This document shows, in pieces, positions 1 to 53,216 of a stretch of 53,216 bases of DNA (position 1 is its first letter; every line of letters starts with the position of its first letter). The stretch lies in assembly GCA_034440135.1 (NCBI GenBank), contig JAWXBP010000235.1, positions 1 to 53,216 on the forward strand, read 5' to 3'. Position numbers and translations under genes: made by a program. The notes beneath the pieces are model-generated. The model was not told the DNA's origin. It saw nothing but the letters and a program-made list of their open reading frames with translations, and did no database searches. The DNA comes from Planctomycetia bacterium. Lineage in GTDB: Bacteria > Planctomycetota > Planctomycetia > Pirellulales > JALHLM01.

Positions 1-2658
1 CCGCCAAGCGTGCAGCGCGCTGACTGGCCTCGCAATCCCGTCGACCACTTTACTTTGGCCCGCATGGAAGCCGCCGGGCTGACGCCAGCGACGGCAGCCG
101 ATCCCACGACGCTGGTGCGCCGCGTCTATCTGGATCTGATTGGCCTACCGCCATTGCCGGAAGAAGTCGACGCGTTCCTTGCGGACGCGGCGTTTTCATC
201 GCTCGACGACGCCTATTCGCGGCTAGTCGATCGCCTGCTTGCTTCCCCACACTATGGTGAACGCTGGGCGCGCGCGTGGCTGGATCTCGCGCGCTATGCC
301 GATACGAACGGTTATGAGAAGGATCGCGAGCGACAGATCTGGGCGTATCGCGATTGGGTGATCGCGGCGATCAATCGCGATCTGCCTTTCGATCAATTTA
401 CGGTCGAGCAGTTGGCCGGCGACCTGCTTCCGGAGGCGACCCGCGCTCAACAAGTAGCCACCGGGTTTCATCGCAACACGTTGTTGAACGAAGAAGGGGG
501 CATCGACCCACTGGAGTTTCGCTTCTATGCCCTTTGCGACCGCGTCGCGACGACCGGCACAACGTGGCTGGGCCTAACATTGCAATGTTGCCAGTGCCAT
601 CACCATAAATACGATCCGATTGCGCAATCGGAATACTACGGCGTAATGGCGTTGCTCAACAACGCGGACGACGTGGAACTGCCGCTGGGAGATGAAGCGG
701 CCGAAGCGAGTTACGCCGCGAATCTCGCCAACGCCGAGCAGCTTTTGAGCGTGCTACCAGCCGCTTGGCCGCTGTCGGACGATGCAACCAACGACCTGGA
801 CGCGCAACGACAGCGGCGAGAAACCTTGGTAGCCGATCGTTTTGCGGTTTGGTTGCAGGAGCAGCGCGAACGCGTGGTCGCCTGGCGATCGTTGGAGCCC
901 GTCGAATATTCGTCCAACGAGCCGCTCCTGCAGTTGGAGGACGACGATTCGATCTTCGTCTCCGGCGACATCACCAAACACGACACCTATCAACTGCGAT
1001 TGCGCGGCGACCTGCGCGGCGCGACGGCGATTCGCATTGAAGCCTTGCCGGACGAGCGCCTGCCCGGGAACGGTCCTGGGTTGACGTACTATGAAGGAAC
1101 CCGCGGCGATTTTTTTCTCAGCGAGTTGCAGGTCGTGGCCAACGGGCAGCCGGTCAAGTTCTCCGGCGCGTCGCAGAGTTTCTCCGGCAATCAATTCGGT
1201 GAGAATCCGGTGACTGCCGACTTGGCCGTGGACGGCGATTTCCAAACCGGTTGGGCGATCTATGGGCGCATCGGCGAACGTCACACCGCGGTCTTTACGT
1301 TGGCGGAACCCTTGCAGGATGCGGCGGAATTGCAGGTCGCGCTCCACTTCGGCCGCCATTTCGCCAGCTCGCTGGGACGGTTCCGCATCTCCGTAACTTC
1401 GTCGCCCCACGCCGTCGCGATGGATCTGCCGGCCGACGTGGAAGCCTTACTACTTCAACCGGACGACACGCTGACATCCAGCAACCGTGAACGGCTGCAA
1501 CGTGAATTCCTGCTCGCTGCGCCGGAGTTAGCCAAGCAAGCCCAAGAAATTCGCGAGCTACTCAAACGACCTCCTGCGTCGCATACCTTAGTGCTTCGTG
1601 AGCGCCCCGAAGGAAAAGGGCGTACGACGCACCTTTATGCGCGCGGCGAGTATCTACGCGCCAGCGCCGAAGTCGCACCCGGCACGCCGCTCAGTTTGCC
1701 GCCGTTTCCTGATGATCAACCGCGCAATCGCCTCGGATTGGCCCGTTGGTTGACGTCGCCGAATCATCCGCTCACCGCACGCGTCACCGTCAATCGCCAT
1801 TGGGCGGCGTTGTTCGGCGTGGGTATCGTTCCCACGACCGAGGACTTTGGCGTTCAAGGTGCGCCGCCGACCGATCCGGCGTTGCTGGATTGGCTCGCAG
1901 TGGAGTTTGTCGAAAAAGGCTGGTCGCTCAAAGGACTCCATCGGTTGTTGGTGACGAGCAGTACGTACCGACAAACTTCGCAGGTCTCTGCTGAATCCTT
2001 AGCGGCGGATCCGTTGAATACGTACCTGACGCGCGCGGCGCGCAAGCGCCTCGACGCGGAGTTGATCCATGACGCCGCTTTGCGCGCGAGCGGACTGCTG
2101 AGCGCCAAGCTGGGCGGGCCCGGCGTACGACCGCCGCAACCTGTAGGCGTGACGGAAGTGGCTTATGGAAATCCGTCTTGGACCGCCAGCACCGGCGAGG
2201 ATCGCTACCGTCGCGGCATCTACACGTTGATCAAGCGCACCGCCCCCTTCGCGGTGTTTCAAACCTTTGACGCCACGAACGGAACCGCCTGTACGGCGCG
2301 CCGCGATGTTTCGAACACGCCGCTCCAGGCGTTGGCGCTGCTCAACGACGTGATCTTTCAAGAGGCGGCCCAAAATCTCGGACGCGTGTTAGCCGAGCGT
2401 CACCAATCCGACGACGTTCGCATTGGTGAAGCGATGCGCCGCGTAGTCTCCCGGCCGCCGACAGACGCCGAACGAAACGACCTCGCCGCATTCCTTGCCG
2501 CGCAGCGCCAACGGTTCGCGGAGGGCGAACTAGATGCTGCGCAAATCGCCGGCGGACAACTTGAAGGCGTGGCTCACGAACAAATCGTCGAACAAGCGGT
2601 CTGGACGACGCTGGCGCGCGTTCTGCTCTGTCTCGATGAAGCGATTACGAGGAACTGA
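1..2658 (+). CDS. PSCyt2/PSD1 (DUF1549-DUF1553) secreted protein, 5' partial
   Basis: The frame is open from base 1, so the N-terminus (in this family a signal peptide and often a cytochrome-like PSCyt1 domain) lies upstream; the GTG at 10 is probably internal. Visible residues 1-215 match DUF1549/PSCyt2, including the Cys/His-rich stretch CCQCHHHKYDPI near residue 195. Residues about 300-480 form a beta-rich insert resembling a discoidin-like carbohydrate-binding module (inference). Residues about 570-840 match DUF1553/PSD1 (PRNRLGLARWL, NRHWAALFG, TEDFGVQG). The family is nearly confined to Planctomycetes and Verrucomicrobia and is usually found beside DUF1501 proteins, as here, where the next gene starts 3 bp downstream. 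The biochemical role is unknown; polysaccharide processing at the cell surface is a common proposal. Confidence 0.92.
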   Translation, partial: PPSVQRADWPRNPVDHFTLARMEAAGLTPATAADPTTLVRRVYLDLIGLPPLPEEVDAFLADAAFSSLDDAYSRLVDRLLASPHYGERWARAWLDLARYADTNGYEKDRERQIWAYRDWVIAAINRDLPFDQFTVEQLAGDLLPEATRAQQVATGFHRNTLLNEEGGIDPLEFRFYALCDRVATTGTTWLGLTLQCCQCHHHKYDPIAQSEYYGVMALLNNADDVELPLGDEAAEASYAANLANAEQLLSVLPAAWPLSDDATNDLDAQRQRRETLVADRFAVWLQEQRERVVAWRSLEPVEYSSNEPLLQLEDDDSIFVSGDITKHDTYQLRLRGDLRGATAIRIEALPDERLPGNGPGLTYYEGTRGDFFLSELQVVANGQPVKFSGASQSFSGNQFGENPVTADLAVDGDFQTGWAIYGRIGERHTAVFTLAEPLQDAAELQVALHFGRHFASSLGRFRISVTSSPHAVAMDLPADVEALLLQPDDTLTSSNRERLQREFLLAAPELAKQAQEIRELLKRPPASHTLVLRERPEGKGRTTHLYARGEYLRASAEVAPGTPLSLPPFPDDQPRNRLGLARWLTSPNHPLTARVTVNRHWAALFGVGIVPTTEDFGVQGAPPTDPALLDWLAVEFVEKGWSLKGLHRLLVTSSTYRQTSQVSAESLAADPLNTYLTRAARKRLDAELIHDAALRASGLLSAKLGGPGVRPPQPVGVTEVAYGNPSWTASTGEDRYRRGIYTLIKRTAPFAVFQTFDATNGTACTARRDVSNTPLQALALLNDVIFQEAAQNLGRVLAERHQSDDVRIGEAMRRVVSRPPTDAERNDLAAFLAAQRQRFAEGELDAAQIAGGQLEGVAHEQIVEQAVWTTLARVLLCLDEAITRN

Positions 2659-2661
2659 TCG

Positions 2662-4092
2662 ATGCCTGCGCCAAACGCCCACGATATCACGATCAATCGT
2701 CGCTATTTCTTGCGCGATTGCGGCGTCGGCCTCGGCAAGATCGCCTTGGCGGGACTGCTCGCGCAGTCCACGAGGCCCGCCAGTGGGGCGGGGCCGCTCG
2801 CGCCACGTGCCTCGCATTTTCCCGGCAAAGCCAAACGCGTCATACATCTCTTCATGGGGGGCGCACCGAGCCAACTAGAATTGTTCGATCACAAGCCATT
2901 GTTGACGAAGTACGAAGGCCAGTCGTTGCCGGAGTCGATCATCGGCGGCCAACGCTACGCGTTCATTCGCTCCGATGCGGCAGTGCTCGGGCCGCGATTC
3001 CCCTTCGCGCAACACGGTAGTTGCGGTGCGGAAATCTCGTCCGCCTTGCCGCATCTGTCGAAAGTCGTCGACGAACTGGCGATTTTGCGCACCGTGCATA
3101 CCGATCAATTCAATCACGCTCCGGCGCAGACATTTCTGAGCACCGGTTTTCAACAACCGGGGCGTCCTTCGATCGGCTCCTGGGTTTTATACGGCCTCGG
3201 CGCCGAAACCGAGGAACTTCCCGCCTACGTCGTGATGAGCACCGGCAGCGGGCTCAGCGGTGGCGCGGCGCTCTGGTCCAGCGGATTCCTGCCGACCACC
3301 TACGCCGGCGTCCGTTTTCGGACGCAGGGGGACGCAATCCTGGACGTCGCCAGTCCCGCCGGCGTCGATGCGCGACTGCAACGCGACACGGTCGACCTGG
3401 TGAACCGCTTTAACCAGCGGCAATTCGCCGCGACCGGCGACACGGAGATTTCCACCCGCATCGCGGCATTCGAGATGGCGATGCGATTGCAAATCTCCGC
3501 ACCGGAGTTGAGTGATCTGCGCAGTGAAACTCAGGAGACGCTGAACCTCTACGGTTGTGATCCGGAAAAGCCGTCCTTCGCCCGCGCTTGCGTGCTGGCG
3601 CGGCGAATGATCGAACGCGGCGTGCGTTGCGTCACAATCTATCACGAAGGGTGGGACGCCCATAGCGACGTCGAAGGCAATGTCCGCAGTAATTGCCTCG
3701 CCACCGATCAGGCCAGCGCGGCCTTGCTGCTTGATTTGAAACGCCGCGGAATGCTGGAGGACACGCTGGTGATTTGGGGCGGAGAATTCGGCCGCACGCC
3801 GATGGTCGAATCCAACCCCGCGCTCGGCCGCAAACTGGGCCGCGACCACCATCCGCAAGCTTTTTCGATGTGGCTCGCCGGCGGCGGCGTCAAACCGGGC
3901 GTATCGCATGGCGTGACGGACGATTTCGGCTTCCATCCGGTGGAGCATCCGGTCCACGTGCAGGATGTCCACGCCACGCTGTTGCACTGCCTCGGCTTCG
4001 ACCACGAGCGCCTGACATTCAGTCGCCAAGGACTCGACTTCCGTCTCACCGGAGTCGAACCGCGACAGGTCATCCGCGAAATCATCAGTTAG
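2662..4092 (+). CDS. DUF1501 family protein (first copy), Tat-type signal
   Basis: A 476-residue protein. The N-terminus has a twin-arginine-like signal (RRYFLRDCG followed by a hydrophobic stretch). DUF1501 proteins have an alkaline-phosphatase/sulfatase-like fold. Recognisable motifs are HLFMGGAPSQLELFDHK near residue 63, WGGEFGRTPM near 370 and GRDHHPQAFSMWLAGGG near 390; the last two carry likely metal ligands. The gene starts 3 bp after the PSCyt2/PSD1 stop, so the two are almost certainly one transcript, the usual arrangement for this pair in Planctomycetes. The protein is probably exported folded. Substrate is unknown. Confidence 0.92.
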   Translation: MPAPNAHDITINRRYFLRDCGVGLGKIALAGLLAQSTRPASGAGPLAPRASHFPGKAKRVIHLFMGGAPSQLELFDHKPLLTKYEGQSLPESIIGGQRYAFIRSDAAVLGPRFPFAQHGSCGAEISSALPHLSKVVDELAILRTVHTDQFNHAPAQTFLSTGFQQPGRPSIGSWVLYGLGAETEELPAYVVMSTGSGLSGGAALWSSGFLPTTYAGVRFRTQGDAILDVASPAGVDARLQRDTVDLVNRFNQRQFAATGDTEISTRIAAFEMAMRLQISAPELSDLRSETQETLNLYGCDPEKPSFARACVLARRMIERGVRCVTIYHEGWDAHSDVEGNVRSNCLATDQASAALLLDLKRRGMLEDTLVIWGGEFGRTPMVESNPALGRKLGRDHHPQAFSMWLAGGGVKPGVSHGVTDDFGFHPVEHPVHVQDVHATLLHCLGFDHERLTFSRQGLDFRLTGVEPRQVIREIIS

Positions 4093-4164
4093 CGGCGGCG
4101 CATGGGCCGGGCACTCGCTCGCGAGCGCGCACGCTGATGCCGCGGTCCTGCGAATTCCGTCGAG

Positions 4165-4194
4165 TTGCCGAATCAGCTACCGTTTCGCTATAGT
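4165..4194 (+). promoter_or_regulatory. candidate sigma-70-type promoter for second DUF1501 gene
   Basis: TTGCCG (4165-4170) and TATAGT (4189-4194) are separated by 18 bp and lie about 30 bp upstream of the ATG at 4226. Four of six bases in the first box and five of six in the second match the consensus. The spacing from the preceding gene (133 bp) also suggests an independent promoter. Planctomycete promoters are poorly defined, so this is only a candidate. Confidence 0.4.
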
Positions 4195-4225
4195 ATGGTC
4201 GGTAGCCTCGACCTGGAGACAACTC

Positions 4226-5554
4226 ATGCCTTCGCCGCTTCGTTCGCAGGCACGTTACTGCGATGGCGTCTCGCGCCGCTCATTCTTGCAGATCGGCTCG
4301 TTGGCGATCGGCGGACTCTCGTTGCCGCGACTCTTCGCCGCTGAGGACGCTGGACGCGTCGCGCGATCGCACAAGTCGGTGATCATGGTCTATCTGTCGG
4401 GCGGGCTCGCGCATCAAGATTCGTTCGATCTCAAGCCGGACGCTCCGGAAGGCATTCGCGGCGAGTTCCGGCCGATCGACACGAACGTGCCGGGCATCCA
4501 GATTTGCGAACTGTTACCGCGACTGGCCGCCATGACTGACAAGCTGGCACTCGTGCGCTCCATCGTCGGCCTGCGCGATGAGCATAGCAGCTTTCAAAAC
4601 TTGACCGGATTCCCAATGGACCAGGCTCAACGCGAAGGCAAGCCAAACTTCGGCAGCGTCGTCGCGAAGCTCCAGGGCGCCATTGACCCGGTGGTGCCGC
4701 CGTTTGTCGACCTCTTCCCGACGATGCAGCACCGTCCCTACAACAGCCCCGGCTTCGGCATACTTGGCCAGTCCGCCGGCGGTGTGAAGGCCGACGGCGA
4801 AGGCCTGGAAAACATGAAGCTGATGCGAATCAGCGAAAGCCAGTTAGAAGGACGCCGCGCACTGCGCGATTCTGTCGATCACTTCCGCCGGCAAGTGGAA
4901 GGCCTGGAAGTCGATCGACTTGGCGCGCAGTATCAACGCGCGTTCGATGTGCTCACCTCGAACAAGCTTGTCAACTCGCTCGATCTCGAAAAGGAAGATC
5001 CCGCCGTGCGTGATCGCTACGGGCGCGGTTCATCGAAGCATCAAGGCGACGGCGCTCCACTGTTCAACGATCACCTGCTCATGGCGCGGCGCTTGGTGGA
5101 GACCGGCGTGCGCTGCGTGACCGTGGCCTATGGCTTCTGGGACACGCACGGCAACAACTTCGGCCATTTGAAGGGCAACCTGCCGCAGTTCGACCAGGGG
5201 ATTTCCGCCCTCGTCGACGACTTACACCAGCGCGGGCTCGACCGAGACGTCACGGTGATCGTGTGGGGCGAGTTCGGCCGCACGCCGAAAATCAATAAGG
5301 ACGCCGGACGCGACCATTGGGCCCGCGTCAACGGCGCGCTCCTGGCTGGCGGCGGATTGCGCACCGGCCAGGTGATCGGTTCGACGGACAAGCTCGGCGC
5401 GGAAGCGGCTGCGCGCCCTGTGCACTATCTCGACGTGCTGGCCACGCTCTACCACGCCATGGGCATTGACCCGCACACGATCGTCACCGACAAGACGAAC
5501 CGCCCTGTCGGACTCTTGCCGGACGCGGCGCAGGTGATCGAAGAGTTGATTTGA
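4226..5554 (+). CDS. DUF1501 family protein (second copy), Tat-type signal
   Basis: A 442-residue paralogue of the preceding DUF1501 protein. The N-terminus SRRSFLQIGSLAIGGLSLPRL is a good twin-arginine signal. Shared motifs are VYLSGGLAHQDSFDLKPD near residue 55, WGEFGRTPKINKD near 350 and GRDHWARVNGALLAGGG, together with GFWDTHGNNFGHLKGN. It differs enough from the first copy to be a separate subfamily and not a recent duplicate. It has its own upstream gap and candidate promoter, so it may be regulated apart from the PSCyt2/PSD1-DUF1501 pair. It is probably an exported metal-dependent hydrolase-like protein. Substrate is unknown. Confidence 0.9.
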   Translation: MPSPLRSQARYCDGVSRRSFLQIGSLAIGGLSLPRLFAAEDAGRVARSHKSVIMVYLSGGLAHQDSFDLKPDAPEGIRGEFRPIDTNVPGIQICELLPRLAAMTDKLALVRSIVGLRDEHSSFQNLTGFPMDQAQREGKPNFGSVVAKLQGAIDPVVPPFVDLFPTMQHRPYNSPGFGILGQSAGGVKADGEGLENMKLMRISESQLEGRRALRDSVDHFRRQVEGLEVDRLGAQYQRAFDVLTSNKLVNSLDLEKEDPAVRDRYGRGSSKHQGDGAPLFNDHLLMARRLVETGVRCVTVAYGFWDTHGNNFGHLKGNLPQFDQGISALVDDLHQRGLDRDVTVIVWGEFGRTPKINKDAGRDHWARVNGALLAGGGLRTGQVIGSTDKLGAEAAARPVHYLDVLATLYHAMGIDPHTIVTDKTNRPVGLLPDAAQVIEELI

Positions 5555-5585
5555 TCGCCTTGCAACCTTCTGGAATACCGGCGAA

Positions 5586-6530
5586 CTAACGCTTCGTCTG
5601 GGCAAGATAGAACTCTATCGAACGGCGCAAACCTTCTTCAAAGGTGAATTGCGGATCGTAACCCAGGTGCAGCAGGGCTTGCGTGATGTCCGCCTGGCTG
5701 GTGCGCACGTCGCCGGCGCGCGGCGGTTGATGAACCGGTTGAATGTCGAGCTTAAGAAACTCGTTTAGCCCGCGGATCAACTGCAAGAGATCGACGCTGC
5801 CGCCGCTGGCAATGTTGAACGCGCGTCCAGACACGCCCGGCGCGTCGGCGGCCAACAGGTTGCCATGCACGACGTCCTTCACAAATGTGAAGTCGCGTGA
5901 TTGCCGGCCGTCGCCGTAAATCACCGGCGCCTGGCCGGCGATCATAGCCGTGATGAATAGTGGGATCACCGCCGAGTATTGACTGTGCGGATCCTGGCGC
6001 GGACCGAACACGTTGAAGTAGCGCACTGTGACGGTTTCCAAACCGCCCAGCGCCGCATAGGCTTGGCAATACATCTCGCCGGCCAACTTCGCCGCGCCGT
6101 ACGGCGAGATCGGCGCCAGCTTATCGGTCTCGCGCTTCGAGGAGGTTGGCTGGTCGCCATACGCGCTGCTGGACCCGGCATACACCACGCGCCGCACGCC
6201 GGCGGTCCGGGCGGCATGCAACAGCGCCAAAGTTCCGGTCACGCACGCGGCGTTGGTATCGAGCGGCCGCTCCACGCTCAACGGCACGCTAGCCAGCGCG
6301 GCTTCATGGAAGATCGTATCGACGCCCGCCACGGCCCGCGCGAGCGCCGCGGCGTCGGTGACGTCCGCCTCGATGAACTCGATGCGGTCGGCCCACGGGC
6401 CGAGATTCTCCCGCTTTCCCGTGCACAGGTTATCAAGCACCCGCACGCGATCGCCCCGTTCGACGCACGCTTCGACCAGGTGCGAACCAATGAATCCGGC
6501 GCCGCCGGTAACAAGTGTGGTGCGAGGCAT
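5586..6530 (-). CDS. NAD-dependent sugar-nucleotide epimerase/dehydratase (SDR)
   Basis: The start is taken at the ATG at 6530, giving MPRTTLVTGGAGFIGSHLVE; a longer frame to 6572 exists but its first 14 residues look non-coding, and a TATAAT box at 6586-6591 fits a transcript starting near 6579. The Rossmann motif GGAGFIGS is at residues 9-16. The catalytic set is S(SS)AYGD...SPYGAAKLAGE, an extended SDR YxxxK site. RYFNVFGPRQDPHSQYSAVIP is typical of UDP-glucose/UDP-N-acetylglucosamine 4-epimerases of the WbpP type. It probably supplies an activated sugar for the glycan genes nearby. The exact sugar cannot be told from sequence alone. Confidence 0.92.
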   Translation of the reverse strand: MPRTTLVTGGAGFIGSHLVEACVERGDRVRVLDNLCTGKRENLGPWADRIEFIEADVTDAAALARAVAGVDTIFHEAALASVPLSVERPLDTNAACVTGTLALLHAARTAGVRRVVYAGSSSAYGDQPTSSKRETDKLAPISPYGAAKLAGEMYCQAYAALGGLETVTVRYFNVFGPRQDPHSQYSAVIPLFITAMIAGQAPVIYGDGRQSRDFTFVKDVVHGNLLAADAPGVSGRAFNIASGGSVDLLQLIRGLNEFLKLDIQPVHQPPRAGDVRTSQADITQALLHLGYDPQFTFEEGLRRSIEFYLAQTKR

Positions 6531-6585
6531 AAGCGAGCAAGTCGTGACGGTGTTGACGTGGGGCGAAACCAAGCTGGCGACAACA

Positions 6586-6591
6586 ATTATA
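6586..6591 (-). promoter_or_regulatory. candidate -10 box for epimerase gene
   Basis: On the minus strand this reads TATAAT, a perfect -10 hexamer, 55 bp upstream of the chosen epimerase start. The region 17 bp further upstream (ATTCGC) is a poor -35 box. Confidence 0.4.
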
Positions 6592-6646
6592 GGTCAGCCT
6601 GCCCGCCCGCGAATGGGCCGGCTTGCCCGACGAACGGCCGTGGAAA

Positions 6647-8254
6647 TCACTCCGTGACGATGCAGCCTTCGACCCGCGCGCCCCAGGCCTTGAGCTGCGC
6701 CATGGCCACCTGAGCCGTGGTCTCATCGAGATTCCCCAGCCGGGCGACCAGAAACGTGGCCGTCGCCGCGGCGGCGAGTTGGGCCAGCGCCCCGGCGGAC
6801 GGCCAGGTGGCGTGAAGCAGCGTCAGGTCGTACGCGCGGCGAAGATTTGTGAGCCACGCTTCGGCGGCGAATTCGTCGTTCGACACATCGATGGCGGCGT
6901 CGCGCTGGCCGGATGGAATCAGATCGAGCCGACTCACGGCGGAGTGATGCACGTAGTTCGGCCACGACGCCGGACGGCGCACGATATCGGCGAAGCCAAG
7001 CGGCGGCACGTCGCGCAGCGCTTGCAGATCGTGCGCGTATCGGCAATCGGCATCGACGAGCAGCACGCGCCCCGAGATCGATTCGGCGACCATGGCCGCC
7101 AGTGGGGCGACGATCGGCGTGTGGCGCGCATCGGCGCCCAACTCCACGAACAGCCACGCTGCGGCAGCGCCGTTCCAGGGATCGAGCAAACTGTTGGCGA
7201 TCTCCCGGCATTCGTGCCAGGCTTCGTCGAGCGGCAGTAGGTCGCGCGATGTCGCGCAACGGCGCAGCACCGGCGGCGGTTCGATCACGCGCGCCGGCGG
7301 CGTTTCGTCGACTTCAATGACAACGACTTCCTCGGGTCGCAAGGCGAGCGCTAGCGACGCCGCATCGACCGTGGCCCAGTCCGGGCACTCCACCGCGAGC
7401 TGACTTTGCGGCTCCGCGGGCAGCGACTCGAACTCCGCGAGCCAACCGTGGTCGTCCGGCCGAACGTCAAGATAGATCGTATCGAGGTCGACTTCCGTCT
7501 CGACTTCGACGACGACGGCCACTTCCGGCAAATCATCTGGCCAGCCAGGCAAGTCGCTCGGCGCGGCTGTGGCGATACTCTCGGCCGCCGCGGGAAATGC
7601 TTCGGTGCTGTCGGTCCACGCGCTCAAGTCTTCCGTCGCATCGAGACGGAACGCGTCGAGGTCGATCGGGGCAACATCGTCGACCAACTCAACGACGAAG
7701 TCCGCAACCGCTTCCACTTCGATCGGTTCTGGAACTGGCGGTGCGAGGTTCTCGTAGGCCACGTCCCAATCCAGCAACTCGATCGCCGAATGCGAGACGA
7801 CGTCCTCCGCAGGCATCAGCAGAAAGTCTTGCGAGCGGAGCAAGTCGGAGTCGAGTGATTCCTCGACCACCGATTCTGCGAGCGGCTCGCATTCGAGCTC
7901 ACGATCGACGAGCGCTGCCGACGGGCGCGGACCGGAATCGCGCGCCGCCCAACTGATGCTCGAAGCATCGATGGGCTCGAAGTACAGATCAATCGACGCA
8001 ACCGGCTCAATCCAGGGACCGGCCAGTCCAGGCGCGCAGCAGAGCGCCACGGTGTCGGTCACTTCGCCGCCGAAGGTCGCCGGCGCGTCGGCCGCCAGCG
8101 CCGCTTGCAGATACGCTTCCAACGACGCGAGCGTCAGTTCCGCGCGCGGCCCGTCCTCTCGGCGCTTTGGGCGCTGCGGCAACGCTTCCCGTGGGAGCGT
8201 GAGCGTCGCCCCCTTGGATTCGATGGTCGCGAGTGCCTTGAGGATGCGGCTCAT
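6647..8254 (-). CDS. BY-kinase/ParA-like protein with degenerate nucleotide-binding site
   Basis: A 535-residue protein. Residues about 1-335 are acidic, low in complexity and probably disordered. Residues about 340-535 resemble the cytoplasmic domain of bacterial tyrosine kinases (CpsD/Wzc/Etk). The Walker A' strand RVLLVDADCR (397-405) is intact. At the Walker A position, where a GEGKST-like loop is expected, the sequence is ELGADARHT (371-379), with no lysine. At the Walker B position the strand reads YDLTLLHATWPS, with His where the Asp is expected. There is no C-terminal tyrosine cluster. It lies 59 bp downstream of the ExeA-type ATPase, an order recalling PEP-CTERM/exopolysaccharide loci. 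It is probably a non-catalytic partner in polysaccharide export; that role is inferred. Confidence 0.75.
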   Translation of the reverse strand: MSRILKALATIESKGATLTLPREALPQRPKRREDGPRAELTLASLEAYLQAALAADAPATFGGEVTDTVALCCAPGLAGPWIEPVASIDLYFEPIDASSISWAARDSGPRPSAALVDRELECEPLAESVVEESLDSDLLRSQDFLLMPAEDVVSHSAIELLDWDVAYENLAPPVPEPIEVEAVADFVVELVDDVAPIDLDAFRLDATEDLSAWTDSTEAFPAAAESIATAAPSDLPGWPDDLPEVAVVVEVETEVDLDTIYLDVRPDDHGWLAEFESLPAEPQSQLAVECPDWATVDAASLALALRPEEVVVIEVDETPPARVIEPPPVLRRCATSRDLLPLDEAWHECREIANSLLDPWNGAAAAWLFVELGADARHTPIVAPLAAMVAESISGRVLLVDADCRYAHDLQALRDVPPLGFADIVRRPASWPNYVHHSAVSRLDLIPSGQRDAAIDVSNDEFAAEAWLTNLRRAYDLTLLHATWPSAGALAQLAAAATATFLVARLGNLDETTAQVAMAQLKAWGARVEGCIVTE

Positions 8255-8313
8255 GTGCCGTGGAGCCAGAAGTCAGATGTTGGATGCGATACGCACGTGG
8301 GAAGGACGATTCT

Positions 8314-9789
8314 TTAACCGCGGCGGAGTTTGGCGAAGAGTTGGCGATACTCCTGTCGTTTCACGATGGGGTGAATCGTCTGGACGAGTTCCTCGGGGTT
8401 GTCTTCCAGCACAATCATGTCCGGCTCCTCCGGCTGTACGGGATCGCTTGACGACGGAGCTTCGGCAACGGCTGTCGCTGTCGTAGCGGGCGCCGTTGTC
8501 GCGACAGCCGATTCGCTCGCCGGGCGGATGACGTGGAACTCGCGCGCCGGCGTGCCACGATCATACGGTTGCAACAACCGCGACAACTCGCCGCTCATGG
8601 CCGTTGTGACCATCTGCTCGGGACGGAAGCCGAGCTCGTCGAGCGACGCGAAGCGATCGATCACCACCTCCTCTTCAGCGAACATCTCGGCGAACGGATT
8701 TTCCAACGTCGTCCCGCCGCCCACGAACTGGGCCGTAGCGGCGGCTGGCTGGTAGTCCTGCTCCAGCGTTTGCAGATGATGCTCCAACGTGGAGAGCGTT
8801 TCGGCCGGCTCGTCTTGTTCCAGGTCGCCGTACCAGGCATGAATCGCCGGCCGTTCGACTTCGTCTTCCGGCTCGTCGTAGGCGGCGACTTCCCCTTCGT
8901 CCAAGCGGCCGACCTCGATGATCGTCGGCGCGGGCAGCGACGGATCGCCCTCCGCTGCGCGACGGCCGTCAGTCCACGGGCTGGGCAATTGCTGCAAATC
9001 GGCCCAGGCTTCCTCGATGGTGCGGGCGTCGAGCTTCCGCTTGCCGCCCGCAAAGGCCAGCACCAGTGCGTGATCGCAAACCTGATTGATCAACCGCGGG
9101 ATGCCGTCCGTCGCGTGATGCAGGCTGTTGATCGCCTCGACGGGGAACAAGTTCAGCGACCCGCCGACGGAAGCGACTTGGGCGCGGACGAAGGCTTGCG
9201 TTTCCTCGAGCGTCAACGCGTCCAGGTAACAACGCGCGACGATCCGCTGGCTGAACGAATCAAGCCGCGGGTGCGTGAGCTTTTCTTCGAGGCCGCCGGA
9301 ACCGATCAGCACCAAACGCAATCGCGGTTGCCCGTTGCCGACTGGCAACGACAGGGTGTGCAGCTCTTCGAGCTGCGCGAGCGACAACGAATGCGCCTCG
9401 TCGACCACGAGCAGCAGACCCTGCGGGCAACGATCGGGCGTGCGCAAGTAGTCCAACAGCGCGAGCCGCAACTCGCCGGATTCCATGTCGCGGTACGGCA
9501 GCCGCAGTTCGAACAGGATGGTTTGCAGCAGCGCCTTGCAGTTGCGAAAGCGGCCGTTTTGCAGGTGGACGATCGACAGCGACGCCTGGAAACGCTTGGC
9601 CAGCAGGTGCGCCACGAGCGACTTCCCCGAGCCGGGGGGGCCGATCAACATGGCGATCCCCTCGGCGCGATCGACGCAGCGTTCGATGGTGCGACGGGCG
9701 TTCTCGATCGATCCGGCCGGGAAATAGCGTTCGGTCTTGGGCGCGGCGGCGAAAGGACGCTCGCGAAGGCCAAAAAACGATTCGTACAT
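8314..9789 (-). CDS. ExeA/GspA-type AAA ATPase
   Basis: A 491-residue protein opening with MYESFFGLRERPFAAAP, the signature of ExeA-like ATPases. Walker A is GPPGSGKS (50-57) and Walker B is LLLVVDEAHSL (D130-E131). Residues about 1-265 form the AAA module; the remainder is an acidic, low-complexity extension with no transmembrane segment or peptidoglycan-binding domain that I recognise. Relatives at PEP-CTERM/EPS loci are called secretion ATPases. The start has a good ribosome site (GGGGAG, 8 nt upstream). It is the first gene of a two-gene unit with the BY-kinase-like protein. Here it would be the only ATP-hydrolysing member of the pair. Confidence 0.88.
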   Translation of the reverse strand: MYESFFGLRERPFAAAPKTERYFPAGSIENARRTIERCVDRAEGIAMLIGPPGSGKSLVAHLLAKRFQASLSIVHLQNGRFRNCKALLQTILFELRLPYRDMESGELRLALLDYLRTPDRCPQGLLLVVDEAHSLSLAQLEELHTLSLPVGNGQPRLRLVLIGSGGLEEKLTHPRLDSFSQRIVARCYLDALTLEETQAFVRAQVASVGGSLNLFPVEAINSLHHATDGIPRLINQVCDHALVLAFAGGKRKLDARTIEEAWADLQQLPSPWTDGRRAAEGDPSLPAPTIIEVGRLDEGEVAAYDEPEDEVERPAIHAWYGDLEQDEPAETLSTLEHHLQTLEQDYQPAAATAQFVGGGTTLENPFAEMFAEEEVVIDRFASLDELGFRPEQMVTTAMSGELSRLLQPYDRGTPAREFHVIRPASESAVATTAPATTATAVAEAPSSSDPVQPEEPDMIVLEDNPEELVQTIHPIVKRQEYRQLFAKLRRG

Positions 9790-9934
9790 TGTGCAACTCC
9801 CCTGGACTAACAGCGCGCAGCCACGCGCGCACGCGACACGTTTCCTAGCAATTCGGGTGCTGACGTGGCGGACTTTGCTAAAAATAACGGACGCAAGGCC
9901 GGCAGCGCCGCGGACCGGAACGATCGCGACATAC

Positions 9935-9963
9935 TTGACGCTGCGGGGCGGATCGGCTGTGAT
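9935..9963 (+). promoter_or_regulatory. weak candidate promoter for YHS-like lipoprotein
   Basis: TTGACG (9935-9940) and TGTGAT (9958-9963) are 17 bp apart, about 115 bp before the ATG at 10080. The -10 match is only four of six. The rest of the divergent 290-bp spacer (9790-10079) shows nothing else I recognise. Confidence 0.25.
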
Positions 9964-10079
9964 AGTCCGGCAGGGGGATCGCCGCGAAACTCAGGCGGTC
10001 GGTGCGTCGGAAGCCATTTGGACTTTGCGCAGATTTCCCCGGCGCACTATTTCAACAACCAATTTTGGGAGCCTACATA

Positions 10080-10487
10080 ATGACCTCACGTTCCTGCCTC
10101 TGGTCGTCGGCATTGGTTTCCGGTTTGCTGTTCGCCGGATGCGCCAAGCCGGCGGCGCCGACGGCCGCTGACACCGCGACGAGCGGAACCGCGACCACGG
10201 CCGAATCGGCGTCTGCGGAACCCGTCGATGAAGTCACGAAAGCGATCAAAGAGTTGCCGGAGGCGGAACAGGCCGCTGCGCTAGCGCAAAAGTGGTGCCC
10301 GGTGGCCGCCATGGATGGTCACGACAACCTGCTCGGCTCGATGGGCATGCCACACAAGGTGACGCTCGACGGCAAGGACGTTTATCTCTGCTGCGAAGGC
10401 TGCGTCGCCACCGCGGAGAAAGACCCCGCCGCCACGCTCGGCAAAGTCGAAGAACTGACGCAACGCGCCGCGACGGAAACGAAGTAG
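10080..10487 (+). CDS. YHS/metal-binding-like lipoprotein
   Basis: The start is taken at the ATG at 10080, because MTSRSCLWSSALVSGLLFAGC is a clean lipoprotein signal with lipobox LFAGC; an in-frame start at 10002 would bury it. The mature part is an Ala/Thr-rich linker, then about 65 residues with KWCPVAAMDG, then GMPHKVTLDGKDVYLCCEGC followed by a helix with DPAATLGKVEEL. The pattern of an early Cys-Pro, a CCxGC and a downstream Asp-Pro resembles YHS/TRASH-type heavy-metal (often copper) binding domains. It is probably anchored to a membrane facing the periplasm. Total length is 135 residues. It is transcribed divergently from the ExeA ATPase and followed by a large inverted repeat. Confidence 0.75.
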   Translation: MTSRSCLWSSALVSGLLFAGCAKPAAPTAADTATSGTATTAESASAEPVDEVTKAIKELPEAEQAAALAQKWCPVAAMDGHDNLLGSMGMPHKVTLDGKDVYLCCEGCVATAEKDPAATLGKVEELTQRAATETK

Positions 10488-10515
10488 CGCACGGGCGTAC
10501 GACTGGCCCCAACAC

Positions 10516-10675
10516 TAGCCCGTAGCGCCAGCGAGGGAGAGTTGACGTTGCTAAATAGCACGGGTACGAACTCTCAACCGTATCGCGTTTCAAGCGGGAA
10601 TGAGGCGAAGCCGTTGAGAGTTCCGTCCAGTATCATTCCGCGGCGTCCTGTCTCCCTCGCTGGCGCTACGGGCTA
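10516..10675. repeat. 25-bp perfect inverted repeat, family AGCGCCAGCGAGGGA
   Basis: Arms 10516-10540 and 10651-10675 are exact reverse complements over 25 bp, with core TAGCCCGTAGCGCCAGCGAG. A second nested 11-bp inverted repeat, GAACTCTCAAC (10568-10578) and GTTGAGAGTTC (10613-10623), lies inside. The structure sits between a plus-strand and a minus-strand gene that converge, so it could also end transcription. Single arms of the same family occur near 19630-19662 and 29984-30010. Confidence 0.85.
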
Positions 10676-10697
10676 ATGTAAGAAAGCCGCGTCGACA

Positions 10698-11135
10698 TCA
10701 CGCGGGGTGATTCACCAGGAACAGGCTCGCGGTGATTGCCTGGAAGACGCGTTGGAGTTGTTCGTACTCCCGGTCTTCCGCCTGGCAGTGGATGAGATAC
10801 GTGGCGTCGGGCGCGCGGAACGCGCGGATCACGGCCGTGCTCGTCAGGTCGAGATAGAAGAAGTTCAGGTCGAAGCCTTCCATTTCGTACCCACAGATAG
10901 TTTCCTCAGCCGGAATCACGTCGGAGTCGGGGTACTCGACCCGCAGGGCCTTGAGCGCGGAATCCGCCAGGCCAGCCGGCGCCAGAAAGCGCGGATGGAT
11001 CATGATGGTCCAAAACGCGCCGGCCGGGCTCATCACGCTCACCGACGCATGTCCCTCGGGCGTCTCTTCGACGTCGAGCTCCCAGTTGTCCGGGAATTGG
11101 AAGTGAATCCCAAGATCGTCAAATCGCTTAGGCAT
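10698..11135 (-). CDS. conserved hypothetical protein (145 aa)
   Basis: I do not recognise a named family. The protein has no signal peptide or membrane segment. It begins MPKRFDDLGIHFQFPDNWELDVEET and continues with alternating beta-strand-like stretches (ASVSVMSPAGAFWTIMIHP, EMEGFDLNFFYLDL, TAVIRAFRAPDATYLIHCQ) and a C-terminal helix (EYEQLQRVFQAITASLFL). This order resembles PsbP/DcrB-like folds, but the match is only by shape. It is probably a small soluble cytoplasmic protein. It is separated from neighbours by repeat-filled gaps and has no operon partner. Confidence 0.75.
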   Translation of the reverse strand: MPKRFDDLGIHFQFPDNWELDVEETPEGHASVSVMSPAGAFWTIMIHPRFLAPAGLADSALKALRVEYPDSDVIPAEETICGYEMEGFDLNFFYLDLTSTAVIRAFRAPDATYLIHCQAEDREYEQLQRVFQAITASLFLVNHPA

Positions 11136-11210
11136 CGGAAGCCGGTAACGGGTGAGGGAAAACGTGTCACCGTATTTTAGGGCGAGCCGAAACGCTGTGG
11201 GAGGGCGGGG

Positions 11211-11298
11211 AATGACGAATTTCGAAGCTCGAATGACAAATAAAATCCGAATGACTGAATAACGAAGGGGCTAACCGCGAAGATCGCGAATATTCGCG
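11211..11298. repeat. degenerate AATGACGAA-family repeat and CG-rich palindrome
   Basis: GGAATGACGAATTTCGAAGC followed by AATAAAATCCGAATGA (11211-11257) resembles the repeats at 13815 and 46596. Next to it is the 14-bp perfect palindrome CGCGAATATTCGCG (11285-11298). The stretch lies between two minus-strand genes. Confidence 0.6.
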
Positions 11299-11328
11299 AA
11301 ACTGAGCGAAGCGGCCTCCTATACTCCT

Positions 11329-12924
11329 TTACTCCTCCCCCTCATTCTCCTTCCCCGCCGCCCAGTAAATCCCATTCGCCAGCAGCCTGCGGAATTCCGG
11401 CGACTTGAACTCCTCCGGATGGCCCAGCGAGGTGTAGAAGACGCGGTTGCCGGTGGCGGGAACATAGGTCCAGGCGACGGGTTCTGGTTGTTCGACGCCT
11501 TCCACGCGGCCGGTCAACAGGACTTGTGCGCCGGTGGCGAGCGGCGAGGTCATGTAGAGCCAGGACGGCACGATCTGCTCACCGGGCGTGAAACCTTGCA
11601 GGATCGGGCTGTTGGCCGCTTCGGGGACGATTTGCACAAACGATTTGGGGCCGTCGGGCGGATGGTTGCCGTGATGATTCGTGTAGTGGCCGCCGAGGAC
11701 TTCGGCGTCAAACTCCGGCCAGGCTTCGTGGCCGGCGGGCACATCGCCTTCGCGCATAGAGAAGGCGTGGCTCGCCGTGCGAATGCCGACGATTGGCTTG
11801 CCGGCGGCGACGAAGTTGCGCACATGGGCGAGTTGTGATTCAGTAAGTAGACGACGCCGCACGCTGACGAGCAACACGTCCGCATCGTCAATCGCTTCGA
11901 TGCCGGGAAAGTCGTTCTTGTCCGTGTCGGAGGCGAAGATAAATCGCGTGCGGTAATCGCGCCCTAGCTTGGCGAGCGCGAACTCGGGCAAGGTGCGCTC
12001 GGTTTGGTATTCGTCTTCGCCGATCAACATTGCCACGGTTGGGCGATGATCCGCCGGGAAACGGAATTCCTTGCCCCCGAGCAAGTCGGCGCTCGTCACC
12101 GTCGGGCACCAGTAGCGTTCGATGTGACCGACGACCAGGTCGGTGCCGGTGAAGTGATTCACGAACGGTGCGCTGCCGGAGCAATACATCGTGTCGGTCA
12201 TGTCGCGCATCAGGACGACGTTCTTGCCGAGGCTGACCATCTGCCGGATCGAGAAGGGGCGGCCCAACACGCACATGTTGGTATGCACGCCAACGAGAAT
12301 CACGTTGTCGATGCCACGTTCTTCGAGCAGGTAGTAGGCTTCGGCGCTATCGGTGATCGCGTCCTTGGGCATGATTTCCAGCGTGTCGATTTGATGCCGC
12401 CAAGGGCTGCCCTGCGGACAATGCGGATCGCAATCGCAGCCGCCGTCGGCGTCGTCGATCGGCAGCGCCGGCTCGTGATCCAAATTGAGCGATCGCCACG
12501 GTTCGAGCTTGACGCGCCCTTCGACCGGTTTCGCCTGGGTTGCCACGCGGCGCTGCGGATGATTTTCGTAGAACTTCATCGTGTCGCTGGGACAATGAAT
12601 GATGAGCGCGCCGAGATCACGCGCCGCGCGGAGCACCTGATTCATCCGCGGCGCCATTTGGCCGACGCGTTCCGTCGCGCCGCGGCACCAGTGCTGGTTC
12701 CACATATCGCAGACGATGACGGCCGTTTTGGTTGGCTCCCAGCGGACTTCCTTAGTGAGCGCGTGATAGCGTCCTGAGCCAGCGGACGTTTCGACCTGCG
12801 ACCGGGCATGCAACATGAACGTCTCGTCGGCGGCATGGACAAGACCCGGCGGGCTGCAGCACGCGAAGAGGATGGCGGAGTACAACGTGAGCGACCTGAA
12901 ACGAGAGTGGACCAACGAACGCAT
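11329..12924 (-). CDS. secreted isochorismatase-like / ThuA-like fusion protein
   Basis: A 531-residue protein with a signal peptide (hydrophobic LTLYSAILFACC, likely cleaved after VHA). Residues about 55-280 form a cysteine-hydrolase/isochorismatase-like domain: AVIVCDMWNQHWC holds the Asp and HTNMCVLGRPFSIRQM the nucleophilic Cys. Residues about 300-525 form a ThuA-like (glutamine-amidotransferase-fold) domain: DVLLVSVRRRLL, KPIVGIRTASHAF, GGHYTNHHGNHPP and NRVFYTSLGHPEEF. ThuA domains are linked to sugar metabolism. In Planctomycetes such proteins are often exported. Substrates are unknown. The two halves may act in sequence on a carbohydrate-derived amide, but this is inference. It is divergent from the ImmA-like gene. 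Confidence 0.85.
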   Translation of the reverse strand: MRSLVHSRFRSLTLYSAILFACCSPPGLVHAADETFMLHARSQVETSAGSGRYHALTKEVRWEPTKTAVIVCDMWNQHWCRGATERVGQMAPRMNQVLRAARDLGALIIHCPSDTMKFYENHPQRRVATQAKPVEGRVKLEPWRSLNLDHEPALPIDDADGGCDCDPHCPQGSPWRHQIDTLEIMPKDAITDSAEAYYLLEERGIDNVILVGVHTNMCVLGRPFSIRQMVSLGKNVVLMRDMTDTMYCSGSAPFVNHFTGTDLVVGHIERYWCPTVTSADLLGGKEFRFPADHRPTVAMLIGEDEYQTERTLPEFALAKLGRDYRTRFIFASDTDKNDFPGIEAIDDADVLLVSVRRRLLTESQLAHVRNFVAAGKPIVGIRTASHAFSMREGDVPAGHEAWPEFDAEVLGGHYTNHHGNHPPDGPKSFVQIVPEAANSPILQGFTPGEQIVPSWLYMTSPLATGAQVLLTGRVEGVEQPEPVAWTYVPATGNRVFYTSLGHPEEFKSPEFRRLLANGIYWAAGKENEGEE

Positions 12925-13025
12925 GACGCCATTTCCTGAAACGAGCCGCCGAAAACCGAGACGGGCTATTTATAAACCGCGAGGCGCGGTTTTGCACGTC
13001 TCGGAAGAAATCGCGAAGCGACATC

Positions 13026-13056
13026 TTGCAATTGGCCGCGCGGCGATTAGTATACA
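13026..13056 (+). promoter_or_regulatory. candidate promoter of ImmA-like gene
   Basis: TTGCAA (13026-13031) and TATACA (13051-13056) are separated by 19 bp, about 33 bp before the chosen start. The spacing is longer than ideal. The region is the divergent spacer with the isochorismatase/ThuA gene. Confidence 0.3.
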
Positions 13057-13088
13057 GGCGTACACAATGCAAATCAATGAGGCACAAG

Positions 13089-13820
13089 ATGTTGCCTGAG
13101 ATTCCGCCGGAGCAACTGAATACGCTTCTCGAAGAGCTCGTTGTAGAGCACCTTGCTCTGGCGGTGATTCATGCGCCTCCCGTCGACGCTTTCGCACTCG
13201 CGTCATCGCTGGGGCTGATCGTGGCGCGGGACGCGTCGGTGGCTCATCGCGCACGGCTGGTGCGATTGAACTACCAACGCGGTCATTCCAAGACGTCGAT
13301 TCTCTTGGCGCCCGAGCCGCGCGCCGAGCGGCAGCAGTGGTCGGTGGCGCATGAGATCGGCGAACATCTGGCGTCAGAAGCTTGCCGTCGGCTCGGCATC
13401 CGCGCCGATGAATTGCCGCCGCATGGTCGTGAACAGCTCGCCAATTTGCTCGCCGGCCGAATGCTCTTGCCGGCTACCTGGTTCTTCGCCGACGCACGGC
13501 GCGCCGGTTGGGATTTGATATCGCTCAAGTGCTTGTATGCCACGGCGAGCCATGAGTTGATCGCGCGGCGGATGTTGGAAGGCGCAATACCGATTATCAT
13601 CGCCGTCTACGACCACGATCGACTTACGTGGCGCAAGAGCAATCTGCCGGGCAGGCTCCCGCCGCCGAGTCCGCTGCAGCGAGATGGCCGCCAAGCGGCG
13701 CACGTGACTGGCGAGTCCGCCTGCGATTCAGACGCTCAAGAAGACGTCCAAGCCTGGGCCATCCACGAACCCGAATGGAAACGAGAGATCGTGCGCGTGG
13801 AACTAAAAGGCTGGGAATGA
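13089..13820 (+). CDS. ImmA/IrrE-like metallopeptidase domain protein
   Basis: The start is the ATG at 13089, which has TGAGG six bases upstream; in-frame TTG at 13026 and ATG at 13077 are alternatives. The 243-residue protein has the ImmA/IrrE (DUF955) pattern: a hydrophobic N-terminal helical part, then QQWSVAHEIGEHLASEA (H88-E89) and EQLANLLAGRMLLPATWF. Oddly, the canonical HExxH reads HEIGEH, so the fifth position is Glu and the His falls one place later. It may still bind zinc through Glu, or be inactive. Relatives cleave or regulate Xre-type repressors, but no helix-turn-helix partner lies next to it. The stop codon falls inside an AATGACGAA-type repeat. Confidence 0.82.
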   Translation: MLPEIPPEQLNTLLEELVVEHLALAVIHAPPVDAFALASSLGLIVARDASVAHRARLVRLNYQRGHSKTSILLAPEPRAERQQWSVAHEIGEHLASEACRRLGIRADELPPHGREQLANLLAGRMLLPATWFFADARRAGWDLISLKCLYATASHELIARRMLEGAIPIIIAVYDHDRLTWRKSNLPGRLPPPSPLQRDGRQAAHVTGESACDSDAQEDVQAWAIHEPEWKREIVRVELKGWE

Positions 13821-13893
13821 CGAACGTCTCATTCGACCTTCGTCATTCGGATTTGATGCGACATTCGAGCTTCGACATGCGACATTCCACCAC
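13814..13893. repeat. AATGACGAA-family repeat supplying a stop codon
   Basis: GGAATGACGAACGTCTCATT, then GACCTTCGTCATTCGGATTTGA, then several units of CGACATTC and CATTCGAGC. The TGA in the first unit is the stop codon of the ImmA-like gene. The stretch fills the 75 bp between this gene and the convergent WecA-type gene, and its units occur in both orientations. Confidence 0.65.
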
Positions 13894-13894
13894 C

Positions 13895-15367
13895 CTACGC
13901 GGCCTTGCGCGGCGCGGGGCTGAATGATACTACGCCGGCGCCAGTTCGGTCGGGATAGTGCGCCCAGTAGCGGCCGAAGTGATGGAGCGCGGCCATGGTT
14001 TCCAACCACTGCCAGGGGCGCGCAGCCGCTTGGGCCCCGAACTGCAGTTCCATGTGACACCAGCCGGCGTCGGCGCCTTGAAAGTCCAGTTGCAGGCCCC
14101 AGTGCGAGTCCAGCGGCACGACTTGGGAAGCAATGCCGCAGCGGTCGCTCCAGCAGCGCGTTTGGTTCCTGCCAGCGGTGACTTCCAGGTTCGCGAGGGC
14201 GCACGCGTCTACCACGCCGCAGAGGCGCTCCCAGACCTCGTCGTCGTGCGCGGCCGCGAGTTCCTCGTAGCTCGGCAGTTCGCGGCCCAGGCTCTGCTCG
14301 CCAATGCGCGCGGCGGCGGTGACGAGCCCACGCGCGATTAAGCGCTGGACGAGGCGCCACTCGTGATGCGCGAGATAGCGCCCGCGGACCAGCAGTGTCA
14401 ACGCGACGCCGGCGAGCAACCACGTCGGCCAGGCGGAACCGGTGGCGGCAATGGTCGCCGCACCCACGCCCGTCAACACGCCCAGGCCCGCCAGCAGCGA
14501 CGTGGTTTCATGCACGCTGCAGCCGCGCTCCAGGAGTCGGTGATGCATGTGAAAGCGATCGGCCTGCCAGAACGGTCGTCCGGACAACACGCGGCGAACC
14601 ACGGCGAGCGTCAGGTCCAAGAGCGGAATGGCCAGCAGCAAGCACATCGACGCCGGCTCGGCCGCGCCCGTTTCGTTGCGGAAGGCTTCCAGCGACAGCA
14701 CCGCGAGCGAGAGCCCGATCAACATGCTGCCGGCATCGCCCAAGAAGATTCTCGCGGGGGCCAGGTTAAATGCCAGGAAGCCGGCGAGCGCGCCGCATAG
14801 CGCGATCGCCGCCAGCATTGTTGGTTGATCACCGTGGCTTTCGGCGATCGTCGCCAAGAACGCGGCTGCGACCAGGCCGCAGGACGTGGCCAGCCCGTCG
14901 ATGCCGTCGACAAAATTCAAGGCGTTGATGCAGGCCAACAACCAAACCAGCAGCAGCGGCGCGCCCCACCAACCGAGCTCGATACGTTCCCCGGCAAGTT
15001 GCACCGCGGCGGCCTGCCATTGCGTGGCGACGACCGGCAGCGCCGCGAGGGTTTGTCCCACGATCTTCCAGCGCGGCGATAACTTCCACAAATCGTCGCA
15101 CCAGCCGACCACGCAGATCAAACCCGCGCTGACCAACCACCAGCCAAGGCCGGCGATAGCGCCATGCAGTTGATCCGCGGCGAACACTCCGGCGAGAATG
15201 GCGAGATATACGGCCACGCCGCCCAACAGCGGGGCCGGGGCGACGTGGAGCTTGCGTTTGCCGTCGGAATGGTCGACGACGCCGGTGCGAATCGCTCCCC
15301 AACGGACGACGGGCGTCAGTAGCACGGCGGTTAGGAGGGCGACGCCAAAGACCCCCGCGAGCAGCAT
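13895..15367 (-). CDS. WecA/MraY-type phospho-sugar transferase with C-terminal extension
   Basis: The start is taken at the second of two adjacent ATGs (15367); AGGA lies 5 nt upstream, and the ATGATGA overlap with the stop of the upstream gene suggests translational coupling. Residues about 1-330 are multi-spanning. Motifs of the polyprenyl-phosphate GlcNAc-1-phosphate transferase family are visible: VDHSDGKRKLHVAPAPLLGGVAV, NALNFVDGIDGLA, FLGDAGSMLIGLSLA and the late cytosolic loop QADRFHMHHRLLERG. It should initiate a lipid-linked glycan. An unusual C-terminal soluble tail of about 145 residues (from about YLAHHEWRLVQRL) has no family I recognise. Total is 490 residues, longer than typical WecA (about 350). 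Confidence 0.88.
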   Translation of the reverse strand: MLLAGVFGVALLTAVLLTPVVRWGAIRTGVVDHSDGKRKLHVAPAPLLGGVAVYLAILAGVFAADQLHGAIAGLGWWLVSAGLICVVGWCDDLWKLSPRWKIVGQTLAALPVVATQWQAAAVQLAGERIELGWWGAPLLLVWLLACINALNFVDGIDGLATSCGLVAAAFLATIAESHGDQPTMLAAIALCGALAGFLAFNLAPARIFLGDAGSMLIGLSLAVLSLEAFRNETGAAEPASMCLLLAIPLLDLTLAVVRRVLSGRPFWQADRFHMHHRLLERGCSVHETTSLLAGLGVLTGVGAATIAATGSAWPTWLLAGVALTLLVRGRYLAHHEWRLVQRLIARGLVTAAARIGEQSLGRELPSYEELAAAHDDEVWERLCGVVDACALANLEVTAGRNQTRCWSDRCGIASQVVPLDSHWGLQLDFQGADAGWCHMELQFGAQAAARPWQWLETMAALHHFGRYWAHYPDRTGAGVVSFSPAPRKAA

Positions 15368-17298
15368 CATCTTCCTACCGGGGCCTTTCTGAAGCGCATC
15401 GCTGCGTCGTCTCGCGAGGTCCGCGCCGCGCCCGTCGCCGAGTTGGCGCTCAGGGCAGTGCGACGCACCAACACAATAAACTTTCCTGGCCGGCACTCTG
15501 CCGGCAGATCACTCGCTTCCAAGCGCGCCCAATCGGCGTTTAACGCACGGGCACATTCGTCGTGCCAGACGTGCGCTTCGACAATCGCCACGGCGAGCGC
15601 CTGATTCTGGAGCATCGCGGGCCAGGCCGTGTCGTGCGTATCTAGCCAGGTGACGTGTTGCGCCGGACCGGCGTAGTACGCGCAGAGGGGCATGGTCTTG
15701 GCCAATGCGACCGGCGTCTCCGCACCCAGCGTATCGCCAAGCCACTGGCCGAGCGCCGCTTCCCGCACCGTCCCCAAATCGCGGCTGGAGATCGCCCGCG
15801 CCGCGCCGGTTACGAAGCAAATGGACATTGCAGCGGCCAAGGCGCCGCGGGGCGCAACATTCCAGTTGGGGCGGAGCGCTTTGAGTTGCGCGGTGGCAAT
15901 CGTCAAAAGGGCTAGTAGTCCGAGCGCCGTCCATGGCAGCGCCACCAGCAGCACGGTCAGCACGTAGCGGCTGCTCGTGGCGCCGGCATACCAGAAATGA
16001 ATCCAAATCGCGGCAAAGATGGCGATGGCCGGAACGAGCAGTGCATGGTAATCCGGCCGCGCCCAGAGACGTCGATAACGCCAGATCCCCCAGGCTGCCA
16101 GTAAACCGTGGCTGAGATGGAAACCCCGCCGCAGCGCGTCGAGATACTCGAACGTGAACTGCCGGGACGTCGCGCGTTCGGCCGTGGCGGGAACCAAACT
16201 TTGATGCGCGACGCGCCGCAACGCAGGGCGAGCGGTCGACGCGACTTGAAAAACGTGGGTGGCTGAGGTCGAGCGTACTCGCTCGCCTCCAGCGCGAGAG
16301 ATCTGGGGGCGAATGAGTACATTTGTCCCCAGCCACCCAGTGTCAATTCGGTCGCGCGGCGCGAGCTGTGCGGTTCCCGGCGCGCTCCCTTGCCACCACC
16401 AACGGACGTATTGCAATCGCTGAAAACTGCCGAGTTGCCAATTGGGGCAATCGTGCAGCCAGGTGACGTTCACGAGCAACAAGAGCGCGGGATAGACCAA
16501 GACGCCAGCCATCGCACCACGCGAGAGCGCCCAACGCTCCGCCAGCAAATGCCGCGCGCGATACCAGGTCCAGCCGACCCACGGCAAATAGAGCAGCCAA
16601 CCTTCGAAGCGGGTGTGAACCGTTAACGCGGTCGCGGCGCCGGCCAGTAGGAACCAGCCGAGTCGAACTTCGATCACGGCGCGGACGAGGCCATAGATCG
16701 ACGCGGTCCATAGGAACCAGAACGTCGGATCGCGCACCAGCTCGGGGCTCCACTCGATCAGCTTGGGATGCGCGGCATACAGTATGGCGACCGTCCAGGC
16801 GACGCGGTCGTTGAATAATCGACGCACCCAACCAAATAGCGGTAGTACCGTGAAGCTGGCGATCGCCACGCCCCACCATTTGCCGGCAGTCGGCGCGTCG
16901 AGGCCCCAGGCGTCGAATGTCGCCAGCAGCGTGGGATAGACGTTCAAACCGAGCGTCTGAAACCCGCGCGTCCAGTCGCTTTGTTCCAAGGCCTCGGCCA
17001 ATTGCAGGTAGTAGACTCCGTCGCGGCAGATGACGTTCTGTTTTAACGCGACGCCGGCTCGGGGCAGCAGGCACACCAACACGAGTGCCACGGACCGCCA
17101 GGCCATGCGCGGCCATGCGCGCCGATCGGGGCGCGGTTCGAGCATCGCGTTGACCATTGCTTCCCGCGGCGGGGCGATGGCGGGTTCCGTTTGTGGCATC
17201 CCTGCAATCCGGCTGGCAGTTTCACGGTCTATCCAGTCATCGGCATCTGGCAAATGGAGCGGTAGCTTAGGTTGACGGGATCGCGCCGGCAAGGTCAA
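15367..17298 (-). CDS. GT39-like polytopic membrane glycosyltransferase
   Basis: A membrane protein of up to 643 residues. After a hydrophilic N-terminal region, residues about 68-83 form the first hydrophobic segment, followed by NVICRDGVYYLQLAEALEQ, the loop-1 acidic motif typical of dolichyl-phosphate-mannose/ArnT-like transferases. About ten further hydrophobic segments follow, and a soluble periplasmic-type tail holds GDTLGAETPVALAKTMP and YYAGPAQHVTWLDTHD. It would use a lipid-linked sugar on the outer face of the membrane. The start is unsure: the TTG at 17298 has no ribosome site, and ATGs at 17199 and 17157 are plausible. Its stop overlaps the WecA-type start, so the two form one unit. 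Confidence 0.82.
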   Translation of the reverse strand: MTLPARSRQPKLPLHLPDADDWIDRETASRIAGMPQTEPAIAPPREAMVNAMLEPRPDRRAWPRMAWRSVALVLVCLLPRAGVALKQNVICRDGVYYLQLAEALEQSDWTRGFQTLGLNVYPTLLATFDAWGLDAPTAGKWWGVAIASFTVLPLFGWVRRLFNDRVAWTVAILYAAHPKLIEWSPELVRDPTFWFLWTASIYGLVRAVIEVRLGWFLLAGAATALTVHTRFEGWLLYLPWVGWTWYRARHLLAERWALSRGAMAGVLVYPALLLLVNVTWLHDCPNWQLGSFQRLQYVRWWWQGSAPGTAQLAPRDRIDTGWLGTNVLIRPQISRAGGERVRSTSATHVFQVASTARPALRRVAHQSLVPATAERATSRQFTFEYLDALRRGFHLSHGLLAAWGIWRYRRLWARPDYHALLVPAIAIFAAIWIHFWYAGATSSRYVLTVLLVALPWTALGLLALLTIATAQLKALRPNWNVAPRGALAAAMSICFVTGAARAISSRDLGTVREAALGQWLGDTLGAETPVALAKTMPLCAYYAGPAQHVTWLDTHDTAWPAMLQNQALAVAIVEAHVWHDECARALNADWARLEASDLPAECRPGKFIVLVRRTALSANSATGAARTSRDDAAMRFRKAPVGR

Positions 17299-17515
17299 GC
17301 GGCGTCATAAAGGCAAGCAGGGTAAAGCCTAACGTGCTCTTGGCACCCGCCCGGCAATGGCAAGTGACCTTGGAAGCCGGGAGCCAATGCCAGTACACTC
17401 CGCCCGCTTTGGGCAGAGCAACTGACCGTCAAACTTGAATTGCCGTCGCTTGAGAAGGGAGCACGGCCATTCCTTACTTGCGCAGCGCCTGAAAGCACCC
17501 CGAGGAGCGGCACCG

Positions 17516-18703
17516 ATGACATCCTTGATTTACCTTGCGCCGGTGGCCTGGCGATCTCTTTGGCAGCGTCCCCAGCGATTGGCCCAGGCGTTGGCCGGGC
17601 ACTACCACGTCACGTACGTCGATCCGGTCGGCATGCGTTCCTTTCGCTGCGGCGACTTGCGCCGACTGTGGCCCGGATCGCGGGGTAAGACCATCCTGCC
17701 GCCGCGCCTGACGGTCGTTCACAACCACTTCTTGCCGTGGCGATCGCCGCTTTGTGATCGTCTGAACCGGCGCTGGTTGCAATCGCAATTGCTGCGCGCG
17801 ATTCCGGCGCTCCGCGGCGACGACTTTCAACTTTGGATCGGCGCGCCCAACCTCGCTGCGGTCACGCTGCTGACGGCGACGCGGCCGCGGCGAGTGATCT
17901 TCGACTGCATGGACCGTTACGCGGAGTTTCATGCCGATCCCGACAAGAGCCGCATTCTCGCAGCCACGAAGCTGGTGCTGCGCAGCGCCGACCTGGTTTT
18001 TGCCGCTTCCGTGCCGCTGGCCCAGGAGTTGGCGGCCGAGCATGAGAACGTGGTCTTCGCGCCGAACGGCGTCGATTTCGCTCATTTCGCCGTCGCGATG
18101 CCGCGCGGCGTTTGGCAGCGGCGACGCAAGCACGCGGCCAAGGTGATTGGCTTTCACGGCACGCTCGGCAATTGGCTGGATTACGAATTGCTGGAAGCCT
18201 TAGCTCAGGAACGTCCGCAGTGGCGTTGGGAATTCATTGGACCGGTGCATGCTCCCGGTGCGCAGCGACTGTTCTCGCTGAGCAACGTGCAACATCGCCC
18301 CAGCGTCCCGTATGAGGAGCTACCGCATCGCCTCTCGGGCTTCGACGTCGGCGTGATTCCGTTCGCGCAGAATCGGCTCACCGACGCAGCATTGCCGGTG
18401 AAGTTGGGCGAGTACCTCGCGGCCGGCCTACCGGTCGTGGCTTCGCGCTTGGCGTCGTTGAGCCCGATCCTGGGCCACGTGGCGCTCGCGGAGACGAAGC
18501 AAGAATGGCTGCGGCACTTGGACGCCGCGACGCAACCACATACGCTCCACCCGAAGCTGATTGCCGCGCGCCGGCGTCTGGCGGCGGCGCGATCCTGGAA
18601 CCTTACCGTCGAAACGATCCTCACGGCGCTCAGCGCCTCGGACGCTACACTAGGCAGGCATGCTCCACGCCCCAACCAATCCACCCAACGCCCGGCGGCC
18701 TAA
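17516..18703 (+). CDS. GT4-like glycosyltransferase
   Basis: The start is the ATG at 17516, preceded by GAGGAG; the upstream in-frame region to 17435 is unlikely to be translated. The 395-residue protein begins MTSLIYLAPVAWRSLWQRPQRLAQALA, the WxRPQ(R/H) motif of a GT4-like group acting on cell-surface glycans. GFHGTLGNWLDYELLEALA is the start of the C-terminal nucleotide-sugar domain. DVGVIPFAQNRLTDAALPVKLGEYLAAGLPVVA contains the E of the EX7E-type motif. There is no signal peptide, so it is cytoplasmic or membrane-associated. It overlaps the next gene by 44 bp, indicating co-expression. Confidence 0.87.
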   Translation: MTSLIYLAPVAWRSLWQRPQRLAQALAGHYHVTYVDPVGMRSFRCGDLRRLWPGSRGKTILPPRLTVVHNHFLPWRSPLCDRLNRRWLQSQLLRAIPALRGDDFQLWIGAPNLAAVTLLTATRPRRVIFDCMDRYAEFHADPDKSRILAATKLVLRSADLVFAASVPLAQELAAEHENVVFAPNGVDFAHFAVAMPRGVWQRRRKHAAKVIGFHGTLGNWLDYELLEALAQERPQWRWEFIGPVHAPGAQRLFSLSNVQHRPSVPYEELPHRLSGFDVGVIPFAQNRLTDAALPVKLGEYLAAGLPVVASRLASLSPILGHVALAETKQEWLRHLDAATQPHTLHPKLIAARRRLAAARSWNLTVETILTALSASDATLGRHAPRPNQSTQRPAA

Positions 18704-19547
18704 CGCCCTCCCGCACGAGCCATCGGCGAGTTGGTCCACTCCACGGACCGGCGAGGCGTGCGCCGATCTCGATATCGGTCTGATTTACACGTACGAGCGC
18801 GCGTATCTGGATAAACTGCTACCGCAACTGCGGGATTCCGGTTCGGGCCTGCGAATGCGGTTAATACTTGTGGAAAACGCTTCGGCGGATGGCGTCGACG
18901 CCTGGCGACCCTTGTTCGAACAAGGTGTCGTATTGCGCAACGCACAGCGATTGGGTTACGCCGCGAATTTGAACCGCATCCTCTCCGCCGCGACGTCTCC
19001 CTATGTACTGCTGCTGAACTCTGACATGGAGTTCGATCCCGCTGAGCAGTGCCTGGCGAAGATGGTGCGCTTCATGGATGCCCATCCGGAATGTGGGCTG
19101 AGTTCCTGCGGCGTCTACCATACCGACGGGGGCTTCGCTCATCCCGCGCGGCGCTGGCAAACCCCTCGCGTGGTGCTTGGCCGGCGCCTGGGGCTGGGGC
19201 GCGCGGTGGTCGACCGATATTTGTATCGCGATCGGCCGCACGACGCCTCCTTCGCGTGCGATTGGGTCTCCGGCTGCTTTATGCTTGTGCGGCGTGCCGC
19301 GATCGAGCAAGTCGGCCCGTTCGACACGCGATTCGGCAAGTATTTCGAGGACGTAGATATCTGCCAGCGGATGCAACAGAGCGGTTGGGCCGTGATGTGC
19401 CATGGCGCCACGCGCTGCGTGCATTTCGAACAACGCGCGAGCCGGCGGCTCGTCTCGCGCGATGCGGCGCGACACGCTTGGGCCTATTTCCAGTGGCTGT
19501 GGAAATGGCGTGGTTCGCCAATGCGCGGCAATTCCCGGAAGCAATGA
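18660..19547 (+). CDS. GT2 family glycosyltransferase (rhamnosyltransferase-like)
   Basis: A 295-residue GT-A fold enzyme. The first 35 residues are Pro/Ala-rich and may not be translated if a later start is used, although AGGCAGGC precedes the ATG at 18660. Motifs are LILVENASADGVDAW, VVLRNAQRLGYAANLNRILSAA, the metal-binding DxD region LLLNSDMEFDP, SGCFMLVRRAAIEQVGPFD and the catalytic-base region FGKYFEDVDICQRMQQSGW. These are typical of dTDP-rhamnosyl and related transferases building surface polysaccharides. It ends with a basic tail (KWRGSPMRGNSRKQ), perhaps for membrane contact. It overlaps the upstream GT4-like gene. Confidence 0.88.
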   Translation: MLHAPTNPPNARRPNALPHEPSASWSTPRTGEACADLDIGLIYTYERAYLDKLLPQLRDSGSGLRMRLILVENASADGVDAWRPLFEQGVVLRNAQRLGYAANLNRILSAATSPYVLLLNSDMEFDPAEQCLAKMVRFMDAHPECGLSSCGVYHTDGGFAHPARRWQTPRVVLGRRLGLGRAVVDRYLYRDRPHDASFACDWVSGCFMLVRRAAIEQVGPFDTRFGKYFEDVDICQRMQQSGWAVMCHGATRCVHFEQRASRRLVSRDAARHAWAYFQWLWKWRGSPMRGNSRKQ

Positions 19548-19629
19548 GCGAAGTACGCTTTATACTGGCCCGACTCGCCAGCGTGAGCGGACAGACGTCG
19601 ATGAGAGCGCGAACCGGATGCTGCAAGCC

Positions 19630-19662
19630 GCGTCAACTCTCCCTCGCTGGCGCCACGGCCTA
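19630..19662. repeat. single arm of the AGCGCCAGCGAGGGA repeat family
   Basis: CGTCAACTCTCCCTCGCTGG followed by CGCCACGGCCTA is the reverse-complement form of the arm at 10516-10547, with small differences. No matching second arm was found nearby. It lies between the GT2 gene and the M50 protease gene. Confidence 0.6.
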
Positions 19663-19708
19663 GTGTTTCCACGACAGTTTCCCATTTCATATTTGAGCAT
19701 CATCCATC

Positions 19709-20446
19709 GTGTTTCTCCAAGAGCCGGAACCGACGCGGGGCGATTTGAATTTCAGCCTGTTGGGTTTCCCCGTGCGCGTGCATCCCATGTTTTGGCTGAT
19801 GACCGCGCTGATGGCATGGTCGGGGGGTGAGTTACCGCCGCAGATTCTGGTGATCTGGGTGGGCGTGGTGTTCGTGTCGATCTTGGTTCACGAGATGGGA
19901 CATGCGTTGGCCGCGCGTTACTTCGGCGGCCAGGCGTCGATCGTGCTCTACCAATTCGGCGGTCTGGCGATGCACTACCCGGCGCCGCACTATACCTGGC
20001 AGCGCGTCGCGATCTCCTTGGCGGGCCCAGCGGCCGGTTTCTTGCTCGCGATCGTAACCATGATCGTCGTGGGCGCAACCGGACATCGGATTGAATTCGT
20101 GCTGGATTGGATTCCATTCGAGTGGAAGCCCATTCAAGAATTCAATGCCGAATTGGCCGTGCGATTCTTGATGGACGTCAACATCTTTTGGGGGCTCTTC
20201 AACCTGATGCCGATTTATCCGCTCGACGGCGGGCAGGTAGCGCGCAATCTCCTAGTGCGGTACGACCATCGTGACGGGCTGCGAAAATCGCAGTGGCTGT
20301 CCGTTCTCGCCGCCGTGGGATTAGCGGTTTATGTCTGGTACGCCACACAAGGCAGCATGATGTTGACCGTGCTCATGCTGGGCTTTTTGGCCTTTCAAAA
20401 CTATCAAGAGCTGCGCTCGCCGTGGGGCTCGCGAAATCCCTGGTAG
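19709..20446 (+). CDS. M50 site-2-protease-like membrane metalloprotease
   Basis: A 245-residue polytopic protein with a GTG start. The zinc site HEMGH is in VSILVHEMGHALAARYFGG (about residues 65-70), and the third ligand is in NLMPIYPLDGGQVARNLL (Asp of LDGG). Five to six hydrophobic segments are visible. It is a short form with no PDZ or CBS domain, like the SpoIVFB/rhomboid-sized M50 proteins found in many bacteria. Such proteases cut membrane-anchored regulators. No anti-sigma substrate lies next to it here (one lies 31 kb away, but no link is shown). The SGNH hydrolase gene follows after 52 bp. Confidence 0.88.
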   Translation: MFLQEPEPTRGDLNFSLLGFPVRVHPMFWLMTALMAWSGGELPPQILVIWVGVVFVSILVHEMGHALAARYFGGQASIVLYQFGGLAMHYPAPHYTWQRVAISLAGPAAGFLLAIVTMIVVGATGHRIEFVLDWIPFEWKPIQEFNAELAVRFLMDVNIFWGLFNLMPIYPLDGGQVARNLLVRYDHRDGLRKSQWLSVLAAVGLAVYVWYATQGSMMLTVLMLGFLAFQNYQELRSPWGSRNPW

Positions 20447-20498
20447 TTGTCCCGCACGATCGACATTAGTCGTTGCGAATTAAGCACTTGCAGGCCTT

Positions 20499-21320
20499 AT
20501 GACAACGCCGCCCGCTGGCCGTCCGAGGGTGATTCTGCTCGGGGCCAGCAATCTCACGCGCGGGATTTCGACGGTCGTTCGCCTCGCCCAGGCCGCGGTT
20601 TCCCAGCCCGCCGAATTCCTGATCGCCTGCGGACATGGGCGCTCCTATGGCCAGGACAGCACGGTGCTCGGCCGCACGTTGCCGGGCATTGCTCCGTGCG
20701 GGCTTTGGGATGCGCTGCGGGCGTTGCCCCCCGGCCCGACGCGTTTGCTGGTCACCGATGTCGGCAATGATTTGTTGTACGGCGCGCCGCCCGAGCAGAT
20801 CGCCGATTGGGTCGGCGCATGCCTGGCGCAATTGCCGCGCGACGACACGCGCGTCGCGATGACTGGTCTGCCGTTGGCCGCGCTGGCGACATTGCAGCCG
20901 TGGCGCTTCGCGCTGTTGAGTCGTGTGTTCTTTCCCCTGCATGCAATTAGCTTCGAGGGCATGCGCCGCGACGCGTTGGAATTGAATGATCGACTGCAAC
21001 AACTCGCCGCGCGCCATGACGCTGAGTGGATCGAACCGTGCGGCGCATGGTATGGCTTCGATCCGATTCACATCCGAATGGAAGTCTGGGAAGCAGCTTG
21101 GGGGAACATTTTTTGGGAATTGGTTCGATGCTGCTGCGCCCCATCAGCGAGTCTTGCCGAAGGGCATCGCGCCATGGTGGCGATTGAAGCGCATGCGCCC
21201 CGCGCAATGGCGCATGTGCGGCCTCGCGCGAACTACATCGCAACCTGCCGGCGTACTTCCGGACGGCAGTCGCATCTCGATGTACTAGTTCCGCATCGCA
21301 TCACAGCAAATGCGATTTGA
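20499..21320 (+). CDS. SGNH-type hydrolase, probably frameshifted near 21109-21114
   Basis: The protein shows SGNH blocks: LLGASNLTRG (Ser), the CGHGRSYG region, VTDVGNDLLYG (Asn) and FDPIHIRM (Asp-x-x-His). In this frame the ending after residue 205 (NIFWELVRCCCAPSASL...) is unlike the family. In the +1 frame the DNA continues as FGNWFDAAAPHQRVLPKGIA and ends QPAGVLPDGSRISMY with a stop at 21286-21288. Removing one T from the six-T run at 21109-21114 joins the two into a sensible product of about 262 residues. There is no signal peptide, so it is probably a cytoplasmic lipase/esterase-like enzyme. The frameshift may be real or a sequencing error. Confidence 0.8.
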   Translation: MTTPPAGRPRVILLGASNLTRGISTVVRLAQAAVSQPAEFLIACGHGRSYGQDSTVLGRTLPGIAPCGLWDALRALPPGPTRLLVTDVGNDLLYGAPPEQIADWVGACLAQLPRDDTRVAMTGLPLAALATLQPWRFALLSRVFFPLHAISFEGMRRDALELNDRLQQLAARHDAEWIEPCGAWYGFDPIHIRMEVWEAAWGNIFWELVRCCCAPSASLAEGHRAMVAIEAHAPRAMAHVRPRANYIATCRRTSGRQSHLDVLVPHRITANAI

Positions 21321-21342
21321 AGCCTGAAAAACAGGCCTTTTC
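21320..21342 (+). terminator. Rho-independent terminator after SGNH hydrolase
   Basis: GCCTG-AAAAA-CAGGC (21322-21336) is followed by CTTTT. It overlaps the stop of the apparent frame and lies 34 bp after the stop of the restored frame, which fits the restored reading. Confidence 0.6.
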
Positions 21343-21803
21343 CGCACGTCGAAGTACTCATGCGCAGTGTCGTCACAGTGGCTTCACAGCGCGAACGGAC
21401 GGCGCATCGACGTGCCATGCGAACAACGCATCGAGCGCGCGCATCAGCGCAGCACGGTACTGCGAAATCATTTCGCGCGCAACGTACAGCGCGTTGCAGC
21501 GCGCGTTTTCACGGCGTGTGCGTGATATTTTCGATCGGCGTTTTTTGTTCCGATTTTTTGGAAATGGATCAAAAACGTGTTGCAAAATTTCGAAGAATGC
21601 GTACAAATACTCAACATGCGTTCCAGAAGTGGAGCGCGTTTTGCTTGAAGAAATCAACCGGATGAACGATTTCAACAAGCGAATGACGAACGAAATGGAA
21701 GTCACTTTTTTTGTTGCGGGTTGGACCTAATCGTCAGTTTGAACGGCTCCGCAGGAGCCAGCGATTTTTAGGTCCGCCGCCAACTTTGTTCGGAGGACGA
21801 AGC
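21343..21803. other. A/T-richer leader region upstream of lysine-rich gene
   Basis: A 460-bp stretch with no convincing gene. The first half is rich in GCGCGC and CGCATC words. The second half (about 21520-21720) is much richer in A and T than the surroundings, with runs of T (CGTTTTTTGTTCC, GATTTTTTGG). A short perfect hairpin, GGCTCC-GCA-GGAGCC, lies at 21744-21758, just before the ribosome site. Open frames exist on both strands, but none resembles a known protein. It may be a long 5' leader or promoter region for the gene at 21804. Confidence 0.45.
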
Positions 21804-21908
21804 GTGGCCAAGAAGAAGTCTGCAAAGAAGGGCGCCAAGAAGGCGGCCAAGAAGGGCACCAAGAAGAAGGGCGCCAAGAAGAAGAAGAAGTCCGCCAAGA
21901 AGATGTAA
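21804..21908 (+). CDS. lysine/alanine-rich histone-like protein (34 aa)
   Basis: The GTG at 21804 has a strong ribosome site (GGAGGA, 6 nt upstream). The product is made almost only of Lys, Ala and Gly in KKxAKK-type units (MAKKKSAKKGAKKAAKK, then TKKKGAKKKKKSAKKM). This is the composition of histone H1-like and Hc1-like tails and of the C-terminal arms of some bacterial HU proteins, which bind DNA without sequence preference. A longer in-frame reading from 21711 is unlikely. The gene is monocistronic: it has a long A/T-rich leader and a strong terminator 30 bp after the stop, consistent with high expression. A role as nucleoid protein is inferred from composition. Confidence 0.75.
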   Translation: MAKKKSAKKGAKKAAKKGTKKKGAKKKKKSAKKM

Positions 21909-21938
21909 CAAACATCTTCCTTTCGTAACGACGAGAAA

Positions 21939-21970
21939 GAACCGCCCGGCCCTTGTGGACCGGGCGGTTC
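21939..21970 (+). terminator. strong hairpin terminator after lysine-rich gene
   Basis: GAACCGCCCGG (21939-21949) pairs perfectly with CCGGGCGGTTC (21960-21970), giving an 11-bp stem with a 10-nt loop, followed by TATTTGTT. It also faces the convergent ABC ATPase gene and may serve both directions. Confidence 0.75.
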
Positions 21971-22051
21971 TATTTGTTGGCGGGTGCTTGGCACGTCGGA
22001 ACCGATGCCGCACAATGTCCGCCGCCGGCAATTCTGCCGGGGCCTGGCCCC

Positions 22052-23008
22052 CTAACCCTTGGCCGCACGCCGCTTTTCGGCTTCTTCTTCCGTGAGAGCC
22101 ACGAACACGTCTTCCAGGGACGGTTCGACGCTCAAAACGCGGCTGACCGCAATGCCTTCCGCGCGGAGCGGCCGGATGATCTCCTCGTTGTCGGCCGATT
22201 CTTGCACCAGCAGATGCAGCGCCGCTCCGAAGATCGTCGCGCGGACGACTTGTGGCTCGTGGCGCAACAGCACGTAGGCCCGCGTGCTGTGTTCGGTCTC
22301 CACTTGCAACCAACGCGTGCCCGGCGGACGCGCGGCGGGAAGATTGCGCAATTCGCCGGGATCGCCGCAGACGATCAATTTGGAGAGATACAGATAGCCG
22401 ACGTCGCTGCAGCGCTCGGCTTCGTCCATGTAGTGCGTGGTGACGAGGAACGACGTGCCTTGTCCCGAGAGCTCAAACAACAAATCCCACAACTCGCGCC
22501 GCGCCACGGGATCAATGCCCGCCGTGGGTTCATCGAGGAACACGACGGCCGGTTCGTGCAACAAGCAGCATGCTAGCGCCAATCGCTGTTGCCATCCGCC
22601 GCTCAGATTGCCGGCGAGTCGATCCGTGTAGTCGCCGATGCCCGTCAACTCGGTGACATCTAACCGACGTTGCCGCAACCGCGTCGTGCTGAGGCCGTAG
22701 ATCTGTCCGTAGAAGCGCATGTTCTCATCGACGGTCAGATCGCGGTACAGGCTGAACTTCTGGGACATGTACCCGATGCGCGGCTTGACGTCGTCGGGCC
22801 GCGCGACCACGTCGACGCCGTCGACCTCCGCCTGGCCCGACGTTGGTTGCAAGAGACCGCACAGCATCCGAATCACCGTGCTCTTGCCGGAACCGTTCGG
22901 ACCCAACAGCCCGAAGATGCGGCCGCGCTCGACGGCGAACGACACGCGATCGACGGCGGTGAAATTACCGAAGCGCTTGGTCAGCTCGTTGGTGAAGAGA
23001 ATCGGCAC
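22052..23008 (-). CDS. ABC transporter ATP-binding protein (ABC-2 type)
   Basis: A 318-residue ATPase. Walker A is GPNGSGKST (36-44), the Q-loop is GYMSQKFSLYRDLTV, the signature is LSGGWQQR (135-142), Walker B is VVFLDEP (155-161), the D-loop is GIDPVARR and the H-loop is TTHYMDEAERC. The C-terminal part from about 225 (RWLQVETEHSTRAYVLL...SVEPSLEDVFVALTEEE) is typical of drug/polysaccharide ABC-2 exporters such as YbhF. No permease gene is adjacent on either side: downstream is the lysine-rich gene's terminator, and upstream is a 570-bp region with at most a tiny ORF. It must work with a membrane partner encoded elsewhere, or the operon is broken. Confidence 0.92.
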   Translation of the reverse strand: MPILFTNELTKRFGNFTAVDRVSFAVERGRIFGLLGPNGSGKSTVIRMLCGLLQPTSGQAEVDGVDVVARPDDVKPRIGYMSQKFSLYRDLTVDENMRFYGQIYGLSTTRLRQRRLDVTELTGIGDYTDRLAGNLSGGWQQRLALACCLLHEPAVVFLDEPTAGIDPVARRELWDLLFELSGQGTSFLVTTHYMDEAERCSDVGYLYLSKLIVCGDPGELRNLPAARPPGTRWLQVETEHSTRAYVLLRHEPQVVRATIFGAALHLLVQESADNEEIIRPLRAEGIAVSRVLSVEPSLEDVFVALTEEEAEKRRAAKG

Positions 23009-23251
23009 GGCACGTCATCGATCGGGGGGGTTAGGACTTGGCCGGTAATCTACTGGCCCCCCGCGCGCCTGAATAGGGCGGGCCGCCGCCTCGCGCCGGG
23101 AAAGTCTGACTGTCGTAGCGGATTTCGCGGCGAACGCGACGCACTTCTGCCAGGAAGTCGGTCGTTTTTGGTTGAGGCGTCGCGATCCTCGGGTATACCG
23201 GAGACCTCGGCGTGCGATGCAACCGGACGAAGATCGCGGAGGGACCTTGCC

Positions 23252-23467
23252 ATGACTCACGACACGGACCATGGATACGTCTTGCTAGCGCGCCCGGCGA
23301 TTTTCGATCGCCGCGCGCTTGTGCAAACCCGCGCGGCGCAGCACTTGCCGTTCGGCGTGCAAATGCAGTTGAACGCAATTGAACGTCGCCAGCGGCTGCG
23401 GGGCGAGCTGCTCAATCCGCTGCTGCGCTACGGGCAAAACCCATCACGGCGGCGGCCGCCAAGCTAG
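23252..23467 (+). CDS. possible small protein, 71 aa, unknown
   Basis: The ATG at 23252 has GGAGGG about 9 nt upstream. The product, starting MTHDTDHGYVLLARPAIFDRR, is basic in its second half (ERRQRLRGELLNPLLRYG) and resembles nothing I know. An inverted repeat that could end transcription starts 20 bp after the stop. The reading could be chance; codon choice looks ordinary for this genome. Confidence 0.4.
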   Translation: MTHDTDHGYVLLARPAIFDRRALVQTRAAQHLPFGVQMQLNAIERRQRLRGELLNPLLRYGQNPSRRRPPS

Positions 23468-23487
23468 CCGCTACGCTGCACGTTAAG

Positions 23488-23547
23488 CCCAGGGAAGGCC
23501 CGCAGCGACCAATGCCGATAGAAAAGTCGCCGGAGGCCTTCCCTGGG
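23488..23547. terminator. 13-bp inverted repeat between convergent genes
   Basis: CCCAGGGAAGGCC (23488-23500) and GGCCTTCCCTGGG (23535-23547) are perfect reverse complements separated by 34 bp. They lie between the small plus-strand ORF and the end of the pentapeptide gene, so a bidirectional terminator is the simplest reading. Confidence 0.55.
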
Positions 23548-23581
23548 TTTGGCGCTCGCGGCGCGTGATTGTCGATCGCCT

Positions 23582-26404
23582 CTACGTGCGGCGCAGGACG
23601 ACCAGGCCGCCGGCGACGAGCGCGGCGAGCAACAGCGAGCTCGGCTCCGGCACCGTTTGCGGCGTCGAGGCTCCGAAGAAATTGCGGACGTTGTTGAGGT
23701 CTTGAATGTCAATCTGCTGATCGCCGTTCGTGTCGCCGAGCCCGCCGGCGGCGCCGAAGTTGTTGCGGACGTTATTCAAGTCCGCGATGGTCACGGCCTG
23801 GTCGCCGTTGGTGTCGCCGGGCAAAAGGAAGGTGATCTCGCCGGTCGTGTAGAGCTCGCTCAAGTCCCAGGGATACGCGCTGGCGACCGTGAACGCGCCA
23901 GTCGGCTCGACGCCGGTCCAATCGAAGACTCGAATCGTGCGGCCGACTTGGGAGAGGAGGTCGACGTCCGGCGTAAAGGTGAGTTCGAGCGTGCCGCCGA
24001 GTTGGACGGGGATGTTAGCTTCGAAAGCGATGACGGAATTCCAGATACCGGAATCGAGAACGATGCGAAGTTCGCCGCCGTCGCCAATGGTCCATGAGTG
24101 CTGAGCATTGATTCGCGTTGGTTGATCCGCTTGCGAGGGATTTGGAGCGAAGGCGCGCACAACTAGTTCGTCGCCAGGTCCCAACATCAAGTCCGACAAT
24201 TTGCCATCGGGTTGAATCGCGTTCGTCAGTGTCGCAGAATTGAATCCATCCGCACTATAGGCAAAGGCACCACGAAGGTCGGCGCCTCGAAAATCAGCGT
24301 CATTAAGCTTCGTGGCCCGGAATTGAGCATTCTGCAACACAGCCCCGCGGAACACCGTTCCTCGTGCGTCTCCACTTCGGAAAAACGCCCCAGTGAGGTT
24401 CTGTTGTTCGAAGTTCCATCCTCGCAAGTCATTGTCATCAAAGTTTACGCCCATCAATTGGTGTTTCTGATAACTTGCCGTCGAATAGAGTGCAAGGGGC
24501 GTCAAGTCCTCATAATCCGGAACGAAAGGTCTGTCCGTCGTGTGTGCAAAGGACGCGCCGAGAATATTCGCTCCGTCGAGAATGGTCCCGGAAAGCCTCG
24601 CGTCGTAGAACGATGCACCGGCCAGATTGGCATTCCTGAGGTTGGCTCCTGCGAGTTGCGATTGCCGAAACTCAGCGCCCTCCAGTTCGAAGCCCTCGAA
24701 CTGCCAGTTCGAAAGGTCACAGTCAACGAACTTGACTCCGCTTAGATCACCGTGAGTGTAGCTGGATGTACTCTGGACCTGGGCAAACGTCAGCCCAACG
24801 TTTGTGGATCGATTGAATGTTACACCACGAATCTTAGCACCGGTGAACTGTGCTCCGTCAAGGAAGGCGACCTGGCCAAACTCAGCCGACTGAAGATTGG
24901 CGCCTCGGAAATCGGCATTGCGAAGACTACCAGTCCCGAGCAACGTGCCAGTCAGATTGAAGTTTGAGAAATCTACTCCTTGCGCATCAATGTAGTTGAA
25001 TCGCACGCCCGACAGGTCTCTTAGTTCATAGCTTGCCGTAGAGGTCACCATAGCCGCCGTCCAACCTTGGCCGATGACTGCTCCCTCAATGCGAGCACCC
25101 GTAAAGTCAGCGCCTTCGACTTCATAGGTGTTGAGATCAGTTCCCAGAAGTTTCGCATTCCGAAAGCTAGCTCCTTGGATGTTACCCCAAATAGTACCTC
25201 CGGAGAGGTCCTGGTTGTCGAAGTTCCAGCCTTGTTGATTCCCTTGAAGGCGAAGGCCCTTCAAATCACCGGAGTGATAACTGGCGGTGGAGTACAGCAT
25301 TTCGGCGGTTAAGCCTTCCCCGGAGAGTTGAGCTCCTTGAATGGACGCTCCAGAAAAGTTTGCGCCGGTGAATGTCGACAGTTCAAACTTAACGTCTTTC
25401 AGATTTGCGTCGGAAAAGTTGGCGTTGTTGAATTGAACAAACCGTCCGTGTGCGCGCTGCAGAGTCGCCTGATGAAGGTTCGCGCCCTGAAAGAATCCGC
25501 CTGACGCAAGATCAACGTTGCTTAGGTTCGCACGCCGCATATCGGCGTCTTGAAATTGGGCCGACGGAGCATATGCATTCGAGAAATCAGCATCCTGCAA
25601 CGAGGCTTGCCAAAACCGCGTGGAATTCAATTCGGCTTTAGTAAAATTGGTCCGATTCAAATTCGCGCCAGTAAAGTTCGCTTCATACAGCAACGCCCCT
25701 GACATATCCTGATCATCGAAATTCCATCCAGACAGATCGGTTTGGTCGAATCGAATCTTGCCGAGGTCGTGTGCTTGATAGCTCGCAGTCGCGTACAACT
25801 GTTCTGGTGTGAATCCGCGATCAGTAGTTCGGCTGAAGTTGGCGCTCTTTACGATAGAGTTAGAAAAATTAGTATTGACGAGCGTCGCAACGTTGAAGTC
25901 CGCGCCGGTAAGGTTCTGGTTAGAAAGAATCCATCCACTCAGATCGTTCTCTCCCAATTCAACTCCAATCAAATTGTTGGCCTTGTAACTGGCCGTCGAA
26001 TACAGTTGGTGGGCCGTAAACCCCATTGGCGTCACAGCGCGAAACGAAGCGAACTCGATTAAAGCGTCGCTCAAGTCAGCATTCGACAAACTTGCGTTGT
26101 AGAAATTGGCACGTCGAACGTCAGCCTGATGCAGTATGGCGTCTTGAAAACTGGACTTGCCAAAATTCGAGCCAGTGAGTCTCGCTGACGACAAATCGCT
26201 TCGATCGAACTTTCCACTGCCGACCCCAATGCCGGCGAGGTCGGCGTATTGCAATAGACGATCGGACAAGTCGATTCCGTTGGCAAGAACAATCCCCTCC
26301 GTTCCCGGAATCGCCTCGCCATTGTCCCAGCGGTAAATGTCCGCTCGGACAGCCGCTGTCGAACAGGCAAGAAATACGACGAGTAGCGTCCACAGTCGTG
26401 TCAT
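23582..26404 (-). CDS. pentapeptide super-repeat protein with dockerin and PEP-CTERM tail
   Basis: The start is the ATG at 26404, which begins a signal peptide (MTRLWTLLVVFLACSTAAVRA). The 940-residue product is filled with pentapeptide repeats (A(D/N)LxN/xF type), a right-handed square beta-helix. Six longer units recur, each opening with a (Y/T/Q)xT(A/S)SY motif and then xxxDLxGV...DLSGWNFxxQNLTGAxF. Near the C-terminus are two calcium-binding dockerin-like loops (GDTNGDQAVTIADLNNVRNNFG and GDTNGDQQIDIQDLNNVRN), then a PEP-CTERM tail (VPEPSSLLLAALVAGGLVVLRR). It is therefore exported and probably anchored or sorted by an exosortase-type system. The DNA is clearly richer in A/T than its neighbours. 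Confidence 0.92.
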   Translation of the reverse strand: MTRLWTLLVVFLACSTAAVRADIYRWDNGEAIPGTEGIVLANGIDLSDRLLQYADLAGIGVGSGKFDRSDLSSARLTGSNFGKSSFQDAILHQADVRRANFYNASLSNADLSDALIEFASFRAVTPMGFTAHQLYSTASYKANNLIGVELGENDLSGWILSNQNLTGADFNVATLVNTNFSNSIVKSANFSRTTDRGFTPEQLYATASYQAHDLGKIRFDQTDLSGWNFDDQDMSGALLYEANFTGANLNRTNFTKAELNSTRFWQASLQDADFSNAYAPSAQFQDADMRRANLSNVDLASGGFFQGANLHQATLQRAHGRFVQFNNANFSDANLKDVKFELSTFTGANFSGASIQGAQLSGEGLTAEMLYSTASYHSGDLKGLRLQGNQQGWNFDNQDLSGGTIWGNIQGASFRNAKLLGTDLNTYEVEGADFTGARIEGAVIGQGWTAAMVTSTASYELRDLSGVRFNYIDAQGVDFSNFNLTGTLLGTGSLRNADFRGANLQSAEFGQVAFLDGAQFTGAKIRGVTFNRSTNVGLTFAQVQSTSSYTHGDLSGVKFVDCDLSNWQFEGFELEGAEFRQSQLAGANLRNANLAGASFYDARLSGTILDGANILGASFAHTTDRPFVPDYEDLTPLALYSTASYQKHQLMGVNFDDNDLRGWNFEQQNLTGAFFRSGDARGTVFRGAVLQNAQFRATKLNDADFRGADLRGAFAYSADGFNSATLTNAIQPDGKLSDLMLGPGDELVVRAFAPNPSQADQPTRINAQHSWTIGDGGELRIVLDSGIWNSVIAFEANIPVQLGGTLELTFTPDVDLLSQVGRTIRVFDWTGVEPTGAFTVASAYPWDLSELYTTGEITFLLPGDTNGDQAVTIADLNNVRNNFGAAGGLGDTNGDQQIDIQDLNNVRNFFGASTPQTVPEPSSLLLAALVAGGLVVLRRT

Positions 26405-26503
26405 GGCAATAGGTTTCTCGGGCAAAATGGGTGAGCAAATGAAACGGCGGCGAATCCCAGCCATTATGTCCGCCCCGCCGGGAACCCGCAACTTTTGGGT
26501 GGG

Positions 26504-26534
26504 TTGTGTGATCACCCGATCGGTGGGATAGAAT
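26504..26534 (+). promoter_or_regulatory. candidate promoter for PQQ-propeller gene
   Basis: TTGTGT (26504-26509) and TAGAAT (26529-26534), 19 bp apart, lie about 50 bp before the ATG at 26583 in the divergent spacer. The -10 box has five of six matches; the spacer is long. Confidence 0.3.
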
Positions 26535-26582
26535 AGCCGGCGCCGCTCGATATTCCGTAGCTCTCCTCCCAAGGAACCCAGC

Positions 26583-27935
26583 ATGCGTTTCGATTCTGTG
26601 GCGATTCGCTTAGCGTTGTTCGTGTTCGCTGGATTTGCTCCGCTCGCAGCCGCTCAAGCGGCGGAGAACAATTGGGCGAATTGGCGCGGGCCGAATTACG
26701 ACGGGTCGCTCGAAGGCGCGAATCCGCCGTTGGAGTGGACCGACACGCAGAACATTCGCTGGAAAGTTCCCGTACCCGGGCGCGGGAGCGGCAGCCCGAT
26801 CGTTTGGGATGGGCAGATCATCTTACTGACCGCCGTGGATACCGGTACGACGCCGGCGGATGCACCGGTGGAAGTTCCTTCAACGGAACCAGCCGGCGCG
26901 CCTGGCGGAGGTGGCGGTCGCGGCAATTCGCCAGCGCCGACCAACGAGTTCGAGTTCATCGTCCTTTCGTACAGCCTGGCGGATGGCAGCGAGTTGTGGC
27001 GCACCACGGTGAATCGCGCCGTGCCGAACGAGGGCGGGCATCAGACGAATACCTTTGCTTCCGCGTCGGCCGTGACGGATGGCAAGCGGATCTACGCCAA
27101 CTTCGGCTCGCATGGCACCTACTGCCTTGATATGCAAGGGAAGGTCATCTGGGGGAAAGACCTTGGCGACATGCGCACGCGGAATAGCTTTGGCGAAGGG
27201 GCGTCGCCAGCCTTGGTGGGCGAGACGCTGATCGTGCCCTGGGATCAGGAAGAGAATTCGGTGCTTTTCGCGCTCAATACGTCGGACGGTGAAATCCGTT
27301 GGCAGCAACCACGCGAGGAAGTTACCACCTGGGCCACGCCGCTACCGGTGGAGTTCGAGGGGCGGACGCAGATCGTCACCAATGGCACGCAAGTGCGTAG
27401 CTACGATCTGGAGTCCGGCGAATTGCTTTGGTCTTGCGGCGGGCAAGTCACGAATCCGATTCCCAGTCCCGTGCGGATCGACGACTTTGTCATCTGCATG
27501 ACAGGCTATCGGGGCAACGCGATTTACGCGATGCCGCTCGACGCAAAAGGCGACATCAGCGATTCGCCGCAGATTCGCTGGTCCAACCGCGACGCCGCGC
27601 CGTACGTCGCTTCGCCCACGGTCTACAAGGGGCAACTTTACTTCACCAAGGAGCGCTCCGGCGCCGTGTCGTCGATCGACGCGCGCACGGGGCAGGTGCT
27701 GATCCCGCCGACGCGTTTGACGGAGATTCGCGACATCTACGCCTCGCCCGTGGCGGCCGCCGACAAAATCTATTTCACCAGCCGCGATGGTGTGACGACA
27801 GTCATTCGCCACGGCGCCACGCTGGAAGAGCTGGCCGTCAATAAACTCGGCGAACCGGTCGACGCGTCGCCGGCGCTCGTAGGCGATCAGATCCTGATCC
27901 GCGCCGCGGAGCACTTGTATTGTGTAGGAGAGTAG
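26583..27935 (+). CDS. secreted PQQ-like beta-propeller protein
   Basis: A 450-residue protein with a signal peptide ending at AAAQAAE. It then shows NWANWRGPNYDGS, a common start of planctomycete PQQ/WD40-like propellers, and repeated blades of the type VLSYSLADGSELWRTTV, YCLDMQGKVIWGKDLG, FALNTSDGEIRWQQP, SYDLESGELLWSCGG and SSIDARTGQVLIPPTRL. A Gly/Pro-rich insert lies near residues 90-120. The fold resembles BamB and PQQ dehydrogenase propellers, but the residues binding PQQ in true dehydrogenases are not evident, so the role may be binding or assembly. It is exported, divergent from the pentapeptide gene, and ends in a cluster of repeats. Confidence 0.87.
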   Translation: MRFDSVAIRLALFVFAGFAPLAAAQAAENNWANWRGPNYDGSLEGANPPLEWTDTQNIRWKVPVPGRGSGSPIVWDGQIILLTAVDTGTTPADAPVEVPSTEPAGAPGGGGGRGNSPAPTNEFEFIVLSYSLADGSELWRTTVNRAVPNEGGHQTNTFASASAVTDGKRIYANFGSHGTYCLDMQGKVIWGKDLGDMRTRNSFGEGASPALVGETLIVPWDQEENSVLFALNTSDGEIRWQQPREEVTTWATPLPVEFEGRTQIVTNGTQVRSYDLESGELLWSCGGQVTNPIPSPVRIDDFVICMTGYRGNAIYAMPLDAKGDISDSPQIRWSNRDAAPYVASPTVYKGQLYFTKERSGAVSSIDARTGQVLIPPTRLTEIRDIYASPVAAADKIYFTSRDGVTTVIRHGATLEELAVNKLGEPVDASPALVGDQILIRAAEHLYCVGE

Positions 27936-27940
27936 GGGGG

Positions 27941-28017
27941 GGAAGTAGGTGGAGTAGTAAGTAGGTGAAATAGCATCTGCCCGCTACTCCACCTACTAAC
28001 TACTTCACCTACTACCT
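27941..28017. repeat. AGTAGGTGRA inverted/tandem repeat between convergent genes
   Basis: Units AGTAGGTGGAGTAGT and AGTAGGTGAAATAG (27944-27972) are followed by reverse-complement units CTACTCCACCTACT and CTACTTCACCTACT (27984-28014). The two arms pair imperfectly over about 30 bp with an 11-bp loop. The structure fills the gap between the PQQ-propeller and EthD-like genes and could end transcription from both. Confidence 0.75.
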
Positions 28018-28338
28018 CACCTCGAAGGGAATCAGCACTTCCTCGTCTTCAAATAGGAACTTGACGCCGCCGGTAGCGAACCTGGGGACGTCAGCGATCG
28101 TGGCCAGCCCCTCAGGCGAGGCCAGAATGGCGTCCATGGCGGCGCGCGTTTCGGCGTAAAGGCCGACAATCATGTAGTAGGGGGGCGGCTCGCCCGGTAC
28201 GGCGGATTGGCATTTGCCGATCGTCCAGCCCTTGAGCCCTCGCATGGATCGGGCGATGGGGATGTGGACGTCCCGGTAGTAGCGATCGAACTCCGCCGGG
28301 TCGGCCGGGTGGCCATATAAGACGGTGAGGCGGCACAT
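28012..28338 (-). CDS. EthD-family dimeric alpha/beta-barrel protein
   Basis: The start is the ATG at 28338 (MCRLTVLYGHPADPAEFDRYY); the longer frame to 28521 is not supported by its residue make-up. The 108-residue product matches the EthD family: a first strand RLTVLYG, then PADPAEFDRYYRDVHIPIA with the conserved Tyr and His, GLKGWTIGKC, YYMIVGLYAETRAAMDAILASPEG, and an acidic end. Such small proteins form dimeric ferredoxin-like barrels and support breakdown of organic compounds, though most have no proven reaction. It is soluble and cytoplasmic. No partner catabolic gene is adjacent. Confidence 0.87.
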   Translation of the reverse strand: MCRLTVLYGHPADPAEFDRYYRDVHIPIARSMRGLKGWTIGKCQSAVPGEPPPYYMIVGLYAETRAAMDAILASPEGLATIADVPRFATGGVKFLFEDEEVLIPFEVR

Positions 28339-28581
28339 GGCCGGGTTCCTGGTGGGCTGAGGGGCGTCGCTGGACCAATATAGGGAAGGAGTGAGGGCAG
28401 TGGAACGTGTTAAGCGGCGCGATCGGCGCCGGAGACGCCTCCCCAAGGCATTTGGAGGTTCCGTTCGGTCGCTTGAGAAACCGTGACGAAACCGCCGCGC
28501 GCGGTATGATGGTAAGAGCACTGCCCGAGGCGGTCGGGCGAGGATCTGATCTGTTCCAGACGTTCGAGCTGGCTATTGCGT

Positions 28582-29919
28582 ATGAGTTCCCGCGCCGCGG
28601 TGGCGGATTCCGTTGTTGGAGCTGCAGCCGAGCGATCGGGGCTGTGGTTGCCTCGATTGGGCGTCCTGCTGGGGTTGCTGGGGGTCGTGAGCGCGGCTTG
28701 GTACGCGAATAGTCGGCCATCCGCAGAGCCAACGGCGCCGGTTGCGACGGCTTCGGAGCGTCCACCGGACACTCGCATCGGCGGGCGCGTGGTGTTGGGT
28801 TCGAATTCGTTGTTCGCGGGAATTCCTGGCGGCGCGAAGTTGTCGATCCAAGAGATTCGCGACTGGCTCGACGATCCGAAGAATCACGAACCGCTGGATT
28901 TCGAATTGCCACTGTGGTTGCGCGCATCGCGTGACGAATTGAAGATTCCGGCGAACGATCCGCTCACTCGGGCGAAAATCGAATTGGGGCGACAATTGTT
29001 CGTCGAAAGCCGCTTCACGGATGGAGGTTTGGATTGCGTGACGTGCCATGCCCCCACGCAGCATTTCACACGCGCCGCGGTCTTCACGGAACACAAGAAC
29101 GCGCCGACCATGCTCAATCGCATCTTGTCGACGCATCAATTCTGGGACGGCCGCGCGGCGTCGCTCGAACACCAAATCGAGTTTCCGGTTCGTCATCCGC
29201 AGGAAATGAACACGACCCCGGAGGACTGTGAGCAAAGGCTTTCTGCGACCGAAGGCTATCGGATGCAGTTCGAAGGGATTTACGGCGAGGTGAGCTATTT
29301 GAACATGACCAAGGCAATTGCCGCCTTTGAGCGCGCATTGGTCACCGGGCCCGCAGCGTATGACTATCATGTCGTCTTGGAGCAATTCGCGAATCGTGAT
29401 CGCTCAACGTTCACGCCCGAGGAGCAAGCTCAGTACGATGAGGCCGCGGCCGGCGCGAAGCGGACGCCGTTTTCACCGGCCGCGGAGCGCGGCAGGGAAC
29501 TCTTTTTCAGCGACCGTACCGGCTGCTCGAATTGCCATTCCGGGCCCAACTTCACGGACGAACAGTTTCACAACCTGGGCCTTGGCGCAGGCCGGCAATA
29601 TCTGCACGAATTCGGCGGCTTTTACATTCCCGACGACGGTCGGTACCGCGTCACGAACGTCGAGGCGGACTACGCAGCCTTCAAGACTCCGTCGCTGCGC
29701 AATGTGAAAGAGACAACGCCTTTCATGCATGACGGGTCGCTTGGGACGCTCCCAGACGTCGTCGAGTTCCTCGTCGCGGGCGGGCGACCCAACAAGAACT
29801 TAAGTCCCTTGATTCAAAAGCTGGACCTCGGTCCAACGGAGATCCAAGACCTCGTCGCGTTCTTGGAAGCGCTCTCGGGCGACGTGCCGGTGGTGGCGAT
29901 GGACCATTTGCCGGAATAG
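28582..29919 (+). CDS. MauG/cytochrome-c-peroxidase-type dihaem protein
   Basis: The start is taken at the ATG at 28582 (a TTG lies two codons upstream). The protein has a cytoplasmic N-terminus and one hydrophobic segment near residue 25-42 (LPRLGVLLGLLGVVSAAW), so it is anchored or secreted. Two haem motifs are present, CVTCH and CSNCH, in the order and spacing of the dihaem cytochrome c peroxidase/MauG family. The high-potential half includes YRVTNVEADYAAFKTPSLRNV and TPFMHDGSLGTLPDVVEF, with the late Met or His ligand region. It would reduce peroxide or oxidise a protein substrate in the periplasm. No dedicated electron-donor gene is adjacent. Confidence 0.9.
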   Translation: MSSRAAVADSVVGAAAERSGLWLPRLGVLLGLLGVVSAAWYANSRPSAEPTAPVATASERPPDTRIGGRVVLGSNSLFAGIPGGAKLSIQEIRDWLDDPKNHEPLDFELPLWLRASRDELKIPANDPLTRAKIELGRQLFVESRFTDGGLDCVTCHAPTQHFTRAAVFTEHKNAPTMLNRILSTHQFWDGRAASLEHQIEFPVRHPQEMNTTPEDCEQRLSATEGYRMQFEGIYGEVSYLNMTKAIAAFERALVTGPAAYDYHVVLEQFANRDRSTFTPEEQAQYDEAAAGAKRTPFSPAAERGRELFFSDRTGCSNCHSGPNFTDEQFHNLGLGAGRQYLHEFGGFYIPDDGRYRVTNVEADYAAFKTPSLRNVKETTPFMHDGSLGTLPDVVEFLVAGGRPNKNLSPLIQKLDLGPTEIQDLVAFLEALSGDVPVVAMDHLPE

Positions 29920-29983
29920 GGTGAGTTTGTTAGCGAAGCGACGTCGTTGAGAGTGTGATCTCGGCGCCGTTGGCAGCGTCCAC

Positions 29984-30010
29984 TCCCCCTCGCTGGCGCT
30001 ACGGGCTGGT
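29984..30010. repeat. single arm of the AGCGCCAGCGAGGGA repeat family
   Basis: ACTCCCCCTCGCTGGCGCTA continuing CGGGCTG matches the right arm at 10651-10675 with one substitution in the CCC run. It lies between the peroxidase and the YdcF-like gene, which converge. Confidence 0.65.
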
Positions 30011-30024
30011 GTCGCGATTGTCCA

Positions 30025-30918
30025 TCAGGCCCCGATGAGATTCGCCAGCAGCTCTTTCAGCGACTTGTGATTCGTATACATCGAGGCCGAATCCGGGATC
30101 AGGCTCAACTCCGTCCACGGCGTTTCGCCCCCTTCGAAGTTCGCCGGGAGCGGTTCCAGTTTCACGCCGTTCGTTTCCGCCAAGCGCACGGCGCGCGGCA
30201 TATGCTGTGCGGAAGTGATCACGCCGAGTCGTTTCCATTGATGCTCTTGCATCATCTTCTGAATTCCCTGCATCTCCTCGCGCGTATTGCGACCGTCGAG
30301 CAGCAGGATTTTTTCTTCAGGAATGCCGAGCGTCTTCCAGATCTCGGACGTTTCTTGCGACGGATCGCGCCCGATGGTGTGCAGGCCATCGATGCGTTCG
30401 CCAGTGGTGATCAGGTAGTCGACCTGGCCCTGATGGAACATTCGTGCGGCCAACATCACGCGATCTCCTGACCAGTCGAGTTGCGCGGCGCCCGCCGGCG
30501 TGGTGCCGGTGCTGCCGCCGAGGACGAAGACGGCGTCGTAGTGCCCGGTTTCTAGCGGGAGAATGGCGGCGAACGGCGCTTCAATGCGTCCCGCCAGACG
30601 ATGAGCCAGGTAATCGTTTCCCAGCAGGGTGAACAATAGTTGCACCGCGCCGAGGGCCGTGGCCGTGCGGAATTGATTCTGCCGCACGGCGTAGGCGATC
30701 ACAAACAGAATGCCGAACCAGATCACGCCGCACGGCATGACGATCCGGTTGGCGAGCTTTTGCAGAATGATCGGCGCAGGAAACCACCAGACCACGCCAA
30801 CCAGGGCCGCCAGGCAGACGACGAACGCAACTCGCCACCAAGCCGAGGCGCGCTCATGCCGCCCCCACCAGCACAACGTCAGCAGGCAAACAAACAGCAG
30901 CGAAGAGGGAAACCACAT
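30025..30918 (-). CDS. YdcF/ElyC-like (DUF218) membrane protein
   Basis: The start is the ATG at 30918 (MWFPSSLLFVCLLTLCWWG). Three to four hydrophobic segments occupy residues about 1-105. The DUF218 domain follows: YDAVFVLGGS (the conserved GG), RVMLAARMFHQGQVDYLITTGE, DPSQETSEIWKTLGIPEEKILLLDGRNTREEMQGIQ and RLGVITSAQHMPRAVRLAE, with the conserved TSxxHxxRA pattern. Relatives such as ElyC and SanA act in envelope and peptidoglycan precursor metabolism, though their reactions are not settled. Length is 297 residues. It is divergent from ligA. Confidence 0.86.
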   Translation of the reverse strand: MWFPSSLLFVCLLTLCWWGRHERASAWWRVAFVVCLAALVGVVWWFPAPIILQKLANRIVMPCGVIWFGILFVIAYAVRQNQFRTATALGAVQLLFTLLGNDYLAHRLAGRIEAPFAAILPLETGHYDAVFVLGGSTGTTPAGAAQLDWSGDRVMLAARMFHQGQVDYLITTGERIDGLHTIGRDPSQETSEIWKTLGIPEEKILLLDGRNTREEMQGIQKMMQEHQWKRLGVITSAQHMPRAVRLAETNGVKLEPLPANFEGGETPWTELSLIPDSASMYTNHKSLKELLANLIGA

Positions 30919-31063
30919 AAAAAGTCGTCCGCAAGATCCTGAATGGTCGCCAAAGAATAACCTGTCTGCGCCCAACCGTCGATCGCGCCGCGGGCAACCT
31001 CTCCCACCGGCCGAAACTTCGGGGTAATGTAACGGTCTACGTTCATGGCTGGAGCAGGGTTCT

Positions 31064-33067
31064 ATGACGAAGGCAAAAAACGAGGCGGAACGGCTGCGGG
31101 CGGAGATTCGCCGGCACGATCAGTTGTATTACGTCGCCAACCGTCCGGAACTTTCCGACCTGGAATACGACCGGCTCTATCAGCAGCTGGTGCGGCTCGA
31201 ACAGGAACATCCGGATCTCGTTACGCCGGACAGCCCCACGCAGCGCGTGAGCGAACAGCCTGTGAGCGGGCTGAACTCGGCAACGCATCGCGTGCCGATG
31301 CTGTCGATCGACAATACCTACGACCTCGACGAGTTACGGGCCTACGGCAAACGGATCGCCAAACTGCTGCCGGACGAGACGATCGAATGGGTGGTCGAGT
31401 TCAAGGTTGACGGGGCGGCGCTCTCGCTCGTCTACGAACACGGCCTCCTTACGCGCGGCGCGACGCGCGGCAACGGGCAAGTCGGCGACGACGTCACGCA
31501 CAACGTGCGAACGATGCGCGATCTGCCGCTCCGGCTGCATGGCGAGGACGTGCCGCCGCTCTTGGAGATCCGCGGCGAAGTTTATATGACGAACCAGGAA
31601 TTGGCGCGGATCAACCAATTGCGTCAGGAAGCTGGCGAAGAACTGTACGCGAACACGCGCAACGTCTCCGCTGGCGCGATTCGCCTGTTGGACCCGCGGA
31701 TCGCCGCCACACGACACCTACGTTTCGCCGCGCATGGCGTGGGATACTCGGAAGGCATGACGTCGCAGACGCATATCGACTTCCTGCGCGAAATCGAGCA
31801 ATACGGCGTGCCAGCCACGCCACATGCGGAGTGCTTTCCTGATTTCGAGACGGCGGTCGCGCATTGCGAGCAACTGATCGAGCGGCTGCACGAATTGGAT
31901 TTCGAAGTCGACGGGCTGGTGCTGAAGGTTAATCGTTTCGACCAGCGCGCCAAACTCGGCGCGACGAGCAAGGCGCCACGCTGGGTCGTCGCCTATAAGT
32001 TCGAGAAGTACGAGGCGGTGACGCGGTTGGAGAACATCCAGGTGCAGGTCGGCAAGACCGGGACGATCACGCCGGTGGCTTACCTGGAACCCGTAGAGTT
32101 GGCCGGGACGACGGTCAGCCGCGCGAGTTTGCACAACGCGGACGAAATCGCGCGCAAAGACGTAAGGATCGGCGACTACGTGGTCGTGGAAAAGGCCGGC
32201 AAGATCATCCCGCATATCGTCCGCGTCGAACTGCATCGCCGCGACGACCGCGTGCGCGAATTTCAGTTCCCTACGGCTTGCCCCGAGTGCGCGACGCCCG
32301 TCATCAAAGATGACGGAGGCGTTTACATCCGCTGCCCGAATCCGGAATGCCCCGCGCAATTGCGCGAACGCTTGCGCTACTTCGCAGGCCGCAACGCGAT
32401 GGATATCGAAGGTCTGGGCGAAAAACTGATCGACCAACTAGTGCGCGAACGTCGCGTCAAATCGTATGGCGACTTGTTCCGGCTGGACTTGGAAACGCTC
32501 TTGAACTTGGAGCGGATGGGCGAGAAGTCGTCGCAAAATCTGATCGAGCAGATCGCCGCCAGCAAAGCGCGAGGCCTCGCACGGCTGTTGAACGCGCTTT
32601 CAATCCGGCACGTCGGCACGCGCGGCGCGACGGTGTTGGCGATGCGCTTCGGCACAATCGACCGCTTGCGCGCGGCGACGGTAGAAACGCTCAGCAACGT
32701 GGACGAAATTGGCCCGGTCATCGCGGCCAGCGTCTACGAATACCTGCATAGCCCTTACGGGGAGCACACGATCGACGACCTAGCGGCGCTCGGCGTCAGC
32801 TTAGAAGCCACGGAACAAACCGCCGGCACGTCAGAGAAGCTAGCTGGCAAAACGCTCGTCGTCACCGGCACGTTGGTCCACTACACGCGCGACGAGATCG
32901 AGCGCCTGATCGCCCAGCACGGCGGCCGGGCAGCGTCGAGCGTCTCCAAGAAAACCGGCTATCTCGTCGCCGGCGCCGAAGCCGGCAGCAAACTCGCCAA
33001 AGCCGAACAACTCGGCGTGAAGGTCATCACGGAAGACGAGTTCCGGGAACTGATCCAAGGCGAATGA
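31064..33067 (+). CDS. ligA: NAD-dependent DNA ligase LigA
   Basis: A 667-residue protein with all LigA domains in order. An N-terminal Ia domain contains LYYVANRPELSDLEYDRLY. The nucleotidyl-transferase domain has the adenylated lysine in FKVDG (K114), with VSAGAIRLLDPR, EVDGLVLKVNRF and KAPRWVVAYKF. The OB fold is near 320-400 (VQVGKTGTITPVAYLEPV). A four-cysteine zinc site (CPEC...CPNPEC) is near 410-430, followed by helix-hairpin-helix repeats (GLGEKLIDQL, ALSIRHVGTRGA). A BRCT domain closes the protein (AGKTLVVTGTLVHYTRDEIERLI). It seals nicks in replication and repair. Length and motifs are complete, so it should be functional. Confidence 0.98.
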   Translation: MTKAKNEAERLRAEIRRHDQLYYVANRPELSDLEYDRLYQQLVRLEQEHPDLVTPDSPTQRVSEQPVSGLNSATHRVPMLSIDNTYDLDELRAYGKRIAKLLPDETIEWVVEFKVDGAALSLVYEHGLLTRGATRGNGQVGDDVTHNVRTMRDLPLRLHGEDVPPLLEIRGEVYMTNQELARINQLRQEAGEELYANTRNVSAGAIRLLDPRIAATRHLRFAAHGVGYSEGMTSQTHIDFLREIEQYGVPATPHAECFPDFETAVAHCEQLIERLHELDFEVDGLVLKVNRFDQRAKLGATSKAPRWVVAYKFEKYEAVTRLENIQVQVGKTGTITPVAYLEPVELAGTTVSRASLHNADEIARKDVRIGDYVVVEKAGKIIPHIVRVELHRRDDRVREFQFPTACPECATPVIKDDGGVYIRCPNPECPAQLRERLRYFAGRNAMDIEGLGEKLIDQLVRERRVKSYGDLFRLDLETLLNLERMGEKSSQNLIEQIAASKARGLARLLNALSIRHVGTRGATVLAMRFGTIDRLRAATVETLSNVDEIGPVIAASVYEYLHSPYGEHTIDDLAALGVSLEATEQTAGTSEKLAGKTLVVTGTLVHYTRDEIERLIAQHGGRAASSVSKKTGYLVAGAEAGSKLAKAEQLGVKVITEDEFRELIQGE

Positions 33068-33070
33068 GTT

Positions 33071-33195
33071 TTGAACCGCGGAGGCGGCTGGGAGTTTGAA
33101 GTTTTCAGTGTTCAGTTTTCAGTGGGTCGAGGAGCGCCTTCACTGAAAACTGAACACTGAAAACTTCAAACTCGCCCGCGTCTCCGCGGATCAAT
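33071..33195. repeat. 33-bp perfect inverted repeat, GTTTTCAGTGTTCAG family
   Basis: Arms 33092-33124 and 33141-33173 are exact reverse complements over 33 bp, with core GTTTTCAGTGTTCAGTTTTC and a 16-nt loop. Outer flanks add CCGCGGAG (33076-33083) opposite CTCCGCGG (33181-33188). The element fills the gap between ligA and the convergent foldase gene. Confidence 0.9.
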
Positions 33196-33199
33196 TGAA

Positions 33200-35182
33200 T
33201 TACCTTCTCGGCGGCGCCGGTTTCTTCGCCGCCGGGGCGTATTCGGTCTGTTGGATCGCCGCTGGGTTTTTCGCTGAGCTCTTGGCCGTTTGCTTCGGCA
33301 GGTGCGTTTCGCCCGTTAGTTCGTTGACAATGCGGGCGTTTTCTTGGAGCCGATCGAACTCCGTGGCCATGGCGAGGCGGAGTTTCTTCTCGTAGAGATC
33401 GGCGTAGATGTCGTTCCGCACCGTGGCAAAGTCCGGCACGCTCGGTTGCGTGAGGCCTTGGTAGTAGAGAATCACGAACTGGTCGCCGACCTGGATGATC
33501 CCGGACATGGGATCGGCGTCGTTGAGCGCGAAGGCTTCCTTCTCCAACAACGGTTCGCCGCCATGCTTCTGGATCGGCGGGATTTCGCCGCGCAGCACCC
33601 GCGTCGAGGCGTCCGTCGAATACTGCTCGGCCAGGTCGCCGAAGAATTTCTCGTTGAGGTTCTTGCGCGCCTTGTCCCACACTTCCTGGGCGCGGCGTTG
33701 GTTGTCCATCACGATCGCCAGGCAGCGGACGCGCGGGCCGTAGTTCGCGTCGAAGCCTTTTTGCAGGTCCGCTTCCGTGACTTCGACCCCTTGGCCGACG
33801 AGCTTTTTGAGCATCACGCTCGGCACGACCGAATCGTTCTTGTAAACCTCGACGGGCACACTGTTGTTCTCGGTCACTTCGACCAACCAGGCGCTGATGT
33901 CCGGCCGGCCTTGCGCGTCGAGCTTGCCCATCAGCGTGGCGGCGTGCGCGATTTCCTGATCGACGTCCGCCGGCGTAATCGCAATCTTCTTCTGACGGCA
34001 GGCCTGATCGAGCAACCGGCGGCTGATCATGGCGTCGAGCATTTCCGGACCATGCCGCTTAACGCATTCGGCGGCCATGTCTCGCGTCAGGAGCTGCTGC
34101 CCATTGACGATGGCGGCCACCTCCGGCTGCGCGGCGCGCTTGTCGGGATCGTTGAAGATCAACTCGACCTGCGATTGTTCCTGCAGCTTGGCGAACACAT
34201 CGTCGGCCACCAGACGCAGCTTCTTGTCGCGAATGGCTTCCACCAACACCTGTTGAATCTTGCCTTCCAGCTTTACATCGCGGGCTGGCAGGTGTTTTTC
34301 GCACTTCAGAAACACGTACTGATCGGCGACCTGGAGAATGTCGGAAATCGCGCCCGGCTGGAGGCTGAACGCGGCGGCTTCGATCTTCTTGTCGCCCAAG
34401 TGCTTGCGAATCGGCTGAATCAATCCCTTGGCGCTCGCGCTGTTCGGATCGACGGAGTGTTGCTTGGCGAGATTCGGAAAATCGTCCGGCTTGGCCAAGG
34501 CTTGCTCGCGAATCTTCTGGGCGTTCTCCAGCGAGTCGCAAGCAATCAGCCGGCATTGCACCGCCGGACCGTACTGCGTTTCGTAGGCATCGCGAACTTC
34601 CTGCGGCGTGACGTTGAGTTGTGACGTCGCCAGCTTACGCAGCGCGATCGTCGGCCAGATGATGTCTTTGGCGTACTGGTCCGGGCTGATATGCCGTTCG
34701 GTTTCGAGCAGTTCCAACCACTTATCAGTCGGCACGCCGAATCGCTCGGCCATACGATCGATCTCAGTCTTCACTTCCTGCTCCGTGACCACGACGTTGC
34801 GCTTTTTGCACTCCGACGTGATCAGGAATTTGTTGACCATGGTTTCCAGCACGTCGCTGCCGTAATGGCGGAGGCATTCGGCCGCGAGGTCCGCTTGCTT
34901 GATTTGTTCGCCATTCACGGTCGCCATGACGTCCTTTGCCGGGACGGCCACCGGAGTCTTCGCCGGAGCGGGCGTGGTCGCCGCCGGCGTGCGCGGCGCG
35001 GCGGTGACTTTCGCACGCGGCACTGGCGGCGCGGTTTGCTGCGCTTGCGCGGAATCCGGTCCCCAGCCGAAGCGGGTATAGAGCGCCAAGGCGGCGATCG
35101 CGGCCACGCCGCAGAAGATGCTGAAGCACCGTGCCCAAAAGGCAGTGCGCGAGGCGTTCGACGGCGAATCCGTTCGCGTCAT
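33200..35182 (-). CDS. periplasmic parvulin-type foldase with tandem duplication
   Basis: The start is the ATG at 35182, with AAGGAG 11 nt upstream. One N-terminal membrane segment (FWARCFSIFCGVAAIAALALY) is followed by an Ala/Pro/Thr-rich linker. Two homologous units then occur, at about residues 85-350 and 360-620. Each opens with a SurA_N-like helical part (ATVNGEQIKQADLAAECLRHYG / AIVNGQQLLTRDMAAECVKRHG), continues with a linker of the type Y.......VVVTEQEV / IAITPADV, and ends in a parvulin-like segment. The tail is Pro/Lys-rich. The protein would act on outer proteins as a prolyl isomerase or chaperone. Catalytic residues of the parvulin parts are not clearly intact, so a chaperone role is possible. 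Confidence 0.87.
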   Translation of the reverse strand: MTRTDSPSNASRTAFWARCFSIFCGVAAIAALALYTRFGWGPDSAQAQQTAPPVPRAKVTAAPRTPAATTPAPAKTPVAVPAKDVMATVNGEQIKQADLAAECLRHYGSDVLETMVNKFLITSECKKRNVVVTEQEVKTEIDRMAERFGVPTDKWLELLETERHISPDQYAKDIIWPTIALRKLATSQLNVTPQEVRDAYETQYGPAVQCRLIACDSLENAQKIREQALAKPDDFPNLAKQHSVDPNSASAKGLIQPIRKHLGDKKIEAAAFSLQPGAISDILQVADQYVFLKCEKHLPARDVKLEGKIQQVLVEAIRDKKLRLVADDVFAKLQEQSQVELIFNDPDKRAAQPEVAAIVNGQQLLTRDMAAECVKRHGPEMLDAMISRRLLDQACRQKKIAITPADVDQEIAHAATLMGKLDAQGRPDISAWLVEVTENNSVPVEVYKNDSVVPSVMLKKLVGQGVEVTEADLQKGFDANYGPRVRCLAIVMDNQRRAQEVWDKARKNLNEKFFGDLAEQYSTDASTRVLRGEIPPIQKHGGEPLLEKEAFALNDADPMSGIIQVGDQFVILYYQGLTQPSVPDFATVRNDIYADLYEKKLRLAMATEFDRLQENARIVNELTGETHLPKQTAKSSAKNPAAIQQTEYAPAAKKPAPPRR

Positions 35183-35378
35183 GGCGGGTAGCTCCTTAAA
35201 TCCGGAATCCAGGCAATCTGGTGGGTCCGCGTAGCCGCGACATCGGTCGCCGCGGGAGAAATTCGGGCGGCAATATAAGAAGGCCACGATTTAGGGTCAA
35301 GATCGGCCGCGCGGCTGCCGACGGCGTTGCGATTTGAGAATTGCCCGCGAAACACGCGAAACACACGAAAAGGAGGAG

Positions 35379-35396
35379 GCTGGGAGTTTGAAAATC
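35379..35396. repeat. partial arm of the GTTTTCAGTGTTCAG repeat family
   Basis: GGCTGGGAGTTTGAAAATCG resembles the flank and first bases of the arm at 33085-33100 (GGCTGGGAGTTTGAAG) and then diverges. It lies in the 270-bp gap upstream of the gene at 35452, which otherwise holds only short CGCGAAACAC-type repeats. Confidence 0.45.
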
Positions 35397-35451
35397 GTTT
35401 GCCCGGCGACTTCCGGGGCGTTACGGTGTTCTGAATGGCAGGATCACGAAC

Positions 35452-36018
35452 ATGGAGCGCATGCAGATGAAACGATCACGAATGGCCTTGCCGCTATTGG
35501 GTTTCGCCTTCCTCGCAGTTGGCGCCGGATTCTATGGCGGTGAGAAAACGAAAGCGCCTGTGCCAGTAGCGAGTGTGAATGTCCAATCGTTGGGGCGGCA
35601 AATCGAAGTCGTCGGTGATTTGGGCGAGCCGTTGGAGAAGTTGCTAACATTGCGCGGCGAAATGGTTGCCGCAGACAACTTTGCACATCTTCGAAAGAGC
35701 AAAGTCGTTCCCGATCCAGGGCTTTACGTGCGCGTCCGACATGTCAATGCGCGTCAGCTTGAGGAGCCGGTTGTAATTGAGCTGAGGCACAATTGGCACC
35801 AGGGAAAAAAGCCGAAACCTGGTACGCGCCTTGAATTGATTGGCTATGCGAAGCTGGCTTACGTCGGAGATTCGCCAATAGAGAAGCAATGGGCCGGCGA
35901 TCCGCGCAATCGGCATGATGTACCAGAGCCACCGGAGGTTGCGAGGCACGTATTTGAAGGGCATTACGAAGATCAATTTGTCGTCCTCCAATTCGACGAA
36001 CTGCCAGCGGGCGAGTAG
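35452..36018 (+). CDS. hypothetical protein with N-terminal membrane anchor or signal
   Basis: I do not recognise the family. Of 188 residues, about 11-26 (MALPLLGFAFLAVGAG) form a hydrophobic anchor or signal. The rest is a soluble, beta-rich domain: VNVQSLGRQIEVVGDLGEPLEKLLTLRGEMV, GLYVRVRHVNARQLEEPVVIELRHNW, and a charged end with YEDQFVVLQFDELPAG. Starts at 35452, 35461 or 35467 are all possible. The DNA is slightly richer in A/T than its neighbours. It lies 150 bp upstream of ispE on the same strand but with its own gap, so it is probably separate. Confidence 0.7.
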   Translation: MERMQMKRSRMALPLLGFAFLAVGAGFYGGEKTKAPVPVASVNVQSLGRQIEVVGDLGEPLEKLLTLRGEMVAADNFAHLRKSKVVPDPGLYVRVRHVNARQLEEPVVIELRHNWHQGKKPKPGTRLELIGYAKLAYVGDSPIEKQWAGDPRNRHDVPEPPEVARHVFEGHYEDQFVVLQFDELPAGE

Positions 36019-36168
36019 TCGATGGCGTCAATTTCGCTGATTCGCTAGCGCCCCTAACCGATCCAGGTTGACCGATCCGTTTTGGATTCATAGAATTCGT
36101 CGGTTGCGTGGCGAGTTTTAACTTGTCAAGCCCGGTCCGCCGGGAGTTGATTAGGGGGCGGGCAGGGC

Positions 36169-37074
36169 ATGGACGTTCAACGCACGCCGTCGGCCGTTGT
36201 GGTGCGCACACCGGCGAAGTTGAACTTGTTTCTCGAGGTGTTGGGCCAGCGAACAGACGGTTTTCATGAGCTGGAAACGCTCATGACGCCGGTAAATCTA
36301 TACGACCTCCTGTGGTTCGCCCCGGCGGATTCAGGCGACATTGAACTGACGTGTGAACGGTTTCCGAGCGTGGAGCGATCCGGCGAGGAGGCCAGCAGGT
36401 TGCCGGAGGGATCCGACAATCTCGTAGTGCGGGCGGTGCGTTTGCTAGCCGAACGGGCCGGCATACGGGCCAGCGCCCGGATGAAGCTTTGGAAGCGCAT
36501 CCCGGTGGCGGCCGGTCTGGCGGGTGGTTCGAGCGACGCGGCGGCGGCTTTGGTGGCCGCCAACGCGGGCTGGCGACTCGATTGGCCGCGGGAGCAATTG
36601 CTGCCGCTGGCGGCCGAGTTGGGCAGCGACGTCCCGTTTTTTCTAGGTCGGGGTCCAGCCGTTTGCCGCGGACGCGGCGAGCGGATTGAACCTGCGAGCG
36701 GCCTGGGCATCCTGCACTTCGTGGTCGTTGCTCCGCCGGTGGGACTCAGTACCGCCGCGGTTTTTCGTGCTTGCCGCCCGGCGGAACATCCCCAACCTCT
36801 GGCTCCCCTCTTGGAAGCTCTGCGCACGGGGGATGCTGCGACTGCCGGAGAACGCCTGTTTAATCGGCTGGAACCGGCCGCCGCTGAATTAACACCTTGG
36901 ATTGAACGATTGCGTCGGGAGTTCGCCGACGGCGAATTCGTCGGACATCGGATGAGCGGCAGCGGCTCGAGTTACTTCGGGCTCTGCCGCAACCTCGGAC
37001 ATGCTCAAAGGGCCGCGAGCAGGTTACGAGGTCGAGGAGTCGGTCAGGTGTACGCTGTGCGTACCGCCTGCTGA
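36169..37074 (+). CDS. ispE: 4-diphosphocytidyl-2-C-methyl-D-erythritol kinase IspE
   Basis: A 301-residue GHMP kinase. PAKLNLFLEVLGQRTDGFHELETLM holds the catalytic lysine (K17) and the substrate-binding His-Glu. The ATP loop is PVAAGLAGGSSDAAAAL (111-127), with D123 the likely acid/base. MSGSGSSYFG near residue 262 is the third GHMP motif. It phosphorylates CDP-methylerythritol in the MEP isoprenoid pathway. The SpoVG-domain gene follows 27 bp downstream with its own ribosome site, a pairing seen in several Gram-positive and planctomycete genomes. All residues needed for activity are present. Confidence 0.96.
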   Translation: MDVQRTPSAVVVRTPAKLNLFLEVLGQRTDGFHELETLMTPVNLYDLLWFAPADSGDIELTCERFPSVERSGEEASRLPEGSDNLVVRAVRLLAERAGIRASARMKLWKRIPVAAGLAGGSSDAAAALVAANAGWRLDWPREQLLPLAAELGSDVPFFLGRGPAVCRGRGERIEPASGLGILHFVVVAPPVGLSTAAVFRACRPAEHPQPLAPLLEALRTGDAATAGERLFNRLEPAAAELTPWIERLRREFADGEFVGHRMSGSGSSYFGLCRNLGHAQRAASRLRGRGVGQVYAVRTAC

Positions 37075-37101
37075 GTCGCCACGATTGAAGGGAGAACAGC
37101 C

Positions 37102-37752
37102 GTGGATGTGACAGAAGTGCGCATCAAGCTCATGGAAGAACCCGGGGAGCGGCTCCAAGCGTTTTGTTCGATCACTTTCGACAATTGCTTCGTGATCCGG
37201 GATCTCAAGATCATCGAAGGGACCAACGGTCCTTTCGTGGCGATGCCCAGCCGCAAGCTGACATCGCACTGCCCGACGTGCGGCTGCAAGAATCACTTGC
37301 GCGCCGGCTATTGCAACCAGTGCGGCGTGAAGCTCAAAGAAGATCGCGCCATCAAGGACGAGGAAGGCCGGGCGAAGCTCTATGCCGACATCGCCCATCC
37401 GATCAACTCGCAGTGCCGCGAGATGATTCAGGACTACGTGATCAAGGCCTTCCAGGAAGAGGTCGAACGCTCCAAGCAGCCGGGGTACGTCTCGAGCTAC
37501 GACGACTTCGACGACTACGACTATGCGCCGCGGACGCAAACCCGCGAGCCGGCGCATCGACCGCCGACCAGCGCCCCGCATTTCGATCGCAAGCCCACGC
37601 ACACCTCGGGGCACGGCGGCGGGCGCGGCCCGCATCGGCCAGCGGCGGCGCAGCATCATCCCCAGCCGCAACCTGTGGCGCCACCGCCAGCGCCGGCTTC
37701 ACCACCGCCGCGTGGCGAGAGCAACAACGGCTTCGGGGCGGGGGTGTTTTAG
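37102..37752 (+). CDS. spoVG: SpoVG-domain protein with zinc ribbon and disordered tail
   Basis: The GTG start at 37102 has GAGAAC/AGGGAG-type bases upstream. Residues 1-60 and 90-115 form the SpoVG core ([59 protein letters not shown]). Between them lies an inserted four-cysteine ribbon ([19 protein letters not shown], residues 57-75), not present in Bacillus SpoVG. The last 90 residues are Pro/His/Gly-rich and disordered. SpoVG is an RNA/DNA-binding regulator in Firmicutes and Borrelia. The ribbon may add a nucleic-acid contact. It is co-transcribed with ispE, as in Bacillus, where spoVG lies in the same region. Confidence 0.87.
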
Positions 37753-37794
37753 TAAGTTCGCCCTGCCGCGAACGGCTTAGCTTCACCGTGAAGC

Positions 37795-37985
37795 GTAGGG
37801 CGGGCCGCGCGTGCGTTAAGTGATGCGACGTGATACGCGCAGCGCAATGACAATTGTCTTAAAGTTCAAATCGTAAGGCCCGCCGCACATGCAACGGCGG
37901 GCCTTACTCGTCGCATGAACCGGCCGCAATCGTTTCCCGCGGTCATTGGAATCACTCGCTGGACGTTCTGCGCGGCCCGCCCTAC
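37795..37985. repeat. 16-bp inverted repeat GTAGGGCGGGCC around a hairpin
   Basis: GTAGGGCGGGCCGCGC (37795-37810) and GCGCGGCCCGCCCTAC (37970-37985) are perfect reverse complements. Inside, GTAAGGCCCGCCG and CGGCGGGCCTTAC (37873-37885 and 37895-37907) form a separate perfect 13-bp stem. A similar combination (GTAGGGCGGGCCGTGCG and a GGCCCGCCG hairpin) occurs at 50199-50311. Confidence 0.8.
37873..37907 (+). terminator. 13-bp stem hairpin, likely terminator
   Basis: GTAAGGCCCGCCG pairs perfectly with CGGCGGGCCTTAC across a 9-nt loop, 120 bp after the SpoVG stop. There is no T run, so it may be part of the repeat and not a classic terminator. Confidence 0.4.
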
Positions 37986-38062
37986 GGCCTCGAATGGCCA
38001 TCGGCGCCTGAACCGCTTCCTACATTTCTTGCCGACGCTTTCCTTGGCAGGGGAAGCAGGGC

Positions 38063-38068
38063 TATAAT
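38063..38068 (+). promoter_or_regulatory. -10 box of esterase gene
   Basis: A perfect TATAAT, 66 bp before the ATG at 38134. The -35 position (TTTCCT, 18 bp upstream) is weak. Confidence 0.45.
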
Positions 38069-38133
38069 CGGCGGCCTGGCTTGTCGAAAACCTTTTGCGC
38101 GCTCTGCTCGCGGCCTTACCTTGGAGATGCAAC

Positions 38134-38862
38134 ATGCGGCGGATTCTGTGGATGGCGGTCTGGATGGGCTCTGTGGTGCTGCTGGCGCCGGCGGTTCGCG
38201 CCGACGAGCCCGCGGCGGGAAAGCAGACGCCCGCGGAGTTCACTCAGGAGATTATGGTGAAATACCAGTTATTCCTGCCGAAGGACTACGCGGACTCGGA
38301 CAAGAAATTCCCGCTGATGTTGTTCCTGCATGGTGCAGGCGAATCGGGCAATGATTTGGAAATCGTGAAGAAGCATGGACCGCCGAAGCTCGTCGACGGC
38401 AAGCCTGACTTTCCGTTCATCGTCGTTTCGCCCCAGTGCGCGGTGCGACCCTGGCGGGTTGACCAGTTGAATGCGCTACTCGACGACATCATCGCCAAGT
38501 ATCGCGTCGACACCGATCGCGTGTATCTCACCGGGCTCAGCATGGGTGGCTACGGCACCTGGGCCCTGGCGGCGGAGCACCCTGAGCGGTTCGCGGCGAT
38601 CGTGCCGATTTGCGGCGGCGGCAATCCCGCCACGGCGTCCAAGTTGAAGGACATTCCGATCTGGGTCTTCCATGGCGCGAAGGACGACGCCGTGCCGTTG
38701 TCCCGCTCCGAGGAAATGGTCGCCGCACTCAAAGCCGCGGGCAGCGAGCCGAAGTTCACGATCTACCCGGACGCCGGGCACGACTCGTGGACGGAGACGT
38801 ACAACAACGAAGATTTGTATAAGTGGCTGCTGGAGCAGTCGCTGGCGAATCGCAAGAAGTAG
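38134..38862 (+). CDS. secreted alpha/beta hydrolase (esterase/peptidase-like)
   Basis: The start is the ATG at 38134, opening a signal peptide (MRRILWMAVWMGSVVLLAPAVRA). The 242-residue protein has the LpqC/polyhydroxybutyrate-depolymerase-like hydrolase pattern: QLFLPKDYADSDKKFPLMLFLHGAGESGND holds the oxyanion region, GLSMGGYGTWALA the nucleophile Ser, GAKDDAVPLSRSEEMV the Asp, and YPDAGHDSWTETY the catalytic His. The full catalytic triad is present. Such single-domain exported esterases act on small esters or side groups of polysaccharides. A candidate promoter precedes it and a terminator follows, so it is a single-gene unit. Confidence 0.9.
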   Translation: MRRILWMAVWMGSVVLLAPAVRADEPAAGKQTPAEFTQEIMVKYQLFLPKDYADSDKKFPLMLFLHGAGESGNDLEIVKKHGPPKLVDGKPDFPFIVVSPQCAVRPWRVDQLNALLDDIIAKYRVDTDRVYLTGLSMGGYGTWALAAEHPERFAAIVPICGGGNPATASKLKDIPIWVFHGAKDDAVPLSRSEEMVAALKAAGSEPKFTIYPDAGHDSWTETYNNEDLYKWLLEQSLANRKK

Positions 38863-38877
38863 CCCGCGCGGAGGGAG

Positions 38878-38902
38878 AAGGCCGGAAATCGCCGGCCTTT
38901 TT
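38878..38902 (+). terminator. Rho-independent terminator after esterase gene
   Basis: AAGGCCGG-AAATCG-CCGGCCTT (38878-38899) is a perfect 8-bp stem followed by TTT. It lies 16 bp after the esterase stop. Confidence 0.8.
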
Positions 38903-39005
38903 CCCGGCAAATTGTTGCACCGCGACTTGGTGCGCAGGATAATGGCGGCGCGGCGTTCCATGGGGACGTCGCGCCGTCTCACTTTTCCGGATGCGCATTC
39001 GCGCC

Positions 39006-39848
39006 ATGAACACTATGATTCGCACCACATTGATCGCTTCGTTCGTGTTCGCACTCCTGATCACGCCGCCGGCATCGGCGGCCTTGATCGCCTACGAGCC
39101 ATTTGACGATGCGCCGGTGGGGAGTGACGTGCAGGGCAAGGCCGGCGGCCTGGGCTTTAGCGGCGGATGGCGCGCCGGTGGCTTTAACGCGTCGATCAGC
39201 AATAATTTCGATATCGCCAACGGGTCGCCGACGTTCGGCAATCTTTTGCGCGAGGGCAATTCCGTCAGCACGCCTGCCGTGGGCGCGATTTCCGGGATCA
39301 CGCGCGACCTCGCCAGCCCGCTGGGCCAAGCGGACTCTACGGTTTACCTGAGCTTTCTGATCCAGCCGCAGGGCGCCTTGCACGGCGGCGCATTCAACGG
39401 CTTCATGGGGCTGACCTTGGAAAGCGCGGGCGAGCCGGAGTTGTACGTCGGCAAGCCAGGCGGCGGTGCGATCGATCGCTGGGCGTTGGAAGATCGCGGC
39501 GGCAGCCGGCAACATGCATCGAGCGTCTTGACGCAATCGGGGTCCACGGCACTCTTGGTCGTCAAGGCGGAGCTGTTCGCCAGCCCGAACATCAATGATA
39601 AGTTCACGCTGTATGTGAATCCCACACCGGGGGAAGCGGAGCCAGCTTCCGGCATCGTCAAGCAAGACGCTGCTTTCGGCGTCGTGCAAGGCATGACTTT
39701 GTATTCGTCTGGCGCGATGCAATTCGACGAATTGCGCATCGGACAGACCTTCGCGGACGTCACGCCGGTTCCGGAGCCTGGCAGCTTTGGATTGTTGACG
39801 GTCGGTTTCGCGGCCTTCGCGGCGGCCATCTGGCGCCGTCGGAAGTAA
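39006..39848 (+). CDS. PEP-CTERM secreted protein
   Basis: The start is taken at the ATG at 39006 (MNTMIRTTLIASFVFALLITPPASA), a good signal peptide; an ATG at 38991 adds five residues. The 280-residue product has a jelly-roll-like beta-rich body: AYEPFDDAPVGSDVQGKAGGLGFSGGWRAGG is typical of planctomycete PEP-CTERM proteins. The tail is VPEPGSFGLLTVGFAAFAAAIWRRRK, i.e. PEP motif, hydrophobic helix and Arg/Lys cluster recognised by an exosortase. It is probably an exported surface or matrix protein. No exosortase gene is in the window. Together with the pentapeptide protein it shows that the host carries PEP-CTERM sorting. Confidence 0.9.
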   Translation: MNTMIRTTLIASFVFALLITPPASAALIAYEPFDDAPVGSDVQGKAGGLGFSGGWRAGGFNASISNNFDIANGSPTFGNLLREGNSVSTPAVGAISGITRDLASPLGQADSTVYLSFLIQPQGALHGGAFNGFMGLTLESAGEPELYVGKPGGGAIDRWALEDRGGSRQHASSVLTQSGSTALLVVKAELFASPNINDKFTLYVNPTPGEAEPASGIVKQDAAFGVVQGMTLYSSGAMQFDELRIGQTFADVTPVPEPGSFGLLTVGFAAFAAAIWRRRK

Positions 39849-39859
39849 GCGGCGAGAAT

Positions 39860-40657
39860 TTAATACGCCGCCGCGCCGCTCGCAGTGCTTTCCGGGCGCA
39901 CTGCGCGAAGCGTTTCCAGCGACTTCTGCGTCATCAGGCGCAGGTCGCTGCCGATAGCGATGAATTGCATGCCTTGTTGCGCGCGGCGGAGGGCCACGTC
40001 GGCTTCCATCGTGTGCATGCCGGTTGGCGTGCCGGTTTTGTGGCCGGTATCGACGATCTGTTGCAGCAGGGCTTCGAACTCAGCGTCCGTGGCTTCGGTG
40101 CCGTCGGCGGCGCGCATGTTGGCGCGGAGATCGACGGGGCCGACGAAAATTGCGTCGACGCCCGGCAGCGAATAAATGGCCTCAGCATTACGCACGCCGG
40201 TCGGGCTTTCCGTTTGCAGCACGACCAGGATTTCGTCATTGGCCTTACGAAAATACTCGGCGGAGTTCGTGCCGAAGTTCATCGCGTGCATGCCGCCCCC
40301 CAGGCTGCGATTGCCGGTGGGCGGATACTTGGCCGCCGCGATGGCGACTTGCGCTTCCTCGACGGTATTGACCATTGGCACCACGATGCCCCAGGCGCCG
40401 GCGTCGAGCACGCGCTTGATGTAATCGTGCGAGCCGCGCGGCACGCGGGCGAGCGGCACGCAACCGGCGTCCGCCACGGCGGCGAAGATCATCGCCGCCT
40501 GCGACCAATCGATGGCGGAGTGCTCGATATCCAGCGTGAGCCAATCCCAGCCCTGTCGCGCGAGCACGCGCGTGGCATAGAGATCGCCCAGGGAGAGCCA
40601 GGTGCCGAACGAGGGCTTGCCGTCGCGCAAGATGCGCTTGACCGGATTACTGCGCAT
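39860..40657 (-). CDS. HpcH/HpaI-type class II aldolase
   Basis: The start is the ATG at 40657 (MRSNPVKRILRDGKPSFGTWLS), with upstream in-frame residues unlike the family. The 265-residue protein shows FGTWLSLGDLYATRVLARQGWDWLTLDIEHSAIDW, LARVPRGSHDYIKRVLDAGAWGIVVPMVNTVEEAQ, EILVVLQTESPTGVRNAEAIYSLPGVDAIFVGPVDLRANM (metal-binding Glu and Asp) and GMHTMEADVALRRAQQG. These are the marks of 4-hydroxy-2-oxoheptanedioate/2-dehydro-3-deoxyglucarate aldolases, which use divalent metal and a pyruvate enolate. The physiological substrate cannot be fixed from sequence. It converges with the PEP-CTERM gene. Confidence 0.9.
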   Translation of the reverse strand: MRSNPVKRILRDGKPSFGTWLSLGDLYATRVLARQGWDWLTLDIEHSAIDWSQAAMIFAAVADAGCVPLARVPRGSHDYIKRVLDAGAWGIVVPMVNTVEEAQVAIAAAKYPPTGNRSLGGGMHAMNFGTNSAEYFRKANDEILVVLQTESPTGVRNAEAIYSLPGVDAIFVGPVDLRANMRAADGTEATDAEFEALLQQIVDTGHKTGTPTGMHTMEADVALRRAQQGMQFIAIGSDLRLMTQKSLETLRAVRPESTASGAAAY

Positions 40658-40767
40658 GATCTGAGACGCCTGACGCCGGGAAATCGAAGCGAGGATACCG
40701 GCCGGCAGTGTTTCAGATCGATACGCCGTTCGCAAGTGGCGGCCATGGACCGCCGCAGCACGAACTC

Positions 40768-41214
40768 TTAGTCGTTCAAGGCCCCCAATGCCCTCGGGCG
40801 TACGACCTGGTGGCCGAGGAGGTGGGGCATCCAGAGGGCTTTGTCGACCAGCTCGATAAGCACGTCCGGATCGACCGGCTTGCGGAGGTAGAACGTGCCG
40901 CCAGCTTCGCGGGCGCGGCGAATGATGTGCGGAATCTGCGCCGCGGAGAGGAAGATCACCGGCACGTCGATCAGCGACATGTGCGCGTCTTTGAGGCTCG
41001 CGCAGAGTTCCAGTCCGTTCTGGCCGCCGAGGTTGATGTCCGAGATGATCAGGTCCGGGGCCGATTGCAGCGCCATCTCGCGGGCCGTTCCCGCGTCTTT
41101 CGCGCAGCGGCAGGCGAATCCGTTGCGGCTCAGGATTTCGGCCAAGTCGGTCAACGTCTCCGGCTCGTCGTCAATCAGCAGGATGCTGGCGTTGCTCATT
41201 CCGAAGTGGTGCAT
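40768..41214 (-). CDS. single-domain response regulator (receiver)
   Basis: The start is chosen at the ATG at 41214 (MHHFGMSNASILLIDDEP), which has AGGTGA 5 nt upstream; the ATG at 41199 (MSNAS) is the other choice. The 148-residue protein is one receiver domain: acidic pair IDDEP, phospho-acceptor Asp in LIISDINLGG, Thr/Ser in VIFLSA and lysine in FYLRKPVDPDVL. There is no output domain after it except about 15 residues. It could act as a diffusible phospho-signal like CheY. Divergent from the FHA-EAL gene, it may be controlled from the same 410-bp region. Confidence 0.9.
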   Translation of the reverse strand: MHHFGMSNASILLIDDEPETLTDLAEILSRNGFACRCAKDAGTAREMALQSAPDLIISDINLGGQNGLELCASLKDAHMSLIDVPVIFLSAAQIPHIIRRAREAGGTFYLRKPVDPDVLIELVDKALWMPHLLGHQVVRPRALGALND

Positions 41215-41625
41215 CGAATTCACCTGATGTCGGCGGGTGGCGGGCATGTTCATTGGGGCGCGCTGCGGCCCCGCTCTCCGTTTTTCGGCCATCAGGCTTT
41301 GCGCCATCAGTCGCATTTGACCAGTTCACGCAATCACTCCAATCGTTACGACGCACTGTGCGCGCGACGCCGGGGATGCAGTTACAACAAAAATTCGCTC
41401 CCGCGCAACCACGGCCCCACCTCTGGCGGTAACGCGAACTAGGCTTTCTTTGGTGACACATCCGCCGTTGGTTTGCACTTGACCGGCTCATGATTCGGCT
41501 TGGTCAGACGGCAACGGTCCTGGCCGCCTTCGCCCAGGATCTGCCGCGGGCGGTTCGCGGTGTGCGCTGCGTGCGAGGTGAGTCGTTCCGTAACGTGCCT
41601 GCCACTCGCATCAGCCCGATTAATC
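41215..41625. other. 411-bp divergent spacer between receiver and FHA-EAL genes
   Basis: No convincing ORF or hairpin was seen. The region is the only place for promoters of two divergent signalling genes. It contains CTTGACCGGCTCATGATTCG near 41480, but no matching -10 box was found. Confidence 0.4.
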
Positions 41626-42759
41626 ATGAGTGACCTTGGGGCAAATTCCAACGCCGTGTGCTGGTATCTCTCCGGTCAAATCGAAGAGTCCGGGACGGTG
41701 CGCCAGATCCCGATTTCCTGTTCGCCGTTCCTGGTAGGACGTCGCACAGGCCTGGCGCTTTCGTTGCCGTGCCAAAGCGTGTCGAAAGTTCACGCCGATC
41801 TGCGATTGATCGGCGACAGCCTGCGCGTGCGCGATTTGGCCAGCACCAATGGCACCTTCGTCAACGGGATTCGCATCACGGACGATTCGAACGTACAGGC
41901 CGGCGACTTGCTGCAATTCGGCAACGTGATCTTTCAGGTGATTGGCGCCGAGAGCAACATCGCGCCGGACACGCACACGATCCAGACCGACTCGTCCGAG
42001 TCCGCGCTGGCGATGGTGCAGTTCGACAAGCTGATGAGTTCCCGAGCCGTGGTGCCGTTTTTCCAGCCGATCATCGCCTTCGACACGATGGAGCCGATGG
42101 CCTGCGAAGTGCTCGGCCGCAGCCGGCTGTTCGGCGTCAAAACGCCCAACGCCATGTTCCAGGCCGCGGCGCGGTTGCATCAAGAGGCGCAGCTCAGCCG
42201 TTTGCTGCGCGTCGTCGGTGCGCAGTCCGGCGCGACGCTTCCTGGAGCGCCCAACTTGTTCTTGAACACGCATCCCAGCGAACTGCAATCGCCTGGCTTG
42301 GTCGAAGCGCTGCGCGAGTTGCGCGAGGAGCTTCCTGAGTTGCGGATGACGTTGGAGATTCACGAAGCGGCGGTGACCGAGATCGGCGTGATTCGCGCGC
42401 TCCGCAACACGCTGCGCGACCTTGATATCGGTCTGGCCTACGACGACTTCGGCGCCGGACAATCGCGGTTGTTGGAACTGGCCGAGGCGGCGCCCGACTA
42501 CCTCAAATTCGACATGAAGTTCATCCGCGGCATCAAACTCGCTCCGGCAGAGCGCCAGAAGTTATTGGCGACGCTGGTCCGGGCGGCCACGGATCTGAAT
42601 TCGATCCCCTTGGCCGAGGGCGTCGAAACCGAAGGCGAAGCGGTAACCTGCCAGCAGCTTGGCTTCAAGCTGGGGCAAGGCTATCATTTCGGACGGCCCG
42701 CCGCGGCGCGGGATTACGCTGCTCGATACGCACCGCCGTTGGTTCCCCTGGGGACGTGA
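41626..42759 (+). CDS. FHA-EAL fusion: phosphothreonine-binding plus c-di-GMP phosphodiesterase-like
   Basis: The start is the ATG at 41626 (MSDLGANSNAVCWYLSG). The 377-residue protein has an FHA domain (about 20-108): GRR at 38-40, S53-H56 in QSVSKVHADL and STNGTFVNG at 73-81. The EAL domain follows (about 135-370). Catalytic positions are kept: E161 (here EVL instead of EAL), N214, E244, the DD pair D273-D274 in DDFGAGQS, K294, E331 and Q351. It is therefore likely to be an active or ligand-binding c-di-GMP phosphodiesterase gated by binding to a phosphothreonine partner. No GGDEF domain is present. A PP2C phosphatase and the flagellar genes lie close by. Confidence 0.92.
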   Translation: MSDLGANSNAVCWYLSGQIEESGTVRQIPISCSPFLVGRRTGLALSLPCQSVSKVHADLRLIGDSLRVRDLASTNGTFVNGIRITDDSNVQAGDLLQFGNVIFQVIGAESNIAPDTHTIQTDSSESALAMVQFDKLMSSRAVVPFFQPIIAFDTMEPMACEVLGRSRLFGVKTPNAMFQAAARLHQEAQLSRLLRVVGAQSGATLPGAPNLFLNTHPSELQSPGLVEALRELREELPELRMTLEIHEAAVTEIGVIRALRNTLRDLDIGLAYDDFGAGQSRLLELAEAAPDYLKFDMKFIRGIKLAPAERQKLLATLVRAATDLNSIPLAEGVETEGEAVTCQQLGFKLGQGYHFGRPAAARDYAARYAPPLVPLGT

Positions 42760-42880
42760 ACAAGTGCAACGTCCCGGGGTCGCCGGGCAACGCTGACCTC
42801 GTCCGTGTATCCAGTAGCGCTGCACCCGTCGTTGAGTTAGTACACCGCCGCCATTCGCCCGCGGCGACGAGGCGCGCACT

Positions 42881-43228
42881 GTGCTGCTCTTCAAAAAGCG
42901 ATTCCTCGACGCGATTCGCGCGGGCGGAAAGACACAGACCATTCGCCTTTGGCCGTATCGCCGCATGCGCGCCGGGCAGCGGAGCTATATCCCGGGCGCA
43001 GGTTACATCGAGGTGCTCAGCGTCGAGCCTGTCGACATCGCCGAGCTCACGGACGACGATGCCGCCCCTGACGGGTTCGATAGCGCCGAGTCGCTCCGCG
43101 CGGAGTTGGCGCACCTTTACAGCAACGCATCCGGAGAAGATCAACAAGCCTACCGTGTACGGTTCCGATTGCTCACTGAACCCGAGCAACTTGTGGCGCG
43201 GAGTGAGCGGAAAACACGCCGCAGGTAA
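42881..43228 (+). CDS. ASCH-domain protein
   Basis: A 115-residue protein with a GTG start at 42881. The ASCH fold is suggested by LLFKKRFLDAIRAGGKTQTIRLWPYRRMRAGQRSYIPG, with the typical K-T-x-T-x-R pattern at the RNA-binding cleft, then GYIEVLSVEPVDIAELTDDDA and an end with AYRVRFRLL. ASCH domains are small PUA-related RNA-binding domains, some with ribonuclease or amidohydrolase activity (YqfB). It is soluble, with a basic tail (ARSERKTRRR). It lies between the FHA-EAL and PP2C genes with gaps of 120 and 43 bp, and no functional link is implied. Confidence 0.78.
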   Translation: MLLFKKRFLDAIRAGGKTQTIRLWPYRRMRAGQRSYIPGAGYIEVLSVEPVDIAELTDDDAAPDGFDSAESLRAELAHLYSNASGEDQQAYRVRFRLLTEPEQLVARSERKTRRR

Positions 43229-43271
43229 CCACGTTTCCTCGCCTTCGATAGCGTTCGTGGCGAAGGTTTTA

Positions 43272-44105
43272 CTAGCTGCGACCGGCACCGCCGAGGCGAT
43301 ACGCGATGAACGTCAAGTCGTCGGGCTTCGACGGCTGGCCGTCGCGGGGCGTTTGCATGCGTTCGCGGCAGGTCGTGGCCAGGTCGCGGGCGACGTGATC
43401 CAGCGGGCCTTTCCTGACCCGTTCGACGATTTCATCAACGTGCAAGTTGTCGAACAAGCCGTCGCTGGAAAGCAGCAGCGTGTCGCGGTCGGCCAGTTCA
43501 ATCGTGGAGCCGATCTCGATCCGCATGTCGGCCATGCCGAGCATGTTCGAGACGATGTGCCGCTCGTCGTGATGCATGGCTTCGGCGGCGTCGAGGAAAC
43601 CCGACTCCACCGCATAGCCGACCGGGGAGTGCGACACCGTCTGCCATTTGATCCGGCCGCGCTGGCCAACGACCAGGATCATGGAGTCGCCCACGTGGTA
43701 CGGCCGGGCCGTGCGACCCTGAATTTCGACCAGGGCCAACGTCGTGCCGGCGCCGATGCCCAACTCCACGATTTTTCGGTTGGCCGTCTCGATGCCATTC
43801 AAAATGGCGCTTCGCAGATCGGCGCCGTTGGCGGCGGCTTCGGCCATGGCGTCCTGAAGTGAGGAGAGGGCCAGGCTCGAGGCCTGTTCGCCCGCCCGGG
43901 AGCCGCCCAAACCGTCCGCTACCACCAGGATGCCCGATTGGCCGTCGAAGGGAATCAGCGCCGCGGCGTCTTCATTGGCCGTCTGCTTGTCCGGCGAGCG
44001 GCGCGAAAATACGGCCGCCGAACCTTCCCACAATGCGCACAGTTCCCCCGACTCCATATTGCAGTCGAGAAACAGGCTCGGGGTGTGGGGAGTCGCTACA
44101 GCCAT
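43272..44105 (-). CDS. PP2C-type protein phosphatase
   Basis: A 277-residue PPM-family phosphatase. Metal-binding motifs are NEDAAALIPFD near residue 45, VVADGLGGSRAGEQAS near 62 (DG motif), SSDGLFDNLHVDEIVERV near 213 and the final Asp in SKPDDLTFIAYRL. The start (ATG at 44105) is preceded by a TACAAT -10 box at 44184-44189. It is soluble and lacks regulatory domains. It would remove phosphate from Ser/Thr, possibly from sites read by the neighbouring FHA-EAL protein; this link is inferred from position only. No Ser/Thr kinase gene lies in the window. Confidence 0.92.
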   Translation of the reverse strand: MAVATPHTPSLFLDCNMESGELCALWEGSAAVFSRRSPDKQTANEDAAALIPFDGQSGILVVADGLGGSRAGEQASSLALSSLQDAMAEAAANGADLRSAILNGIETANRKIVELGIGAGTTLALVEIQGRTARPYHVGDSMILVVGQRGRIKWQTVSHSPVGYAVESGFLDAAEAMHHDERHIVSNMLGMADMRIEIGSTIELADRDTLLLSSDGLFDNLHVDEIVERVRKGPLDHVARDLATTCRERMQTPRDGQPSKPDDLTFIAYRLGGAGRS

Positions 44106-44503
44106 AGCAAAATGCGTGTAGGTGAAACGACCGAACGCCGCCCCAGGCGTCCGCCGCGCACGGCCTCAACGGGGCCACTCTCTATTGTAGCATGGCGGGG
44201 GCGTTCCGGGAATTGGCATATGTCCTTACGCAGCCATCACTTGAGCGAAGTGGCCCAGCTTGGAGTGGAGCCGGAAGCGTCACCGCCCGGAGTGAATTGG
44301 TAACGACGGCATGTTTGGACTCGCTCCAGACGCTGGCGTTTTTGGCGCTATTTGATGTAGCAACGTTTAGAAGTTAGCTGCTTCGGCGCTGTTTAACGCA
44401 CTGGACCTTGGTGGCGGATTTGGATACCTTCCCGCCCTCTTCACTTCACCGCCCGAGGGGGTGGCGGTGAAGGTGCGCAGCTCAAGTGCATGCGGAGCCA
44501 AGG
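44106..44503. other. 398-bp divergent spacer between PP2C and flhA
   Basis: No ORF that I would call a gene. The left end contains the candidate -10 box (minus-strand TACAAT, 44184-44189) of the phosphatase gene. The right end should hold the flhA promoter; no clear sigma-28 or sigma-54 site was found by eye. Confidence 0.4.
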
Positions 44504-46600
44504 ATGGCGACGGTCGCAGCGCCAAACGTCGGGGCGATAAGCCCTTACGCTCGTTGGCGGGAACTGGTGTTGCCGGTCGGGATGATTGCCAGCGTGCTGG
44601 TGATCATGCTGCCGCTGCCACCTGCGCTGCTGGACATCCTGCTGGCGGCCAATATCAGCGTCGCCGTGATGATGCTGCTGACGACGATCTACGTCCGCAC
44701 GCCGCTGGAATTCAATATCTTCCCGTCGTTATTGCTGGCCACCACGCTTGCCCGGCTGGTGCTGAACGTGGCCACGACGCGCTTGATTCTGACCCACGCC
44801 GACTCCCTTGGCCTGAATGCCGCGGGCGAAGTGGTCCATGCCTTCGGCGAGTTCGTGGCCGGCGACCGGATCGTGGTCGGCATTATTCTGTTCATCATTA
44901 TCGTGGTGATCCAGTTCGTGGTGATCACCAAAGGCGCCACGCGGATCAGCGAAGTGGCGGCCCGGTTCTCCTTGGACGGCATGCCTGGCCGGCAGATGGC
45001 GATCGACGCCGATCTGAACGCCGGCATCATCGACGAAAAAGAAGCCCAACGTCGCCGGGCCGAAATCACCGCCCAGGCGGATTTCTTCGGGGCCATGGAC
45101 GGTGCCAGCAAGTTCGTCCGCGGCGACGCCATCGCCGGCATCATCATTACGCTGGTGAACATTGTCGGCGGTTTGATTATCGGCGTCCTGCAAGGCGGCA
45201 TGGAACTGGCCGAGGCCGGCTCGGTGTACACCAAACTGACGATCGGCGATGGTCTGGTCTCCCAGGTGCCGGCGTTTCTGATCTCGCTAGCGGCCGGCTT
45301 GCTCGTCACCCGCAGTAATACCGAAGTGAACTTGCCCGCCGAGTTCATGCAGCAGTTGTTCTCGCGACCGCAAGCGTTGGCGGTGACCGGCGGCTTTCTG
45401 ATCATGTTGATCTTCACCAACTTGCCGGCGATTCCACTGTTCACGATGGCTGGCGGCTGCCTCGCGATGGCCTACACGATGACCCGCAAGAAGCGCGAGG
45501 TCGAAACGCAGGCCAAGCAAGCCAAGGCCGCGGACGTGAAGCCGCCGCAGGAGCGGATCGAAGACTACCTGCTCATTGACCCGATGGAAATGGAAATCGG
45601 CGTCGGCTTGATCCGCCTGGCCGACCCCAAGCGCGGCGGCGATCTACTGGAACGCATTCAGGGCGTCCGCCAGCAGATGGCGGGCGAGATTGGCATCATC
45701 ATTCCGAAGGTAAGGATTCGCGATAACTTCCGGCTGGAACAGAATCAGTATCGCGTGAAGATCGCCGATTTGCCGGTCGCGCAGGGCGTGGTTTATCCCG
45801 GCATGTTGATGGCGATCGATTCCGGCATGACGGCCGGCAAGTTGAACGGCATCCCGACGACCGACCCGGCATTCGGCACTCCCGCGGTCTGGATCGACGC
45901 CGGAGCGCGTGAGCAAGCGGAGTTGCTGGGATACACCGTCGTGGAACCGGTCACCGTGCTGGCGACGCATCTCACCGAAGTCGTGCGCCGCAATGCCGAC
46001 GAATTGCTCACGCGCGATGCGGCGAAGCATCTCATCGCGCAGCTCAAAGAAACCTCGCCGGCCGTGGTCGAAGAATTGATCCCCAGCCAAATGAAGCTGG
46101 CCGAGGTGCAAACGATCCTGCAAATGCTGTTGCGCGAGCAGGTTTCGATCCGGCAGTTGAGCTCGATCCTGGAAACGCTCGGCGATCATTGCTCGCGGTC
46201 GAAAGACCCAGTGCTGCTTACAGAGTACGTCCGCAACCGGCTCGCCCGAGCGATCTGCACGCGGCTCCGCGACAAAGAGAATCGCCTGTTCGTCGTGTCG
46301 CTCGACCCAACGCTCGAGGACCGGATTCGCGCGGGTATCGAACACAGCGAGCGCGGCATGTTCATCCGCATGTCGCCTCAAGCCGTCGAACACACCTGCC
46401 AGCGGATCTCGGCGGAAGTAGACAAGCTTACGCGGATTGGCAAACCGCCGGTGGTGCTGGTGAGCCCGCAGATTCGGGCCGGCCTGAAGCAATTGACGTC
46501 GCCAAACATCCCGCAACTCGCTGTGTTGAGCTACGCGGAAGTGACGCGCGACACGGTGATTGAGTCGTTGGGGATGGTGACGGAGGGAGTGGGGAAATGA
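44504..46600 (+). CDS. flhA: flagellar export apparatus protein FlhA
   Basis: The start is the ATG at 44504 with GGAG 6 nt upstream; a GTG at 44486 adds six residues. The 698-residue protein has seven to eight membrane segments in residues about 25-320, with the FHIPEP-type stretch TRLILTHADSLGLNAAGEVVHAFGEFVAGD. The conserved cytoplasmic loop is KGATRISEVAARFSLDGMPGRQMAIDADLNAGIIDEKEAQRRR. The cytoplasmic C-domain shows LIDPMEMEIGVGLIRL, GEIGIIIPKVRIRDN and the late export-chaperone-binding part. It is the export gate component that binds substrate chaperones. Its stop codon falls within an AATGACGAA-type repeat. It heads the flhA-flhF-flhG-fliA cluster. Confidence 0.97.
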   Translation: MATVAAPNVGAISPYARWRELVLPVGMIASVLVIMLPLPPALLDILLAANISVAVMMLLTTIYVRTPLEFNIFPSLLLATTLARLVLNVATTRLILTHADSLGLNAAGEVVHAFGEFVAGDRIVVGIILFIIIVVIQFVVITKGATRISEVAARFSLDGMPGRQMAIDADLNAGIIDEKEAQRRRAEITAQADFFGAMDGASKFVRGDAIAGIIITLVNIVGGLIIGVLQGGMELAEAGSVYTKLTIGDGLVSQVPAFLISLAAGLLVTRSNTEVNLPAEFMQQLFSRPQALAVTGGFLIMLIFTNLPAIPLFTMAGGCLAMAYTMTRKKREVETQAKQAKAADVKPPQERIEDYLLIDPMEMEIGVGLIRLADPKRGGDLLERIQGVRQQMAGEIGIIIPKVRIRDNFRLEQNQYRVKIADLPVAQGVVYPGMLMAIDSGMTAGKLNGIPTTDPAFGTPAVWIDAGAREQAELLGYTVVEPVTVLATHLTEVVRRNADELLTRDAAKHLIAQLKETSPAVVEELIPSQMKLAEVQTILQMLLREQVSIRQLSSILETLGDHCSRSKDPVLLTEYVRNRLARAICTRLRDKENRLFVVSLDPTLEDRIRAGIEHSERGMFIRMSPQAVEHTCQRISAEVDKLTRIGKPPVVLVSPQIRAGLKQLTSPNIPQLAVLSYAEVTRDTVIESLGMVTEGVGK

Positions 46601-46750
46601 CGAATTTCTAAATCTGAATGACGAATCAAATCCGAATGATTAAATGCTTGAAGGTCCTATAGAAAGAGAAGCGTTCTCAACAATACGTCCCTTCGACATT
46701 CAGTCATTCAAATTTGATTCGTTATTCGGATTTAGAAATTCGACATTCAC
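46596..46750. repeat. AATGACGAA-family inverted repeat overlapping flhA stop
   Basis: Left arm AATGACGAATTTCTAAATCT... (46596-46646) pairs with a right arm at 46698-46748 over about 51 bp with about seven mismatches; the loop is about 50 bp. The TGA at 46598-46600, inside the first unit, is the flhA stop codon. Similar units occur at 11211 and 13814. Confidence 0.8.
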
Positions 46751-46788
46751 AAACGCACGCAGTCGCTCGCACAACGGAAGCTATCGCC

Positions 46789-47955
46789 ATGGAACTACGA
46801 ACCTATCGCGCCTCGTCCATGCAAGAGGCGCTGGCGCTGGTGCGGCAGGACTTGGGGCCGGAGGCCGCGGTGGTACACACGCGCGAGCTGGGCGCCGAGG
46901 GCTGGCGGCGCTTCGTGCGCGGGTCGCGGCGGATTGAGGTCACGGCGTCGCGCGAAGTGAATGTGCCGAGCCGGTTGGCGCCCAAAGAAACCGCAGCGCC
47001 GAAGCTCGCCGCGCCGAGCGTAACGTCGCCGTTCGATTACGGGCCGGAGCACGCGGTGCAGTTCCGCCAGGAGATGAAGGGGCAGCTCGACGGGTTGCAG
47101 CAGATGGTGGAAACGCTGTGCAAACGGTCGCGCGTGGGCGAACGGCGTGAGTTGCCCGAGGCGTTCTTTCGACTCTACGCCGAATTGCTCGACGCCGATC
47201 TGAGCGATGACGAAGCCCGGGACCTCGTCGAACGCATTCAACAAGAGTTGCCCGGCGCAAATGAGGCGGCCTACGAGAGCGTACGCCTCCGGGCGCAACA
47301 ATCGGTCGAGAGCCAGATTCGCATCGCCGGGCCGATCATGACGCACTCGGGCCGCCGCCGACTGGTGGCGCTCGTAGGTCCGACCGGTGTCGGGAAAACA
47401 ACGACGATCGCCAAACTGGCCGCGAACTTCCGTCTCCGGGAGAAACGCCGTGTGGGGTTGATTACCGTCGACACGTACCGCATCGCGGCCGTCGAACAGT
47501 TGCGCACCTACGCCGACATCATCGACCTGCCGATGGAAGTGGTCAGCACGCCGCGCGAGATGCGCGAGGCCGTCGCCAAGATGAGTCAACTCGATTTGAT
47601 CCTGCTCGACACCGCGGGCAGAAGTCCCAAAGACGAAGTGCAAATTCAGGAGTTGCGGGCGTTCCTCACCGAAGCGCAGGCGGACGAAGTGCACCTCGTG
47701 ATGAGCAGCGTGTGCAGTTCTTCCACGCTGTTGAAAACGGCCGAGCGTTTCGGCGAAGTCGGCGCGACGTCGCTGCTGATCACAAAATTGGACGAAGCCA
47801 GCAGCTTCGGCAGCCTGTGGCCGTTGCTGCGCTCCTGCCCGCTTCCGCTCAGCTACCTGACCGACGGCCAAAACGTCCCAGACGACATCCAACCCGCCGA
47901 CCGCCGCCGCCTAGCGCGGTTAGTGCTCGGGCAGATGGATGAGGCGATGGTGTAG
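46789..47955 (+). CDS. flhF: flagellar SRP-type GTPase FlhF
   Basis: The start is the ATG at 46789 (MELRTYRASSMQEALALVRQDLGPEA), the normal FlhF beginning. The 388-residue protein has a basic/variable N-domain, then an NG domain with GPTGVGKTTT (197-206), DTYRIAAVEQLRTYADI, LDTAGRSPKD, TKLDEASSFGSL and a late GQNVPDDIQP. It sets the number and site of polar flagella with FlhG. A 150-bp repeat lies between it and flhA, and a 200-bp repeat region between it and flhG, so either the three are one transcript reading through repeats or they have separate promoters. Confidence 0.97.
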   Translation: MELRTYRASSMQEALALVRQDLGPEAAVVHTRELGAEGWRRFVRGSRRIEVTASREVNVPSRLAPKETAAPKLAAPSVTSPFDYGPEHAVQFRQEMKGQLDGLQQMVETLCKRSRVGERRELPEAFFRLYAELLDADLSDDEARDLVERIQQELPGANEAAYESVRLRAQQSVESQIRIAGPIMTHSGRRRLVALVGPTGVGKTTTIAKLAANFRLREKRRVGLITVDTYRIAAVEQLRTYADIIDLPMEVVSTPREMREAVAKMSQLDLILLDTAGRSPKDEVQIQELRAFLTEAQADEVHLVMSSVCSSSTLLKTAERFGEVGATSLLITKLDEASSFGSLWPLLRSCPLPLSYLTDGQNVPDDIQPADRRRLARLVLGQMDEAMV

Positions 47956-47957
47956 CG

Positions 47958-48137
47958 GAGGATTCACCACGGAGACACGGAGGCACGGAGAGGGGGAAGA
48001 GGGGTGAAGCATTTTGAAACGCGGAGGGGGAGAGTGTGATGAGTTTTAGAGTGACGATGGCTGCCCAATGCTGAAAACTGAACACTGAAAACTTCAATCT
48101 CCCACTCCTCCTCTCCGTGTCTCCGTGGTGAATCCTC
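47958..48137. repeat. 25-bp inverted repeat CACGGAGACACGGAG with an embedded repeat arm
   Basis: GAGGATTCACCACGGAGACA continuing CGGAG (47958-47982) and its exact reverse complement (48113-48137) enclose 130 bp. Inside, 48071-48094 carries a single arm of the GTTTTCAGTGTTCAG family (CTGAAAACTGAACACTGAAA). The element fills the flhF-flhG gap and carries no gene. Confidence 0.85.
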
Positions 48138-48159
48138 GGAACCAAACGTCTGAACTCCA

Positions 48160-48891
48160 ATGCAACCCGATCAAGCGACACGACTGCGATTGTTGGTGAG
48201 TGACGAGGCCTCGGATGAGGTCGTCGCTCAGCCGCGCGCATCACGTACTTTGTCGGTCGTGGGCGCTAAGGGGGGCGTGGGCACGAGCACCGTGGCGTTG
48301 AACTTGGCCGTCGCGCTGAGCATCTCTGGTTGCCGTGTCGAGTTGGCGACCGCGAGTGACCTAGTGGGCGAGGCGACGGCGTTGACGCGCGGTCCCGCGG
48401 GCGTTGTCTTGCTGGGCGAAGAAGGTTGGCGAAGGTCATTGCTGTGGCAGCCGAGTTTGAGCCATTCAAAACAATTCATACCGGCGGCGAGCGAACTGGC
48501 GGACTGGTTGATCGTCGATCGAGGCACGGCGCCCTCCGCGAACGACGCCGAGTCGATGCTGCTGGTGAGCACGCCGGAACCTGCGTCGATCCTGGCGGCG
48601 TTCGAAGCCTTGCGTTCGGCTCACGCCAGCGGGATCGCAGCGGAGCTACTAGTCAATCGCGCCGGCACGCTGGCGGAGACGGAGCGGATCCGAGTGCGGC
48701 TTACCGAGGCTTCGCGGCGACTGCTGGGCTGTTGTCCGAACGTCTATGAGCTTCCAGAAGACATCGCTGTATTGGATGCGGCGCGATTGGGTCGGCCCGT
48801 GGCGTTAGCTCGCCCGGCTTGCCCGTTTTCGCGCGGCGTGCAACGGCTCGTCGATGTTTGGTCGTCGGCGCGCTCCGAGCGGGCCGCCTAA
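48160..48891 (+). CDS. flhG: FlhG/MinD-like ATPase with altered P-loop
   Basis: A 243-residue ParA/MinD-family protein. The phosphate loop reads GAKGGVGTST (35-44): the signature lysine is kept (K37) but the usual second lysine is Thr, as in CpaE/TadZ-like members. The Walker B region ADWLIVDRGTAPSAND keeps the Asp. The C-terminal part (GIAAELLVNRAG, PEDIAVLDAARLGRPVALARP) fits MinD-type ATPases. Its place after flhF and before fliA argues for FlhG, which controls flagellar number and placement. The altered loop may mean weak or no ATP hydrolysis. No C-terminal amphipathic membrane helix is obvious. Confidence 0.85.
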   Translation: MQPDQATRLRLLVSDEASDEVVAQPRASRTLSVVGAKGGVGTSTVALNLAVALSISGCRVELATASDLVGEATALTRGPAGVVLLGEEGWRRSLLWQPSLSHSKQFIPAASELADWLIVDRGTAPSANDAESMLLVSTPEPASILAAFEALRSAHASGIAAELLVNRAGTLAETERIRVRLTEASRRLLGCCPNVYELPEDIAVLDAARLGRPVALARPACPFSRGVQRLVDVWSSARSERAA

Positions 48892-49017
48892 CAAAAAACT
48901 CACACGGTTTCGCGAACGATTCAAGATCCCAACCTGAAAGACCGATTGTATGAGGGCCGTTGACTACGCCATGTACTGTCAAGATTTTCCGGTTAGCGAA
49001 GCCGTGAGGCGCGTGCG

Positions 49018-49278
49018 GTGGCAAGAACGTACGCCGGAATCCTCGGTTCGCTGGCCATGGCGGTCGCGTTGGTCCGCGGCATCATGTCGGGCGGTGGAGC
49101 GGAAGAAACCGTCGTGCATGCCTTGGCGGCGATGATTGGTTTCGGCCTGCTCGGTCTCGCGATCGGCGGCATCGCAGGTTGGATCGTGGAAGACGCGGTT
49201 TACGCACAAGTTCAGCAGGAAGTCACGGCGCACGAGGCGCAGAAGAACACCAGGTCCGACAATCCCACGACGCGCTGA
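49018..49278 (+). CDS. small membrane protein of flagellar cluster
   Basis: A GTG start at 49018, 86 residues. Two hydrophobic segments are visible: YAGILGSLAMAVALVRGIMSG (about 5-25) and VVHALAAMIGFGLLGLAIGGIAGWIV (about 32-57), followed by a charged cytoplasmic or periplasmic tail. No family is recognised. It lies between flhG and fliA on the same strand (gaps of 126 and 77 bp) and is probably expressed with them. Small membrane proteins occur at this place in other planctomycete flagellar clusters, as far as I recall. Confidence 0.7.
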   Translation: MARTYAGILGSLAMAVALVRGIMSGGGAEETVVHALAAMIGFGLLGLAIGGIAGWIVEDAVYAQVQQEVTAHEAQKNTRSDNPTTR

Positions 49279-49355
49279 CGCGCCGACGGCCCCTGGCCGC
49301 GGGCGTACCAAGGATGGCTTGAGCGCGATCGTATCCAGCAGTCACGGAGGAATGC

Positions 49356-50138
49356 ATGGCAACCACACTAGCGCCTGAAGACGTCTCGCAACTCTGGGAT
49401 GCCTATAAGCTCGATATGAACAATCAGGAGCTGCGCAATCGGCTCGTCGAGCAATACCTTCCCCTGGTGAAATACAACGGCGAGCGCATCTGGGCGCGGT
49501 TGCCCGAGGGCGTCGAGTTGGACGACCTGATCTCGGCCGGCATCTTCGGTCTGATGGACGCGATCGACGCGTTCGACCTGACGCGCGGCGTCAAGTTCGA
49601 GACCTACTGCGTACCGCGCATTCGCGGGGCCATGCTCGACGAACTTCGCACCATGGACTGGGTGCCACGCCTCGTGCGCTCCAAGGCCAGCAAGCTCAAC
49701 GAGGCGGTGAAAACCCTCGAGACTCGGCTCGGCCGGCAGCCGTCGCACGCGGAGGTGGCCGAACAGATGACCATCACGGTGCCCGAGTTGGAAAAGATGG
49801 TGCTCGACGCCAACGCGGTGAACCTGATCAGCCTGAACAAGAAGTGGTACGAGACCGACAGCTACAAAGACGTCCGCGAGATTGATATTCTCGAAGACAA
49901 AAAGGGCGAGGATCCCACGAAGCGGATCCAGAAGAACGACCTGATGCGGCTTGTCACCAAGGGACTCAATCGCAATGAGCGGCTGATCATCATCCTTTAC
50001 TACTACGAAGAGCTGACGATGAAGGAGATCGGCGCCACGCTGGATCTCTCCGAAAGCCGCGTCAGCCAGATGCACAGCTCCATCGTCCAACGCCTGCAAA
50101 GCCAGCTGGGCCGCCGACGTCCGGAGTTTGGGACGTAG
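49356..50138 (+). CDS. fliA: flagellar sigma factor FliA (sigma-28)
   Basis: A 260-residue sigma factor with an excellent ribosome site (GGAGGAATGC) before the ATG. Region 2 is VKYNGERIWARLPEGVELDDLISAGIFGLMDAIDAFDLTRGVKFETYCVPRIRGAMLDELR, region 3 is TLETRLGRQPSHAEVAEQM and region 4 is NRNERLIIILYYYEELTMKEIGATLDLSESRVSQMHSSIVQRLQ. These match FliA/WhiG. It directs late flagellar genes in other bacteria. No FlgM-type anti-sigma gene is in the window. The stop is followed by a repeat and a strong hairpin. Confidence 0.97.
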   Translation: MATTLAPEDVSQLWDAYKLDMNNQELRNRLVEQYLPLVKYNGERIWARLPEGVELDDLISAGIFGLMDAIDAFDLTRGVKFETYCVPRIRGAMLDELRTMDWVPRLVRSKASKLNEAVKTLETRLGRQPSHAEVAEQMTITVPELEKMVLDANAVNLISLNKKWYETDSYKDVREIDILEDKKGEDPTKRIQKNDLMRLVTKGLNRNERLIIILYYYEELTMKEIGATLDLSESRVSQMHSSIVQRLQSQLGRRRPEFGT

Positions 50139-50146
50139 GACCTTGA

Positions 50147-50420
50147 GAGTTTGAAGTTTTCAGTGTTCAGTTTTCAGTTCATTGAGCGCAATCGAACTGT
50201 AGGGCGGGCCGTGCGAGATTTGGGCCGTCGATTCTTGCGACACCCATCACAACGCTGATCACCGCTACCAGAAACAAAGCGAGGCCCGCCGTGCATCACG
50301 GCGGGCCTCGCTGTTTGGTGTGGTTGCGTTACCGGAGTGCGTCGTCAACTCATCCGCGAAGTCATCGAGTAGTGCGCCGGCCCGGCCTACTGAAAACTGA
50401 ACACTGAAAACTTCAAACTC
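50147..50420. repeat. 32-bp perfect inverted repeat enclosing GTAGGGCGGGCC and a hairpin
   Basis: Arms 50147-50178 and 50389-50420 are exact reverse complements over 32 bp (GTTTTCAGTGTTCAG family), enclosing 210 bp. Inside are GTAGGGCGGGCCGTGCG (50199-50215) and a perfect 15-bp hairpin at 50279-50311. It looks like one repeat family inserted into, or wrapped around, another. It fills the gap between fliA and the anti-sigma gene. Confidence 0.88.
50279..50311. terminator. 15-bp perfect hairpin between convergent genes
   Basis: GCGAGGCCCGCCGTG pairs exactly with CACGGCGGGCCTCGC across a 3-nt loop, followed by TGTTTGG. It lies between fliA and the convergent anti-sigma gene and may terminate either. 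Confidence 0.55.
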
Positions 50421-50421
50421 C

Positions 50422-51504
50422 TTACTTCGCCAACTCATTCATCTCCATCAGTTGTGGCAACGAGTTGGATGAATCGGCGTTGCGATGCGGGACGCGAACC
50501 TTGGTGTTCACCGGGACCCGTAAGTAGATGCGGAAGAGATGAATCTTCTGCACGGGACGGGCCCAACTGGGGGCCACGACGGCATCGTTCACATGCTGTC
50601 CGGCGCCAATGATGCCCAAGTCGTTGTGATAGATGTCGTCTTTGCAGCCAGCGGCGGTGCAGGTGCGCTGAAACTGCACATGGCCGTCCTCGTACAGGAC
50701 GTTCTGCCCGCGGCCTTCGTGATTCGCGCTCACATCGCCGCTATCCTGAGGGCTGGACGAATCGGCCACCAAGGCAAAGCGGGCGCGCCCCTGATTCTTG
50801 TTGCCCAAGTAACGGCCGTCCTTCTCATAGCCCAGGGCATAGCCGTAGCTGCCTCCCATGCTGCGTTGCAGTTCCAAGAGCGGCGCGCCTTCGGCCTTAC
50901 CGATGCTCGCCATAGTGACAGGCGCCTGATCGGCCGCCGCTTGCGGCGACGAGGGGCAAAGCAAGGATCGCGAATTCTCGAGGTAGCGACCGTCGGTCAG
51001 CGTCGGACCGAAGATGCCGGCCGCGGCGTAGTTCCCTTCGGTCGGCACGTACGGGAAGTACCCGCCATGCTGTTGGCTGTATTGCCAGAGGCCGTTGCTG
51101 ACCTGACGGAGGTTTTCGCTACAGTAAGCCACCTGCTGATCGAAGCGACTTTTCATTACCGAGGGGAAAAACAACATTGAAGCCACAAACAACACCGAGG
51201 CTGCCACGGCAAGGTCGAGCCATCGCCAGGTTGTCCGCTGCTCCCCGTATTCGACCTGTACGGCCGGCGCATTCGCTTGCCGCTCGATGAACTGGCAGCA
51301 ACGTTCCGCCAAACCCAGCGGCGGAGCGGAATGTTCTGCATCCGAGCGGAGCGGCGTCAACGCGCGCCGTAAGACTTGCACCGAACGCTGCAACTGCGGG
51401 TCGGACGCCAGTCGCGACTCCAGCGCCTCGCGCTCGTCGCTCTCCAGGGCGTCCAACAGGTAGCCCAGCAACTCGATTTCGGTGTCAGGTTGTTTAGCGT
51501 TCAT
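50422..51504 (-). CDS. anti-sigma factor with membrane segment and DUF1559-like tail
   Basis: The start is the ATG at 51504, which overlaps the stop of the upstream sigma-factor gene by 11 bp. The 360-residue protein has an N-terminal cytoplasmic part of anti-sigma type (EIELLGYLLDALESDEREALESRLASDPQLQRSV), one membrane segment (WLDLAVAASVLFVASMLFFPSVM, about 108-130), and an outer domain with CSENLRQVSNGLWQYSQQHGGYFPYVP and NVLYEDGHVQFQRT, the H-x9-DG-like end of the DUF1559 pseudopilin-type family. The outside domain may sense an envelope signal. Release of the sigma factor would need proteolysis or conformational change, both inferred. Confidence 0.85.
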   Translation of the reverse strand: MNAKQPDTEIELLGYLLDALESDEREALESRLASDPQLQRSVQVLRRALTPLRSDAEHSAPPLGLAERCCQFIERQANAPAVQVEYGEQRTTWRWLDLAVAASVLFVASMLFFPSVMKSRFDQQVAYCSENLRQVSNGLWQYSQQHGGYFPYVPTEGNYAAAGIFGPTLTDGRYLENSRSLLCPSSPQAAADQAPVTMASIGKAEGAPLLELQRSMGGSYGYALGYEKDGRYLGNKNQGRARFALVADSSSPQDSGDVSANHEGRGQNVLYEDGHVQFQRTCTAAGCKDDIYHNDLGIIGAGQHVNDAVVAPSWARPVQKIHLFRIYLRVPVNTKVRVPHRNADSSNSLPQLMEMNELAK

Positions 51505-52225
51505 GGCGGCTGTGTTCGGAGTTGTTCCACGCTTCATTGAGACGCAACATCGCCGTATGCAGGCGGCTCTTCACGGTTCCAACCGGCACTTTCAAGATTT
51601 CCGCGGCTTCGCGGTATTTCAGTCCTTGGTGGTAGATCAAATTCACGGCCACTTGCAGCGTCTCCGGCAGCTTGGCCACGGCATCGCGGGCCCAATCGCG
51701 CCGCTCCACCGCTTCCAGGTTGTCGTCCGGCGACGGGTCCCGGGCTTCCAGCAGGTCCAGCAAAGCCCCCGGTTCGCTTTCGCCGTCTTCGCCGTGACGC
51801 CGGTCGAGGCTGACCAGCTTGTGTCGCTTGTTTCGTCGTTGGCAGTCGATGGCCTGGTGCGTGGCGATGGTGTACAACCACGGGCGCACCTTGCGTTCGG
51901 ACTCGAACTGCTGGCATTTCAGATGGACTTGCAGGAAGGTCGCCTGAAAGACATCTTCGGCCAGGGTCGCGTCTCCAAGGTAGCGTTGCAGGTAGCTGTA
52001 CAGCTCGCGCTCGTACCGTTTCACCAGTTCGTTAAACGCCCGCCGATCCGCCTGGGCGCGGTATTTCAGCAGCAACTCTTCGTCCGAGAGTTCGGCCAGG
52101 GGAGGGGCGGCGTTGGGGGAGCTGGGAGGGCTAATCGAACTGCACTCTCTCTGATACGCATGGCGGGGTGAGGAGTTCACCGAGCGGCCAAGAAAATCCG
52201 TTGTCTGTCCGCGTAAGGCTACCAT
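51494..52225 (-). CDS. ECF-type RNA polymerase sigma factor
   Basis: A 243-residue protein. The first 45 residues are Ser/Pro-rich and may start later. Region 2 is DEELLLKYRAQADRRAFNELVKRYERELYSYLQRYLGDATLAEDVFQATFLQVHLK followed by VRPWLYTIATHQAIDCQRRNKR. Region 4 is AVAKLPETLQVAVNLIYHQGLKYREAAEILKVPVGTVKSRLHTAMLRL. It belongs to the RpoE-like ECF group common in Planctomycetes. The anti-sigma gene overlaps its 3' end by 11 bp, so the two are translationally coupled. Targets are unknown. Confidence 0.92.
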   Translation of the reverse strand: MVALRGQTTDFLGRSVNSSPRHAYQRECSSISPPSSPNAAPPLAELSDEELLLKYRAQADRRAFNELVKRYERELYSYLQRYLGDATLAEDVFQATFLQVHLKCQQFESERKVRPWLYTIATHQAIDCQRRNKRHKLVSLDRRHGEDGESEPGALLDLLEARDPSPDDNLEAVERRDWARDAVAKLPETLQVAVNLIYHQGLKYREAAEILKVPVGTVKSRLHTAMLRLNEAWNNSEHSRHER

Positions 52226-52266
52226 GTTTCACCGTATCCGAGTGGGGTGAGGAGCAATTGCTGGAG

Positions 52267-52351
52267 GAGTTTGAAGTTTTCAGTGTTCAGTTTTCAGTGA
52301 GGACAGCGCGGCCCCGATCGCTGAAAACTGAACACTGAAAACTTCAAACTC
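52267..52351. repeat. 31-bp inverted repeat, GTTTTCAGTGTTCAG family
   Basis: Arms 52267-52297 and 52321-52351 are reverse complements over 31 bp with a 23-nt loop. It lies in the divergent gap between the sigma-factor gene and the permease gene, unlike the other copies, which are after genes. Confidence 0.88.
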
Positions 52352-52389
52352 GCTCAAAACCCTGATAACCGCTCCAAATCGCAAGTCCC

Positions 52390-52836
52390 GTGCCTAGGGG
52401 TGAAAATCTCGTGTACAAACGCTACGCATGGATCGCGCCTGGCGACGTAAACGCCTTCTTTGGCTTGATGTTGGATAACATTGGCGTGCTGGTTTTGTCG
52501 GTCACGCTGCTCGCCGCCAAGTTCGGTTTCCCGGCAACTTTTGCACTCCGTTACATGGTGCCGGGCTCGGCGTTGGGGGTCTTGGTAGGAGACCTCGCCT
52601 TTACCGCCTTGGCGTTCTGGGTCGCCCGGCGAACCGGGAAGACCGACGTCACGGCCATGCCGCTCGGCATCGACACCCCCAGTACCTTCGGGATGGTGTT
52701 CTTCGTGATCGGGCCGGCGTTCCTAGCCGCTCGGGCGTCGCAACTCGACGTCGACGCTGCGGCCCGTTACGCCTGGCACATCGGCATCTGGTCGATTCTC
52801 TGGAGCGGACTTTTCAAGCTGGCCTGCGCGCCTTGA
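52390..52836 (+). CDS. NCS2/AzgA-like permease, N-terminal fragment (frameshifted)
   Basis: The reading frame begins with a GTG/ATG-type start and MPRGENLVYKRYAWIAPGDVNAFFGLMLDNIGVLVLSVTLLA. Four hydrophobic segments follow. TDVTAMPLGIDTPSTFGMVFFVIGPAF is a hallmark of xanthine/uracil/AzgA-like permeases. The frame stops at 52834-52836 after LFKLACAP, too early for a transporter. The frame one base earlier continues without break as LSGWVHRLIPRAGLLGSLAAIALVL. One missing base near 52826-52833 explains this. See the next entry. Confidence 0.8.
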   Translation: MPRGENLVYKRYAWIAPGDVNAFFGLMLDNIGVLVLSVTLLAAKFGFPATFALRYMVPGSALGVLVGDLAFTALAFWVARRTGKTDVTAMPLGIDTPSTFGMVFFVIGPAFLAARASQLDVDAAARYAWHIGIWSILWSGLFKLACAP

Positions 52837-53216
52837 GCGGCTGGGTTCACCGGTTGATCCCGCGTGCCGGCCTGCTCGGCTCCCTGGCGGCGATCGCGCT
52901 CGTGCTGATCGCCTTCATCCCGCTGCTGGAAATCTGGCACGAACCGCTCGTCGGGCTGCCGTCCCTGGCGGTGATTCTTTGTACGTTGGTCGCGCGGAAG
53001 AAGTTCCCGTTCAAACTGCCGGGCGCCTTGGCGGCGCTGCTGGTCGGCGGCGGCATTCACTATGTGCTGTTGGCTTCCGGCTGGATCGAACCGAGTTCGA
53101 CGCCGTTCGACCCCAGCGCCGGCCAGATCCCGACGCTGGGGTCGCACCGCGTCCAACCCGGCTCGATCCAGCCGGAGCGCACCAGCAAATCGTGCATGCC
53201 GCCGCCGACCACCAGC
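52833..53216 (+). pseudogene. continuation of the permease in another frame, running into fold-back
   Basis: From 52833 the frame reads LSGWVHRLIPRAGLLGSL, then more hydrophobic segments (AAIALVLIAFIPLLEIW, LVGLPSLAVILCTLVARKKFP, ALAALLVGGGIHYVLLASGW), typical of the middle of the permease. After about 53123 it enters an inverted copy of itself, so the remaining codons are not permease. Either the gene is broken, or the sequence here is an assembly fault. The window ends inside this region. Confidence 0.65.
53040..53212. repeat. imperfect fold-back palindrome at window end
   Basis: Bases 53040-53123 and 53129-53212 are reverse complements at 69 of 84 positions, with a 5-bp centre. Both arms, read on their own strand, encode a similar peptide: LVGGGIHYVLLASGWIEP on the plus strand and VVGGGMHDLLVRSGWIEP on the minus strand. 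Confidence 0.85.

Follow-up and report, generated by a model that had tools for sequence, protein, structure and literature searches.

Dispersed heptad-armed hairpins in a planctomycete genome as probable gene-less copies of a small mobile element with a four-helix-bundle (IVP) gene

Main finding

A family of nearly identical, heptad-based arms, here called arm A, recurs in the window, i.e. the whole stretch of 53,216 nucleotides of Planctomycetia bacterium that was analysed, and generates strong hairpins. These hairpins are very probably gene-less copies of a mobile element composed of an arm, a gene of the IVP family and the same arm in inverted orientation. They would be stripped-down copies of a little-noticed bacterial mobile element, featuring the gene of a ring-forming four-helix protein instead of a transposase. 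A role of IVP as the mobilising factor is slightly favoured. The reading as a whole, in which arm A makes up the ends of a small IVP mobile element, the hairpins of the window are its gene-less copies and IVP guides their copying, is considered likely.

The repeats in the window

Seven full A arms, reported in Table 1, sit where a first-pass annotation of the window had placed them, and are near-identical in sequence. When a 15-mer is searched with up to 2 mismatches, 14 matches are found in the window, two registers for each arm, against 0.06 expected; none of 100 shuffled sequences reached 14. At three loci the arms are paired, as already described, with 97–100% complementarity and spacers of 16, 210 and 17–23 nt. 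On RNA folding, the paired loci reach z-scores of -12.6, -10.8 and -9.2, and the locus at 48071 one of -6.5. At 48071 the hairpin is made by the outer arms of another family (C), where 47958-47983 pairs with 48112-48137, and not by the lone A arm. Inside the family C hairpin, a different heptad run (about 48030-48059) accompanies this arm, which is also found, as a single arm, in the orthologous gap of a sister species.

Table 1. Arms of family A, with the enclosing, adjoining or intervening repeats, in window coordinates
Feature	Position	Strand	Remarks
nested hairpin	33071-33194	.	outer octad-type arms 33071-33086 / 33178-33194 enclose the A hairpin; between the stop codons of convergent genes
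arm A, left	33092-33124	+	heptads CAGTTTT/CAGTGTT
arm A, right	33141-33173	-	pairs with 33092-33124
family E single arm (GxxExxY-type), then outer 11 nt of arm A	35355-35392	+	probable remnant
family C outer hairpin (GxxExxY-type octads)	47958-48137	.	arms 47958-47997 / 48098-48137
arm A, single	48071-48101	-	
arm A, left	50147-50178	+	begins 8 nt past the stop codon of a sigma-factor-like gene
spacer between the arms at 50147 and 50389	50179-50388	.	210 nt; carries another repeat, GTAGGGCGGGCC type
arm A, right	50389-50420	-	end adjoins the stop codon of the convergent gene
arm A, left	52267-52300	+	
arm A, right	52318-52351	-	

Two loci turned out to be more composite than annotated at first. 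At 33071-33194 the A pair is present as noted, enclosed by outer arms of a different family, which had gone unmentioned; in the orthologous gap of the sister species the same outer octad family surrounds an inner hairpin of type E (CACGCGAAA-type), and no A is found. The partial arm located near 35379 does exist: it consists of the outer 11 nt only (GGGAGTTTGAA, 35382-35392), and adjoins a family E arm (35355-35370). The long spacer of the third pair also contains a terminator-like palindrome, at about 50279-50312. An insert resembling this spacer fills an A hairpin at another locus (L064), for which the version of the sister species is compact.

Arm A across the genome and in a sister species

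The core arm, GGGGAGTTTGAAGTTTTCAGTGTTCAGTTTTCAGTGAGGA, is structured as CAGTTTT-CAGTGTT-CAGTTTT: taken alone it is a heptad repeat, not a palindrome. In the window's own genome (G000) a 22-mer searched with up to 2 mismatches gives 178 matches (94 on one strand, 84 on the other, some in overlapping registers), while the reversed 22-mer, used as a control, gives 0. The sister species (G001), a Pirellulales MAG of the same genus (JALHLM01), contains 144 matches with up to 1 mismatch. These genome-wide and sister-species copies remove the possibility, considered in the first-pass annotation, of an artefact, with arms absent elsewhere or present only at assembly joins. The localization "always between genes" holds for 81 of the 82 arms found in 784 kb of G000.

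The typical copy is a pair, with about 21 nt between the two 22-mers. The 124 arms in the fetched regions include 36 pairs within 420 bp, and 52 unpaired arms. Tandem periodicity, evaluated for periods 4 to 15 in 784 kb of G000 chosen around A arms, peaks at 7 (23 stretches, against 1 in shuffled DNA). Gaps of similar kind hold other heptad families (GAGTGAT, GAATGAC, GTAGGTGGAGTAG) and octad-like ones (CACGGAGG, CGCGGAGGCGCTGAGA, CACGCGAAA), sometimes nested. At two loci (L095, 2902-3011; L100, 2048-2183) A arms and GTAGGTGGAGTAG-type heptads are mixed in one hairpin.

The idea that A always inserts into the tip of another hairpin was tried and rejected: the outer flanks of 35 A pairs are no more complementary than re-paired flanks (at a score of at least 12, 2 of 35, against 2.7% expected), individual nested cases being nonetheless clear. 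Comparison with Rfam gave six matches at E<0.1, none of which reached the gathering score; five concerned models of long microRNA hairpins and the sixth a Thr leader. All were taken as chance.

A gene between the arms

No IVP gene is found within the window. All loci with A arms were examined in a profile search, where genes lying between or beside the arms were collected. In the sister species and in others, the gene between the arms belongs to the 23S_rRNA_IVP family (PF05635/TIGR02436), a four-helix bundle. The complete element consists of arm A, the IVP (S23p) gene and inverted arm A, for a total of about 400 bp: it is found in G329, in a Kuenenia MAG (L333) and in G001, where it spans 12607-13011 of L089 and its gene 12654-13007. 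IVP genes with at least one A arm are found in Nitrospira (L302), G389 and G374. In most A-armed copies the IVP reading frame ends within the right-arm sequence. The protein from the sister species is a TIGR02436 member, with a weak match to the Avd model (22 bits; cut-off 80), and A-armed IVP matches XCC0516 (PDB 2GSC).

In G000 no PF05635 gene with A arms is found, and the only PF05635 gene lies between inverted GTAGGTGGAGTAG arms. The only GxxExxY (PDDEXK_3, PF13366) gene of this genome (L130, 1381-1925, contig 16) lies between inverted CCGCGAAA-type arms, a family that also makes gene-less nested hairpins elsewhere.

Bracketing was evaluated on loci from 246 Planctomycetota genomes by aligning each left flank with the reverse-complemented right flank and counting scores of at least 16; the same geometry, shifted by 900 bp, served as control. 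Inverted repeats bracket 53 of the 68 IVP loci (0 of 136 shifted controls) and 39 of the 44 GxxExxY loci (0 of 88). The best period of the arm unit is 7 for IVP (35 out of 52) and 8 to 10 for GxxExxY (35 out of 39); arm A therefore falls in the IVP class, while the GxxExxY class takes in both outer hairpins, at 33071 and 47958, and the arm at 35355. Tentatively, the two may be regarded as parallel, previously unrecognised classes of mobile hairpin element that spread in bacterial genomes without a transposase, one pairing heptads with the four-helix ring protein IVP, the other an 8-10-base unit with a PD-(D/E)XK-fold GxxExxY protein, where arm and protein co-evolve by recognition; rRNA intervening sequences would then be a special case, landed in an rRNA hairpin.

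The first-pass annotation had proposed a dispersed family of mobile type that depends on a trans-acting partner. This was right, and the candidate partner is the four-helix-bundle gene bracketed by the same arms. The arms had also been read as binding sites for a DNA- or RNA-acting protein, which remains compatible with the present results, since IVP is a plausible putative binder of the arms. In the proposed mechanism, IVP would bind the heptads when these are present as single-stranded DNA or as RNA, and would direct the copies to new gaps, for the most part on the 3' side of genes. At new sites the arms, like those of rRNA intervening sequences, would be tucked into a hairpin, and strand breakage or copying would be performed by host enzymes or by another activity; to our knowledge, no catalytic site is known for IVP.

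Presence, absence and conservation at single sites

At the site of the complete element of G001, G000 features a nested GxxExxY-type hairpin and no A. One site could be compared in eight species of one genus. A complete element is found in G329, directly past a stop codon, and in G342, where the IVP gene contains a stop and the neighbouring gene's own stop codon lies in the arm. In G304 the element is inverted, and here too a stop interrupts the IVP gene. G312 contains the outer ends only, GTTTGAAGTT...ACTTCAAAC, as a mini hairpin that may be either a deletion product or the pre-existing state; G206 retains a right-arm fragment as a remnant, and G346, G397 and G433 have no A at the site. No target duplication is evident at this site, the boundaries of which have diverged, and no integration product was seen. 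In Nitrospira a second, gene-less A-type hairpin lies, in frame, inside a conserved DNA methyltransferase gene.

Other data bear on a possible host function. Between G000 and G001 the arms are 90.7% identical, against 77.9% for the adjacent noncoding DNA, a better conservation that could reflect a function for the host. Most A loci comparable between the two species are common to both, so that much of the spread is old; the sample, being picked around A arms, favours sharing and is not usable as a rate. Shared loci and better-kept arms can be explained by old copies, homogenised or serving the host, no less than by recent mobility. A arms are rarer between divergent genes than expected (p=0.006), and those within 10 nt of a stop codon are in mild excess (28, against 20.4 expected; p=0.04). 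All these features, along with the strength of the hairpins, would be expected of a regulon, where IVP regulates by binding RNA or DNA and the arms, under host selection, serve as its operators, or stabilise or terminate mRNA 3' ends. Such a regulon is nevertheless unlikely: it does not account for a complete element in G001 when the corresponding gap of G000 contains different hairpins and no A, for presence, absence and inversion among congeners at one site, for the copy within a coding sequence, or for a copy number ranging from 0 to more than 100 within one order.

One IVP clade goes with arm A

The better conservation of the arms and their scarcity between divergent genes count for the mobile-element reading too, which is also supported by the relationship between arms and proteins. 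Six A-armed IVPs share 60-72% identity with each other and 53% at most with 58 other IVPs, and group as a single clade with 84% bootstrap support, against 0 of 500 shuffles. The Nitrospira protein is nested among those from Pirellulales within this clade, as expected from horizontal transfer. In a sample of 296 genomes of the order, 24 contain the A 24-mer and 12 an IVP at 60% identity or above: the A-clade IVP is found in 11 of the 24 A-positive genomes and in 1 of the 272 A-negative ones (Fisher p=9e-13, a value that overstates independence, as the genomes are related). In the single IVP-positive, A-negative genome, G251, the arms resemble A but differ by 3-4 mismatches. Each of the 10 readable A-clade loci has an A-like arm on one side at least, and 7 of them have both arms within 3 mismatches. 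Among 18 IVPs at 55% identity or less, A is found on both sides in none; a CAG-type relative is present in one, and other heptads in most. IVP is under purifying selection, with dN/dS of 0.06-0.17 where synonymous change is unsaturated. Synonymous sites are often saturated, yet the arms stay near-identical.

The A-clade IVP is absent from 13 of the 24 A-bearing genomes, including G000, which has the most arms, and the one-contig G346; loss of the gene after the spread, or another factor, is therefore needed. The exact A 24-mer is also found, often unpaired, in Clostridia, Chloroflexi, Verrucomicrobia, Bacteroidota and Alloalcanivorax. Heptads without paired arms recur in unrelated lineages (Clostridia, Flavobacterium), indicating that slippage or convergence contributes to the arm sequence, and may explain part of the identity across phyla.

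Such unpaired arrays, together with the prevalence of period 7 over other periods in G000 and the mixed arms at 48030-48101, might suggest simple-sequence heptads, spread by slippage, fold-back synthesis and recombination, with the IVP gene as a cargo that profits from fold-back DNA. This is quite improbable, given that the arm sequence tracks the IVP clade, that arm length is fixed at 31-34 nt in G000 and G001, rather than growing into open arrays, and that unit length is specific to the class, IVP or GxxExxY, of the gene.

Comparison with known systems

A relationship of the REP/RAYT type, suggested in the first-pass annotation, is not supported: no Y1 gene is linked to arm A, and IVP genes have the arms instead. 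Five matches to the Y1_Tnp profile are found in G000, and among these five loci no Y1 (HUH) transposase gene is bracketed by arm A. The best one is flanked by a different repeat (GCCCC..GGGGC), the nearest A arm being about 1 kb off, behind another gene; at the other four, no A arm is found. This best gene (L031, 1260-2100, contig 231), RAYT-like and located within its GCCCC..GGGGC repeats, is likely to form a separate REP/RAYT pair. Although A copies, like REP/REPIN elements, are numerous, intergenic, dispersed, paired or single and servable by one gene in trans, and Y1_Tnp genes do exist in G000, movement by a Y1 (RAYT) transposase is hardly credible for arms that are absent from the Y1 loci, are carried by the gene of a four-helix bundle without a known catalytic site, and are arrays of heptads instead of short (20-40 bp) imperfect palindromes with a GTAG-type tag.

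The closest likeness is with the 23S rRNA intervening sequences (IVS), where complementary arms, pairing into a long stem, enclose a gene of the same protein family. IVS with an S23p/IVP ORF are known from Leptospira and Coxiella, and are regarded as selfish and horizontally transferred; in that of Coxiella the terminal inverted repeat measures 28 bp, and GACAGAT heptamers stand in tandem ahead of the ORF (PMC4990558). A role of the ORF in mobility was proposed in 1993, and XCC0516, a relative of IVP, forms pentameric rings (both as cited or reported in PMC4990558). The known copies differ in being located in rRNA helices (9, 25, 45) and cut out by RNase III, whereas the elements described here lie in intergenic gaps, not in a 23S rRNA helix, and comprise many heptad families and large gene-less populations. 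The IVP element may thus be described as a genome-wide relative of the rRNA intervening sequences, the same protein family interrupting rRNA genes in other bacteria.

MITEs of DDE transposons are similarly short and gene-less, with inverted ends and a gene-carrying relative; the A family differs in that no transposase was seen, the gene between the same ends being IVP, and in its variable loop and partly or wholly palindromic element. Avd, from diversity-generating retroelements, belongs to the same four-helix superfamily as IVP.

Heptamer repeats have been described, without a partner gene, in Xanthomonas (GGGAATC, 70-75 inverted pairs) and Nostoc (PMC4692102), and in Beggiatoaceae and Cyanobacteria (TAACTGA; PMC4679880); the main texts of the two papers do not mention S23 or four-helix genes. 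The published repeats resemble arm A in being intergenic, in forming inverted pairs in Xanthomonas and in a patchy distribution that suggests transfer. Some IVP genes carry heptads related to the published ones (L229, L425, cyanobacterial plasmids), and the Xanthomonas, Beggiatoaceae and Cyanobacteria heptamers may be IVP-element arms. A literature search, covering open-licence PMC papers, found no paper linking the repeats to an IVP gene.

On cyanobacterial plasmids, heptad-armed IVP genes are found between nrdB and nrdA, and also inside cas loci; two of them (L445, L446) have cas6 on one side and cas4 on the other. A published list of CRISPR-associated functions includes IVP genes from cas loci (PMC3936711); the reported link may just reflect the insertion of a mobile element.

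Three puzzles may thereby be joined: the rRNA IVS with their ORF, the heptamers of Xanthomonas, Beggiatoaceae and Cyanobacteria, and the occurrence of IVP genes within cas loci. A family of repeats that recurs across many genomes, so far without explanation, would acquire a partner gene and become open to experiment; should IVP bind its own heptads, the way IVS elements move could be studied at the bench.

Other features of the window

A separate intergenic repeat family, CCCTCGCTGGCGCTACGGGCTAGTGT, is found at 10511-10679, 19583-19667 and 29929-30012, partly as inverted pairs; a relative of it sits in the loop of an A hairpin at L079. A heptad-type family, GAATGACGAAT, occurs at 46552-46791 and at 11188-11269 / 13842-13909, as a long imperfect hairpin between two genes. 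The permease-like reading frame at 52390-53216 is broken at 52836 into two overlapping frames, by a sequencing error or as a pseudogene. At the very end of the contig (53036-53216), an 87-nt inverted repeat with a 7-nt spacer is probably a fold-back assembly artefact.
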